Shown here one piece after another: positions 1-64,000 of a stretch of DNA of 64,000 bases. The notes below the pieces were generated by a model, which saw only the letters and a program-made list of their open reading frames with translations, searched no databases and was not told where the DNA came from. Location of the stretch: positions 1,302,001-1,366,000 of the forward strand of contig CP137869.1 in assembly GCA_034406715.1 (NCBI GenBank), written 5' to 3'. This DNA is from Rhodotorula mucilaginosa. Taxonomy: Eukaryota; Basidiomycota; Microbotryomycetes; Sporidiobolales; Sporidiobolaceae. How positions within the stretch are numbered: the first letter of the stretch is position 1; the number at the start of each line of letters is the position of its first letter. A program made the position numbers and the translations under genes.

Positions 1-329
1 CTTCTCGTCGGACTTTTGCTTCGGGAGGCGAGTACTGACTGATTTGCCCCGACTTTCACACCTTCCCCCCCGGTTCTTCCCGCTCTACCATTCCACTTCC
101 GCCACATGACCCGCTTCGCACACTCGCCCATAACAGCCTGCACGCCGGCGCCTGGCTCGCCCGCATCCTCGCCTGCGCCGGCGCCACCTCCATCTCGGAC
201 CCCGACTCGGCCCTCTCGGCGCTCGACTCCAACCTGAGCGCGCCGATCGGACCCAAGACGAAGCGGTGGATTGGAGCACTGCTGGAGAGGGAGAGCTTCC
301 GGCAGGTGTATGGCGAGGGGTTGCACTAG
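1..329 (+). CDS. 3' end of an unknown protein gene (5' end outside window)
   Basis: The last exon appears to run from 138 to the TAG at 327-329. It would encode a tail beginning LHAGAWLARILACAG and ending RQVYGEGLH. The best join is to the first 31 bases through an intron at 32-137 (GTACTG donor, AACAG acceptor), giving ASGGD-LHAGAW across the junction. The stretch 39-137 is also open in this frame but has no acceptor after its upstream stop, so the intron model is preferred. I recognise no domain in about 75 residues, and no function is proposed. Confidence 0.4.
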
Positions 330-1045
330 AAACTCCTTGGCGGGGAATTAAGAACCTTCGCATTGCACACAATTCTTGTTTATATGATTTTGCTTTGTTG
401 GGTCCCTGAATAAGAGGACGCATGAGCTAGACATGGATTAATGGATTATGGCGGAAGCGAGGTCGGTATTTCACAGCGCACCTCCGAAAGAGAAAGCGAA
501 AAGAACGGATAAAGTGCCTCAGATGGCTCCTATTTCAGAGAGGCACATTCACTTCCTCAGCGGGCATGCCTTGGGCAACCTCAGAAAGATGCGCAATGAC
601 AGGCACAAGTTTGAGCTACGTCGGGGCAAGGTGTTAGAGGGACAATGACATCGCTTTCAAGCTTTGGCGTGTTCTGCACAAGCTGGGTTGTTGTCAGTCC
701 AGACAGGGTAAGATGATTAGTCCACCGTGCGCATGCTCCACACCGAAGAAGAACATGACGGAGCGTAAGGCTCAAGAACAATAAGGGAACCGCGTATACA
801 ACGCGACGAGATCGTGGATCAACTTCTGCCTGTTGCTTACTCGGCCAACTCGTGAGGCACTACTGTTGCCCGAGGGCGAGAACATAAAGATGTAAAGGTC
901 TGCAACTCTGGGAGATGTCTCTAGGAAGTGAAAGGGGCAAGAAGGGAAATTGCAGGAAGGAAGGCGAGAAACAGGCTTGGAGAAGGAAAATTTGGGCAGG
1001 GTGGGAAAGACTGCGGAAAAGTCGGAGAAGAGGGGCAGGGAGAGG
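330..1045. other. gene-free stretch between convergent genes
   Basis: AT-richer than the flanks. Short open frames exist on both strands, but none has a family signature or a believable exon structure. It probably holds the 3' UTRs of the two convergent genes. Confidence 0.5.
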
Positions 1046-2009
1046 CTAGAGAGCAAAACGAGCGATAGCTCTACGGCGCCAATCCTCATGGTGGATGTTG
1101 TAGAACTCGGAGGCGATTCGGCGGCCGATGCGCGGCCCGTGACCGAGTGCGTGGCGGTCAGTGGTGCGCTCTGAGGGCTCATGATGGAGTGGGTATCCGG
1201 TCGGTCTTTCTTCAAGTGATTCACGCTGGAAGTCTGGGTCCAGGTGAGGCCAGTTCTCCGCAGTTTCAAACTGCTGCTCTTGGTTAGCGTGCTCTGCACC
1301 AGCAAAGCTGTGTTCACGTGGGGGTGGAACATCTGTTTCGGAATCAAATTTGTCAGTCACGGTGTGTAGGGTGGCCAGCATCGGCCTGACCGGGCCCTTA
1401 AGTTTCTGACCAACATTCATGTCGACTCGTGGCTGGTGAACCCGGGCAAGTAGGCGAAGAGCCCGCTTGTTGGTGATGCCATTTGCCATCGTCGCTTCCA
1501 GCACGACTGTGTGCAGACGCGGTTGCCACTCCTTGCTTACGTTGAGCTCGGTAGACTCCAAGGTCTTTTGACAGGATCATGTATGGATTTGGCTAGGGTT
1601 TGTGAGCAATCAATCAGCTCAGTTTGACTGTGTTTCTTCTCTCCTTCCGAGGTGCCACGCTCACCAGGTACCAATCCTTGTCCGAGGGGTCAGCAAACAA
1701 GTTGACAAGATACTGAAAACTCTTCCTGGTCTGTAGGAAGCGGGATGCGAGGTCCTCCCTGTACCGGTTGACGTCAGTCTTTTCCACTTGTTCCCGCCAC
1801 TCCTCGGGCCATCTCTGTAGGCGCTCCGTTTGCCGCTCGGTGAGCTTAAAGTTCTGTGCACGCTTGCGCGCAAGACAGGTAATGCCTGAGAACATGGTGG
1901 TGAGCCACTTTTTGTAACCGGATTGATCCCTCTTCTCTGCGAGAGCTGCGAGAGCTTCGTCGGCGATATCCAAATCATGCCAAAATTTGGGTTCAGGCTC
2001 AGTAGTCAT
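1046..2009 (-). CDS. DWYL-family protein, member 1 (unrecognised family)
   Basis: Three exons are modelled: 1665-2009, 1541-1592 and 1046-1332, giving about 227 residues. Exon 1 carries the family core: GYKKWLTTMFSGITCL, then RWPEEWREQV, then SFQYLV and a terminal DWYL. The exon ends exactly after W-Y-L and a GTGAGC donor follows, the same position as in every other copy. Exon 2 starts with the family P-N-P-Y-M-I-L-S-K-D motif. The second intron runs from a GTAAGC donor to a CTGAC branch site and ACAG acceptor. The acidic/Gln/His-rich tail starts HVPPPREHSF. The start MTTEPEPKF was chosen because member 4 begins MTTEPSAKF. I know no function for this family. The core is rich in Trp, Lys and Arg and looks helical, with no signal peptide or membrane segment. 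Confidence 0.65.
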
Positions 2010-2111
2010 TCTCTTGGTAGCTGTGCGCACTTTGAGCAAAGGAGTGTGCGGAACGAGTAAAAGAGAGAGCAATGGGTAGCTGGTCTGTCGAAAATGGTCC
2101 GCTCCGCTGAC

Positions 2112-2155
2112 GCTCGGTTCGCTTCCTCTCGCCCAAGTCCGCGGCTTGTCCGAGC
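2112..2155 (-). promoter_or_regulatory. shared two-part promoter motif, DWYL member 1
   Basis: Read on the gene strand, CGGACAAGCCGCGGACTT is followed 12 nt later by GCGAACCGAGC. The first half is a direct repeat, CGGAC-N6-CGGAC, of the kind bound by Zn2Cys6 factors (family knowledge; the factor here is unknown). The motif lies about 100 nt upstream of the ATG and recurs before the other three family genes. Confidence 0.6.
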
Positions 2156-2362
2156 CAAGGATGATAGCCCAGCCACAGCAGGGGGCGGACAGAAGCTTCC
2201 TGAGCTTCCTCCGCCGGGGGGAACATCACGGGCAAACCCGGATGTCGGTTTGGCTTGTGTAAGGCCCTAGCCTCACGATGAGACGAGATGGAGAGACGGA
2301 GGGGAGGTGGCGCGGCGGAGACGAGTTGACCTCGCGCCGCTTTCACGCGGATCTCTGCTCTT

Positions 2363-2455
2363 GACCTCACGCTACGGCTGACGGTCAGGAGCAGGTGTGT
2401 AGACTCGCTCTTTTATCATAGACCTGACGCTACGGCTGACGGTCAGGAGCAGGTG
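2363..2455. repeat. 35-bp direct repeat, two copies 58 bp apart, each with a small palindrome
   Basis: Copies at 2363-2397 and 2421-2455 differ at one position. Each contains the perfect inverted repeat CTGAC-G-GTCAG. They lie upstream of DWYL member 1, beyond its promoter motif. Confidence 0.8.
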
Positions 2456-2956
2456 CAAAGCATTGTCCTACTTCTTTGGCTGTGGCGGGTGTTGGACGCC
2501 TTCGAGCGTCCTTCCAGCTTGGCGGCGCGGGTGGGTAAACGGAGGCCTGAGCGCAGGCTTGTCAAGCTACTTTCCTCAACTTGCTATACAGACTCCTCCT
2601 GCGGTGGTTTGCTGCATGCTATTTTGCCTTGCATGCTGGGCTGACATTGCTTTGCTCGCCCGCTTCGCCTCGCTCGGACTCGACTTCCTCTTCTAAGTCT
2701 CTTCCTCGCTCCTTTTCTTTTCAACGTGGCTCACACCCTCGTGATCACAGAGTTACACCCCAGATTGTGCACAGCACCCCTTTGGCGGATGTTAGTGGAA
2801 TCTCTCGGTCGACTCATTGTAACTCCCTTGCCTCTTCTTCTTTTTCTCTTTAGCACCTTGCCCTCCTGGCTCATACTCTTGGGGAAATCTCAACTTGAGT
2901 CACCATTTACCAGCTCTAGCTTGTTCTACAAATCACTACAACCCAACCTGAGCGAA
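2456..2956. other. gene-free stretch
   Basis: Between the direct repeat and the 3' flank of DWYL member 2. Pyrimidine-rich on the top strand; open frames are short and without recognisable motifs. Confidence 0.5.
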
Positions 2957-3099
2957 CTATAGTAAGGGGAAGAGATATTAGTGACATTCAAAGAAACAAC
3001 CAAGAAATAACTCAACTCAGCATGCAGAAGTCTGCATGTGATATGGCACCTTCAGCATGCATCTTGTCAACAGGTTGCCACCTCAGGAATACTACTCAC
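2957..3099 (-). other. probable intron in the 3' UTR of DWYL member 2, with a block conserved in member 3
   Basis: On the minus strand a GTGAGTAGT donor (3099-3094) lies 11 nt after the stop codon. A TCACTAAT branch-like site and a pyrimidine-rich CTATAG acceptor end at 2957. The segment 2977-3018 is about 80% identical to 32368-32411, just after the stop of the tandem DWYL gene. There too a TCACTGAC branch site precedes a pyrimidine run and CATAG. This suggests a conserved terminal intron; it could alternatively be coding in a frame I have not resolved. Confidence 0.4.
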
Positions 3100-3110
3100 C
3101 TATTTTGTCT

Positions 3111-4369
3111 TCAGAGGTTTGGTCGGATTTGTAACCTTCTTGCAGCCGAGTGCCCGTTTCGCATGACTGGCTGTTCAAAGTCGGGCTGTGGAATGTGGGC
3201 AGGTTGCCTGGGTAATGGTGGCCCATACTCAAACTGCTGTTGGTGGTAGGGATGTTGCAGCGGCGGCCCAAAATGCTGTTGCTGCGGGTAACTATTGTAG
3301 GAATTATGCGCCAGAAGCAATGCCCTGTCTTCCTGAGGCTGCTGCGGGACATAGGGATTGCCCGCTTGAGGCATTATTTGGTCGCTGTAGGGAATGCCTG
3401 CCAGAGGCAGTGCCTGCTGCTGTTGGACGGAGGAAGCCCATGCCGGGTGGGTTACAGTCCCAGCAAAGTGCAGCCCGTTGGCGGCAAATGCTGGAGGCTG
3501 GATCCCGCCGGGACCAGGCCATCCTCCTTGAGAGTAACTGCCTGTTAAGGCATGTGGGTCAAAGGCAGGTGCATCGAAATTGAAAATGGGTGGCGACCTG
3601 TTGATTCGCTGGACAGGATCGAACGGTGATTCCATGGGAGGTGCGAGTCCTGCATGCAGATTCCCATGCCGAGCTGGGAATCCATTTGCTGGGCCTTCAA
3701 GTTCCTGGCACTGTTGCGCTGCCGCGCTTGCGGGATTGTCCGCCTCTTCCTGTAGCTACCGCATTGATTGGTCAACCGATCAGATTGCCTCACCAGCCCA
3801 AGCGCTGTGCATATCTGGTTTGGAGTGTGCAGATGTTGAAACCGCAGTTAACTACCACTGTTGTTGGAGACTTACCCTGGGCTTGGCTTTGGCTTTGGCC
3901 CTTTGTACGGAACGCAACTTGCTAGCGTGGGTGGCGTTTCGCCAATGTTCAATGTCCCTTGTAAGGATGTTGTGTGGTTTAGGCTAGAGCACTTGATAGT
4001 CAGCTGCATGTTCAGCTCCTTCCTCCTTAGACCACCACTTGCCAGGTACCAAGATGCGGATTTCAAGTCTGCCATTCTGCCAGCAAGAAACTTGAAGTTT
4101 TCCTTGGTGCGCAGGCGCACATCTTTGTCGACACGGCGTGCCTGTAGTTTGAGCACTTCCTTCGCCCACTCTTGGCAATATCGCTCGAAGGACTTTGCGC
4201 TTCTGGTTGGGAACTCCAACTTTATTGTCGAGAGGCGCGTCTCGGCAATACGCTGAAGCCCTTGGAACATATGGTGTAGCCAAGCTCGGTAGCCCTCCTC
4301 AGACAAGCTCTGAAGTTCTTGATCGTCAATGTTAAATCCTTGCTCAAATGCGCCAGGAAACTGAATCAT
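3111..4369 (-). CDS. DWYL-family protein, member 2, with Gln/Pro-rich tail
   Basis: Exons 4043-4369, 3876-3983 and 3111-3749 give about 357 residues. The core holds GYRAWLHHMFQGLQRI, RYCQEWAKEV, NFKFLAGRM and ASWYL. Exon 1 ends after W-Y-L with a GCAAGT donor, a GC-AG intron, while the other copies use GT at the same place. Exon 2 opens with PKPHNILTRDIEHW and is Lys/Arg-rich. Intron 2 has a GTAAGT donor and a GCTACAG acceptor. Exon 3 encodes a tail rich in Gln, Pro, His and Tyr, for example SSVQQQQALPL and NSYPQQQHFGPP, which looks disordered. The ATG giving MIQFPGAF is the first in frame; the frame is open further upstream but only from non-ATG codons. No function is known. Confidence 0.65.
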
Positions 4370-4463
4370 CTCGGTTGACGGCAGGGCGGGCGGGCTGTGC
4401 ACAAAGGGAGGGTCGCGGGAGGTCGCGGACTCTGAATGCTTCGACAAAGTCTGCCGTCAAAGA

Positions 4464-4468
<5 letters not shown>

Positions 4469-4494
<26 letters not shown>
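4469..4494. repeat. (GA)13 microsatellite
   Basis: Uninterrupted GA dinucleotide repeat between the start codon of DWYL member 2 and its promoter motif. Confidence 0.9.
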
Positions 4495-4535
4495 AGGAAT
4501 TCCCGAGGTACGACAACGTCTCAAAGACCGTCCGC

Positions 4536-4578
4536 GCACGGTTCGCGTTCGCGCCAAAAGTCCGCGGCTTGTCCGAGC
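4536..4578 (-). promoter_or_regulatory. shared two-part promoter motif, DWYL member 2
   Basis: On the gene strand CGGACAAGCCGCGGACTT is followed 11 nt later by GCGAACCGTGC, about 165 nt upstream of the ATG. The first half is identical to that of members 1 and 3. Confidence 0.6.
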
Positions 4579-6236
4579 AAGAAGCACGCTTCAACACGAC
4601 CCACACTAGACACTCTTGTGGCCTTTTCACTGGTCGTGAGCTCCAGGCGAAGTTCACCATCATATCCGATCCTGAGGGGGTGTCATTTTTGCAGCAGGCG
4701 TCCGGCCAAAATCCGAGACTTGCGCGCAATCTCTTCGAAACCCCTGCCACACACTCGCTGCGCACCCCTAGCTCATAGAGGAGCTCTCTGCTTACATAGC
4801 TACACGGCCTGCTTTGCTAGCAAGTATTTGCTGTTTATCGGAGGCTATGGCTCAAGCTAATCTGAATCGCCGCTAGCTCGGAGGACGGCAGTGACCGCCT
4901 CGCGGGAAGGATAGCGGAGGCCGTCCAGCTTTCAAAATTCTCTAGCAACTCGCTGCAGCGCGGACTGTCTCGACAATGGCAACCGTCGCTGGCTCCGAAT
5001 GGTTTCTGTTTGACTTTCCGTCCGAAGCGGCGGCGGCGCCAGAGTCAGAGCTTAACACAGGATTGACAGCGCCCACAATGCAGTGTACCTCCGGAACTAC
5101 GGAGGAAGGGAAGGCAGTGTTCAAGACATGCGGTAGGCGGGAATTGGAGCTTTGAAGGACGAATTGCATCACGGCTGAGAAGATTCAAATGACAATTTAT
5201 GTTCGCCACATCGGAAAAGGCCAAGCCAAATGCTGACCGACCACCCGATTCCTCTATATGCACCTGCTGTATAGCCACAGATTAGGACTGGGGTAGAACC
5301 TGCGCTCAAATACAGCATAGAAAATCGGATCAAGAGAACGGTCAGTCGCCAGTCGGATGGCCTTCGCAGGTTTAAGATCTAGCGTTCTCCGAGCGGCCAT
5401 GCGGTCCAGTCAACGCAGGTAAGGAGTGCAACACCCGTTATGAAGCATTGTTTCTGTATGTACCGTTGGCTGCCAGTACCGCCTCCGAGTGCAGCGTGTC
5501 AATTGCGGTCGAAAGCCCGCGCTTCCTTCAGGTCGTGTCGACTTGTCGAGTGCCGGGATTGCTTGTCCGTTGAGGCCCTGGTTGCTTCATGCTCTTGAAG
5601 CGTTAGCTGCATAACCACACTACATTGAAAGGTGGTCCTTGCGGTAGATCAGGAGCGTTGGCGTCGTTCCGAGGCAAAGCTCGAGCAAAAGACGCGTCTT
5701 GCTGGTTGTTGGCTACATCTCACACACTCACGTCTCTCGCGTCGAACAGAACTGCATTTGAGCTGTCGCTCATACCCTCCACTCCGTCCAGCCTGCGTCG
5801 AAAGCATTTACAGAGGAGAAAGGCATGCCCGACATGCACTTCTGAGTCTGCACATTCGGGTCCGCACTCCGTTCGTGCCGGAACAACATCTAGCCGCGAG
5901 GCGTCGGACAGAGTTTGCGGCTCCAGAGTCAAAGCTTCTTACACAGCTAGTTATGCAGGGGAAATGAGCTTGAGGGAGAAGTTTGCCGCGCACAAGCGAC
6001 CTGCAGGAGCCGACGCCATCTGTGAGCCGACGATCGCGTCTTGCCACTCTTGAAGACGCTCACGCTCTCTCTCTCTTCCGACTCCTTCACACGTTCCAGG
6101 GTACCAGACCAGCTCGACCACACACATACAAGTCGCTAGAGGACCTCATAGGTCCAGACTCAGCTGCACCCGTCCATCAAAGGCCTCAGCCCAGGCTCAT
6201 CACGATCGGTCTCTTCGCTGTGTCCGCCTCACCTCG
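4579..6236. other. 1.6-kb intergenic region before the MFS transporter
   Basis: No multi-exon gene could be supported. One 59-codon open frame at 4976-5155 (+) starts MATVAGSEWFLFDFPSEA but has no homologue I recognise. The last few hundred bases probably hold the promoter and 5' UTR of the transporter. Confidence 0.5.
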
Positions 6237-8496
6237 ATGCACTCGTCGCTCCCGACCAGTGCAGCCGTCTCAGACTCGAACGACACTCTTGTTGTCGGCC
6301 ACGGTCACGAATCTCGAGCGAGTCGAGATGGACAGCCGCGAACGGCGGAAGTCGAGCGGGTTTCAGCTCATGACCCTGCCGCTGGCATCGACCGCATCAT
6401 GGACCGTCGATCGACCAGGGACGGTACCGAAACACCCACGATTGCGGCACTGGACGAGCAAAAGGATGAGCGCGGCGAGCATGACACCGTCCGGGGGGAC
6501 AAGGAGGACTTGCGCGCCGGAGGCGTCGGTATCGGCGAGATCCTCGACGAGGACGGCAAGCTCCGGCCCACGAGCTCGAGACCTCACGATTACGAGACCA
6601 CGATGGGCGGCCACACGCCCCCGACCGGGATCAAGCTCTTTTTCTTGCTGATCGGACTCCTCCTCATCGAGGTCCTGTCCGGTCTCGACAACACCATCGT
6701 CGCGACCAGTACGGCGACCATCGCGAACGATTTTGGCGCCTTGCAAGATGTGGGTTGGTACGGCAGTGCCTTCCTGCTCGCGACCGTCAGCCTCCAACCG
6801 CTCTTTGGACGCGCGTTCGCCTTCTTCCCCCAGAAATGGGTCCTCATTCTCGCCCTCGTCATCTTCATGCTCGGCTGCGTCGTCGCTGCCGTCGCACAGT
6901 CGTCGCCTGTCCTCATCTTTGGGCGCGCAATCCAGGGCGCCGGTTACGCCGGCTTGTTCATCGGGATCTTGCAAATTTGCGCCAACGCCTTGTCGGTTCG
7001 GACGCAGGCGATGGTGACGAGCCTGATGAACGTCTCCTAGTACGTACTATATCGAGCTATACTGCTCTAGGGTTGTCCAGCTTTCAGGAGTTCCCTTCCC
7101 GGCGCGCCCAACTGACGACCCTTTTTCTTCCTTCGCGCTTCTCCAGCGGCTTCGGAACTGTACTCGGCCCCCTCATCGGAGGAGCACTCACATCAAGCCT
7201 TACATGGCGCTGGTGTTTCTGGATTATTTTGCCGCCCTCAGGCGTAGCACTTGTTCTCGTCGCCCTCCTGTGCCACCCGCCGCCGATCCCGCAAACCCTC
7301 TCCGTCAAACAGCGCCTCGCGCACATGGATTGGGCCGGCGCCGTTCTCCTCCTCGGTTCGATGGTCTGCCTCCTCATTGCGCTACAGCAGGGTGGTATCG
7401 TGTGGGCGTGGTCGTCGTCGCGCATGATCGGACTGCTGGTTGGCTTCTTTGCCATCACGGCGGCCTTCTTCGTCCTTCAAGGATTCCTCGGCGAACGGTC
7501 GTCGATTTCGCTGCGGTTGATGCGCGACCGCAGCGTCGCCGCGGTGTGCTTCGTCAACTTTACCTGCGGCGCCAGCTATTATTCGATTTTGTATTTCGTC
7601 GCTATCCACTATCAAGTCGTAAGTATTAAGGAGCAGCCAGGGACAGGAAACGTTTGCGTCCTGACGCGTTTTCGCCTCCCCGCTCCGCTCGCAGGTCCAA
7701 GGGTCGACGCCGGTGCGAGCCGGCGTACAGATGCTCCCTCTCATCTTTTTCAACATGGCGTTCGGCATGCTCTCCGGCTGGAGCGTCTCGCGGTTCGGCG
7801 TTTTCCATCCTGCGATGTGGATCGGCACGAGCATGACCGCCCTCGGCGCCGGATTGCACGCCTCGTTGAATCAGTACTCGGGCGACGGCGAATGGATCGT
7901 GTTTGGGATGATTGTGGGAACCGGTATGGGTGAGTCATCGTCCTTTGCCGATGTCTTTCACCCAACACCGAGAATCGAAAAAAAGATCCTCGCTTCCCCT
8001 CCCGGAGCGCGAGTTCCGAACCCGCGTTAGTTGGAGATTTACTGACGAAGCTGCTTGTTGCCCTACAGGCTCGCTCTACATGATGTCGTTCGTCGCGAGC
8101 CAGATCCTCGTCGAAGACCCGCGGGACAAGTCGCGCGCGGCGTCGCTCGTCTGCTTCTGGCAGATCTGGGGCGCAACGGCGTGGGTCTCGGTCTCGAACT
8201 CGATCTACAGCAACTCGTTCAAGCGCGGGATCTCCCGCATCCCGGGCGTCGACGTCGAGGCCGTGCTCGCTTCGGGCGTCGACCGGTTCCGAGAAGTCGT
8301 CACGCCGGAGCAGCTCGAACCGGTCACGGACGTGGCGGTCTCGAGTCTGTTTGACGTCTTCCTCGCGAGCGCGATGCTCGGAACGGCTGGCTTCATCGGC
8401 GTGTTTGCGATCCGGTGGGTCAACATTGGATCGTCGAAGAAGAACAAGACGAAGAAGAAGGGTGGAAAAGAAGAGGCGGTCGACTCTCTGGCGTAG
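6237..8496 (+). CDS. MFS transporter, DHA2 (14-TM) drug:H+ antiporter type
   Basis: Exons 6237-7039, 7147-7618, 7695-7929 and 8069-8496 give about 645 residues. After a soluble N-terminal part of about 130 residues the first helix carries LSGLDNTIVATSTATIANDF, the motif typical of the DHA2 branch. GRAIQGAGYAGLF and GTVLGPLIGGALT (antiporter motif C) follow. More than a dozen hydrophobic segments are visible, and the C-terminus is Lys-rich (KKNKTKKKGGK). These proteins export small hydrophobic compounds across the plasma or vacuolar membrane in exchange for protons; the substrate cannot be read from sequence. All introns have GT donors and keep the frame. No biosynthetic cluster is adjacent. 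Confidence 0.85.
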
Positions 8497-8714
8497 ACCG
8501 GAGTGGGCGGTATAACTCTGTACGACTATCTTGGACCTAATAGACTTAGATTTCTAATCACCATGTGTGTCGTCTCTTTCGATTCGGACTCGACGGAATT
8601 GGCTGCGCTCGACTTGCTTCAACGCGGGCCGCCGAGTGAATCAACGTTGGGAAGAAGACGGACCGACCTGCAACTCGTCTCGCCTGCTATATCATACCGA
8701 CGGGGCGCCGCAGC

Positions 8715-10424
8715 ATGCCGTTGACCGAGCTGCGCCGACCCGACTTGCCGTCGCACATTCTCCCTCGCTTGCCTCGCAGCCTCGACTCGTCCGACCTCTC
8801 GTCCGAGCACCTCTTGTCGCTCGTGAACCACCTGCGACTGCTGTACGCCAGTAACGACTCTGAACGGGACGGCCACAACAGCGACAACGACTCCGCCGCC
8901 GTCCGGTCGGCGCAACCGTCCGCGGAGCAGGTCTCTGCGTCCGAGTTTCAGGGCGTCACCGTCATCGAGGACGAGACGATCGACCCGCTCTGGCAGCATG
9001 ATGCGTTCGAACGGACGTGGACTATCAATTGGCTCAATTTGATTGTCCGGAGAGGCGAGGAATGGACTTCCGAGGCGGAAGAGGCGGGCGGGGACGATAA
9101 TGCCCAAGAGCTGCAGCGGAGGCACGACCTCGTCGACCAGGCTGCGAGCCTCGTCGGCGTCCTGACTGCCACGACAGGTGAGTTGGGAATACTTTTCTTT
9201 CTGAACACGCCAAAACGCGCGCGTGCCGACTGACACGATCGACGACCACCAGAGGGCGGATCTATCCTTCGGCCGCTCCTCCTGCCGACGTGCCTCCCCG
9301 ACGCGGCCGAGCAGACTGAACCTCTCCTGATCACTCTGAACGATGCACTGCCGTCTTCCCTCGACCCAACTTCGGTCGGTCTCCAGTCGTGGGGATCTTC
9401 CATCATCCTCGCGCGCATGATCGCGCTCGACCCGCACTCGTTCGGCCTCGGCTACGAACCGAACCACCGCGTGCTCGAACTCGGAGCCGGCACGGGCTTG
9501 CTCTCGCTCGTGTGGAAGGCGATGAGCGAGCGGTTGGCGACTCCGTGCGAGATGTTTGCGACGGATTACCACGAGGGCGTCCTCGACAACTTGCGCAAGA
9601 ATGTCGAGACCAACTCGGCGGCCATTACGCCCATCACTTCGCCCACCGATTCGCCCTCGCTGCGCCCGAGTCGTGGTCCGCCCGGCGGCCCCGGGACGGG
9701 TCCGCACTCGATGTCGTCCTCGAGCTCGTCGCTGTCGTCCCTCCCCGTCCAGGCGCACAAGCTCGACTGGTCCGCGGTCCATTCTTCCCGTGCCTTTTCC
9801 GCCCTCGCCGGCCCGGGTGGCCCCATGGAGATCAGCATGCCGCCTCCGTTCGACAAACCGTTCCACACGATCCTTGCCGCCGACGTGGTGTACGGTCCGA
9901 CGCATGCCGAATGGCTCAAGAGCTGCGTCGAGCAGTTCTTGATCAAGCCGGATGCAGTTGTCTCGCCTCCCTCGTCGTCGTCGTCTTCCGCAAAGGAGAC
10001 GGACGAGGGAGCCCTCTCTGAAAAGGTGTCGGACCTTTCGCTCGGCGAGCCGACTCCGAAAGCGAAGCAGCTCGCGCTCCCGACTCGACCGGACTTGCAC
10101 TCGACCGACTCGAGCGCGGCGTTCGAGGCGTCGAAGCCGTCCCACATTGCCACCACGACCGTCACCTCGTCCGACGCCAGCCCCTCGAAGGGCTACCGGC
10201 CCGCGTTCCACTTGATTGTCCCGCTTCGGCCGACTCATGTCGAAGCGATCGCGAGTATCGACCGCGCGTTCCCGAATCGGGAGGACTTGCCTCCTCGTGG
10301 GCGTGGCGGTGACCACGAACCGTGGCGGGTGGCGATCGAGGAGATCACCGAGATTGAGCGCGTGCATGGCGTCGGCCGGTCGGACGAGGAGACGTACCGG
10401 CTGTTTAGGATCGGGTGGTGTTGA
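8715..10424 (+). CDS. METTL21/EFM-like protein-lysine methyltransferase
   Basis: Exons 8715-9177 and 9253-10424 give about 544 residues. The SAM-binding motif I is VLELGAGTGLLSL. Upstream is the family segment GLQSWGSSIILARMI, and downstream ILAADVVYGPTHAEWL, the post-II 'D-V-x-Y' motif of Methyltransf_16 enzymes. The closest known type is the EFM2/METTL21 group, which methylates lysines on elongation factors and chaperones; the actual substrate is inferred only. A Ser/Pro-rich insertion splits the Rossmann domain between motif I and the D-V-x-Y motif, and a second Ser/Thr-rich stretch precedes the C-terminal part. It follows the transporter head to tail at 218 bp. Confidence 0.75.
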
Positions 10425-10814
10425 TCCGGCGCTGTGGTCTTGTTCTCGCTGCTCGTTTGTCCTCCCCCTTGTTGACACAGTATCTTTCATCCATATGCAT
10501 TATCGATCGTTGTTTCGACTCTCCGTTCTGCTGAGGGGAGGCGCCAGGAAAGCGCGACTTGGAGGATGCGCGTTCGACTCTATCTCGAGTCGCGTCCTGA
10601 CTCTGCCAACAGTGCTGGAGCGACTCGGTCACGGTCGAAGCCTGATAGGTTGAGCTACTCGCTGCTTGGAACGCGTCCGCTGCCCCAGCTGCTCGCCTGC
10701 TTAAAGAGAGCGCGACCCGGCCATCACTCAACTTTCACTCAACTCGACGCAGACTCGCTCGCTGACCGCTACACTTGTGGCGCAGCGGAGCACGGGGGCT
10801 TCAGAGCACGCAGG

Positions 10815-13325
10815 ATGGACCCGACTGAAGAATCGCTCTCGGCGCTGTCGACGCAGCTCGTCTCGCTCGGTTACCTCTCTCGCCCGCTCGACCTCGCGAC
10901 CCTCTTCCTCGCTCCGTCCCTCCCCGCCGGAGCCTCGTCCAAGCACGCCCGCAAGCACCACGACCTCTTGATCCTGCAAGCCCGCGCGCGCGAACAGATC
11001 GCGAAATGCCTCTGGGGCATGCTCGAGCAGAGGCAGACCGAGAGGGAGACGATCGAGACCCTCTTGGCGCGCGAAGCTCGCGCGAATGAGGAGGCCGACA
11101 GGGAACGCAAGGCGGCGGATCGGGCGAGAAAGGAACGCGAGGCGATGGGACGCGAAGTCGAGGCCGAGAAGGCGAAGGCAAAGTACGCCGTTCCCGCTTG
11201 TTTGTTGACCCCGTTGTCTGGGTACGTTCAACTGACGAGGTAGAAACTCTACAGGGAGGCCGAGCAGAAGCTTCGGAACGAGCAGGATCGGCATCGACAC
11301 GCCCGTGACGAGTTGGCCAAAGCAAAAAACGCCCTCCAATTTGTCAAAACGCAGGCTCTCGTAAGTTCTGTCAAACCGACATGCCCCCCGTACTCTCGGC
11401 GGCACTCGTGGGTGCTTACTGACCCGGGTTGGCCACGGTCGCAGCACGACCAAAAGCGCCGCGAAAGCGAAGTCCAGTCGTTGCATCAACGGCTTCAGAA
11501 ATTGACCACTGCGCCCGCGTCGTCGACTTCGTCCGAATCTGCTTTCACGCGCTTCACCATCTTGAACGGAGCTTCGCCCGCATCGTCTCCCGTCACTGCC
11601 ACCTTCACCGCCCCGGCTCAGACGGGCCGTTCTGCTTCCCGCACCGCGAGCCGCGTCCCCGCGACCCACGCAGCAGTCCCTTCCGCCGCCGCCTCTTCCG
11701 CCCTCGAAGCCGCCGAGCTCGAACTCGTCCGCACGACGCTCGACGAGCGCATCTCGGCGTGCTCGCACCTCGAGCGCGAGAACCGCCAACTGCGGACTTT
11801 TGTGGGCGAGGTGGGCGAGTGGGCCGAGGGAGTGTTGGAGATTGAAGAGTTGGCGAGTGTGCGCAAGGATCGCGAGGAAGGAGGGGAGATGCGAGAGGTG
11901 CTCAATGACGGTGATGAGGTGCGCACTTCGGGACGCTCATTCAGGAGGAAAAGTCTCTGGGGAGCACGCTCCCATGCAACACTTGCTGATATTGACGATT
12001 TCCGACCGCGCGCAGTCTTATCTGATCCCGGCGCCGCATCTCGCGTTGCCGGTCGCGGCCCTGACGAGCCCGCTGCACCGCAAACTGTACGCAATCCGAC
12101 TCGGCGTCTCGTCCCTCTCGGAACATTCGGCCGCGACGCTCGCCTCGGTGCGGGACGAACTCGAGGGCGAGATTGAGCGCCTGCACGAGGAAGTCGAGGA
12201 GGAGGTGGTCCGGCGGGAGGAGGTCGAAAAGGAGCGAGAGACGGCGTTGGAGGCGGCGAGGAAAGGGGAACAGCTGGTCGAGGAATGGGCGCAGAAGGCG
12301 CAGGCGGAGAGGCGCAGGCGGTTGACGGGGTCGCCTGCTTCAGAGTACGTTTTCCCCCTCCTCCGAAAGACTTTGGCCGCTTCCAACTTCCTCTCCGCCA
12401 CCGAGCACTTACACTATTGCCTGCCTTGTGCAGTGATGAGAGTCCAGCTACCGCTGAAGGTCCGGATGATATCGCCGACAAGCGAAGACGAGAACGACCG
12501 CCGGTTGCAGAGCGCCCAGCAGCAGCAGCAGCTACTGTTCGCGCAGCTCGACCGTCTGCACCTTCCGCCCATGTCGCCGATTTCCTGGCCGATCTCGGAC
12601 TCGACACACCGGCCGCGGCGGAGAAAGAAAAGGCGCCGCTGCGGACAACCAAGGCTGAAGAGAAGTCGCAGAAGCAGACGACTTCGAGTAGCAGTCATCG
12701 GGGAAAGGAGGAGGAGGAGGAACGACCGAGGTCCCGCGCTGCGCGGGACGACGGGCGCTCGGATCGTCGTCGTCGTGGTGGCGCCGATAGCCGAAAGGAG
12801 GAGGATAATGGTGGCGACATGCTCCCTCCGCCACCTCCCGTGTCGCGGCCTAAAACGACGTCCTCGTTGCCGTCATCGTCTCGATCCATTTCGACCTCGT
12901 CGTCTTCTCGCGCCTCGACAGGGTCCGGAAGCGCAACATCCGCATCGGCTACGACGAGTTCTTCCTCGCGCTCTTCTCGGCGGCAGGAACAGGAAGTTCC
13001 CTCTGCGGTAACTACCACTGCCGCCGCTTCGGGCCACCCTTCCTCGACCTTGCAGGATATTCTCGCCCTCACCGACTCTCCCCCCGTCACGTCGGAGCCA
13101 CTCATCTCGGCTGCGGCCGCTACGAACGCCTCTCGCACAACATCTCGGGTCCGACCCGCCGAGTCGCGTCAGGTCCTGGTGGCCTCGTCGAGCCGAGTGG
13201 TCAATGCCCCCACCGTCGCCGCAAGCGACAAGACGGAGGAGCTCGGCGATCGAGTCGCGGCGAAGAAGCAGGCGCTCCTTGCGCGTGCGCGCTCGGCGAG
13301 CAGTCGCAGGGTGGCGCCGGAGTGA
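10815..13325 (+). CDS. ADIP/Msd1-like coiled-coil protein (spindle pole/centrosome type)
   Basis: Exons 10815-11182, 11255-11360, 11445-11918, 12016-12344 and 12434-13325 give about 722 residues. The N-terminus, STQLVSLGYLSRPLDL then a long charged coiled coil (QARAREQIAKCLWGMLEQR), resembles the ADIP/SSX2IP-Msd1 family. That family anchors microtubule minus ends at centrosomes or spindle pole bodies. A second coiled coil precedes a Ser/Ala/Arg-rich, probably disordered C-terminal third containing a VADFLADLGLDTP motif. The assignment rests on N-terminal layout and coiled coils rather than on invariant residues, so other spindle-pole coiled-coil proteins remain possible. Confidence 0.55.
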
Positions 13326-13661
13326 GGGAACGGGACAATGTGTTGTACAAAGTAGGTACTAGAGCTCGATTGGGATGTGTTGTCTTGTGATTGATTCGTC
13401 GTCCTGATCTTTGGATGGACCGGAGTCGGCGGAAAGAAGGCTCGCCCCTGTGCTCTCAATATCACGACAGTCACCATGTCTGCGCATGCAGTCTAGCTGC
13501 AGCAGGGCACTTCTCGGGCAAGCTGTGAACCGATCCGATTTTCTTCACGCGTCGACGCGTCCGACCGCGTTTTCATCGCTTGTGGCGGTCTGAGCTGCTT
13601 CAAACTAGGACATTGACCGCTCGCAAGCGCGCGAACGCGTGCTGTGTGTCCGAACCGAACC

Positions 13662-15360
13662 ATGGGCGTGATCTGTGGACGCAGCAAATGCAACCAGTTC
13701 TACGTTCCTCACGCCCAGCACCCGAGATCGTGGCCGGAGGACCTTGTTGAACTCCTTGACCGTACGCCCGCGCCCGCAGCAAGGTGTACTCCTGATGAGC
13801 CCCTTGACTGACGTACGTTTGTTCGGTGGCAGCCTCGAAACTGCCGCCTCGCCGCTACCCGCCTCTGCCAGACGACCCGCCGACCCCGTTTCAAGCTGTT
13901 CCTTCTCATTCGTTCGTCGCGCATACGGTCTTTCGCCTTGATGACGTCGAGGAACTGATTCCGGCGATCCCCGCAGCTCGTATGCTCTGAACGTCGTAAC
14001 GCCGCCTGTTGCTGCACGTCAAGTGACACACTTGATGTTCCGCTTGCCGGCAGCTCAGACCCTTGCTGCACCTCCGATTGCGGGTCCCTCGCATGTCAAG
14101 AACAACAGCGCCTACCCTGCCGGACTCGCTCACAACCCGGCCGCGTCGTCGGTGAGCCGTGAACCGGTTCTTGCCCGCACCTGTTAACTTGGCTGACAAA
14201 GGCACTTCCAGTCTTCCTTCGGCAGAGTCGCCGTAGCCGTACCGTTAGGAGGTCCCGCATTGCCGTACGAGCATGCAGGCGCGCGTTCGAGCGGGTCTCT
14301 GCAGCACCCCCCGCCTCTGGAAGCGGTCCCTTCGCCGAGCACGAGCGCAAGTGACGTCGGAAGGGCTCCGGTAGCCGCGGCGCCATCGGACAGCGACGCT
14401 GAGGAGGAGGAGGACGACGACTTGCTGAGTGCGGACGAGATGGACAGCTACAACCGGAAGGCCAAGACGCGGAGAAAGTTGGCGAAATACGGCGGCCCTC
14501 CCCTCCCGGCGGAGTGGTCGCATCGTCGTAGGAGAGACGCAGGCGCGTTGGCAAGAGGCCGCATCCTCTTTCTCTCTCTCTCTAGAATCTGCTGACACTT
14601 TCTCGCGCCGCGTGCAGAATGGGAATGGGAGATCCAGAAGAAAGAGTACGAGACAAATCCCAAGACACGTCGCGCGTTCTACAATTCGCACATCAAACTC
14701 ATCCTTCGTCATGTATGTCACCTCTTACGAGTCACGGGCGGCTTAAGAGGTCACGACTGCATTACTCATGCGCCCCGTCTCCACAGCTCAGGCTCGTCGC
14801 GGCAGCCACGGGAGCGCCAATGATCTTCAAGTCTGCCTTGTGAGTACGCGAGCGCACGCGCCAAGGACTGCCGACTGTACTGACCACCTCTTTGCCCTCC
14901 TAGACTGGAGCGTCCACACGACCCTTGGCTGCGCACCGACACGCCCGCTGCAGGTCCGCCGGGTCTCGATCCGCCCCATCTCAGCTACGGCCCGAGTGGC
15001 CAAGCGCGCGTGGCCTTCACGTCGTACTCTTCCATACAACCGTCGAACAGCACGATCATGTCCCGCGACATGGGAGGGAAGGTGGTGGCGACGACGACCG
15101 TCGAAGCTTACCTCGCGGACACGGAACAAGGTTTCGGCGCTTTGGTCCGACAAGCGCGCAAGAAGGCGATCGAGCAAGATGCGCGAGTGCGGGCCGCAGC
15201 GCAGATGGCCAGTGAGGCAGAAGCCGAGTTGCGAGAAACGAGGAACGAGATGCGGCGGCAGGAGGAACGGCATCGGAAGGAGATGGAAGTGCGCGAGGCG
15301 CAGGTGGCGCAGCTGCGGGAAAAGCTCGAGTGGGAGAAGCGGCAGCGTGCAGCACCTTAG
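13662..15360 (+). CDS. unknown protein with C-terminal coiled coil
   Basis: Seven exons are modelled: 13662-13761, 13833-13911, 13977-14151, 14212-14527, 14618-14712, 14787-14839 and 14904-15360. They join in frame to about 424 residues. The start is MGVICGRSKCNQFYVPHAQ. A central acidic patch (EEEEDDDLLSADEMDSYNR) precedes a conserved-looking basic/aromatic segment, HRQWEWEIQKKEYETNPKTR. The last 100 residues form a Glu/Arg-rich coiled coil ending KRQRAAP. The second intron uses a GTTCGT donor and is the least certain. I do not recognise the family. The dense 3-nt-consistent splicing supports a real gene. Confidence 0.55.
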
Positions 15361-15565
15361 ACTGGCTCGATGATGGAATGCGCCCCCCTTTATTTTTTTC
15401 GTCGTTTATCGGAAGGGCGCATGCTCGTGCATGAGTTATGAGTTTCCGGCTCGACTTGGCTCGACCCTTCGCCGCGTTGACGCTGAACGGCTCATCATCG
15501 CTTTTCGAAGTGAATCGTCGTCGATTGCCACCAGCAAAGTCGCCCGCATTAGACATACACAGAAG

Positions 15566-16009
15566 ATGGGCTGGTTCTCGAGCTCTTCTGCGTCCTCAGC
15601 AGCCGATTCGGCAGCAGCACCTGCGGCGGCAGCAGGACCTGCGGCGGCAGCGCCTGACCGATCTCAGCGCGCGCAATGCTGGACGAGTCGGGATGCGTAC
15701 TTTGGCTGCCTCGACAAGAACAACGTCCAGGCGCCCGGGCAGGAGGGAGAAGGAGTCTGCAAGGCCGAAAACGACGAGTACCGGACCAAGTGCGCCGCGA
15801 GTTGGGTGAGTAGTCCCTCGTTCCAACTCCGGCCTTTTCGTCGCGCGCTGTCAGAGCGTCTCGTCTCGCAGATGCTGACAATAAATTGGATCGCGCAGGT
15901 CGACTACTTCAACAAGCGCCGGGTCCTCGCCCTCCGACAAGACCTCATGGAACGAAGAGCAGCCGACCAAGTCCGAGAAATGGCTTCAGGCAGCAACAAG
16001 CGGGCATGA
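15566..16009 (+). CDS. COA6: Cytochrome c oxidase assembly factor 6
   Basis: Exons 15566-15805 and 15899-16009 encode about 116 residues. After a Ser/Ala-rich N-terminus comes CWTSRDAYFGCLDKNN, then a C-K-A-E segment, and C-A-A-S-W-V-D-Y-F-N-K-R-R. This is the full Coa6 signature with its four cysteines (CX9C-like pairs). Coa6 is an intermembrane-space protein that helps deliver copper to Cox2 during complex IV assembly. The single intron falls inside the conserved S-W/V-D-Y-F junction and restores it exactly. The Ala-rich N-terminal region is longer than in the yeast protein. Confidence 0.9.
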   Translation: MGWFSSSSASSAADSAAAPAAAAGPAAAAPDRSQRAQCWTSRDAYFGCLDKNNVQAPGQEGEGVCKAENDEYRTKCAASWVSSPSFQLRPFRRALSERLVSQMLTINWIAQVDYFNKRRVLALRQDLMERRAADQVREMASGSNKRA

Positions 16010-16362
16010 AAAACAAACACCCTGCCGCCCCCAACGGCCCCGTTCTCTTCCGTGCGTCGATTGGCTCTTTGGAGGGATCCGTCATTCAGAGATCGCTCGT
16101 CCTGATTCGCGCTTGCGTCGGTCGCCGACAGGAGATCCCATCTGTACATGCATTCTCGCTCCCTCTCACCTCTTTGCAACTGGAACCATTTCCGTGCCTT
16201 CATGCCAGTTCCGGGTGTGCGGAGGAGGACCTCTTCGTTCCGGTGCGATGATTTTCAACATAGCGCGCGAATTGTTCGTGCACACGGCAAAATTGGAAGT
16301 TGCGCAACGATCGGGAGCGCTCTCGCAGTTGCGCGAAAAGGGAAAGGACAGCCAGCCCCGCT

Positions 16363-18674
16363 CTACAGTTCCGCCGCCGCCGTCGCCTTGAAGCCGACCG
16401 CCGCTCCCTCCCTCCCCCTCCGATCAATCTTGACCGTCTGCTTACTCACGAGCGCATAAATCGCCGTCGTCCCCATCTCTTCCGTCCAGCCTCTCGTCTT
16501 TGCAAACCTGCCCAGGTGGGCTTTCAGGACCGACATGGCGAGGTGAGGCGTCTTGCGGGACGAGATGCCCGCCGACGTCGCTTGGGAATCCGAGGTAGAG
16601 AGGGGGATGGCCGTTTCGCGGAGGATGATGTTGAGCGCCGGGAGGTCTTTGTTTGCCTCCGCCTCCTCCTCCGAAGAGTCAGGACGACGACGACGACCCG
16701 CAAAAGTTGACAAGAGGAGGTGACACAACCTCGCTTCGACCACTTGAGCGGGCGTCCACGTCGGCGGCGGCGGCGCAGCGGCATCGACTCCTCCTCCTCC
16801 TGCTCCTGTTGCCGTAGTGGTCGACGTCGCAAATGAGAGGGTCGAATGGCCCGAGGGCGAGTTGGGCGTGTTTGACGCTGGGACAGAGGAGGAGGCCGAT
16901 TCTGCGAGGGCAAAGGCGAGGATGTCGCTGCGCGAGAGGAGAAATATAAATGACCATGCGCGCACGAGTCAAGGTCAGCTTGGTGTTGGGCAAGACGGAA
17001 GCGAAGCAGACAAAGAGAGAGACGGACATGGTCTCCTTCCAATCCGAACCCGCCCGCTTCTTATCCAACGACGACGAGTCCTCCTCCTCCTCTTCCTTCC
17101 CACCCTTTTCGCCGCCCATCTCGCGAACAGCAGCAGCAGACCACTTCCTCGCCCAAGCCGCGAGTCCACTCGCCTCTCCCAACGTGGTCCACACCGTCTT
17201 GTTGGCTTGTTCCAATTCCGAGAGGGTCACTCCAGCTGGGAGGGGCGGTTCCACCGCCACCACTGGCGCCGCCGGGGGTGTTGCCTGAGCCGCGGCGCGA
17301 ACGACCGGAATCGGCGGGGCCAACTCGTCGTCCTCCTTCTTGTTTCCGTCTTGTAGTCCCCCCACCGCCTCCTCTCTGCCGCTAGTGGTAGAAGAGGAGG
17401 AGAGGAACGCCTCTCTCCGAATCGGCGTCGCCTGCGCCGAGGCTTGTACGCGCGCGCGCGCAGCTTCGACGCGCCGCTTCATGGCGGATTGGCCGACAGT
17501 CAGCGGGACGCTCGGGCGCCCCCCGCCGATGGGCCTTCGAGCCGGAGAGGAAGAAGAAGAGGACGCCGTTTCTACGGCGGTGGTGGAAGAGCGTTGAGGT
17601 GGAGATGATTCCGATGTGGACTTGCGGCGGATCGTTGTTGTTGTCGTCGTCGTCGAGGCGCGCGGCGGGACTGTTCCTTCTTTGCTGCTGCGAGGCGAGA
17701 CGGCAATCGTCGAGGACGAAGACGTCGAGATTCGAGGGGTACGGGTCGACCGGACTGGGGGACCATTGCTTGCGGGCTTGGCGGTCGCGGCGGGGCCATT
17801 CGAGCCGAACGAGGAGCGGGGAGCTGGTTTCGCTTTGGCAGCAGCAGTAGCAGCGAGAGCTTCAATCTGTGCGGCGGGATACGAATCCTCATAATTTCAT
17901 CAGCACTCCGAACGAGGGACTTGAACTGCCCTCCCCTGTGCCTGGTGAAGTCGGCTTGAGAGGGACAACCAGCGACGCACCTCGGCTTGCTTGTCGGCCT
18001 TGATCTGTTCGAGCGCGAGCAGTTCGAGTTTCTCGCGCTCGATCTCGTCTTCGAGTTCGAGTCGGCGGTAGTACGACTGGTCATGCTGCGGTTGCGGGGC
18101 CGTCCTCGAGGGTGGCTAACCGAGGGGTAGGAGAGCGTCAGTTTGGTTGTTTTTCTTCCCAGGCCTCGTGACGCACGCGTTTTAGGGCTTGTTCGGTTTC
18201 GGAGATGGATTCCAAGAGGCCTTGGAGTTGGGCGTGGAGGGCCTGGACGTGTTCCTGTGCGCGGGGCATGGCGTAGACGCCGAGGAGTTTCTGAGCCGTG
18301 ACGAGGCATCGCTCCGGCTCGTTCCTCGTGGCCGTAGTTGGGGCGACGCCGACGTTCGAAGTCAGGTTGGCGCGTTTGGGAGCTCTCCGTTTCGCGACTG
18401 CGAGTCGGTGGGCTTCCCCCGAGTTTGCTGCTGCGTCGAGCAAGAGGGGGTCGTCGAGTTCGAGTTGGACGACGGGGTAGCTGGCCGGGTTCGGGTCGAA
18501 CAAGGCGATCTCGTGCGGGGCTGCGTCGCGGATCAGGTGCGTCTCGAACCAGTCGTCGGGGGAGAGGACGCAGCGCGGCAGGACGGCGCGGGAGGAGAAC
18601 GAGAGGGAGCGGAGGACGGACGCGGACTGGGAGAGCGAGGCGAGGGCGTCGCCGAGGTACGGATTGCTGTTCAT
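16363..18674 (-). CDS. SPC34: Probable DASH/Dam1 complex subunit SPC34
   Basis: Exons 17981-18115 and 18177-18674 carry the N-terminal part; 17028-17866 and 16363-16927 carry the rest, about 678 residues in all. The N-terminus, NPYLGDALASLSQSASVLRS, with DDWFETHLIRDAAPHEIALF, matches the Spc34 pattern (LIRD...HE..LF). The C-terminus, GTTAIYALVSKQTVKIDRRG, matches the winged-helix-like Spc34 end. Spc34 belongs to the ring that couples kinetochores to microtubule plus ends. Between these ends lie about 250 residues rich in Ser, Thr, Ala and Pro, making the protein more than twice the yeast length. The assignment is moderate, as the matching segments are short. It converges on COA6 and diverges from the RBR ligase. 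Confidence 0.55.
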
Positions 18675-20311
18675 CGCCGGTAGCAGTCGCTCCGACTCCA
18701 GGTAACAAGTGAGCGTACAGAGTGGAGAGCGAGCGAGTGAGATGTTGAGTGAATGCGAGTTCGATGCGCGGAAGGGAAGAAGCAGCGACAGGGGGACACG
18801 CGAATCGTTGCCGCAGCTCTCTGCTCGCCTTGCTCGTCTTCGGCTGCTCTCCCTTCTCTCCTCGCTCTCTCTGTGTGACTTGGCGACTGGACAGGCGAGG
18901 GCAGTGCGACAGGCTCGCCTCCCTTGCACACTTGCTTGCGCGCGCCCCCCTCGCTCTGGCTGCTTTCGAGTGCCTCCCCCTCTCTCTGCGTGGTGAGCTC
19001 GTCCTTCCCTTCCCCTCGCTCCTTCTTTCTCGCCCCGCATCCAACCACGCACACACACATCGTGATGAACGCATTACGTATCAAATCAAACTAGAGTCGC
19101 AGAGCGGGTCTCACCTTAACCGGGAGGTTCCGCAGAGCTGAGCACTCGTATATCTTCTCTCTGAATACCCGCCCCATCCTTTGCTCGGCAGCACACACAC
19201 ACACACAGACGGATGGACAATAGAGGAACGCAGAAGGCTGACCCTCGAGTTACGCACACACAGCTGCTTGCTTCTCTCTCTTCCCCTGCGTGCTCTTTTC
19301 TCAACGACGGTCTCGCTCTCATCATCCTGGTCAGTCCTCGTTCACTCGTGCCAATCCTCCACCTACCGCCACCACTCCCCAAGCAATGATCGAAGCAAAT
19401 TACCGAAAGACGGTCCATCGGCGAGAGGGGAGGTACAGGGGGGTGTTCCTGTTTCCTCACCGAGACGGTCGCAACACCTTTCCACCTCACCCTCGGACCT
19501 TTGGACAGCTTGGCTTAGAATACACGGCTGTATTAACATGCTGAGCGCCCACCGCACCCCTTTATCGCACCACCTTGCCACCTCGATCCTGGTTGAACTG
19601 AAAACTGACGCGATTTTGTCACCTTCACCGCGTAGCTTGCAGAATCGCTTTTGTGCTTTTTTCTGTTCCCTCTGCTATTCACCCAACCGTCTTTGCGCGC
19701 TCTCGTCGTCGCGCCGAGCCATTCGCTGCCAACACGCTTCCTCGTCATAGGTTAGTTTCCCTTCCATTCAGTTCCTGGCCGCCTGCGACTCCCACGCGAG
19801 CCCAAACGTTCGACGGCGCGCGCACGGAGCGAGAGGGAGACGACGATACCCCATTACATTTTATCACGACGGTCTGCGTAATCCCCCTCGTAAAAGAGGG
19901 GGAGCTGCCGAACCTGCTCGCCTGTAAACCATTTTCGAGCATACTCTGATCCCCCTCGTCTACGCTACGCACGCACTCCGCGCGCGCCGCCTCGCGGCCA
20001 ATACAAACCGATAGGAGGGAACGATTAGAGCGTGCTGCTGACGCTCTTCCTTCCGGTCTGTTTGGGGAACAGGTTCATCGCTGCTCTTGTCTTTCTTTCG
20101 GCGCGTGTCGTAGCAGACATGGCTTCAAAGCTGCAATACGCTTGTACTTTCCCAATCCGATTTCTGTTCTCGCGTGTTGTGCATGTTTGGAAAGCTGTGC
20201 TCTTCGACGCGTGAGAGAGCAGTCTTGTTTCGCATCGCTTCGCTCTGCTGACCGAACATTCGGTCCGGTGGCGCCCCTTTTGCGGTTTTCACCATCCACG
20301 ATGCTCTCCCC
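18675..20311. other. 1.6-kb divergent promoter region
   Basis: Lies between the divergent SPC34-like and RBR ligase genes. It holds CA-rich and CT-rich runs (for example near 19190) and the hairpin at 19882-19903. No convincing coding exon was found on either strand. Confidence 0.5.
19882..19903. repeat. perfect 8-bp stem hairpin
   Basis: TCCCCCTC, a 6-nt loop GTAAAA, then GAGGGGGA. It lies about 400 nt upstream of the RBR ligase ATG. It might act as a structured 5' UTR element or a pair of opposed factor sites (GAGGGG resembles a stress-response element half); the role is unknown. Confidence 0.6.
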
Positions 20312-23300
20312 ATGGCGCGGGGCACTCCCGAAGCGGCAGCGACAATAGCCGAAGGAGCTCTCGCGCTCTTGCAGCAACTGTTCCCGTCTACGGACTCTGC
20401 CTTTCTCCGGTCGTGCATCTCACATCATCAACAGCATCTTCATCGCCGCTCGACGCCGCCGACGACGACCGCTATCGCCATTGCCAGCATTGTCGAACGC
20501 GTGAGCGACAAGTTGCTCGAATCTGGTACTGCGGATGAGGGTCACGCTACGAGGGAATGGCCTGTGGTGCGGTGGTGGAGGTATGAAGAGGATTGCGACG
20601 GCGACGACGACGAGGAGCCTCCCTCTGGTCATCAAGGACGACGAGGACGAGGGAGCGGCAGTACGATCGCCGTTCGGCAGGATGTCAGAACCGCTTTCGC
20701 CCCCGAGGGCCGAGATGCTGCCGAGGCTGCTCCTGCTCGGCGACAACGGCGACGAGTTCCCGACCTGACGACTGAACGGAACCTCGCACTGTACGTACAC
20801 CTAATCTCCTTTTCACGAGATAGATACAGGGGACGCGGATGCTCACACACATAGGTGCTCGTTCTCTGTCCCTCACCTACTGTCTGTAGGATCCGACTGC
20901 ACCGAATCTTTCCTACCGTCCCGATCCCAGATCTCCGGGAGGCGATCCTCACCCTCGCCGACGACGACGCCGACGTCGGTCCGTTTGCGCTCTGGACCGG
21001 AGTCGAGACGCTCCTCGCCCGGCGGGCGAAGGAAGAGGAAGAAGCGCGCCGACGGAGGAGGAGCAAGGAGCGAGGGGACAGCGCGCCGTGGTGGAGGGAC
21101 ATTGTTGCGGGCTTTGGGGGGTTCGGTCTCCTCCCTTCGCGGCCGTCCAGCCCGATCTCCGCCGCTGCCGCACCCATACAGGAGGATCCAGTCTTGACCC
21201 GCCACGACCTATTCCACTCCCCGAGCTACGACGCCGCCCTCATCGAACACTTCGCATCGCTCTTCCCGCCCGCGCTCATACGACGACCTCGAATCGAGCG
21301 AGTTGTTCGCCAGCAGGGAGGGAGTTACGCGAGTTTGAGGCAGAGATTGGAGGCGATGGTGCTCGAGGCGGGAGGAGGCGGCGGCGGCGACGACGCTGAT
21401 GGCGGCGAATGGGGGCGAGGGGCAAGAGGAGGGGGAGGAGGGGTCGCGGCGGTCGCGAAATGGTGGAAGAGGTTGACCCGGATCGAGGCGCAGGAGGCAA
21501 GGGTCGCCCTGCCGCGTGCGTCCCCGCCGCCGCAACAACAAGGACAGAGCGGCAGTACGAGGCGGCATCCGTTCCTTGAACGCGAGATCGAGGCGTTTGA
21601 GCGCCGCGCAAGGCAGGCGCCTGGTGCGTCGCCGCGTCTGTCTGCAGGCACTCCCAGCCTTGCCATCGACGGTGACGACGAAAACAATACGGCCGCCGAC
21701 GACCACTTCGAATGCCAATGCTGTTTCTCGTCCTCCGAACCGTCCTCTCCCGAGACCCGCTTCTCATGCGATCATACCGACGACAATGACAATAACACGA
21801 AGCACTCGTTCTGCCGCACATGCGTGCGCTCCCTCGCGCAGAATTACGCGTTCGGCGAAACGCCCCTCTCGACTGTTTCGCTCGAACGGTTCGTCTTGCC
21901 ATGCATGGCTGCGACTACCTCGGACCAACCGTGTCTGGGTATGATTGGGAGGGACGAGTTGCGCCGCGCACTGGATGAGCAGCTGCTGAGTGCTCTTGAG
22001 CGTCGGATGACGGAGGCGGTCCTCGAACGGTTCGCCGCGGCAGCGGCAGCTACTCCTCGTCGGCGCGATGGTTCAAACACCACCAACACCACGTTGGTGC
22101 GATGCCCGTTCTGTCCCTATGCGGAACTCGTCGACCCGAAACCGGGTCCCCTCGTCGAGACGTTCTGTCCCGCCTGGGTCCGAGAACCGTTCCCGCCTTC
22201 GGCGAGCGACATCCTGCGCTCCGTCTTGGGGACATCGATCCTCCTCCCTCTGCTCGCGATCACGCTCGCGCTCCTCGTGCTCGTTACACCCGCGCGGAGG
22301 CTCGAACGCACGTACGAACGCGTCGTCGTCAATGCCGCCGCTTCTTCTTCCCCGCCAGATGCAGGCTCGACCTCCCTCACCCTCCTGGATCGACTGATTC
22401 TCGAACCGCAATTACTCCCGACTATCGTCTTTGCCCACCTCGCCGAATTGTGCGAGCGAGTCCGCGCGCACCGACATGGTCAGCGGACGGTGTTTCGGTG
22501 TCGGAACGTAGGAGAGGCGGCGCAGGGCGGCCGTCGTCCGAGGTGGGAGGTGGTGATGAGGATGGATGCGCTGGATGCGCAGGTGCTGGACTGGAGCAAG
22601 AACGCTGAAGAGAAGGAGGAGGAGGAGGAGCGGGATCCGCACGTTGAGATGCGGAGGAGGGAGCGGTTGGTGCGGTTCTTATGGGGCGACGAGGCGGAAG
22701 ATGACGCAGCGGACTCGCCGTTTTCATCGGCGTCCCAACAGCAGCCATCGGAGAGAACGCCAAGTTGCGGACGCGTCTCCTGCCTCCTCTGCCAAGCCGC
22801 GCTCAACCCCGCCGCTCCTTCCCTTCACACCTGCCGCGCCGGAAGTTCCTCCTCCTCAAGTGCTACGACTACCGACTCGAACGTCTCGCCGCAAGAACGC
22901 GCCGAAGAGAGTTTGCGACTTGCGGTGGAAAAGGCGATGAGTGCTGCGGTCGTGAGGGAATGTGAGAGGTGCGGAGCTGGGTTGACCAAGAAGGGAGGCG
23001 AGGGCGCTTGTAACAAGGTGAGCCCTTGTTTCGGCCCTCGACTCCGACGTCGACTTTGTCTCGACGGTTACTGACGCGTAAGGTTGGGATGCACCCAGGT
23101 CACTTGCCGCTGCGGTTTCGCGTACTGCCACGCCTGCCTCGGTCCGATCTCGTCCTGGGACGGCTACAGGCACTTTTGTCCGCACCCGCGCGATCCGCTC
23201 CATCCGAATCAGTGTCCCGAACCGGGTTGTACCAAGTGCAGTCTCTGGATCGAACCCGATCTGACGAAACGGAGGCGGCAAGCGGCGGATCGAGGTGAGT

Positions 23301-23705
23301 CCCAACTCGTCGCCGTGGCTTTTTCTCGAGAGGGCGCGGTGATCTTAAAACTGATGCGGGCTCTCTGCTATTGTTTTTTTGCAGCGCGAGAACAGTGGGC
23401 AAGGGAGAACCCCGAGTGGGCCGAGGCGGTGGCGAAATCGAAACCTCTGCGTGCAGTCGGTGCCGACTTGCACCTGAACCCTGGTAAGTTCACGTTCCTG
23501 GACTCGGTGCTCTCGCCCGCGTGTCGATACTCACACTTGTCCTGCGTCGAGCCGGGTTGCCTTGACTATATACAGTACTCTCGGAAGGATTTCAGACTCG
23601 GAAAACTGACCCAGACCTGTTCCATCTCTGCCCGCAGTCTACGAGACGACCCTCGACTATTACGATCGATGCGTCGAGGTGATTGCTCGGTTCATGCTGG
23701 CATAG
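20312..23705 (+). CDS. TRIAD3/RNF216-like RBR E3 ubiquitin ligase with a membrane segment
   Basis: Exons 20312-20790, 20890-23017, 23099-23294, 23385-23483 and 23638-23705 give about 989 residues. RING1 starts near residue 435 (FECQCCF ... HSFCRTCVRSL). An IBR follows (VRCPFCPYAELVDP ... CLLCQAALNP). RING2 reads ECERCGAGLTKKGGEGACNK-VTCRCGFAYCHACL, very like RNF216, and contains the catalytic-type cysteine. RBR ligases pass ubiquitin through that cysteine. Splicing at 23018-23098 restores the canonical C-N-K-V-T-C-R-C-G. Unusually, a strong hydrophobic helix (SILLPLLAITLALLVLVTP, about residue 610) and a long charged stretch split the IBR. That would tether the enzyme to a membrane or leave a buried helix. 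A CUE-like segment (RIFPTVPIPDLREAI) lies near residue 165. Confidence 0.8.
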
Positions 23706-23975
23706 GATGGGCTCGACCGTATTGACATGGATAATCATTCTCCGCGCGCGAGTTTCTTTGCGTGGACGTCCGCGGAAGGCGCGTCGGAAGAGAACGGCTC
23801 CGCAAAAAGAGAATCTGGTTCGGCATTCGACGTAAAGCAGTCACTCGGCGTATGAAGGCGCCTGCGCCATCCGAGCTACAATAGCGGCCCCCTCGACGAT
23901 ACACCTACCCGCCTCTCCTGCAGGTCGCAAGAACCGGAACCAGCTGCAGCCAGTCGCGCTGCGGGCAACTCAATC

Positions 23976-26900
23976 ATGACGGCGATGCAGTGGCACGGCG
24001 ACGCTGCGCCCGCGAGTCCGACTCCGTTCCAGGCGTTGCTCGACGCGCGGCTGCACGCGCACTTGAACGGCTCGCGGGAAGCGGTGGACGACTTGCTGCT
24101 CCCGTTGCCGCACGAGCGACACTCTGCGCGGACTTCGTTCTCGACGACGCCGCTGCAGCAGCTGTCCAAGGGAGACACGCCGCCGTTGCCGCTGAGTCCG
24201 GCAGAAGCGACCTATTGCCAGCTATGTGAGTCTCCGTGTCGAGCGAGTGGTTCTAGCATCCGCGGGCATCCGCGGGGACCTCAAAGGTGGAGCTCCTCAC
24301 GGACGGACCGCGGACGAGATGAAGATCTCCCCCAGCCAGCCAGCCCAGCTGGCGCAGCTTGTTTTGGGAGCCATCGAATCCAGCTGCACCGCAGTCACTA
24401 CATAGTACCCTCGGACGCGCACACACACGCCCCGCTACCGGTTGAACTCCTTGCTGATTCCTCGTCGAGGTGCCCGCTCAGATCCTCCGCCTCCGCACCT
24501 CTCGCCTGTTCCGACTCCGCCCCGAGATCTCTCCCCCTCTCGCCCGCCGAGACCGAGACTCGGAACCGGATCTTCACCGATCAAGCAGAGCGTCACCATG
24601 CTCCTCCCACCAGACCAGGACTCGAACGGGGGTCGCGAGAATGGAGGAGGAGGGGGTGCGAGAGCGTCCGCGACACGTTCGAGCACCCAACTTCGGCACA
24701 TCGTGCGAGACGAACTCGGCGATGGCGGCGACGATGACCTCGAGGCACGGCACGACTCGATGCCGACTACCGAGCTGATCGGGCGGCTGCGCGTGCGAGT
24801 CGTCGAGGCAAAGGGGCTCGCCGTGCCCGAGGGACGGACGTGCAAACCCTATGTCCTCCTGCAGTACGACAGGACAGAGTGAGTTGACACGCTTCCTCTC
24901 TCTCTGGTGCTCTTATGGCTCCGTAACTTACAGGCTACACTGTCTCTAGTTCCGTCTCGCGAGAATGGGGCGCACCACCCCCGGACGCGACTCCGTCCAA
25001 GGACGGCAAGAAGGGCGCCCTCCGACGCAAACGACCACCGTCCGGTTCTGCGGGGGGTGAAGTGACCGTCCGCAGAGTCGGCGGTACCACTTCGAGTGCC
25101 GGCTCGTCGTCGAGTTCGACAGCTCCTAATGCCGGCGCCGATGCTTCAAACGGACCGAACCGCGCTATTGCAGCTGCATTCGGCTCGAAGCGTAGCACGA
25201 GCGGCGAATCGACCGGGAACAATGGGTCTGCCGCCCCCGCTGTCGTGGCCAGTCTCAAGTCGGTCAGCGTGCGAGAACCGTCTCCGCCTCCTCTCCTCCC
25301 CTCCGCCTCGCAGACGACCCGCCCCGTCTCCTCCGACCAACCGACCGGCGACCCTGCCGAGATTGGGACCCCCGACTGTCCCATCTGGAACCACACGGCA
25401 ACGTTCGACGTCGTCTCGCCCGGGCGGACGATCCTCGTCTGCGTGTACGACAAGCTCGCCCCCCAGGGAGGAGACGCGAGTCGGATCCATGGCTTTTTGG
25501 GCGCGAGCGTGTTTGAACCGCCGCTGTTGGGATTGAATGAGGGCGAAGTGGTCGATAAGGGTGCAGATGGAGAGGGTCTCGATGTTTGGGTCCCGTGAGT
25601 CCGGCTCGGAACTTTCCCCGAACGACGCTCGCGCCTGGAACTGACGGAATGGTGATGGGTAGGGTGACCTCGGCACTCGATCCGACTGTCGGCGGCGAGA
25701 TTCACCTTCGCTTACTCTTTGAGCCGCTACATGTATGTCTCTCCTACCAGATCCGAGGGCGCATTTCATCGCTGACGGTTTCTTTCGCCCAGTCTCCTCC
25801 GAGACTCACGGTCGACGACTTTCAGATCCTCCGCCGGATCGGGCAAGGTTCGTTCGGCCAAGTGTTTCGAGTCCGCAAGCGCGACACGAAGCGCATCTAC
25901 GCGATGAAAGTCATCCGCAAGTCGTCGCTCAACACGCCCGAAGCGCTCGCCCAGGTCGTCACCGAACGGACCGTCCTCGCCAAGACGAACGACTGCCCGT
26001 TCCTCGTCGGACTCAAATTCAGCTTCCAGAGTGCCGAAGAGTTGTTCTTGGTGATGGATTACAAGGGCGGCGGGGAGGTGTTTCAGCATTTGCAGCGCGA
26101 TGGGGGCAGGTTTGGCGAGGACAAGGTTCGGTTCTATGTCGCCGAGATCGTCCTCGCGCTCGACTTTCTCCACTCCAAGAACATCGTCTACCGGTAAGGA
26201 ACCGGTCTTTGCCTTTTTCGCGTGACGAAGCCGACGATGGACTGACGCACCGCACGCGCTCTTGACATTCTCGACCGTCTAGCGATCTCAAACCGGAGAA
26301 TTGTCTCCTCGACGGCTCTGGTCACGTCGTCCTCTGCGACTTTGGCTTATCAAAAGTACTCGACTCGGCCGACGCAAAGTGCCGGACACTTTGCGGTACC
26401 ACATCCTTCCTCGCCCCCGGTGAGTTCCAATTCCAGAAGCCGACGGCTCAGCCGCCTGCGACCTCTTCTAATCGTATTTTTCGAGGGCGCAGAGGTCCTT
26501 CTCGACGTCGGCTACTCGTACCCGGCCGACTGGTGGTCCCTCGGCGTCCTCTTGTTCGAGATGTGCTTCGGTTGGAGTCCGTTCTATGCCGAGTCGCGCA
26601 TCGAAGAATACGAACGCATCTTGCAGATGGAGATCAAGATCCCGAACAAGCGAGGCTACGGTCCCGAGGTCAAGGATCTTTTGCTCAAGGTGAGTTGAAC
26701 TCCCCTCATCGGCTGATTTTCCTTTTACAAGGCTCTGCTGTCCTTGAGTCGCTGGACTGACCTGAAACCTGCGAAACGCCGCGATGCAGCTCCTCGAACG
26801 TGACCCGGAGAAGCGACTAGGTGCGAAGCGCGGCGCCGCCGAACTGCAAGGTCATCCCTTTTTCGCCTCGATCGACTGGGCGAAACTGGCCGTCCGGCGC

Positions 26901-27368
26901 GTCTCGCCACCCTTTAAACCGGTCACGCACGCCGACGACGACGAGCCGGATTATTACGACAACGGCGGGACGTGGTGCTTCTCGGGTGACAAGTGCTGGC
27001 AGCAACCGCGCGGCGGAAATGGGACTCGTGCGTCCCCGATGCCGATGGCGCTCGCGGAGAATGGCAGTGACGCACGAGGCTCCTCGCTCGTTGCCGACGG
27101 AGGGCGAGGGAGCTCGACGGCGTGTCGCCTCGTGCGGAACTTTACCTGGGTTGCCAAACCCTCTCGTCCAGCAGCTGCCGAAAGTGCGGCGCTGGCGCCA
27201 GAAAAGGAGGCGGGGGCGAGGACACCCGCAGACTCGAAGGAAGTGCGCGGACGCGGAGACAACGACAACAACAACAACAACAACAACAGCTCTACGACGT
27301 CTGCCCGCCACCACTTCTCCGAGCGGGTGCAGAATGACCATCTCTCCCGACGCAGCTCGTGCAGCTGA
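23976..27368 (+). CDS. SCH9: C2-domain AGC protein kinase, SCH9 orthologue
   Basis: Eight exons (23976-24225, 24482-24878, 24950-25594, 25663-25732, 25793-26193, 26283-26419, 26493-26689, 26790-27368) give about 891 residues. An N-terminal Pro/Gly-rich region leads into a C2 domain ([16 protein letters not shown] ... ATFDVV), interrupted by a Ser-rich loop. The kinase domain begins near residue 462 ([59 protein letters not shown]). The order C2-kinase and [18 protein letters not shown] are typical of Sch9, the TORC1 effector controlling growth, ribosome synthesis and stress. The usual C-terminal hydrophobic motif is not clear; the nearest match is [10 protein letters not shown] poly-Asn run ends the protein region. 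Confidence 0.85.
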
Positions 27369-29145
27369 CGCACGCCCGACCACACCCGTCGCCGCGATCT
27401 TCATCCTATCTTCCTTTGTGCATAATTCCATCCATCCATCCATCCTTGCCTTTCTTCCCTCCTTGCCATCCTTCCTCCTCCTCTCGCCATCCCCTCTCTC
27501 GTGTTGTCTGAAGTACATCCCCGTGTCCTATATATGTGTTGTGTGTCCGTCCATCTTGCAACGAATGACCCTTTTTGACATTCTGCGCACAGCTGTACGA
27601 TGTTGTTCGTCCGCGGTTTTGAGCAGGATGTTGGGTGAGTGGGTAAGGCAAAGCGCCCCAGCTCGGCACATCTCGCCGTATGGGTCTCAACTGAACGAAC
27701 AGCGCTCCAGCCAGGGGTGGGCTCATGCGCATGAAGACAGAAGGACAAGAAGAGGGCGTTCGGGCAGGAAGCGATCCTTTTTGGCTCGTCACTTTGTTTT
27801 TCCGTAGCTCAGAGTGGTTCTCGACTTTCGGTATCTTCTCTGCTGTTTTTTTCGTCGCCGCTGTCGTCGCAATCGGTGAGAACCATTACGCTCGTTCCCA
27901 GGGAGCGTCAAACAGATTCGCCGAGCGGAAAGAACGAAGATGTGCTTCGCGCAAGCACGGGGCTGCGGCGCAGAGAGTTGGCTCGACACGATCCCCTGAA
28001 GAGTCTGTTATTGTATTCCTTGATGACCGGTGGTCATTGGTCGTCTTGCGGCGGACTCTTGACAGACCTGAGCTTCAAGAACTGCAAGCTCACGAGCGCC
28101 GCAGCCGGTTTCGGACCCATCCCTCAAGACGGCGAGTTTCAGCCGAGCAGTTCAGATGCGCGGCAAGTATGGGGAGAAAAGCGTGTTGATATAGGTGACA
28201 GGGCCGGCGACCATGCTCAACGAGCGTTCGCGAGCTTTGGCAGGAAAGAAAGTTGGCTGCATGCAGCCACTGAGCAGCGAGTCGGTGTTTCAAGCAGTCG
28301 GGAGGATGCTTGTAGCGTGCAGGCTACGGACACGAAAGACAGCGTACAGGCCGTGAAGTAGAAGAGCGCGAGACTGACGAAGACAAGAGATCTTTTTCTG
28401 GCGCGAGCCAACTTGGGCAGCTTGCTCCGCACCGCCAAGGCTTCTCGCACTGACAAACATAGACCTCGACGCCTCCGCCGACTCGACTTGCACAGCGGGT
28501 CAAGGTCAGTCCTCTCTCCTCTGTCCCCCTCTACGTCGTCTGTCCTCACACTGACGCTACGCCCTCACCGACCTCGCCAACCTCGCTCCTATCGGATCTC
28601 GGTCTCGATGGATCCGCCGATTCCGCCTGCGCGCCTTCGCGACCTGCCAGCTTCTCGACCACCATAGCGACCTCGTTGTCCAGCTCAACCGTGGTCCCAC
28701 AGCGCCCCTACCTGCAGCGTCGTCGAAAGGACGCTAACACAGCGTGGTGACGGCGCCTCTCTCAAGTCGCCCTCGAACGATCAGACCGCCTCGCGCACAA
28801 CGTCGACGCCGTCAGGCAAGCCTCGAGTGCTGAACAGGCTACACGTCTACGCTCCTACACCCGCCGTGCGCCCTCTTGCGCGTCCCCTGTCCGGCTGCCG
28901 GCCACCGCTCTAATTCGAGCCGCAAAGATCGCCAACTCGGCGCCATATTTGGGTCCTTTGTTTCCAAATTCGGCATCGCGTCGCCTTTTCGCTCCCTCCT
29001 CTCCTTGCGACCTCGACAACGCTCGTGCGCGTACGCCTCTTGTGCATCGTCTCACGAAAGGAGGCGACTCGCGCGCGAATTCGAAGCGGCGTGAACCCGT
29101 CACGCTCCCGCTCGCTCGTGCAACTCGTCAAAGCGCGCCGCCAAC
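27369..29145. other. 1.8-kb region without a supported gene
   Basis: Contains a CCAT repeat at 27428-27445. From about 28780 an open but ATG-less frame runs into the 5' region of the MADS gene; it may be a 5' UTR or chance in GC-rich DNA. Several GT..AG pairs are possible around 28500-28850 but no model gave a recognisable protein. Confidence 0.4.
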
Positions 29146-31603
29146 ATGGGCCGACGCAAGATCTCGATTGCGCCTATCAAGGACGAGAGGAACCGCCAAG
29201 TGACGTTCCTGAAGCGCAAGAACGGGCTCTTCAAGAAGGCGTACGAGCTGGGCGTCTTGTGCTCCGCCGACGTCGCCATCATCGTCTTCAATGCCAACGG
29301 CAAACTCTTCGAGTGAGTCGTCCATCTACCTTTACCTCGCAGCGAGGGGCTGACGCGCACGCCTTGTGCAGGTTCCACTCGGGCGATATGGATCAGACTC
29401 TGCTGCGCTACTCTCATGTGCGCCCTTTCACACGAGTCTTATCTTCCCCACGTGGTGTGCGCTCGCTGACCCGACCCTGCCTCTGCTGCCAGTACGCCGG
29501 CCCCGCTCACGAGAAGCGCGGACCGGAAGACTACCTCAACCAAGATCTCGCTGCTACGACGACGAAGCGCGGAGGCGGGGCGGCGGCCTTTTCGGACGAA
29601 GCCGAGGAGGAGGAAGAGTCGGACGACGAAAAGCCGCACATCGCGGCCGGTTCTTCCGGCGTCAAGGTGATCCCAAATGCGGCCAAGGGCAAGCAGGCAC
29701 TGCGCGCGGCGGCGGAACGGAGGACGAAACAGGGAGACCGGAGTCGCAGTCTGAGCGAGGACCAGCAACCCGGTCAGATCGCGGGCGCTTTGGCTCCGGG
29801 CATGTTCGACCCTGGTAGCGGAGGAGCCGATCTCGCTGCCGCGGCCGCCGCTGCCTCGGGCACCGCGGCCGCCGCGAACGGGTTCCATAATCCACCACCG
29901 CCTTTCAACTTGAACGGCTTCAACTTCCCGCCGAACGGCCACCCTTCCAGCAACATGACGCAGCAGCCGAACGGTCTGCCCTTCTCGTCAGCGGCATCCT
30001 TCGCCTTCCCCAACTTTGCCGCCGCGGCTGCCGGTGGTGCTGGTTTGCCCCCTCCCAATTTTGGGTTCAACGTTCCCGGCGCCGCTTCATGGCCGAACCC
30101 GTTCGGAACACCGACATCCTCGCAGAATCAACATCAGCAGCAGCAGCAGTCGGGCTTCCAACTCCCGAACGGCTCCAGCGCGGGCGCGAGCGCTCCCTCG
30201 TCGTCGTCGATGATTTCGGGAGGAGTTCCGAGTTGGTTCGGCGCGTCCGACCCGACGACCGCGGCGCTGCAGACCACGCGCGATCAGCTCGCGCAGCTGC
30301 CACCGATGCAGTTGCTGCAGCAATTGAGCGGCATGTCGGCCCACCTCAACAGCGCGGGGGGCTGGCCGGGGCTTGCGAACGCTACGCCGGAAGCGGCGAT
30401 GCAGGCAATTCAGCAGCAGGCGCAGCAGGCTCAGCACATCTTCCAGCAGCAGCAGCAACATCACTACCAGCACCAGCAGCACCATCAGCAGCAGGGAGCG
30501 GCCAGCGGCCAGCAGTACGCGACGCATGAGCCGTCGCCGCGGTCACAGCCGGTCGCTGCTCATCCCCAACCCTCGCCTTCTTTCCGTCCGACTCCCGCGC
30601 CGATGTTTGGTTCTCCTGCCGCTTCGATGGCGCCTACAGCTACCGCCGGTTCTTCGCACTCGCATCAGCAGCACGGGAACCCCGCTCCTTACGCTTTACC
30701 GACCGGTTCATCTTCTGGCGGCGGCGGGCATGACATTGCCCGACCGGAGAGTGGCGCGTCAATCCGTTCTTCGTCGCACCACCCGTCGCCAGCCGGAGGA
30801 GGACGACCGATGCCGCCTGGTCGCGAAAGCGTCGGTCGTCAAGGGAGCACCGACTCGATGGGCTACGACAGGCCGAGACTGCAAGTGGCGATTCCGGCCG
30901 AAGCGCGCCCGGGGGAGAATACGAAACCGGGCTTGGTGACGGCCGGAGGAGCGTCGATGCTCGGCGCGGGCTTTTCTACTCGGTCGTCGGATTTGCGAGA
31001 CCAGCCCGTGAACGAGCAGGGTGGGGAAGAGGGCGACGCTCAAGCGGGCGGCGAAGATGTGCGTACTCGATCCGCTTTTTGCTGTTCAACGGTGCCTCCG
31101 TGATTGACTCGCCCCCGCTTTACCCTCTCTCCTTGCAGCAACACGGCGTGCAACGCTCGGCGTTCGCCTCGGACCTCCTCCCTTCGCCTTTCTTCCCGAA
31201 CGCGACGTACTCGAACGGTAGCGCATTCACTTGGCCTACCTCGGCGGGCGGTACCGTTGCCAGTCCAGAAGGCGAGGTCGGACCCGACCCGGAGCAGCAC
31301 CATTCTCAGCAGCAGCCTTCGGACGGGCGCCCGACCTCACATCCTCAAAGACAGCAGAGCGGCATGAATTCCGGTTCCGGGCGCGATTCGGGCGCAGTCG
31401 CGAGCGAGTCGGGCGGGATCGACGGTCCAAATAATGGTCTCGACGACCTCTCGCAGGCGGCGCAGGTGCTTTCGGAAGGTCGGCGTCCCGACCTCGGAGG
31501 CGGAGGAGGAGATCGCACTCACCCCCGCAGTACGGGCGAAGAGGTTCTCGGAGGTGCCGGTGACGAGGAGGAAATGGGTCGGGGCAAACGTCGAAAGACG
31601 TGA
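29146..31603 (+). CDS. MADS-box transcription factor, MEF2/RLM1 type
   Basis: Exons 29146-29312, 29372-29417, 29493-31058 and 31139-31603 give about 747 residues. The first 56 codons are a full MADS domain ([50 protein letters not shown]), followed by a short MEF2-like extension ([11 protein letters not shown]). The G-R-R-K-I-x-I start and lack of an N-terminal arm place it in the type II (MEF2, Rlm1/Smp1) group. In fungi this group acts under the cell-wall-integrity MAP kinase and binds CTA(A/T)4TAG. The remaining 650 residues are an Ala/Pro/Gln/Ser-rich activation-type region with several Gln runs. The upstream target pathway is inferred from the family. Confidence 0.85.
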
Positions 31604-32431
31604 GCGCCTGCTGGCGAAAAAACAAGGGGAGGTTCGTTTCGATGGCGGCTTGTACAGAGAGATCTGTGTAGGGACAGAGAAAGACACTAGATGTGAATTT
31701 GTTGTTTTGTTTAACCTGAGCGTTAGGGTGTGAACGGCGAAGGGGTCGGCGTCCTAGGAAGCGTCGACGGCGGACGCCCATTCAATTAGGATGGAAGGCC
31801 ACTGCGAGCTTGTTACAGACGGGAGGGAGGATTTGCTGCTATCACTGCACAGTTTCTACACTCGAAGCTGAAGTGTGGAGTAGATAGGGGCAAGAGTTCA
31901 GCCTGCCCGACAACGGTTGTCGTAGCGCTGGTCATGGTGAGAAGGCTCTCGCCGACGCCCACCTTTGTAAGCCTTAGCACCTATTTTGACACTACTGCAC
32001 TGCTACACCATGCAATCTGCTCGAATATGCGCTGTTGTGCATAAGGATAGAGACGTGTGGTAAGCCACAACTTGCACATGTGCAATGCGAGCCTCAACTT
32101 TCAAGCTGCGAGAGGGGGGTGTGCTTTCACGATTGATCCGGCAGCAGGAATCCTGCTCAGTCAAGGTAATAGTGCACATAGAGGGACACGAACGCCAATG
32201 CTGAACTTCAAGCTTGAGCAAGGGATGTAGGGAGTGGCAAAGCCACAAGAGACCCCGCAAAGTCCTTTCACCACTTCTTCCCCGAGTCCGGGCAAGCTGT
32301 GTCTTCAGGTGGCGACTACACTTTACATCCAGGACACCTACTCCACACATCTATGAGAAAAAGAAGTGTCAGTGACACTCAAAGAAGCACACCGAGAAAA
32401 TAACTCAACTCGGAAATTGGAGCTGGCTTCT
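31604..32431. other. 3' flank of the MADS gene and of the tandem DWYL gene
   Basis: AT-richer convergent intergenic DNA. It includes the conserved block 32368-32411 shared with the 3' flank of DWYL member 2, followed on the minus strand by a pyrimidine run and CATAG. No supported gene. Confidence 0.5.
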
Positions 32432-34254
32432 TCAGTGCATGTTGCCATGTCCGGCACCACCGTCCGACCTGAAGAATGGGTCCAGCCATGCAGGCCAAGT
32501 TTCTGCATCTGCATGCAGATCTGAATGGGCTGCGGTCTCAGGTGGCGACAAAGCTGCTGGGGGGGTGTCGAGACGAAGCAACCGAGCATCAAGCTGAGGT
32601 GACCACAAGTTCTGAATCTGCTCAGGGCTGTTGTAACCATGAGGCCGAGACAACGTCTGCTCTAAGACAGTGACGTCTGGTGCATGAGCCGGTGCCTCAT
32701 GGTTACCAAGATCCGGCACCTGAGGGCACAATGTCTGCTGCCAACGTGGGTCATCTCTAGGCACCTGGAGATGCTCCTGGGGAGATTCATTCAGAACACC
32801 AGGTAAAACAGTGCCAGGCATACTATTTTGGAAGATAGGGGGCGGGGGGCTGGTTCGCTCTTCGGGCTGGTACTGATTTCTAGTGTCAAGCTCGGATTGC
32901 TCGTTTTCACTGGTTTCATTATCCGGAGTGTTCTGTCCAGATCTCAGTCAGCCATACTTGCAGTGCAGTGTCAAGGAGAGTCTGTGCAGGCCAGGGGACC
33001 GGAGTGCCTTGCGGACTCACCGTGACCGCATGTCCAGCTTTCCTAAGCCTGGTTTCTCGGGCGGACTCCCGCCTCTTGGATCTCCCTTGCTCAAGATCTT
33101 GATTGAGGATCTGCTTCATACTAGGCTAGAACCGTTCCTGGTCAGCTAAGTGCTTTGCTGGTATCTCTTTGCGCCGTAAACTCACTAGGTACCAAATTCC
33201 GTCTCTCAAAAGGCGTGCAAGATAGAGAAAACTACCCTCGGTGCGCAGCCGCAGCCTTGCAGAGTCTTCTGACCTTATCAATGTCCTCATATCGACTAGT
33301 GATTCGGAGTCTTTGCGCCACTTTTTGATTTTCTCCTTGCGCCGATCGAAAATGTTGGTTGTCCGAGAGGTATGTACAGTACCTTGAGAAGCAGCTATGG
33401 CTCTGTTGCACTGGTTTGCAAGCGTGGCCATGCCTGCAATCATGGCTTTGATCCAAGCTCTGTAAGCTGCTGGCTCCTTACTCGCAAGATCGTCATCTGA
33501 TATTTTCGATTCCTGGTTCAGTCGTCGCAAGTCAGCCCTCTCTGCTGCTTCTGTGGCAGAGTCAGGCTGAGTTGGTCTTTGTATTTCCCTGCGGGTTTTG
33601 TTGCTCTTGTATGTGAATTGTCTTGCTCTTGGAGTGTGCTGTCCTGACCGCCGAGCTGTTGGAGGGGCGCTGTTGTCCGCAGGAAGATGGTTTGCTTTCC
33701 CCTCAAGCCTTAGGCGTGCGTCACGCTGCTGGTTCCACTGCTTTCGTTTGGATCGGAGGTCCTCAATGTCATAGTCCAAGATGGTCTGTGGGTCAGGCTG
33801 GCGAGTCCTCATCAGCCACTTGACTTTCATCTTGATGTTTCCAGACAAGGCCAGTGCTCACTAGGTACCAATCCTTGGAGCTTTGCAGCACCTTGGCAAG
33901 ATACGCAAAGTTGCTCTTGGCGCGAAGAAAACTTCTGTTCCTGTCCGGGTACCGTTCGGGGGACACGATCTTCACTTGTGGTTCCCACTCCGTGCACCAC
34001 TTGTCGAAGCGAGCTTTTCGGCTCGCGGTCAAAGCTGCATAGCGCTTTTGTACCAGACCGGCCAGGCCCGCAAACATGACCCTGAGCCACGCTTTGTAGT
34101 CTTTGTCGCTCCGGCTGGTGAGGGCGTCGTCGGGCTCGTTCAATTTCTCATTGAACTCGTCGAGTACAGCTGTCTCCGCCGACAGTACCGGCGAGTTGAG
34201 TAGATTCGGCGCGGAACCGGTTACCGCTCGTCGAGAGCGGCTCGCGCGAGGCAT
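32432..34254 (-). CDS. DWYL-family protein, member 3, with two tandem DWYL domains
   Basis: Exons 33862-34254, 33186-33797, 33021-33125 and 32432-32932 join in frame to about 536 residues. Domain A (DYKAWLRVMFAGLAGL, KWCTEWEPQV, NFAYLAKVLQ, KDWYL) ends at a phase-0 GTGAGC intron. The next exon begins PDPQTILDYDIEDL and reads straight through a basic linker into domain B (AYRAWIKAMIAGMATL, KWRKDSESLV, SFLYLARLLR, GIWYL). Domain B ends at its own phase-0 GTGAGT intron, followed by PSMKQILNQDLEQ. So a whole exon-intron module has been duplicated inside one gene. The final exon is Pro/Gln/His-rich (ERTSPPPPIFQ). No known domain or function is recognised. Confidence 0.7.
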
Positions 34255-34317
34255 CGCACTTGTTGCGTAGAGAAAGAGGGGGCAAGTTGCGGTGATCCTT
34301 GAAGAGCTGGTCCGCCA

Positions 34318-34361
34318 GCTCGGTTCGCGTCCACAGGAGAAAGTCCGCGGCTTGTCCGAGC
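34318..34361 (-). promoter_or_regulatory. shared two-part promoter motif, DWYL member 3
   Basis: Gene-strand CGGACAAGCCGCGGACTT then, 12 nt on, GCGAACCGAGC, only about 64 nt upstream of the ATG. Only one motif precedes this two-domain gene and none lies before domain B, which supports a single transcript. Confidence 0.6.
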
Positions 34362-35514
34362 GAAGAGGCTGTGCGCGCCCGAGACTCCTAAGTTGTAACC
34401 CGGAGATCACCAGGAGATCTTGACCACGTTCCGCTGGGCTTGGCTTGGCAGCTTTGAAGCGCGCGAACGGAGACTCCTGCGCAGTCGAGTCTTATCGATC
34501 TGGTTTCCACCGTGGTTCGCCACGAATACTTGCGGCTGATTCGCTCAGTTGCTCTGCCTTGCCCATAAGGCGCATCCCTCGCACGCGCCGCAATGCTGCC
34601 CGCTCTACGACGTCCGCCGCCGTCGAGTCTGGCTCGTTTCTAGTTGAATTTTGCGTTCGGGTGCTTAGCCTCAGCGCCCGTTGATCGGACTGGCACCACA
34701 ATTAACTGCACAGGTGCCTACAGCGTAGGACAGAGAGTATAAATCTCAGCAGCAGAGGAAAGCGTCAAGCGGAATCTGAAGCTGCGAAGGCCGTCTCGGC
34801 GCTGGAAGAGGATGAGCGGGAATCCTTGTTCACCAGGTTACAGAGAGGCGGGTGAACACAGCTGGTCAGGGGTACAGTTGTAGTTCCGGTTTGTTCAGAT
34901 CAAATTGCTGAGCGGAAACGGTGTGAGGCACACCAGCATGACGGTGTCTCGGAAAGCGAGGGCCTGCATGTCCGTCGCGAGTCGATGATGCAGCCTCTCC
35001 GGCGCGGTTCTTCCTAATCGCAGCAGATAGCGAGTGTAACGTGTCGAACGGAGAGCACAGTCGGTCGAGATGCCGTTGTGATACCTCCGAGCGAGAGTGA
35101 CGGCCCGGCGCGGGTGAAGACGTCGCGCACGAAAGGGAGCTTGTCCGATTGGTGTGGGGACGCGCGTGCGCGTGCGCGCAAGCAATCGCGTCGTACCAAG
35201 CACCTGCCTGAGGTCACATATGAAGGCAGAAAGCCGACTCCCGGGAGTGCACGCGATGCGCCGGTTTTTCGTGTTTCGCGCGGAAGCGAACTTTTCTCAT
35301 CACAAAGTCGATGTTTGTCGCCGGCTCGACTGCTCTGCTCGCATAGTAACGCTGAGCTCGAGATCGCAGCAGATAAAGCAGCGTGAAACTGACCGCCATC
35401 TGCCGCGCCGAGCTTCTCCCGTCTCGAAAACGCTGCCGCACGGCCTCCTCTCGCCGCCCCGCCATTTTCCGACAACAGACCGGCCTCTGCGCATAGACGC
35501 ACCAAGAGTCGAGC
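34362..35514. other. divergent intergenic region before BRF1
   Basis: Separates the tandem DWYL gene from BRF1. No supported exon on either strand; short open frames only. Confidence 0.5.
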
Positions 35515-37935
35515 ATGCTGTGCACTTCGTGTGGCGAGGATGCCGTCCTCGAAATGACGGAGCAGGCCCAGACCGTCTGCACCCGCTGCGGTACCGTCCT
35601 CTCCGAGAACGCCATCGTCAGCGACATCCAGTTCGGAGAGACGGGCAGCGGTGCCGCCATGGTCCAGGGCTCTTACGTCAGCCATGATCAGAGTGGGTTC
35701 TCTCCTTCTCAGCGGGCGCACAGAAGAGCGAAAGAGCGCTGATTTTTCGTTTGACCCGCCACCTCTCGGCAGCTCGCGCTCGCGCTCCGGCTGGCTACCG
35801 TCAACGCGGCATCGCGACGCAGGAATCGCGCGAACAAACCCTCGCAAACGGTGCGTCTTCTGACCTTCTCTCTAAAGGACCGCACCACAGCGCCAAACTG
35901 ACGCAAAGGTGTCATCAAAAGGCCGTCGCCGCATCATGGAACTCGCGACCGGTCTCCGTCTCAGCGAGCACTTGCAGAACGTCGCCACCCGCTTCTTCAA
36001 CCTTGCTGTCAACATGAACTTTACCAAAGGTCGCAGGACGCAGTACGTCGCCGCCGCGTGCTTGTACGCAGCGTGCAGGCAAGCGAACGGTACTCAGATG
36101 CTCATCGACTTTTCCGACTTGCTCGAGGTGAGCAGCATGCGCTTCCAGTTCGGACTACACATCCACACTCGACTGACGTAAAACTCCAACGTATGGCGCC
36201 AGATCAACGTTTTTACCCTCGGCTCGACCTACCTGAAACTCGTCCGCGAACTCGCCATCAACGTCCCCGTCGTCGACCCCGTCATCTACATCACTCGTTT
36301 CGCCGCCCTGCTCGATTTCGGCGACGAGACCCAGAAAGTCGCCCTGGACGCGACCCGACTCGTGAACCGCATGGGTCGCGACTGGATGCAAATCGGTCGT
36401 CGCCCGTCCGGGATCTGCGGTGCTTGCCTTCTCCTCGCAGCGCGGATGAACAACTTCCGTCGCAGCATCGAAGAGATCGTCCAAGTCGTCAAGATTGCCG
36501 ATGTCACGCTGCGGAAACGCCTCGCCGAGTTCAAAGAGACGGCGAGTGGCAGTTTGACCGTGTCTGATTTCCGGACCATCTGGCTCGACGAGACGGCCGA
36601 CCCGCCGGCGTACTCGCAGGGAATCAAGAAGGAAGAGGCGGTCCGTCACGCCCGCGAACGTAAACTCCGCGAGGACACTGGCATGTCCGAGACGGACAGC
36701 GCTGCCGGAGATCACGCGTTCCGCGAACTCGCCGAGCGGGAAGCGACGGCCGAGGTCGAGTACGGTCCGGACGAGCTTCCTGATCCGACGCCTGCGGGTG
36801 GTGGCGCGCCTCCCGCTGCGCCCAACGGGAACGGCCATGAGCACGATGGCGATGCGGCGATGCCGCCGCCGCCTGTTCCTTCGTCTAAATCTCTGGGGAA
36901 GAGGAAGCGCTCCGAGGCCGATGGCAACGGCGACGACGACGACGGCGACGCGGCGGCAGCGGCGGACGGGGACGTCGCAACTGGAGCTCCGTCGTCGGAT
37001 CCGGCCGAGGAGGTGCTCGAGGGCGACGAACGCGAGCAGTACGAAGCCGTGATCGAAGGCGAACTGCAGCAGTACCTCGGCTCCGAAGTCGGATCAAAGT
37101 TGCAAGCCGAACTCGACTCGCAGGAACAGCGCCGGTTCCAAAAGCTCTCGCAGACGCCGCACGGGTACGAGTTTGACCAGAACGACAGCCTCGAAGGGTT
37201 GGACGAGGAAGAGCTCGACGCGTTCATCTTGAGTCCCGAGGAGATCGAGATCAAGAGCAAGTTGTGGATGCAGGCGAACAAGGACTACCTGAAGGAGCTC
37301 GCCGAGAAGCAGACCGGACCGGACGGAGAGGTCAAGCCGATCGCGAAGCGTCCGGTGAGTTCTTTCTTTTGACTTCCCGCGCCTTGACTTCCGGACACGC
37401 GGCACTGACTGCGCGTTGCTCTCTATAGCGCAAGAGGGTCAAGCCTCGCGACGGACAGAACGCGACCGGCATCACTGCAGCCGACGCGACCACCAAGATG
37501 CTCGAGAAGAAAAAGTTTTCGAAAAAGATCAACTACGACGCGATCAAGAACCTGTTCAACACGGGCGATTCCGATGCCGGTTCAGCGTACGGAGGCGACG
37601 ACGACGATGGCGACGGCGGCGGCGGCGAGGAGGCTCCCCTGATCGGTCAGTCGTACGGGCGAGCTCGCAAGGGTGGTCGACGTTCGCGCATCGGAACGCC
37701 GATCGCGACGCCCGAACCGACGTGGCGTCAGGGAAGTCGGGCGCCGTCCGAGACGCCGTCGCGGCTCGGTAGGAACGCTCAAGTCGCTGCTAGCGGTGCG
37801 GCGGATGAGGACGAAGGCGAAGACGACGACGACCATGTCGCGGCGCCGCAGCCCGATCCGGAGGAGCACGCCTGGCGTTCTCAGTTCGCCACGGCCACCC
37901 AGGAGGACGACTTTGACGGCTACGACGAGGTCTGA
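35515..37935 (+). CDS. BRF1: TFIIIB subunit BRF1
   Basis: Exons 35515-35692, 35773-35850, 35922-36127, 36203-37354 and 37429-37935 give about 706 residues. It opens with the zinc ribbon MLCTSCGEDAVLEM ... CTRCGTVL. Two cyclin repeats follow (GRRRIMELATGLRLSEH, RTQYVAAACLYAACRQ; then STYLKLVRELAINVP and RRPSGICGACLLLAARM). The Brf1 homology block is near DEEELDAFILSPEEIEIK. Brf1 bridges TFIIIC and TBP to recruit RNA polymerase III to tRNA and 5S genes. Introns restore the canonical REQTLANGRRR junction exactly. The acidic, Gly-rich C-terminus is probably disordered. Confidence 0.93.
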
Positions 37936-38359
37936 CCAAGTTTATCTCCTTGCCTGTACCTCGCTTGAACCCAACCCCGCCCCCTGTCTCGATCTTTCTC
38001 TCATCCTCCCTCGCTTTTCCCCTTTTTACCGTAGCTGTTGTTGTTCTTACTCGCAAATCGCTTTCTCTCGATGACAAACGACTGGAAGGAGGAGAACGCG
38101 AGGATGACTTGTTTGCGACGAGTGAGGGGACGGGGGAGAATAGACAACAACCGAGATAAGGAACCTACGCAGAAACCGACGAGATTAGAACCAGGGAAAT
38201 GTGGATGTCTAGGCGTACATGCGAAGAGGCGATCGCGAGTAGGAGGCGAATAGGGGTCGGGGACCCGAGCGGAGTTGAATGGAAGAACGATGAAGGGATG
38301 CGGAAAGTGGATGTATGCGAATCTATGGACAGTATAGCTGAGGTGTAGAAAGAACGCTT

Positions 38360-41300
38360 TCAGTCATCATCCTCTTCGAGCGGGCCGATTATCGAGTTGA
38401 TGGGAGGGAAATGAGGTCCGGACGAGTTGACCTTGGCCTGACGCTGCGCTCGCAAAGTAGGGTCCCCGCGCTCGAGGCGGCGCTTGTCGGCCAGGCGGAG
38501 GTGGCGCACCAAGTCCTCCTCCTTGACCGGCTTGGTGAGGATGAACGAGGCACCGGATTCGAGGTACTGCTCCTGATCGGACTGCAGCGCGTTGGCAGTG
38601 ACGCCGACGACGAGATCGTCTCGGCCAAGGGAACGCAGCTTGGCGACGACTTGGACTCCGGAGCAGACCGGCATCTGGTTGTCGAGGAAGACGACGTCGT
38701 AATGCTGGAACGCGTCGATGCCGGCGGTCGGGTCCATGCCGACCTTCTTGACCTTTTTGACGATGGTCCCGTCCCCGCGCTCGGCAGCGTCGACATCGCG
38801 ATGGCCATACGAGCCATACGAGACACCTTGCGCCGGCTCGACTTCCTCGGACACAACTTCGAGCCGGACAGCTGGTACGTTGGTCGCACCAGGAGGCGGC
38901 GGCCGCAGGATCAGGTCGAGGGCGATCTTGCCGTTCTCGGCGGTTTCGACCTCGCAGCCCAGCCGCAGCATCATGCGGCTCATCAAGCGACGCGTGAGCA
39001 TGTCGTCATCGACGACAAGCACCTTGAGTGGCGGGCCCTCGATCCCGAGCTTGTTGGACGGTGCAGCGGCTTTGCCGGCCGGCGCAGTTTGCGGCTTCGG
39101 GGTTGTCAACGGGACCTGAGACGCCGAGGCGCTCGACGCCGCGACTAGAGGCGCGTGAGACGCGGCCGAGGATTTCAGGATCGGCGAAGGCGAGACAACC
39201 GGTATGGAAGAGGAGAACAGCGGCACCGGCTGCACATCGGGCGCGAGGGTGACGGCGCTCGGCGCTGACCGAGACGACATCTGGGACCGGACTTCGGGTC
39301 GTTCCGGCAGGAGGCCAAAGGAACGGTGCGTCTCGGGAGAAGGAGTTGACGACGATTCACCGGTCGCGGAGGGCGTTTGGGGACCTGCGGGCGAGCCGGG
39401 GGGCGAACCCATGCCGGGAGTGGTCGAGACGGACAGTCCACGCTGACGAGCTGCGTCGTCGATGCTGTCGCGCGTGATCGAGCTGGGTTGGAGTCGCAAC
39501 GAGCTGACGAAGCGGTAGTCGGAGGCGGCAGACGAGGCGACCCCGGGCGACACGACCGAGACACGATTCGGCCGCTTGGGCGGACCAGTGGCGTCGCTCG
39601 GGAGGTCGGCAGTGGTACTGATCGGGTACGCGAGCTCGACCCAGAGCGTCGAACCCTCGCCGACTTTGGATCGAACGCCGAGTCGTCCGCCCATGAGCAT
39701 GACGATCTGGCGAACGAGGGAGAGTCCGAGGCCGGTGCCCTTCCCGCCCTGCTCGCGACCGACCGCCGTCTGTACGTACGGCGAGAAGAGGCGGTTCTCG
39801 GCCATGTCGCTCGGTCGGATGCCGACACCGGTATCAGACACCTCGAACCGGACAACAAGCATCCGTTTCGTCGCGTCCGAGTTCTTGAGCTCGTGCTCTT
39901 GCAGCTTGTTCGGCGTGAGTGACGCGTGCATTTCGCCCTTCTCCGAGAGGATGCCCGTCTCGCCAGACTTCTCGGCAAAGTCGCTCGTGGTAGGGAGAGT
40001 CGGTGCGGGCGATCCCATCACGGGGTCTTCGCCCGGGATCGGGTAAATGAGCGTCGTCTTGAGGCCGATGGTGCCGCCGGGCGGAGTAAACTTGCAAGCG
40101 TTGCTCGCGAGGTTGCCGATGATCTGCCGCAAGCGGACCTCGTCGCCGATGACGATCCCGTCTCCTTCTCGAATGTCGGCGGGGTCCTCGTCCGGGTACG
40201 CCGCCCGGACGGCCACCTCGTCGACGCGTTTGTCGAACGAGGGATTGAGCGTGAGTCCGCGAGCGGCCGCGTCGAGACGGAGCGGGATCGCAATCGATTG
40301 CATGACCTTGTGGAGCGAGAAGGGGCGCTGGACCGAAGAAAAGCCGCCGCGTTCCATGCGCGAAAAGTCGAGCACGTCGTTCAGGACCTGGCTCATGAGC
40401 TGGAGTGACGACTCGAGCGCGTCGTATTCGACGCCGTGTTCCGAGTTCTGATTAAACACCTCGAGGCCCTTCAGGTTCTGGACGGCCAGGAGCGCCGTGT
40501 TGAGCGGTACTCGGACCTCGTGGAAAATGTCTGACGGCGAGCAATCGTCAGCCAGTCGAAGAGATCGAACGACCGACGGGAACTCACAGGACGAGAAGCG
40601 GCGCTTGGCGTCGAGCTGCTTGCGCTCGTTGATCTGAGCACGCTGCTTGGCTCGGTACGACACCTTGAGCTCTGCCCGCATCGTGTACACTCGACGGTCG
40701 TTCATCTCGCGCAGGTAGTGCAAGAAGATGATGAAGCCGAGGAAGATGATGACTGTGGCGCGCGGGACAGGATCAGCAAGACGTTCGCCACGCACACGCA
40801 AAGAATGACGGCGAGAAGCACGCACCGATGATCAAGTTTCGTACGTAGCGCGGTCGGTCGTCGACGACGGTGGCGCCCATGAGAGCGATCCAACTCAGGG
40901 CGAACACGACCGTGTAGATGCGCTTCTGCCCGAGCGCAAACAGCGCGACGGTCGGCATCGCCGCCGCGTAAAACAGAGTGGCCTGGAAATCCTTGCGTCC
41001 GCAGTCGGGCGTCGCGGTGTAAAAGCCACAAGAGTGCATGTCGATCGGGTTCGCGGCGGCAAAGATCCACACGCAGGCAAAGACGTAGAGTTGCCAGACG
41101 AGGGTCCAGCGCCGGGGGACGTCGAACGCCGCCATCGGGATCATGGGGACGGTCAACGCTGGCTGGAGGGCGTACAGCTGGACCTTGTTCCAGGTCGAGA
41201 GCGGGCGCGGGAGAAGACCGAGAAGGAGGGCCTGTTGGCGAGGGGCGAGAGTTCGGGGATCAGCAACTTTCGAGCGCGCCGAAGCGGCGGGAGAGGCACG

Positions 41301-42168
41301 ACCTCCGGGGTGGACACGTACCCAAACGATGGACAGATAGAGCGCTCCGAAGATGTGCGAACTCTTTTGGTTGTACCAGAACTGGGAGGAAGCAGGTCCG
41401 AGTCAGGTCCGGTCTTGGAGATAGGCTCGTCTGCGCGCGCTCACCTCTTTTTGGTACGACTCTTCGACACTCGGGTCGTGGTACGACGGCTAGCGGGGAA
41501 GACATGATCAAGGTCAGCTTTCAGAGCCGAATCCACGTCTCAAAGATGGGAGAGCAGCCACTCACCGCCATGAAGCGCGTCACGACTGGCCAGATGCGGT
41601 ACCGGACGAACCCGACGGTGGCGGCGATGGGCCCGTTCGCCTCGTAGGCCGTGTGCCGCAGACTACTCCCGTCGCTCTGCATCGTGCCGATCTGTCCCGT
41701 CCCGGGTGAGGTGCCCGTCGCGGGACCGGCATGACTCGCCGTCGCGGACGGGATGGTCGTCCTCTTCCAGCATTCGAAATCCTCCGACTGGTCGACGACG
41801 ACCTCGTCGACGATCTCTTCCTTCTTCTCGCCGTGCTCGTCGACGACGGACCCGTGCCGGACCGCACCGCGCCAAGTGGACCCATTGTCCGACTCGGTGG
41901 TCGCGGTCGGGTCGCCCAAGCTGTCACTCGGTGCGGACCCGTTCCCGACCCTGCGCTTCAACTTTTCCCACTGTAGTCGGACCTTGTTGCCTGTCCCGGG
42001 CGGAACGAACGCGACTGCGGGCGGTGGCAAAGTCGTCGTCGGCGTGCCCGACGGTTCGGTGTCGATGCGGTCCTGTGCAGTGATGCCGTTCGCGCCAGCG
42101 AGTGCCCACGGTCGCCTGATCCCTCGCCGTTTCTTGCTGCTCGACGACCCTGCTGGACTCGAATCCAT
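38360..42168 (-). CDS. Membrane hybrid histidine kinase (two-component sensor)
   Basis: Exons 41566-42168, 41445-41489, 41322-41381, 40826-41231, 40588-40752 and 38360-40530 give about 1149 residues. A soluble N-terminus of about 200 residues precedes about six hydrophobic segments and a short coiled linker. The H-box is SYIFHEVRVPLNTALLAVQ (His within F-H-E-V-R). Then come the N-box (RQIIGNLASNACKF), G1 (VSDTGVGI) and G2 (GGKGTGLGLSLV). The C-terminal receiver has KVLVVDDDMLTRRL, the phosphoacceptor Asp in VVFLDNQMPV and Lys in ILTKPVKEE. No PAS, GAF or HAMP domain is visible. The receiver carries an insertion of roughly 60 residues before the phospho-Asp strand. It should feed a Ypd1-type phosphorelay; the stimulus is unknown. 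Confidence 0.85.
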
Positions 42169-42995
42169 GCTCGGCGTCTCGAGTCGACGACTCGGTTGAA
42201 TGGACGACGGACGGAGCCGGACTCGCGGCTCGCAGCGGCGGTTCGGGGGCTCGCGGTCTGCTGCGAAGCAAGGGCCTGGTCGAGCGGCGGTGCGCTAGAG
42301 CCGTTCCACGGATCGCTCGTGTGTCTACGGTCTGCGCCAAGGAGAGACGGACGAGCGCAACGAGGCGGCAACAGCTGCGCTCGACGTTGAAGCGAACGCG
42401 CGGTCGGTCGGAGAACGATCGAGTGCGGATCACCGCAACTTTCGGCACTCGCGTCTTGGGCCACACGAGGCGGTCGAGCAGCAACGCACGCTCGAGGTAC
42501 TGCTCCAGTTCGCACAGCCCTCGACCCTCTCGAGCTCGTGCGCTCGACGCCCTCGCCAACGGACGCCTCGCTGTTGACCGACAATCGCATTCAGATCCCG
42601 AATCCGTGACAGGGGGAACCCAGGCACCATGGCTGGGCCACGCGCCGTCTCGGCCGAGAGACCCCAAAAAGTTAAATCTCGCTCAGCGACTTCGGGTCGC
42701 AGCAGCCGATCAAGAGCTTGGATCAAGCCAAATCGCTCGCGACGAACAGCGCGCTTCATGTACAGAAAGCTCGGGGGCAAGGGCGCATCCAAAGAGCTGC
42801 AGCAGAGCCCCGGCAAACCACCCCTTGCGAACCCGCTTCTCAACGCGCGCGAAGAGCTGCTGATCGGAAAAGCACGGGAAATGCGATCTCTCGCCAAGAC
42901 CCAGCTGCTTACGCCTTCTTGCGTAGATCCTTATGCTTCTCATGACTGCGCAGAGTACTGTATGCACGTGGATGATAACTGCTCATCGAGAGGCG
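42169..42995. other. upstream region of the histidine kinase
   Basis: About 0.8 kb between the start of the kinase and the end of the decaying GFA copy. No exon could be supported. Confidence 0.5.
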
Positions 42996-43611
42996 CTACT
43001 CCTTGATCTCACGCTTCTGGAACGTATCCCGGACGGGGACGAGCCAGTCCACTCTCCTCGACGTAAAGAACTCGCCCTTCGGATCCAAAGCCTTCTGTTC
43101 GCCCACCTTGTCGAAGGTGCCATAAAAGATGTACCGCGCCGAGTCTTGCGCCGCCGCTCCCCATTCCGCAATAGGACTCTCGCACGTCGCGCAGGATTGA
43201 CGGTGCAGGAGCGAACCGGACCCGTTGTCGGACGTGTGTTGCTTCGGAGCGCCGCGCGTGAGGTGGAAGGTGGACAAGGGGACCTTGTTCGTGATAGCGT
43301 AGGGTCCGTAATTGTGTTCTGTCGCGCGAAGCAACGAGCGAGAATCAGCTGTGAAGACGCCGCGCAAGATTGCAGTTCCCGCAATGGCACAGCGAAGTCC
43401 TCGCGTCGTCGTCCTTCTCCACCTCGACCTTGTACCAAATCTCGGAGCCGTAGCAGCCTGCAGGCGTGGCCGCTTCAGCTCGATCAACGCTCCTTCCGCC
43501 GCGCGCGCGCGCGCGATTTAGCGACGCAGACGGCTGCGCACCTCCTTCAACGTAGGCATGGTCTCCCTCTCTTGCAAACCTGAAGCTTAGCCTGTGCAGG
43601 TAAGCGTACAA
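42996..43611 (-). pseudogene. Decaying copy of a GFA-family (Mss4-like) gene
   Basis: Closely similar to the gene at 44078-44706: shared KVEVEK ... TSLCHCGNC, then KQHTSDNGSGSLLHRQ, CATCESPIAEWGAAAQDSAR and ending WLVPVRD. Three features look eroded. The first C-x-C zinc ligand pair has become C-Y-G. The donor after the C-H-C-G-N-C exon (AAGAGTGAGT in the sister) is gone, leaving only a 40-nt GT..AG alternative. The short first exon lost its matching start, so an ATG further up (MYAYLHRLSF) would be needed. The last exon (ends KREIKE) is intact. It could still be expressed as a variant protein. Confidence 0.5.
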
Positions 43612-44077
43612 GGCAAAGGTGCGTCCGTCGCCGAACGCAGTTCGAGAGGCCGAATGAGCTTCACCGCCTCGCGACGCGTTCCGATGTTCTTAGTCTGCAC
43701 GTCCGCGGCCGCGGCCCAGTATCTTGGTTCCGATCAAGCCCTTCGACAGCCCTGATACTGAAGCATGCTCTGCTGCTCGTAGCGTGTGAGGGGTGCGTAT
43801 GCTTCTTTCGAGTCGTGATGGCCTTCTCACTCGCCGAATGCCTGCGAGAGGGACCAGACCATCAAAAGGCTTTGCGTACAGTTCACAGATGTCTGGGCTC
43901 AAGTACATTGGCTACCCTGCACGCACACTTACAGACAATCCTTATACTTGCACCGCGCTCAGCGGACGTCCGGATTTCGCTCAAAACCCTCGTTGCTACT
44001 TGGACTTGCTGATCGCGCCTCTAATTCATAGCTCACGCCTTGCCACCATGTATATCGAATCGATTGAGCACTTTAGC

Positions 44078-44706
44078 TTACAAAGCTGACTGACTAGTAG
44101 GGTACTCTGCTTCCTGAAGCGTATCCCGGACGGGGACGAGCCACTCGACCCTCCGCGATGTAAACACCTCGCGCTTCGGATCCAACGCAGCCTGTTCACC
44201 CACGTCGTTAAAGGTTCCGTAGAAGATGTACCGCGCCGAATCTTGGACTGCTGCTCCCCATTCGGCGATTGGACTTCCGCAAGTCGCGCAAAATTGACGG
44301 TGCACGATTGAACCGGACCCGTTGTCGGACGTGTGCTGTTTCGGGTTGCCGCGAGTGATCTTGAAGGCGGTCAAGGGGACTTTGGTCGCGATGCCGTATG
44401 GCCCGCCGCTGAATTCTGTGGCGCAACGGGGAAGAAGAAGGACCAGGACCCCCCGAATCAGCTTCGCGAACACGATGCGTCAGTGGGGCAGGTTTGCCGC
44501 GCCCCGACTCACTCTTGCAGTTCCCGCAGTGGCATATTGACGTCCGCACTTCGTCTTTCTTCTCCACTTCGACCCTGTATCGGACCGCGGCGCAAAAGCA
44601 GCCTGAGTGAAAAGCAACCGCTTAGTTCATCAGCGTTCTCCGCCGGCAAACCTGAGGCTCGGTCTGCCTCGCGCTCGTGTCACGCACCTCCCTCGTATAT
44701 CAACAT
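44078..44706 (-). CDS. GFA-family (glutathione-dependent formaldehyde-activating-like) protein
   Basis: Exons 44688-44706, 44513-44602 and 44078-44415 give 148 residues, normal for the family. The zinc-binding pattern is complete: EGGCFCAAVRYRVEVEK, SICHCGNCKKFSGG and HRQFCATCGSPIAEW. GFA/Mss4-like domains bind zinc and often glutathione; most fungal members have no proven substrate. The start MLIYEG sits in a 19-nt first exon whose splice restores the GGCFC motif. The partner copy lies about 470 bp downstream in the same orientation, indicating a tandem duplication. Confidence 0.8.
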
Positions 44707-45408
44707 GCTCTCGCACGCTTGTTAGTGACCGTGTGCACGGCCGTAAGTTAGCTTGCTCGAGCAACCCCCGCGCGGCTCCGCGCGTCATCGCTTGTCAACG
44801 TACAACGCCGCCAAAATCGCTCTCTTCGAATCCGTACGTCATCTCTAATCGCTCCTTCAAGTTGCTTTCGAGCCTTCTTCACCTGTCCTCACTTGACCGA
44901 GCAGCTCAGACTGCCTAGCGCTGAAGTGCCAAGTGCACGGGAGATGTGTCCTTCAGGCATGGGGGACAAGAAGACCGCTTCGTCGTGCGCTCGGACAGAC
45001 TTGCCTCTCGCCTCTTCCGAAGCTTCGACGTCGCAACGCCGTCGCGGGCCTAGCTAGTGGGTCCCCAGCGCGGGCAAACAGTCTCGCTAAGCCACCATTA
45101 TCCAGCAGCAAGCACAGATCGCCAACCGGATGTTGCATCCCACTGCAAGTCCATCGGGCGCGAAGCTCTGCTCGAACGGACAATAGCACCACAAGCTTGG
45201 CGAGACCGGCACACGTGAATGCGTGTTATTGACTCCCCACGTGCCCTGCTACGGCGCCAAGCCTATACTGCTCGCACCCCTCCGATCGGAACGCGAGGTA
45301 GGACGCGCACACACCGCTTGCTTGTGTCGTCTGCCTGAGCGTCCGCCGCTGTCTTTCCTCTCTACCTTCCGCTCCTTCCCACAGCTTCCTAGCACCGAAC
45401 CCATCAAC
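44707..45408. other. intergenic region between the GFA gene and the secreted-protein gene
   Basis: Divergent promoters; no supported exon. Confidence 0.5.
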
Positions 45409-46310
45409 ATGCTTATTACTCGTATCGTTCTCGCTGCCACTTTCTGCGCCGGCTCAGGTGCGTTCCTTCTCCCCCTCGAAAAGCTTTGAGGCATCCCCCT
45501 CCGCTCAGGCCCGCTCACCCTTCTTTGTCGCGCCAAAAGCCCTGGCGTCTGGCACCGATTCAGCAAACATTGCGTCTCGCGCTCTGCACAGCGTCGCCAA
45601 GCGCGATGCTGCCGACGACTTTGCCGCCGCGCAGGCGATCGCGATGGGGTTGGCGCAATCCGCCGGAGAAGCGGTCGCCTCGGGCGGAGAGTGCAGCACC
45701 GAGTGCAACGACTGGGTCAGCTCAATGGGCGTAAGTCGCCGTTCATCCTTTACACCCAGGACTCATCGACCAGCGCGGAAACTGAAAAACTCTTTCACCA
45801 CTTGCGCGCGCGCGCAGAAATGCCTGACTGCGACCTCTGTCAGCGAGTCGGCCAATTGCGTCTGTGCGGACACTGCCATCACTCAAATGGGTACTTGCGG
45901 CGATTGCCTCGGCGGCGAGAACAAGGACGGCGCAGGCTGTGAGTCACCGTCCCCTAAGTCCCTGAGAGCTGTGTCGAGCTTACAGGACTGATCCCTTTTC
46001 CAATCGCGCAGCCCTGTCAAAGCTCTGCTCCGAGTACGCTTCCGAGCTTGGCGGTAGCAGTAAAGAGGATTCGAAGACGGCGTCGGCCACGAGCACGACT
46101 CCGGCGGCCGAGTCGTCCGCCACTTCGGCCGCTTCCTCCGTCGCGTCGGCCGCCTCGGAGGCGCTCACTTCGGCCAAATCGGTCGCTTCGTCGGTCGCCT
46201 CGTCGGCGGCTGCGGGTGCTACTGGCGCGCCGGCGTCGGGAGCTGGCAAGCTCGCGATTGGGGGCTCGGCGATCCTCGCAGCCGGAGCGGCGCTCCTTGT
46301 CGCGCTCTAG
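45409..46310 (+). CDS. Small secreted Cys-rich protein with GPI-type tail
   Basis: Exons 45409-45457, 45540-45730, 45818-45938 and 46012-46310 give about 219 residues. The first splice creates a clean signal peptide, MLITRIVLAATFCAGSALAS, with an A-L-A cleavage site. A K-R pair (HSVAKRDAADD) could be a Kex2 site. Cysteines are spaced CSTECNDW, KCLTATSVSESANCVCAD, GTCGDCLGG and KLCSEYA. A Ser/Ala-rich stalk and a hydrophobic end (SAILAAGAALLVAL) after small residues indicate GPI anchoring. Similar orphan wall proteins occur widely in basidiomycetes; no enzyme motif is seen. An upstream acceptor at the first intron would break the frame, which fixed the choice. Confidence 0.75.
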
Positions 46311-46486
46311 AGCGCCTCCCTGGGCCTGATGCCTCTTCAAACGCACGCCTTGAGCAGTCCAGGCCAACCCTAAGCGTTTCGATTATCTCCGTAGCGCTCG
46401 TGGATTATTGGGTTAATTCTCGGTTTTATCAGCGTCTGCTTGGAATGACTAGAGACACCACCGCGCGCGCGCGCCGCTGCTGACCC

Positions 46487-49400
46487 CTACTCGCGCTGGT
46501 GGACCGTAGTCTTGGGAGCTGCGAGGTTGTTGACATAGTCTTCGACCCACCGCTCGCGATCCTCGGGGACGTGGTCGAACTCGAGGTAGCGCTTGTCGTT
46601 CTGTCGAGAGCGCGATCAAGAGCCAGAGTCAGCAGGCGCGCTCAGGCAACGGGAGAATCAAGTCGATCTAGGACACACCCTGAGCACGGCATGAATCGCC
46701 TTGAGGTCAATCTGCTCCGCCATTTCCCTCGCATCCGGTTCCTCGTCCTCCGAGTCTTCCCTCACCCCTTCCTCTCCGATCAATTTCCCCTTCTCCCTCT
46801 TCTCCATCTTCTTCATCCGTCCCCAATGCTCGAGCACCGAGTTCTCCTTCAACATCTGCGTAAAGTCCTCCCTCGCTTGTCGAGTTCGCCGCGCGAGCCA
46901 GCCATCATAGAGCGCCTCGAGCTGAGTGAAGTCGGATCCGACGAGGCGAGTCACGTGCGGATCGGACGAGATGGCGGGGAGGACGGCATCGAACGGGGTG
47001 GTGAGGCTCGAGGCGTGCGCTGCAAACAGGGACTCGACGTCGCCGACGCGGGAGCGGTACAATTTCTGCTGGTGGGCGTCGAAGAGGCGGCGCTTGTCGG
47101 ATGGGTGCAAGGACGGCGCGTCGAAGCGAGGGTCGGCGGCAAGGGTGGCCCCCACTTCGTCAAAGCGGGCCTGCAGACAGGAACAAGCGGTATGCGTCAG
47201 TCAGAAAGATCTCACAGGGGCGCGTATGTCGAGGTGGCGCTCGCTGGGGCAGGAAAGACCTCCTCGACAAGAGCCACGAGAGAGAGAGACGCAAGACTGA
47301 CATTATGATCCCGCACCGCATCGACGAGCAACTGGGCAAACTCCCTCTCGGCCTCGTCCTTGCCCAGATGGCCGCGCGCGCGCTCCGCACTCCTGGCATT
47401 CCGCATCTTTTCCAACCGGACTTTTTCCTCCCGTTCGCGCAACGAGGCAGCCGCTCGGGCGGCCTTGTCCTCCTTTGATGGCGCTTGGGCGGGCTTTGCA
47501 GAAGAAGTGGAAGAGGAGGTCGATGCAACGGGGTGGGTGCGGGAAGAGTGAGGACCCGAAGAAGAAGCGAGCGAGGCGAGGTGCTTTTCGAAGAGTTGTT
47601 CGCGGAGCGAGGACGAGTTGACGGCGGCGTAGCGTGGATCGGCTGCATGTCGCTTCTTGACCTGTACGCGGCGACGCATCGCAGCGAGGGTGGTAGTGAT
47701 CAGCAACACGTCCGAGCAAGGGCAAGCAAACAAAAGCCCAAACGAGGGAGACACAGCTGGATGGACGCACCTCTGCCCACTTGTCCCCACTCTTGATCTG
47801 CCCATCCAGTCGCAGCATCTCCCCAAACTCCCTCTCGGCCCTCTCGGCCTCGGCGCGTTTCCGTTCCCCCAGTTCGCGCAACCACTTCTTGAACTCTTTC
47901 TCGCGCTCGCCTTCCGTCTTGCCAAACTCGCGGAACCGCGCGTCTTTCGCGTGTTGCCGCTTAAAGTCGCTAAAGTGGGTGCGGGTCGAAGTGACGGTGG
48001 TGGACAAGAGTTGGCGATAGGCCGTCAGGGGCTGGTGAGGGAGCAACGAACGGCACGATCTCTCACCGGGCATCAGTAACTCTGCGCAGGTTTACCCCGA
48101 AACCCGGGTAGGTATGCGAAGCGATGTAAGGGGCCCGACTCACGTCGACCTTGATCCCACTCTCGGCCGCTCGCCGTTTCGCCGTGCGCTGCTCGCGGAT
48201 CTTGTCCTTGCAGAACTGATCAAACAGATCCCTTCGTTCCTTCTGGCCCTTGACGGCTGCCCGGGGGTTGGGGGAGAGAACAATCAGAGGGCCGAATTTT
48301 AATGGTGGGGGGCACTTCCCCGCCCCAAGAAAAGAGGAGAGGAAGAGGAGAGAGAGAGGGACGCACCGTGGTACCGCGGGTCGGTGACAAACTTGGGCAA
48401 CTCGGTCTCGAACGGTGCCATCGGGTTGATCTCTTTCTCACTCAGCAAGACCTAGCGGGAGGAGGGCAAAAAAAACAACAACCCGGGGTTCAGGATCATT
48501 CACCTTTTGTGTCCGCGAACGAGAGAACGAGAGAGAAAAGGGAGAAAGAACGCTCACGGTGAAGAGCGCGGCTGCCTCGACCTGATCGACTTCCATTCGC
48601 TGAGCAAGTCCCCCCGCCACCTGTTGTTGTTGCTGCTGCTGCTGTTGCTGTTCCGGCTGGGCGTTCGCATTCGGCGCCCCCGGCGCGTCGGCTTCGGCAG
48701 CCGCAGCTTCGGCTTCGGCTTCGCGGGCCATCTCGTCGGCGATTTGGCGCTGCCAATCCTCGTCGGCGAGGTCCTCGAGCGAACTGACCACTTTTGGCTT
48801 CTTTTGCTTCTTCTTCTTCTTTTGATTCTTCGTTTCAGACTTGTCGTCGGTGTCGCCGTCCGGGTTTTGAGGTGGCGTTTGATCCGCCTGCTCTGGCTCC
48901 TGCTGCTTTTGTTTCGAGGAGAGCGAAGGAGGAGGAGAAGTTTGGTTGGGGTCGCCACGACCACCGGTGGTCACGTTGTTGCCGCCGCCGCTTGCGTCGG
49001 TCGACGGCGCCGCCTCTTCTGACGACGACAGTTTCGGTTTCTTGGCTGGAGGAGGACCGCCCGCCGCCGCCGCCGACGCAGCCGCGACTGGTCGTTCCGG
49101 GATAGAGGTGTCGCCCCCCTCTGTCTCGACTTCAATCTCGATTTCGAGGTGACCGCGCTCCTGCCCATCGTCCTCCTCCTCCTCCTCCTCCTCTTCTTCT
49201 TCTTCTTCTCCTTCACCGCGGTTCCTTCCAGCGCCGCCCTCCTCGTCGTCCTCCGCCTTTCGTTTCTTTCTTGTGCCTTCGGAAGAAAAGGTCTCCTGCT
49301 GCGCCTCTTCTGTCACCTTCTTCTCCTGCTCCTCCTCCTTGGCCGCCGCCGCCTGTTCCGCTTCCTCTCGCTCCTTTTGTTCGAGTTGCTCGACGAGGTG

Positions 49401-49889
49401 TTTGACCTCTTCGGGGACAGTCCACACGGATTGTTTCGTCTCCGAGTCGTTGTAAAAGACGTTGCCCTTGTTGGTGACGACGCGGATCCAGTTTGTCTCG
49501 CCGAGTCGAGTCTTGAGTTTCGGTTTCTCCTTCTTTTCTTTCTTCTTGGCGGGAGCTGGGGCTTGGGGTGTGTAGTGTAGAGCGGGGAGTTGAGCCGGTG
49601 CAGGAGGTGCGGCGGCGGCGGCTATGGCGAATCCGGGAGGCGGGGGCGGAGGCGGCAAGGGAGCGGCGGGTCTGACATAGGTCGATACGTTGGTGATTGG
49701 GTTGAACCAGTACGGCGCTCCGTTCGGGGCTGGCGGGCGAGTTACACTGGTCAGTCAGTTGCTCCCGCTATAGCGCAGGGTGAGACGTTTACCCTTGTGT
49801 TGAGTCCACGGGGGAGGGACGGGTGCGAGGAAGGGGACGGCGCCGGCGAGGGGGAAGCCAGGCGGAGGCGGAGGCGCTGGTCCCGACAT
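46487..49889 (-). CDS. WW-FF domain splicing/elongation factor, Dre4/TCERG1-like
   Basis: Exons 49793-49889, 48558-49729, 48367-48451, 48144-48256, 47771-48031, 47302-47661, 46679-47170 and 46487-46600 give about 897 residues. A first WW domain spans PPWTQHKAPNGAPYWFNP, and a second lies in NWIRVVTNKGNVFYND. Then comes a long Glu-rich/poly-Gln region. Four to five FF domains follow (for example LLSEKEINPMAPFETELPKF; YRQLLSTTVTSTRTHFSDF; FAQLLVDAVRDHN). Such proteins tie RNA polymerase II elongation to the spliceosome. The opening W-T-x-H-K-A-P-N-G is typical of fission-yeast Dre4. Its start is only 184 bp from the divergent neighbour. Confidence 0.85.
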
Positions 49890-50073
49890 GCCCGTTGCTG
49901 CTACTCAGAGTCTCGTGTAAGAGCGAGAGAGATGACGGCGACGGCGAATCGGTGTACAGTAATGCCGCTCAATACAATTAGCATTTGTATTTGGCATTTC
50001 ACCGGCTTCAAATCGATCCCTCTTGCTCCCTCCCGAGGACCCTAAACTCGCGCACACGGGCAGGGCGACAAGT

Positions 50074-51466
50074 ATGGACGGCGAGCAAGTTGCACCTGCT
50101 CTGCAGTCCATTGGCAGCGCTGCTCCAGCTGGAAGCGACAACTCTGATGCCTCCGCCCCACTCATCGGCTCACCGCGAGCACTCGTCGACTCGGACGCTG
50201 CGGACGCCCCTGCAAGAGCCACAACGACGACGACGACGACGACACTGGAGGAAGAGGAGGAGGACGAGGCCCAGACGGGACCCGAACCCCTCGCGACTGC
50301 CGCCGCTGCCAGTGCTGTCACGGTCACTGAACCACCACCGCCACCACCGTCATCCATCGCTGCCGTCGCCGAGCTAGTCCAACCCGTGTCAGGAGGAGGA
50401 GGAAGAGGAGGAGAACCGACGAATGATCCCCTCGCCGAGTCAATATCCACTCGAGAAGCTGAGCCAGCACCACAACCACCACCACCACTTTCTTCTTCTA
50501 CACCCGCCGTCGATACAACTTCTTCTTCGTCAGACCCGTCAAGCAGCGCAACAAGACCGGCGACGTTACCCCTTCCTCCTCCGTCTCTTCCGGCTGTTGG
50601 TGCTAGCGCTTCTGCCGCGCCGACCCCAACTCCGACTTCAACCTCCTCTCCAACTCCAAATGCGACTACAACAGCAACTGCAACCCCGGCCGCGACCCAA
50701 ATCCCGCCTAATCCAGTCCCCGCTCCCCCACCACCACCACAAGAAGACCCCTTCTCCCTCCCCTTCTCCGAACCCTACCGCGCCGTCCGCGCCGCCAGTC
50801 AATGGAACTCGCTGCTCACTTGGGCCCGTAAAGTCCGATTGGAGTGCTCGCCCGGAGGGGCAGAGAGGGGTTGGGATTTCGGAACAGGGATGTGAGTCTT
50901 GCTTGGGGGGAGCGGAGCAGCTCTCTCTCTCTTGGTTCGTTCGGAAAAGCTGACCACTCCACCCTTGTTTGCCTATCATGCGTGCGCGTAGGTATCACGT
51001 CCCGAGGAACTCGGCCGAGTATACAGCAGGGGTCAAACGCCTCTCCGACGAGTCAGTTCACCTCTCTCTCTCTCTCTCTCCTCCCCTATCATTCTCGCTT
51101 TGCTCTCTCTCTCTCCCGTATTTCTCTTTTCGCGCGTGTCTTCATCTCCTGACATGGTTCCAACACCCATTTTTTCTCCTCCCCTCCCCTCTCCTCCTCT
51201 TTGCCACGCATCTCGCATTCCGCAACCCGCAACGGATATGCAGAGCCATCTCGGCGTCGAAAACCCCGCTCCCGACCCTCTCGCTCCACGCCGCCGCTCG
51301 AGGCGGCTCTTCGATCTTCTATTCCCAGAATCCAGATCTTTTAGGAAACACGATGTCGGACGATGAGAATGGCGGCGAGGGCGGCGGAGGAGGAGGAGGG
51401 GAGAGGTTGGTGTTGACCGAGAGCGGGAGACCGAAACGGAGTAGGGCGGCGATGACGAGGGGTTGA
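50074..51466 (+). CDS. Unknown Pro/Ser/Thr-rich protein
   Basis: Exons 50074-50891, 50992-51051 and 51244-51466 join in frame to about 366 residues. The first 245 residues are low complexity (Ala, Pro, Ser, Thr, Glu). A compact segment, PYRAVRAASQWNSLLTWARK then GWDFGTGMYHVPRNSAEY, crosses the first splice and looks like the only folded part. The C-terminus is acidic/Gly-rich, then basic (GRPKRSRAAMTRG). I do not recognise the family. Divergent from the Dre4-like gene, probably sharing a promoter. Confidence 0.55.
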
Positions 51467-51837
51467 TGAGGAGAGATGAGATGAGGACCTTAATAAGCAC
51501 TTCTTAGATGATGTTGTGTTTTTGCCATTTTCCTTTCTCCCGAGTTTGGGTGGCGGTATGCTACATAAGCTATAGCACGAACAGGACCATCAATCAGAGA
51601 AGAGCGCGCGCGAGAGAGAGAGATGGACAGAGCCCAGCTGATCCACAATGGTTTGTTGGGTGCATACGAGCGAACGACGGTTTGCAAAGGATCGACCGAG
51701 AGTCAGGCGCAAGAAAAGAGGACTGTACACAGTCTCCGCGCCTCCTCCTCCTCCTTCCCTTCTTTCCCCCAACCCCGACCCGGACCCGGATCCCGATCCG
51801 TTCGCGAGCGATAAAGGTCTCTCTAGGCTGTACCGCT

Positions 51838-54491
51838 TCAGAACCCATACGAGTACCCTCTCGACCCGCCTCCGCCAAACCCGCCGTGCGAGTGACCCCC
51901 GCCGCCGCCGAACCCGCCAAACGGACCTCCTCCTCCCATACCGCCAAACATGTCGTCCATCGAGTAGTAGCCTCCGCCGCCGCCGCCGCCGAAACCGCCG
52001 AAGGGAGAACCGCCGCCGTAGGGGTCGTAATCCGACATGCCGCCAGAGGGGTCGTTCTGTTGTGTGTGTAGTAAGGGCGAGCGGGAGCGGGAGACGGAAC
52101 GGAAGGTGAGTATACGATTGCAGGAAACGACCGGGGAAGGGCAGACAAGAAGACTTGGTCTGGGAAGACTGGGCTGGACTGGAGGGTCCGCCGATGCGAC
52201 TCACCTCGTCGATGCCGGCGTCGAATCGCGCTCGTCGTTGCGGGTCGCTCAGGATCGCGTATGACTCTCCGATCTATAGCACACACACGCGCGCGCGGGA
52301 GTACAAATACATGGTTCAGCAAAGGTCAGGGTGACCACTCACTCGGGATCAAACAGAGGGCGCAAAAAGAAAGAAGCTCACCTCCTTGAAGACGGCCTCG
52401 TCTCCGCCCTTGTCCGGGTGGTGCACGAGCGACATTTTCCGATACGCCTTTTTGATCTCGACCTCGGTCGCGCTCGCCTCGATCCCCAACACTTTATAAT
52501 GGTCCTTCATCTTGCTCTTCTTCAACGTCGCTTCGGCCTCTCTCACTTCGCGTTTCAGCGCCGCCTCGTCGGAGGAGCCGGAGGGCGCGAGCTCGTACGC
52601 TTGTTTGAAATCGCGCAGGGAGGAGTCGTAGTCTTCGAGGGCGAGGTGGGCGCGCGCGCGCGTCCGGTACGCTTTGAAGTAGGACGGGTCGAGCTCGAGG
52701 CAGGCGGAACAGTCGGCGATGGCGGCGTCGTACGATTTGGCCTGTGGGCGGGGGGCGTGTAGCATTCACGGGAGGGAAGGTTTTGTCTTTGTCAGTAAAA
52801 GATTCTCAGCTGGGGTGGAGGGGTTTCAGTTCGCGCCCCCAACTCGACTCACCTTCATATGTGCCGCCGCGCGATTACTCAACAACGTCGCCCTCAGCGT
52901 CTCGTTGTCGTCCTGGTCCGCCTCGATCGCCTCGGTGTATTTCGCGATCGCGTCGGCTATCCGGCCGGCCTTGAACGCCTCGTTGCCGGCCTCTTTGAGC
53001 GCGTCGAGCACCCGGATCCGCTTCATCAGTGTTCTGCAGAGCGGGCGGGCGGGCAAGTTGCCGAGTCGAGAGAGAGAGAGAGAGAGAACAGAGGGACGCG
53101 ATGAGCAATATTGTTACGCAGGTTGGAAGAGTGGTCAGTTTTTCCGACCTCTCAATAGGGTTCGTGTCTCGTGCCAACCCGACAAAGACGAAGGACGCAC
53201 CGAGCTTGGGAGTAATCGGGGTCGTTGCGGAGCGCTTCTTGGCAATGTTTGATGGCCTGGTCGTGCTGGCCCGACAGGTACAGGCACAAGCCGCGGTAGT
53301 AGAGCGGTTCGGGCTGCTTCGGGTCGGCGCGCAAGAGGTCGCTGTGGGAAGTTTCGGACAAGCAGCCGAGACGGGATCTAAGTTGACATGATCGCCTGGA
53401 GGAGGAGAAGAAAAATGGGGGGGACTCACGCGGCGAGGCTGGCAGCGTCGTCGAAGCGCTTTTTGCCGATCAGGGCTTCGAGTTTCCAAGTCCGCCATTC
53501 CTTGGGTGTGACGTTGGCTTCGGCGTCTCGCGCGGCGGCATCGACTCCGAGGATGACCATACTCCAGTCCTTTTTCTCCCTCGCGCGCAAGATGTTGTCG
53601 ACGTGACTCGCGACGCGTTCGGCTCGGGCTTTCTCAGTGGCGGTGGCGCGGTTGGCCGGGTCGAGTCGGAACGCTTCGGTGAGGGATTGCAAAGCGGGGT
53701 AGACCAACCCGAGGGCGAGTTGACACTTTGCGGTGCGGACGAGGGTTTTGACTTGGGGGTCGTTGAGTTGCAACGCGTGCGCGGCGAGGCAGTCTTCCAA
53801 CGCCGACGAGAAGAGTTTCGAACCCATCCGGGCGGCGGCGCGGTTCAACAAGAGGGAAGGGTTGGTCGGGTCGAGCGAGTGCGCGTGGGTGTAGTACCGC
53901 GTCGCGGTGGGATAGTCGGCGCGCTTGTAGGCCAAGTTGCCGAGGTCTTTCTTTTCTTGGGCGCGCGCGAGCCGTTCCGAGTCGGTCAAGTCGGCGTCGG
54001 GTTTCTCTTCCTGCATCGGGTGGTCCTCCTCCTCTTCGCTGTCGTCGTCCTCGCTGTCATCGTCGTCGTCGTCGTCGTCGTCGTCGTCTTCATCAGAGCT
54101 CGCGCGGTCGGTGGACCCGCCGCGAGCGGTGAACCCTCTCGTCCTCTTGGATGGTCCAGCCTGAGGAGGCGCAGCCCCTGGAGCCTGGAAGCTGAAGGCA
54201 AAGTTGCCCTGAGGCGTAAAGTTGCCGGCGCTAAAGTCGCCGTTGGTCGGGTGCGCTCCTCCCGAGGTGGAGGCTCCGTTGCCGTTACCCGTTGAAGCGC
54301 GGGCTCTGTTTCGGGTGAAGCGAGTGGATCAGCACAGAGATCGTTTCCTGGCGACTCTCCGGCGCAGAATGACCAGTGTAGAGGGAGGGCGATTGGTCCG
54401 GAAAGAGGGAGCGAGCGATGGCCACTTGAGAGGAATGGACTGACTTTGCTTGCTGCCTGCGTTGGGCGCCGCTCCGCTTGGCGTTGGGCAT
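51838..54491 (-). CDS. TPR and J-domain co-chaperone, DNAJC7-like
   Basis: Exons 54445-54491, 53430-54305, 53201-53341, 52853-53033, 52382-52741, 52205-52273 and 51838-52056 give about 630 residues. An acidic N-terminus (a run of Asp/Glu) precedes about seven to nine TPR repeats (EKKDLGNLAYKRADYPTAT; LKEAGNEAFKAGRIADAIAK; ADCSACLELDPSYFKAYRTR). A J domain follows with KDHYKVLGIEASATEVEIKK and the catalytic H-P-D in VHHPDKGGDE. A Gly/Phe/Tyr-rich C-terminus ends RGYSYGF. DNAJC7-type proteins link Hsp70 and Hsp90. Its start lies 227 bp from the divergent PCNA start. Confidence 0.9.
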
Positions 54492-54718
54492 CTCGACCAA
54501 GTCTAACTACCGGTCCAAGAGGTCACAAGAGGACTTGGGAGAAGCGTAGCCTCGCTCAGAGCCAGGCGAGCGCTGCCTGCCTGCTTCCGTTCAACGTGAG
54601 TGGCTCCTGTTCCCCCTGTCGCCACGACGCGTCGCCCGCTTTGGCGCGCGCCTCACGCGTCTCGCTTTCTCCTCTCTTCGCACCCGCAACAGCCCTTGCC
54701 CGCCACCCCTCTGCGACC

Positions 54719-56800
54719 ATGTTTGTGAGTGGTGACTACGTCGAGTCTTACCGCGCTGCTGCACCTGCGCCCGCCGGTCCCACGTCGCGCGCTGCGCCGA
54801 GCGATGCGAAAGCGCCTCCTCACGGGTCCCACCTCGCGTCCTCGTCCGACTCGCCCGGCTGCGTACGGTCACCCGCCGAGGGGAAGAGAAGCGTGCTCTC
54901 CCAAGATGCCGAACGATGCCCTCGCCACCACACGCTGCGGCGGAAGCGAGGCACCAGCGCGTGTCTCGACCCTCACCCTCTCCCGCCCTCGACCATCGCC
55001 CTCACCCCGCCCCGTTGTCCATCCCAGTCAGGCCATTGCTGAGCCACAAAGAGAGTATGGCTGACTCTCAAGCTTCTCCCCCTCGACAGGAAGCCAAACT
55101 CGAACAAGCCGAACTCCTCAAAAAGGTCAGTCTCCCCGACCTGCACCTCTGAAGTGGAACTTTGTACTGACGCGATCATCCCCTCGGCAGGTCCTTGACG
55201 GTACGCACACTCGCGAGCGCACATTCCTTTGGAGCCGATGGATTCGGTCACTAACGCTCGACCAAACCAGCCGTCAAGGAACTCGTCACCGATGCCAACT
55301 TTGACTGCTCCGACGAGGGAATCGTGCGTCCCCCGTCCAGCCCCGTCTTGCACATGCTCGGGGTTTGTTTCGCTCCGAGGGTACTGACTGGCGCCCGCCG
55401 TCGACGAACGCACAGAAACTGCAAGCGATGGACAACTCGCACGTCGCGCTCGTCTCGCTCAACCTCGCAAAGTCGGGCTTTACCGAGTACCGCTGCGACC
55501 GCGACCTGTCCCTGGGCATGTCGCTCGCGTCTCTGCAAAAGATTGTCAAGTGCGCCGGCAACAACGACATGGTGACCCTCCGCGCCGACGACTCTCTCGA
55601 CGTCCTCGCCCTCCTCTTCGAAGCCAAGCGCGCCGACCGCGTCGGCGAATACGAGATGAAGTTGATGGACATTGACGCGGACCACCTCGGGATCCCCGAC
55701 ACGGTCTACGACGCCGAGATCAGTTTGTCGTCGGCCGAGTTTGCGCGCATCATCCGCGACTTGAAAGAGTTGGGCGAGAGTGTCAAGATCGAGGTGTCGA
55801 AGGAAGGGGTGCGGTTCTCGGCGGATGGGGACATTGGGTCGGCGAGCGTCACGCTGAAACCCACGGACAAGAGGGGGCAGCAGGACGACGAAGACTCGGA
55901 TGCCTCTGATGATGAGGAGGGTTCGGACGACGAGGAGGAGGAGCAGGAAGAGGAGGAAGAAGAGGAGGAGGAGGAGGAGGAGGCCGAGCCCAAGGACGAA
56001 GACGAGGATGTGGGTTCATTTCTTTCGGGCGGGTCGCCTCGAGCAGGAAGACCCATCTTTTCTGACTCGGGATCTTTCTCGCGCAGGTCGAGATTGAGGA
56101 CGTCAAGCCCGAGGTCAACGGCTCTGGCGACGAGAACGCCGAGGAGGAGGAAGAGGGCGTCTCGGCCGGCGGCGGCAAGAAGCGCAAGGCTCGCGTCGTT
56201 GATTCGGACGACGAGGACGCCGACGCCGACGCTGCTACCGCCAAGAAGGAGGAGAGCACGAGCCCGAAAAAGAAGGTCAAGACCGAGAAGAAGCCCGTCA
56301 TCAAGAAGGAGGCGTCAAAGGCCCCCTCCAAGTCCGCCAAGGGCAAGGGCAAGGCTGCCGTCAAGAAGGAGAAGAAGTCCTCTTCTTCTTCGAAGGGCTC
56401 GAAGAAGACTGCGGCGGCGTCGGGGAAGAAGGGTGGCAAGAAGGCGGACGGCGAGAAGGAGGACGAGGGCGTCAAGATCAACTTGCAGCAGGTGCGCGCA
56501 CTCGCCGCTCGCTCCAGAGCAACAGGTACTGACCTGTTGACTGCACAACACAGGCCGTCGCGTTGACGTTCTCGATCAAGTACCTGTCCAACTTTGCCAA
56601 GTCGACGCCGCTCGCCGAGCGGGTCCGGCTGCACATGTCGAACGAGGTTCCGCTCCTCGTCGAGTACGCGTTCGACCAAGGGCACATTCGGTACTATCTC
56701 GCACCGAAAATCGCTGTGAGTCCTAGGTCTCCCTACGGTCAGGTCGGGTACTGGAACTTGGAGGCGCTGATCGCTCGTCGGCCCCCACCAGGATGAGTGA
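54719..56800 (+). CDS. POL30: PCNA sliding clamp with a large internal insertion
   Basis: Eight exons: 54719-54724, 55090-55125, 55191-55200, 55271-55323, 55416-56009, 56087-56491, 56554-56715, 56792-56800. The first exon is just ATG-TTT; splicing gives [15 protein letters not shown], the canonical PCNA start. Conserved parts include [49 protein letters not shown] and the end [10 protein letters not shown]. The clamp tethers DNA polymerases and repair proteins. At about 424 residues it is far longer than the usual 260. Roughly 170 extra residues, first Glu/Asp-rich then Lys/Ser-rich with NLS-like KKRK, sit in the loop of domain 2 after [12 protein letters not shown] (about residues 189-359). 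An alternative start at 55058 would give a non-canonical N-terminus. Confidence 0.9.
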
Positions 56801-57075
56801 ACGAGCGCATTCACTCTCTGATTCGGCGCCATCCCGAGTATGCTTTGCGAGCGCATGCTCGCCACCTTGTTTCCTCGCCCCTCCCCCTAGCGAACACTCG
56901 CTTCATCTTGCTTGTTTTTCTGTTTTCGTTCCCTGTACTGCCGTTTAATCTGAAGGGCTTGTCTGAAAAAACACCCCATGGCTTCTCTGCTCCAGAGACC
57001 GTCTCTGATTGCGGTAGGGATCATTATAGGGCAGCAAGCGTCTCAGTAATTTCTAGCTCCAAGCATGGAGCCCTC

Positions 57076-59270
57076 GACCACCGGGGTGTCCGAGGACTTG
57101 CGAACGAGCTCGAGTCGTCGCTCCTGTCGCTGACGCGTCTTCTGCTCCCTCCAGTCTGAGCAGCGCGACGAGAAGAGCTCTGGCCCATCAATTGACTGCT
57201 AGGCGCTCCCGCATTGCGCCTTGCTGCTCCGCAGACGCGCCACCGACTCAGCGACCGCTTGCACGTGCCAGAGACCAGCGTCTCGTCATCAGCACACTCG
57301 CCCTTCGAATACCCCTCGCGTGCCGCAATGAGCTCTTCGGAGAAGCAGCTCGAGTGCTTCGTGTGCGGTCAATCGACCCGGAACCGGTGCAGCAGCTGCG
57401 CCAAAGCGGGACTCGACATCGCCTTTTGCTCGACCGAGCACCAGAAGCTCGTGAGTCTGCCGCCTCTTTCGATTGCTGTCGCCGGGGACCTGCGAGCTGA
57501 CTGGAGTATGGTTCCTCTCTGCTCGCCCCCCTCTGCAGGTCTGGTATGCGCACAAACTCGTCTGCGGGCGGGGAAAAGCGTGCCCGTTCCGCCACCCAAA
57601 GCTGCACGATGCCGAGCTCGAGATCCTCCGGGACGATGCCTTCCGAGAGCAGCTGAACCGCGTGAACGAGTATGTTGTGCTGAACAACATCCTGGCACTG
57701 CCCTTCAGTACTGTCCTCGAACACATGCTGGGCGCTCCAGAAGGCAGTCTTATGCAGGTCAGCTACCAGTCTGAGCTGACTTACGTGAACAAAGACGTCC
57801 TGTCTTGCTAACGACATTGACCTTGGACCACGCAGAACTGGCAACGCCTCGACAGCTGGATCAGCTCGCTGTCGCCGAAACCGACAGCGCAGTCCAAATT
57901 TTACCGGTCCTTGCGAAGCGTCATCGACGCCCATGACGAAGACAGACGGACGTCTTCCGCAGCGTGTGCAGTGTCACCCTTCTGGGCGGCCGCCGAGATG
58001 GAGACTGTATTGATGAATGCCGTGGTCGGGTCTGGCGTGGGTCACTTCACAGATGTTCCCGGTCTTTCTGACCGCCTCGCTCCCGTCCTGCATCTCGCCG
58101 TCATTTGGAGCGTCGTCCTCCGACTGGAGCTCATTGCTCCCGGTGGAGACGCCCCCGCCATCCCGCAAGCCAAGATGATTGCGCAGCTTGAGCGTCTGTT
58201 GCAGAGCTTTGCCGACATCAACCCGTGCCGCACTTTGGACCCCCTCACGTCGTCATTGTCCCACATTACGGACAGGGTGTCAGGGCTACCACTCCTTCAG
58301 TCCCACCGCATCACATACACGCCCGTCTCGCAGCAACCTCCGTCGGTCCGGGTCAAGATTACTCGCCGGGCTTGAAATGCCGTCGAGCATGCCTGTGACT
58401 TTGCTTCCTTTCTGCCACGCTTGCCACTATGTAAATCTTGGTCCGTGTCACATATGCCAATATAGCCCGTTTGTCCATCTTCTGTGTCACAGTTACGAGG
58501 AAGCCCAGCCTGCACGGAAGCCAAGTTCAGGCCGGAGTGGCAACACAAGGGGAAAAGGGTAAGCGAGACATTGGGTGATGGGTTACTTTTGACACATTTT
58601 GTGCGTTAGGATACTAGCAGTGCAGATAGTAGTGGCCAGACCGATGCGTACAGTTCAGCGTAGGAGGGATATGCGCGAGCGCGCGAGCAAGGTTGGTGGT
58701 TCTTTTTCTTCTTCCGAGATGGCCTTCTTGACCCGCTTTCCGTTACGGAAGACCGTTCCTGCAAGCTAGCTTCGGGTGTACGCCTCAAGTGAGTCCCTTT
58801 GACTCGGTTCATGTTCCCTTTCAAGGTTCCCCCTCCTTTCTCTCTCTCTGTGCTCGTCGAGCACGGAGCACCCAACCACCGGGGTGTCCGAGGACTTTTG
58901 CGAAGATGCTCGAGTCGCCGCTCCTGACGCTGACGCGTCTTCTGCTCCCTCCAGTCTGAGCAGCGCGACAAGAAGAGCTCTGGCGCATCACCTGGCTGCT
59001 AGGCGCTCCCGCATTGCGCCCTGCTGCTCCGCAGACTCGCCACCGACCTCAGCGACCGCTTGCACGTGCCAGAGACCAGTGTCTCGTCATCAGCACACTG
59101 GCCCTTCAAAGACCCCTCGCGTGCCGCAATGAGCTCTTCGGACAAGCAGCTCGAGTGCTTCGTGTGCGGTCAATCGACCCGGAACCGGTGCCGCAGCTGC
59201 GCCAAAGCGGGACTCGACATCGCCTTTTGCTCGACCGAGCACCAGAAGCTCGTGAGTCTGCCGCCTCGTT
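57076..59270 (+). repeat. Tandem segmental duplication carrying the 5' halves of two MYND genes
   Basis: About 400 bp (57076-57475) of upstream DNA plus exon 1 is repeated at 58873-59270 with only scattered differences, about 1.8 kb apart. Similarity falls through exon 2 and is weak in exon 3. Confidence 0.75.
57328..58375 (+). CDS. MYND zinc-finger protein, paralogue 1
   Basis: Exons 57328-57450, 57539-57757 and 57836-58375 give about 293 residues. The MYND finger covers LECFVCGQSTRNRCSSC, then AFCSTEHQKL-VWYAHKLVC; the sixth ligand position is His rather than Cys. Intron 1 splits the finger after HQKL in all four paralogues. The rest (FRHPKLHDAELEILRDD; DSWISSLSPKPTAQSKFYRS) has no known catalytic motif, in particular no SET domain. 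MYND fingers bind proline-rich peptides in other proteins; the role here is unknown. Confidence 0.75.
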
Positions 59271-59945
59271 GAATCTGTTCCCGGGGCCTACGACTTGACT
59301 GAAGCATGCTCTGTCTGTACTCGCCCGGCCGCAGGTCTGGCCTGTGCACAAGCTCGTCTGCGGACCGGGAAAGGCGCGCCCGTTTCGCCACCCAACGCTC
59401 AACGACGCCGAACTTGAGATCCTTCGAAACCCGGCTTGCCAAGAGGAGCTGAACAGCATGGCCAAACATTTCATTCAGGGTGAGGTCCTGATGATGTCTC
59501 GCACTGGGTTCTTGGAATGGATGGTCGGGGCGCCCAAAGGCAGCCTCTTGCAGGTAACTTGTTTGTAGTGTTTTCCGGCGGAAGACAGCCATCGACCCTT
59601 GCTAATGTTGACTACTCCGGGACAATACAGAACCTGCATCACCTTAACAGCTGGATCGACTCGCTTTCGCCGGATCCTTTCATGCAGTCCGAGTTTTACC
59701 GGGTCTTGCGCAGCACGATCGGCACTTTCCGCTGTGGCACAGGTTTGACTTCGGCACCGTATCTGCTGTCGGCCTTTTGGGAAGCAGCCGAGATGGAGGT
59801 TGAGATCTGGAAAATCCCGCCTTGCACTGGGCTCACTGAAGGCATGCACGAGGTTGCGAGCGCGTCCAGTTCCTCGGTCGTGTACGCTGCAAACGGCGCC
59901 TTTCTCTCGTGGTTGGTCGTTGCCTGTTCAAACAACGTCGCGTAA
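59129..59945 (+). CDS. MYND zinc-finger protein, paralogue 2 (short C-terminus)
   Basis: Exons 59129-59251, 59335-59553 and 59631-59945 give about 218 residues. Exons 1 and 2 have exactly the sizes of paralogue 1 (123 and 219 nt). The finger reads LECFVCGQSTRNRCRSC, then FCSTEHQKL-VWPVHKLVC. Exon 3 matches paralogue 1 through SWIDSLSPDPFMQSEFYRV and SAFWEAAEMEVEIW, then diverges and stops about 75 residues early. That end lies antisense to the last exon of paralogue 3. It is probably truncated but has no internal lesion. Confidence 0.6.
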
Positions 59946-60650
59946 ATGAGGACGCGGTGGTAAAAGTCGAGGTCGTATTTCTCGTCGGCGGGTCCGGAGG
60001 GGGCCGGAACGGGGCTCAGAGCGGTGGCGGCCGTGTGGAAGAGGATAAAACTCTCGCGCGGGTGATTGTAGGGTCTTAGACCGGGGATCATCGACGCCTG
60101 GCTCCAGAAGGACGCCGAGTTGGCGCGCACGAGCTCGACAATGTCGCGTTTTCGCGGCGAGTTCAAGACGAGTCGACAGTTTTTCCCGATCAACCTCCGG
60201 AGTCGGTTCTAGTGAAAGGGTGAGGTTGAAGCACACGAGTCAGCACCCGCATTGCAAGGATGTCCCGGCTGCTCTGTAGCAAGTCCTTTTGACTCACATA
60301 TCGCTCCATGCCTTGGGCAGGCAAGAGAGCTTTTTTCAGCAGGTCCTGCGCCGATTTCTGGCCCGGGGTAGAAGCCTGGACTTGACACGCCATCATGGCG
60401 CGGTCGGCCTCGTACTCGGAAAACGGTGGCAGCATGAACGGAGCGGCGCGCTCGCCACAAGCGAGTTTGTGAGCGGGCCAGGCCTGCGAGCAACCGAGTG
60501 AGCAGGGGAGGTCGGGAGGACGACGGCGCAGGGAGGGCTCACGAGTTTCTGGTGCTCCTTTGAACAGAACGAGACCTCGACCTTGCCGGCGCACGCGCTG
60601 CAACGCAAGTTGGCCGGCTTTGCGCAGACGAAGCAAGTCGCTCCCGTCAT
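59696..60650 (-). CDS. MYND zinc-finger protein, paralogue 3
   Basis: Exons 60543-60650, 60298-60483 and 59696-60208 give about 268 residues. The finger is ATCFVCAKPANLRCSAC, then SFCSKEHQKL-AWPAHKLACG. Intron positions match the other paralogues. The body is related to paralogue 4 (LDFYHRVLIYATLF compared with SEYCHRVSVQLALM). The last 70 or so codons overlap exon 3 of paralogue 2 on the other strand, so the true C-terminus may have been replaced by read-through into the neighbour. Confidence 0.6.
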
Positions 60651-61240
60651 CGTCTTCTGTCGTCGGTGGAGCTTGTTATGCGTTGTATTCGACTGCTGCT
60701 GATGTTTGTTCGGTGGCGCACGGGCTGGCAAGCGCTTGGTTGCTGGCTGCGGTGTAGACGGCGGGGCGATGAGGAGAAGAGAGAGAGCGAGGGTCCAGGC
60801 GGATTCGCGGAAACCGGTGTCGTGTGGGCCTGCGAGAGCGAGCGCAGTTGATCGAGCAGCTCTATGCTCCGGACTAAGCTTCCGGACTGGAGGAAGCCCG
60901 AGTGACGGTCGAAGGAGAAGCAGCACCACCTCGGCTGGCTCTTTCCCTGACCACACACGCGTTCCTGCTTTGCGGTCGCGCATTGAGCAGCTGCTACCTG
61001 TTCCACCGAGCTACGCGACTTCTTTTGCCTGCTTGAGACTCGACAGCGCCACGGGGGTTGCTCGGCGACACCGCTCATCGCTCGTCTGCCAACGCGCCAA
61101 CACTCGATCTTCAAGTCCTTCAAGCATGTCTGTTGGAGAGTACGGCAAGGCGCGACTCGACCCGAAGGAGGAGAAGCGCGACAGGGAGGGTCGTCGGAGA
61201 GATGGCGGGCACGGTTGAGCGGAGTGGCGGCTTGTTCTCT

Positions 61241-61347
61241 CACAAGTCGCTCACTAACGCTCCCGCGCTCGCTAGGTGTGTCCACGTAGTCTCTCTAGAC
61301 ACACTTGCATTGCACAAGTCGCTCACTAACGCTCCCGCGCTCGCTAG
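61241..61347 (+). repeat. 35-bp direct repeat, 72 bp apart
   Basis: Identical copies at 61241-61275 and 61313-61347. Each contains CACTAAC and ends in GCTAG, so each looks like a branch site plus 3' splice site in the 5' leader of MYND paralogue 4. Confidence 0.85.
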
Positions 61348-61388
61348 CTCGCCGGAGAGGTCTCCAGCTCGTCCACCCCGTTTTAACT

Positions 61389-62389
61389 ATGTCCGCAGGC
61401 CAGAAGTCGACCGGAGTTTGTCTCGTCTGCGGCAAAACGTCCATTCTGCGCTGTTCCGCCTGCGCTCAAAAGTCCAAGATCGATCTCTACTTTTGCTCGG
61501 CCGAACATCAGAAACTCGTACGTCACCGGAGGAAGGGCCTCTTTCCGCTCGCCGAAACGGGCTCAGACTCGAGACTGACACCCCCGGTGGTCGACCACAG
61601 ATCTGGCCTTTCCACCGCCTCGTCTGTGGAGACCGCTCGCACCCTTTCAAGTTGCCGCCTTTCTCCAAAGAAGAAGCCAAGGTCACGTTCGCGCGGACTG
61701 TCGACTTGCCAGAAAGCGCCCAAGATGCCGGGCATCAGATCTACCTTCAGCGACTCATGAAAATCGACCAATACAGCCGTGACGAGCTCAAGGTGCGGCG
61801 TGTCTGCAGAGTCGTGCTCAAACCAGAAAAGAGTCCCGAGCCCTGTCAGCAGTGGGGAATTGACCGGCGCTTATTGTATCGCCAGGATCGCATCGACAGC
61901 CTCATCGGGGTCGAAACGCCCATGCTGGATCACCGTTACCCGACCCGGAGCCTCAAAGGCGCTGTCTTGGCTCTTCGCGGGATCCGCCTGCTCAACTCTT
62001 CGTGGCATTCAGACGTCCCCGCCAAGTCAGCGAGCCTGGGTTTCCTTGAGACCTTTTATGCGTTTTACAACCAACTGACCGCAGCCGGACACGATGTGGC
62101 AGACGACTCGCGCTGGTATTCCGAGTACTGCCACCGCGTCTCGGTCCAGCTCGCGCTCATGCACTTGGTCACCTCGGCGACGAAAGAGCACGGCGGTGGC
62201 GACCGCGATCACCAAAAGGTCGATGACAAGCTTGTCGAGGCGAGGGAGGCCAACATGGTCGCCATGCGTCACTTCTTGGAGAAGATGGTGAACGACCCGC
62301 GTTTCGGCGCCTTCGCACAGTCGGGCATTCGCGCAGCCGACAAGACGCTCGAGATGCTCAGGCAACTTTATGGCAGGAAAGTGGCGTGA
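61389..62389 (+). CDS. MYND zinc-finger protein, paralogue 4
   Basis: Exons 61389-61517, 61601-61792 and 61886-62389 give about 274 residues. The finger reads VCLVCGKTSILRCSAC, then YFCSAEHQKL-IWPFHRLVCG. The same two phase-0 intron positions are used as in the other three copies. The C-terminal half is helical and charged (EANMVAMRHFLEKMVND) with no recognised domain. It looks complete and is more diverged than the tandem pair. A function in transcription or protein assembly is only the general MYND expectation. Confidence 0.75.
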
Positions 62390-62890
62390 CATGCTTGCAC
62401 GTCTTCACGGGGTTTCCGACAATGAACAGCTCGTTCAGCTCGCCTGGGAGGATTCCTAAGCCGCCTTCATCTTACCTCCCTTTCGAACTCGCTTTCTGTT
62501 GCAGTGTCTGTACAAAGGACTCTCAAGAACCGTCTACTTCAAGTCTGGAACCTCACGGCGAACGTGTCGCCTTTCGAGGCTCGCCACCCTTTTTTCTGCC
62601 CGACCTCGCTCTCTCTTGCGGAGCGTACGACACATTATGACCTGGTCCTTTGTAGGCATGTGGAGCTTGAAATTTCAGAGTGCGGCGCTTGCAGCTTTAC
62701 TGATTGTCCAGACAAAGGCTCTCGGATTCGGAAGCAGAGTATTTAGAGCGGTAAGAAAGGCTGCGGCGGCGATGGACGGATGAGAGAGTCACAGAACTTG
62801 CAGAACATTTGCAAGATAGTGTGTAACTCGATATGCCTGTACTGCACATGTCGCAGAATCCGGCGTGCGCCGTAACGATGACGTGCTCAC
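62390..62890. other. gene-free stretch
   Basis: 3' flank of MYND paralogue 4 and distal upstream region of DWYL member 4; nothing supported. Confidence 0.5.
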
Positions 62891-62928
62891 GCCCGGACAA
62901 ACCGCGGACTTTCCAAAGCGAACCGAGC
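62891..62928 (+). promoter_or_regulatory. shared two-part promoter motif, DWYL member 4
   Basis: CGGACAAACCGCGGACTT (one base different from the other three) then, 6 nt on, GCGAACCGAGC; about 130 nt upstream of the ATG. The motif is on the + strand, matching the gene's orientation. Confidence 0.6.
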
Positions 62929-63060
62929 GCGAGGGGTAGCTCTGCACGATCGCGCGTTCTTCTGTCTCTTCCCACCCTTTACCGCAATAGCTCCCGCAAA
63001 GCGCTCACGCCTTAACCTCCCAGAGCCCTCCCTTTGCGCCGAGCCAACACCCCGACAAAG

Positions 63061-64000
63061 ATGACGACCGAGCCTAGTGCCAAATTTCAACAAGGATTGG
63101 TCATCTCTGGCGATGTTCTCAAGCATATGAGTCCAGAGTCCTACAAAGGTTGGCTCAGAGTCATGCTTGGGGGCCTTGCCTGTCTTGTGCACAAGCGCTG
63201 CGCGAATCCAGGTTTGTCAAAGCGTCAAATGGCTCAAGCTGAAAAATGGTGTGAAGAATGGCATGCGGCAGTGGACAAGCTTGCCATCAGACATTCGAGG
63301 AAACAAGGTCCTAGCCGTCTGCGCACCAAGAGAAACTTCATATATCTTGCCGGCTTACTATCAGGCTCTGAGGATTGGTATCTGGTAATTACTAACCACC
63401 GAAAGAAGGTGCAAAACAATTAGCTGATGCGGAGAAAGTGCTTTTAGCCTACAGCACATCGCATTCTCAGAGATGACGTTCAAGCGGAGAGAGAGCGTTC
63501 AAAAGAGCGTAGCACCTGTTCCAACAGTCGCATCAGCGAGTGGAGGGCGGCCGCCAGAGCTAAGCAGGCTCCTGTAAGTTGGCAGTGAAGCTGGTGTTCA
63601 ATGCATAGAAAGGACCGGTGCACTGTGACAGATAGTACTGGTGCTGATGATCCTATGTGCAAGCTGACCAAGGAGTCCTGTCCCTACAGAAAGATCCCAA
63701 AAAGCAAGACCGCGTCCACCAGCAACACCATGATGCAGAAGAGCACCTACCCTATGGTGGGCCAACACACGGTTTTTTGGCTGAGAATGACGGGCATGGG
63801 ACGCTGCATGCAGAAGCTCCGTCCCAGCCGCCACACTGGGAATCAGCGTATCAACCTGCCACACGTACCAACACGACGCAACTTCAAGTTTTTAAGCCGC
63901 AGCCAAGCACTGTTGCACATGCCATGTGTGACAAATCTTCTGAAGGAGGGTTTGGCAGCAACGTGTACGGGCCGGAAATCCCTTGGGCATCTGAGGGAGT
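63061..64000 (+). CDS. DWYL-family protein, member 4 (3' end outside window)
   Basis: Exons 63061-63384, 63448-63573 and 63691 onward, still open at the window edge. The core has SYKGWLRVMLGGLACL, KWCEEWHAAV, NFIYLAGLLSGSEDWYL. The exon ends after W-Y-L with a GTAATT donor. Exon 2 opens PTAHRILRDDVQAER, and a GTAAGT intron follows. The next exon is Gln/His/Pro-rich (HQQHHDAEEHLPYGG; SQPPHWESAYQP), like the tails of the other members. The start MTTEPSAKF matches member 1. An upstream in-frame ATG (MRRANTP) exists, but homology starts at MTTEP. Confidence 0.65.

What the first reader, a model, noticed from the sequence alone, without database searches (positions are those of the whole stretch)
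1046..64000. Unrecognised 'DWYL' family: five domain copies in four genes, with a fixed intron in every copy
At 1046-2009, 3111-4369, 32432-34254 (two copies) and 63061 onward I read the same core of about 90 residues. It runs Y-[KR]-x-W-[LI]-x2-M-x-x-G, then [KR]-[WY]-x3-[WS]-x2-x-V, then F-x-[YF]-L, and ends [DS]-x-W-Y-L. In each copy a phase-0 intron of 59-72 nt follows W-Y-L directly, and the next exon starts P-x4-I-L-x2-D. Tails are Gln/Pro/His-rich and diverged. The fixed exon boundary across diverged sequences argues for an expanding, real gene family, not chance frames. I cannot name it. A regulatory, recognition or selfish-gene role are all open.
Basis: partly seen in the sequence, partly recalled or inferred. 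Interest (0 to 1): 0.88.

Follow-up and report, generated by a model that had tools for sequence, protein, structure and literature searches.

The report
Orphan yeast gene family, shared promoter
A red yeast carries an undescribed family of fast-changing genes, all cut by an intron at the same spot and preceded by the same DNA signal; the proteins look like regulatory proteins, but what they do is unknown.

Summary
The window has five copies of a core of about 110 residues in four genes, each followed directly by a phase-0 intron (72, 59, 64, 60, 63 nt). The genome adds a sixth such copy on another contig, five divergent copies in three genes on the window's contig, and one broken copy: 11 readable cores in 8 genes. 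Left-out profile scores are 69-107 bits; shuffles reach 15.9. No significant Pfam, NCBIfam or PDB relative was found; AlphaFold2 gives a confident helical bundle without significant PDB match. Of 12 database relatives one is named, Rhodotorula.

The main new result is a shared promoter. All eight genes carry CGGACAARCCGCGGA (one a variant) 104-210 bp before the ATG, same orientation. Six add GCGAAYCG 24-33 bp on; the exact pair occurs five times in the genome, always at this family. Among five genes the block is 77-86% identical where exon 1 is 47-58%. Two of three allele comparisons suggest that the core changes faster than its flanks. Best reading: a co-regulated, lineage-restricted family of regulator-like proteins (helical core, basic segment, Gln/Pro tail). 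Function is inferred, not shown.

The parts
2115..2152 (-). promoter block of gene A (CGGACAAGCCGCGGA + GCGAACCG)
1665..2009 (-). gene A exon 1, core domain ending WYL
1593..1664 (-). gene A intron 1, 72 nt, phase 0
1398..1592 (-). gene A exon 2 (PNPYMILSKD...), read straight to the first stop; the true tail is unresolved
4539..4575 (-). promoter block of gene B
4043..4369 (-). gene B exon 1, core domain
3984..4042 (-). gene B intron 1, 59 nt, GC-AG, phase 0
3876..3983 (-). gene B exon 2, P-x4-IL-x2-D and basic segment
3111..3749 (-). gene B exon 3, Gln/Pro-rich tail
2980..2997 (+). short element downstream of gene B; its only other exact genome match is downstream of gene C/D
34321..34358 (-). 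promoter block of gene C/D
33862..34254 (-). gene C/D exon 1, first core (C)
33798..33861 (-). gene C/D intron 1, 64 nt, phase 0
33186..33797 (-). gene C/D exon 2: P-x4-IL-x2-D, linker, second core (D)
33126..33185 (-). gene C/D intron 2, 60 nt, phase 0, after the second WYL
33021..33125 (-). gene C/D exon 3, basic segment
32432..32932 (-). gene C/D exon 4, Pro-rich tail
32371..32388 (+). short element downstream of gene C/D, partner of 2980-2997
62894..62925 (+). promoter block of gene E
63061..63384 (+). gene E exon 1, core domain
63385..63447 (+). gene E intron 1, 63 nt, phase 0
63448..63573 (+). gene E exon 2, P-x4-IL-x2-D and basic segment
63690..64000 (+). gene E exon 3, Gln/Pro-rich tail (continues 310 nt past the window)

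Best explanation
A lineage-restricted family of regulator-like proteins, apparently of Rhodotorula. SHOWN by sequence: eight genes share (i) a core of about 110 residues, modelled as a helical bundle, (ii) an intron exactly at its end, (iii) a post-intron segment that starts with a P-x4-IL-x2-D-like motif and is strongly basic in the five genes modelled, and (iv) a promoter word 104-210 bp before the start codon. Four of the five modelled genes also have a long tail rich in Gln and Pro. Three genes carry the core twice, the second core joined in frame behind the post-intron segment of the first (C/D modelled; G and H read by eye). INFERRED: the shared promoter makes the copies respond together to one signal; the core is a protein-protein (di- or oligomerisation) module, the basic segment contacts nucleic acid or drives nuclear import, and the tail recruits the transcription machinery, so the proteins act like transcription factors or co-regulators, with a quickly changing core surface. 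Whether they act on their own shared element is open.
For: Family and intron. Architecture: the 45 residues after the last WYL have pI 9.7-10.5 and 6-11 Lys/Arg in 5 of 5 models; tails of 156-249 residues with 40-48% Gln/Pro/His/Ser/Gly in B, C/D, E and F. Fold: AlphaFold2 of the E core, pLDDT 84.5, pTM 0.78, five helices, no strand; a type II core is modelled with a matching run of helices. Promoter: the word is 104-210 bp before the ATG in 8 of 8 genes, same orientation, with the second box in 6 of 8; the block is 77-86% identical against 47-58% for exon 1 in the ten pairs of A, B, C, E, F. The exact pair has 5 genome hits, 5 of 5 at family genes, 0 in the reversed control. Chance for 8 of 8 under independence is 8e-28, an overstatement since the genes are related.
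Against: No known DNA-binding domain: none in Pfam, and the core has no significant fold match. Gln/Pro-rich tails also occur in RNA-granule, signalling and other proteins. Gene A lacks a resolved tail, and tails of G, H and I were not modelled. The 15-bp word alone is not family-specific: of the 56 sites examined (of 64), 48 have no family gene; two named neighbours are a pantoate ligase and a protein mannosyltransferase. H and I lack the second box. Local gene conversion could also keep promoter blocks alike. Copies D and E score at or below zero for codon bias. No expression or localisation data.
Confidence: 0.4

Rival explanations
1. A recognition or arms-race family (allorecognition, incompatibility, or defence against mobile elements or mycoviruses): the helical core is the variable recognition part, and the basic and disordered parts give the response.
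For: The core seems to change faster than its flanks: E against P0004, 17 of 108 core positions differ but 3 of 82 positions of translated upstream and intron DNA (Fisher p 0.008); F against P0013, 12 of 106 (a 3-residue length change not counted) against 4 of 146 downstream (p 0.008); F against P0014, 6 of 106 against 2 of 146 (p 0.07). Paralogues differ at 55-66% of core residues, relatives were found only narrowly, and one copy is decayed.
Against: Protein-level counts on three pairs without DNA of the relatives, so no dN/dS; no multiple-test correction; in the F pairs the yardstick includes coding exons, and exon 2 changes too (3 and 2 of 28). Gene conversion or relaxed constraint would look alike. 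By my reading of the alignment P0004 is nearer the family consensus than E, which fits drift in E. The mating receptor STE3 lies on another contig.
Confidence: 0.25
2. A cytoplasmic scaffold or RNA-binding family, not transcriptional: the helical bundle binds a partner, the basic segment binds RNA, the tail drives condensates.
For: The same architecture fits; the top Foldseek hit is a peptide-binding helical bundle (FAT domain), but at E 1.1, not significant.
Against: No RNA-binding domain in Pfam; F has a nuclear-import-like run RKKKHARRRKEKR (sequence; the reading is mine).
Confidence: 0.15
3. Genes carried or spread by a mobile element (selfish or domesticated).
For: Seven of the eight genes lie on one contig in two clusters; the 2-kb blocks that hold the window's genes are lower in G+C (0.526-0.549, apart from block 34001-36000 at 0.600) than the rest.
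Against: DNA similarity among A, B, C/D, E, F is confined to the promoter block (8 of 16 blastn matches), short coding patches (7) and one element downstream of B and C/D; no shared ends. The 10 longest of 83 long ORFs in the window hold no transposase: four have ordinary domains and six no Pfam family. G/H and I/J share downstream DNA, which looks like segmental duplication.
Confidence: 0.1
4. A decaying family without present function, kept only by duplication.
For: One broken copy (J), an unresolved tail in A, weak codon bias in D and E.
Against: Open frames, splice signals and the promoter word are kept in 8 genes although nucleotide similarity between paralogues is nearly gone; the cluster of the E frame stands for 22 contigs (P0005).
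Confidence: 0.1

Closest known systems
WYL domain (bacterial regulators; name and description recalled)
   Same: only the letters W-Y-L
   Different: not among the Pfam hits; the core here is modelled as all-helical, whereas the WYL domain is recalled as a beta-rich fold
Fungal transcription factors with Gln/Pro-rich tails, such as WOPR-type regulators (recalled)
   Same: N-terminal domain, basic stretch, long Gln/Pro-rich tail
   Different: no significant sequence match to a Pfam or solved DNA-binding domain and no significant fold match
Focal adhesion targeting (FAT) domain and other up-down helical bundles
   Different: not significant; many unrelated bundles score alike
HEPN toxin domains (HEPN-MNT pairs)
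   Different: the R-x4-6-H motif (recalled) is found in 1 of the 6 cores A-F, and no His is invariant
Hypothetical protein B0A53_03458 of Rhodotorula sp. CCFEE 5036 (P0008)
   Same: by eye near-identical to gene G of this genome; its gene model also splices directly after the core
   Different: a model without described function; the acceptor chosen there drops five residues compared with mine

Membership tests
WYL domain proteins | match to the WYL profile | tested here: not met
   not among Pfam hits at E up to 10 for 5 proteins and 15 alignment members
WYL domain proteins | beta-rich fold (recalled) | tested here: not met
   AlphaFold2 model has five helices and no strand
Known transcription factor families | recognisable DNA-binding domain | tested here: not met
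   no significant Pfam, NCBIfam or PDB sequence match
Known transcription factor families | basic segment plus Gln/Pro-rich tail | tested here: met
   basic segment in 5 of 5 models, tail in 4 of 5
Known transcription factor families | binds DNA and changes transcription | not testable with these tools
   needs experiment
HEPN toxins | conserved R-x4-6-H active site (recalled) | tested here: not met
   1 of the 6 cores A-F has the word; type II cores not tested
HEPN toxins | HEPN fold | tested here: inconclusive
FAT-like helical bundles | significant fold match | tested here: inconclusive
Mobile-element genes | shared element ends among copies | tested here: not met
   blastn among 9 loci shows no common ends for A, B, C/D, E, F
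Mobile-element genes | transposase or integrase nearby | tested here: inconclusive
   10 of 83 long window ORFs scanned with Pfam, none is a transposase

The most novel reading that the evidence does not exclude
A new domain family with no known relative that serves as a fast-diversifying recognition or regulatory module in Rhodotorula, wired by a family-specific two-box promoter that is under stronger constraint than the proteins themselves, and duplicated module by module through the intron that always marks the domain edge.
Probability: 0.3. Interest if true: 0.7.

Novelty: new variant of a known kind. Interest (0 to 1): 0.5.

Why it matters
Lineage-restricted gene families are common but usually silent about function. 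Here the conserved promoter gives a handle: the protein that reads it, and the condition in which it acts, would show when and why the whole family is used. The fixed intron at the domain edge offers a clear case of module duplication, and the quick change of the core can be tested for selection with existing strain genomes.
Full report
WHAT IS THERE. Genes A, B and C/D are on the minus strand, E on the plus strand. My gene models are: B, 357 residues, exons 4043-4369, 3876-3983, 3111-3749; C/D, 536 residues, exons 33862-34254, 33186-33797, 33021-33125, 32432-32932; E, 356 residues, exons 63061-63384, 63448-63573 and 63690 to 310 nt past the window end; A, exon 1 1665-2009 and an unresolved rest. 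All introns in B, C/D and E are phase 0.

THE FIXED INTRON. In each of the five copies the intron starts at the first base after W-Y-L; lengths are 72, 59, 64, 60 and 63 nt. Four donors are GT and that of B is GC (GCAAGT). Each has a CTGA[CTG] word starting 18-25 nt before its end, and each acceptor is followed by P-x4-I-L-x2-D. Copy F has a 54-nt intron in the same place. The five type II cores also have a GT donor directly after the core; their acceptors and post-intron motifs, P-x4-[ILF][LI]-x2-[DN], I read by eye from the DNA printed. One relative in a public annotation, P0008 (Rhodotorula sp. CCFEE 5036, B0A53_03458), is also spliced directly after the core; that annotation is ab initio with protein alignments (PMC7118180, main text read), so it is not RNA proof.

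THE FAMILY IS LARGER. The window lies at G000:C6:1302001-1366000 of a 20.35-Mb, 19-contig assembly. A search with the E core finds the window copies and F at C3:1444187-1444507 (E 6e-14). F is a full gene of 432 residues in my model. Reading downstream of the shared promoter word (below) revealed three more genes on C6: I near 462 kb, H near 480 kb and G near 557 kb. Searches with G1 and I found the second cores of G and H and a broken copy J near 507 kb. Total: 11 readable cores in 8 genes, plus J. Profiles built from ten cores score the eleventh at 69-107 bits in 11 of 11 tests; the best of 2200 shuffled sequences in any test is 15.9. The tree puts A, B, C, E, F together with D next to them, apart from G1, G2, H1, H2, but no branch is well supported.

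ARCHITECTURE OF THE PROTEINS. The 45 residues after the last WYL have pI 9.7-10.5 and 6-11 Lys/Arg in five of five models. A tail of 156-249 residues follows in B, C/D, E and F, 40-48% Gln/Pro/His/Ser/Gly. This is what Gln/Pro-rich activation or condensate-forming tails look like (general knowledge), which is why I favour a regulator-like role. Three genes (C/D, G, H) have two cores, the second joined through the post-intron segment of the first, so in the C/D model each repeat unit is a phase-0 module bounded by the same intron; G and H were read by eye.

THE PROMOTER. A word first seen upstream of A, B, C/D and E is present before all eight genes, on the coding strand, at -104 to -210 from the ATG; six of eight have GCGAA[CT]CG 24-33 bp further on, H and I do not. 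For the ten pairs of A, B, C, E and F the block of about 50 bp is 77-86% identical, whereas exon 1 is 47-58% identical in nucleotides and 34-45% in residues. In a blastn among loci, 8 of the 16 matches between A, B, C/D, E and F fall in this block, 7 in coding sequence and 1 downstream of B and C/D. Genome-wide, 64 sites fit TCCGCGGYKTGTCCG and none fits the reversed pattern. The exact 15-mer has 60 copies where base composition predicts 0.12; with one mismatch there are 111 against 2 in the reversed control. Beyond the 15 bp the 28 distinct sites compared are not alike, although a few of 53 distinct contexts share a GGTGCG-like continuation. I examined 56 of the 64 sites: 8 belong to this family and 48 do not; two named neighbours of others are a pantoate ligase and a protein mannosyltransferase. 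The word alone is therefore probably a general promoter element of this yeast. The pair of boxes is the family's own: 5 exact hits in the genome, at A, B, C/D, E and G, 0 in the control; F carries a variant of the first box. Under independence the chance that 8 of 8 genes have the word is 8e-28, but the genes are related, so the stronger argument is that the block outlasted the coding sequence; local gene conversion is a possible alternative.

SPEED OF CHANGE. Protein databases gave 14 relatives in three searches, two of which are the window's own; only one bears an organism name. P0004 is an allele or close orthologue of E that happens to be read through the upstream region and into the intron. 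It differs at 17 of 108 core positions but at 3 of 82 positions of the translated non-coding flanks (Fisher p 0.008). F differs from P0013 at 12 of 106 core positions, a 3-residue length change not counted, against 4 of 146 downstream (p 0.008), and from P0014 at 6 of 106 against 2 of 146 (p 0.07). In all three the first intron is unchanged over the stretch read (11, 18 and 18 codons); exon 2 of F also changes, at 3 and 2 of 28 positions. This suggests diversifying selection on the core, but without DNA of the relatives it cannot be told from gene conversion or relaxed constraint, and three tests were made without correction.

RESULTS AGAINST. Codon scores of D and E are at or just below zero, those of A, B and C above it; the model was trained on seven long ORFs, not all confirmed genes. 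A has no resolved tail. The 15-bp word is shared with many unrelated places.

WHAT IT IS NOT. Not WYL-domain proteins despite the letters. Not on the contig of the STE3 mating receptor. Not evidently a mobile element: the type I loci share no ends, and Pfam on the 10 longest window ORFs found ordinary domains in four and none in six. G and H, and I and J, share DNA downstream, which points to segmental duplication.

ORGANISM. G000 is unnamed. Near-identity of gene G to Rhodotorula sp. CCFEE 5036 and a similar G+C (60.58% there; window blocks 0.526-0.639) point to Rhodotorula, probably the R. mucilaginosa group (my guess); the species was not tested.

VERDICT. The most useful addition is the shared promoter. 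Function remains inferred: a co-regulated, regulator-like family (0.4), with a recognition or arms-race family as the main rival (0.25).

Noticed in passing
G000, 64 sites, e.g. window 2138-2152, 4561-4575, 34344-34358, 62894-62908: A sharp 15-bp word CGGACAAGCCGCGGA with 60 exact copies in 20.35 Mb (0.12 expected), mostly without flank similarity: probably a general promoter element of this yeast whose binding protein is unknown.
   Followed up: partly
L068 (G000:C12:76400-79000): Six promoter words at an exact spacing of 2462 bp; one unit contains the start of a pantoate-beta-alanine ligase frame (PF02569, E 2e-9), so a tandem amplification of that gene is likely.
   Followed up: partly
G000:C4:517375-526773 (L029-L031): Three promoter words spaced exactly 4692 bp, identical over the flanks printed: another tandem array, content not identified.
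   Followed up: no
G000:C2:1321348-1321787 (L018, L019): Two copies of the word in inverted orientation 425 bp apart with similar flanks on both sides, like the ends of a small inverted-repeat element.
   Followed up: no
G000:C6:507170-507498 (L061): Decayed copy J of gene I: split between frames, with a stop in one matched piece. No exact promoter word within this stretch of C6; a one-mismatch word lies 1.8 kb away in the opposite orientation.
   Followed up: partly
L058 and L059: Genes G and H share DNA downstream (83% over 312 bp and 76% over 808 bp), a segmental duplication with an unidentified neighbour.
   Followed up: no
window 3984-4042: GC-AG intron in gene B at the position where the other copies have a GT donor.
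   Followed up: partly
window 38360-40831 (-), 55305-56540 (+), 6485-7933 (+), 48438-49754 (-): Ordinary neighbours by Pfam: histidine kinase with response regulator, PCNA, major facilitator transporter, WW-domain protein.
   Followed up: no
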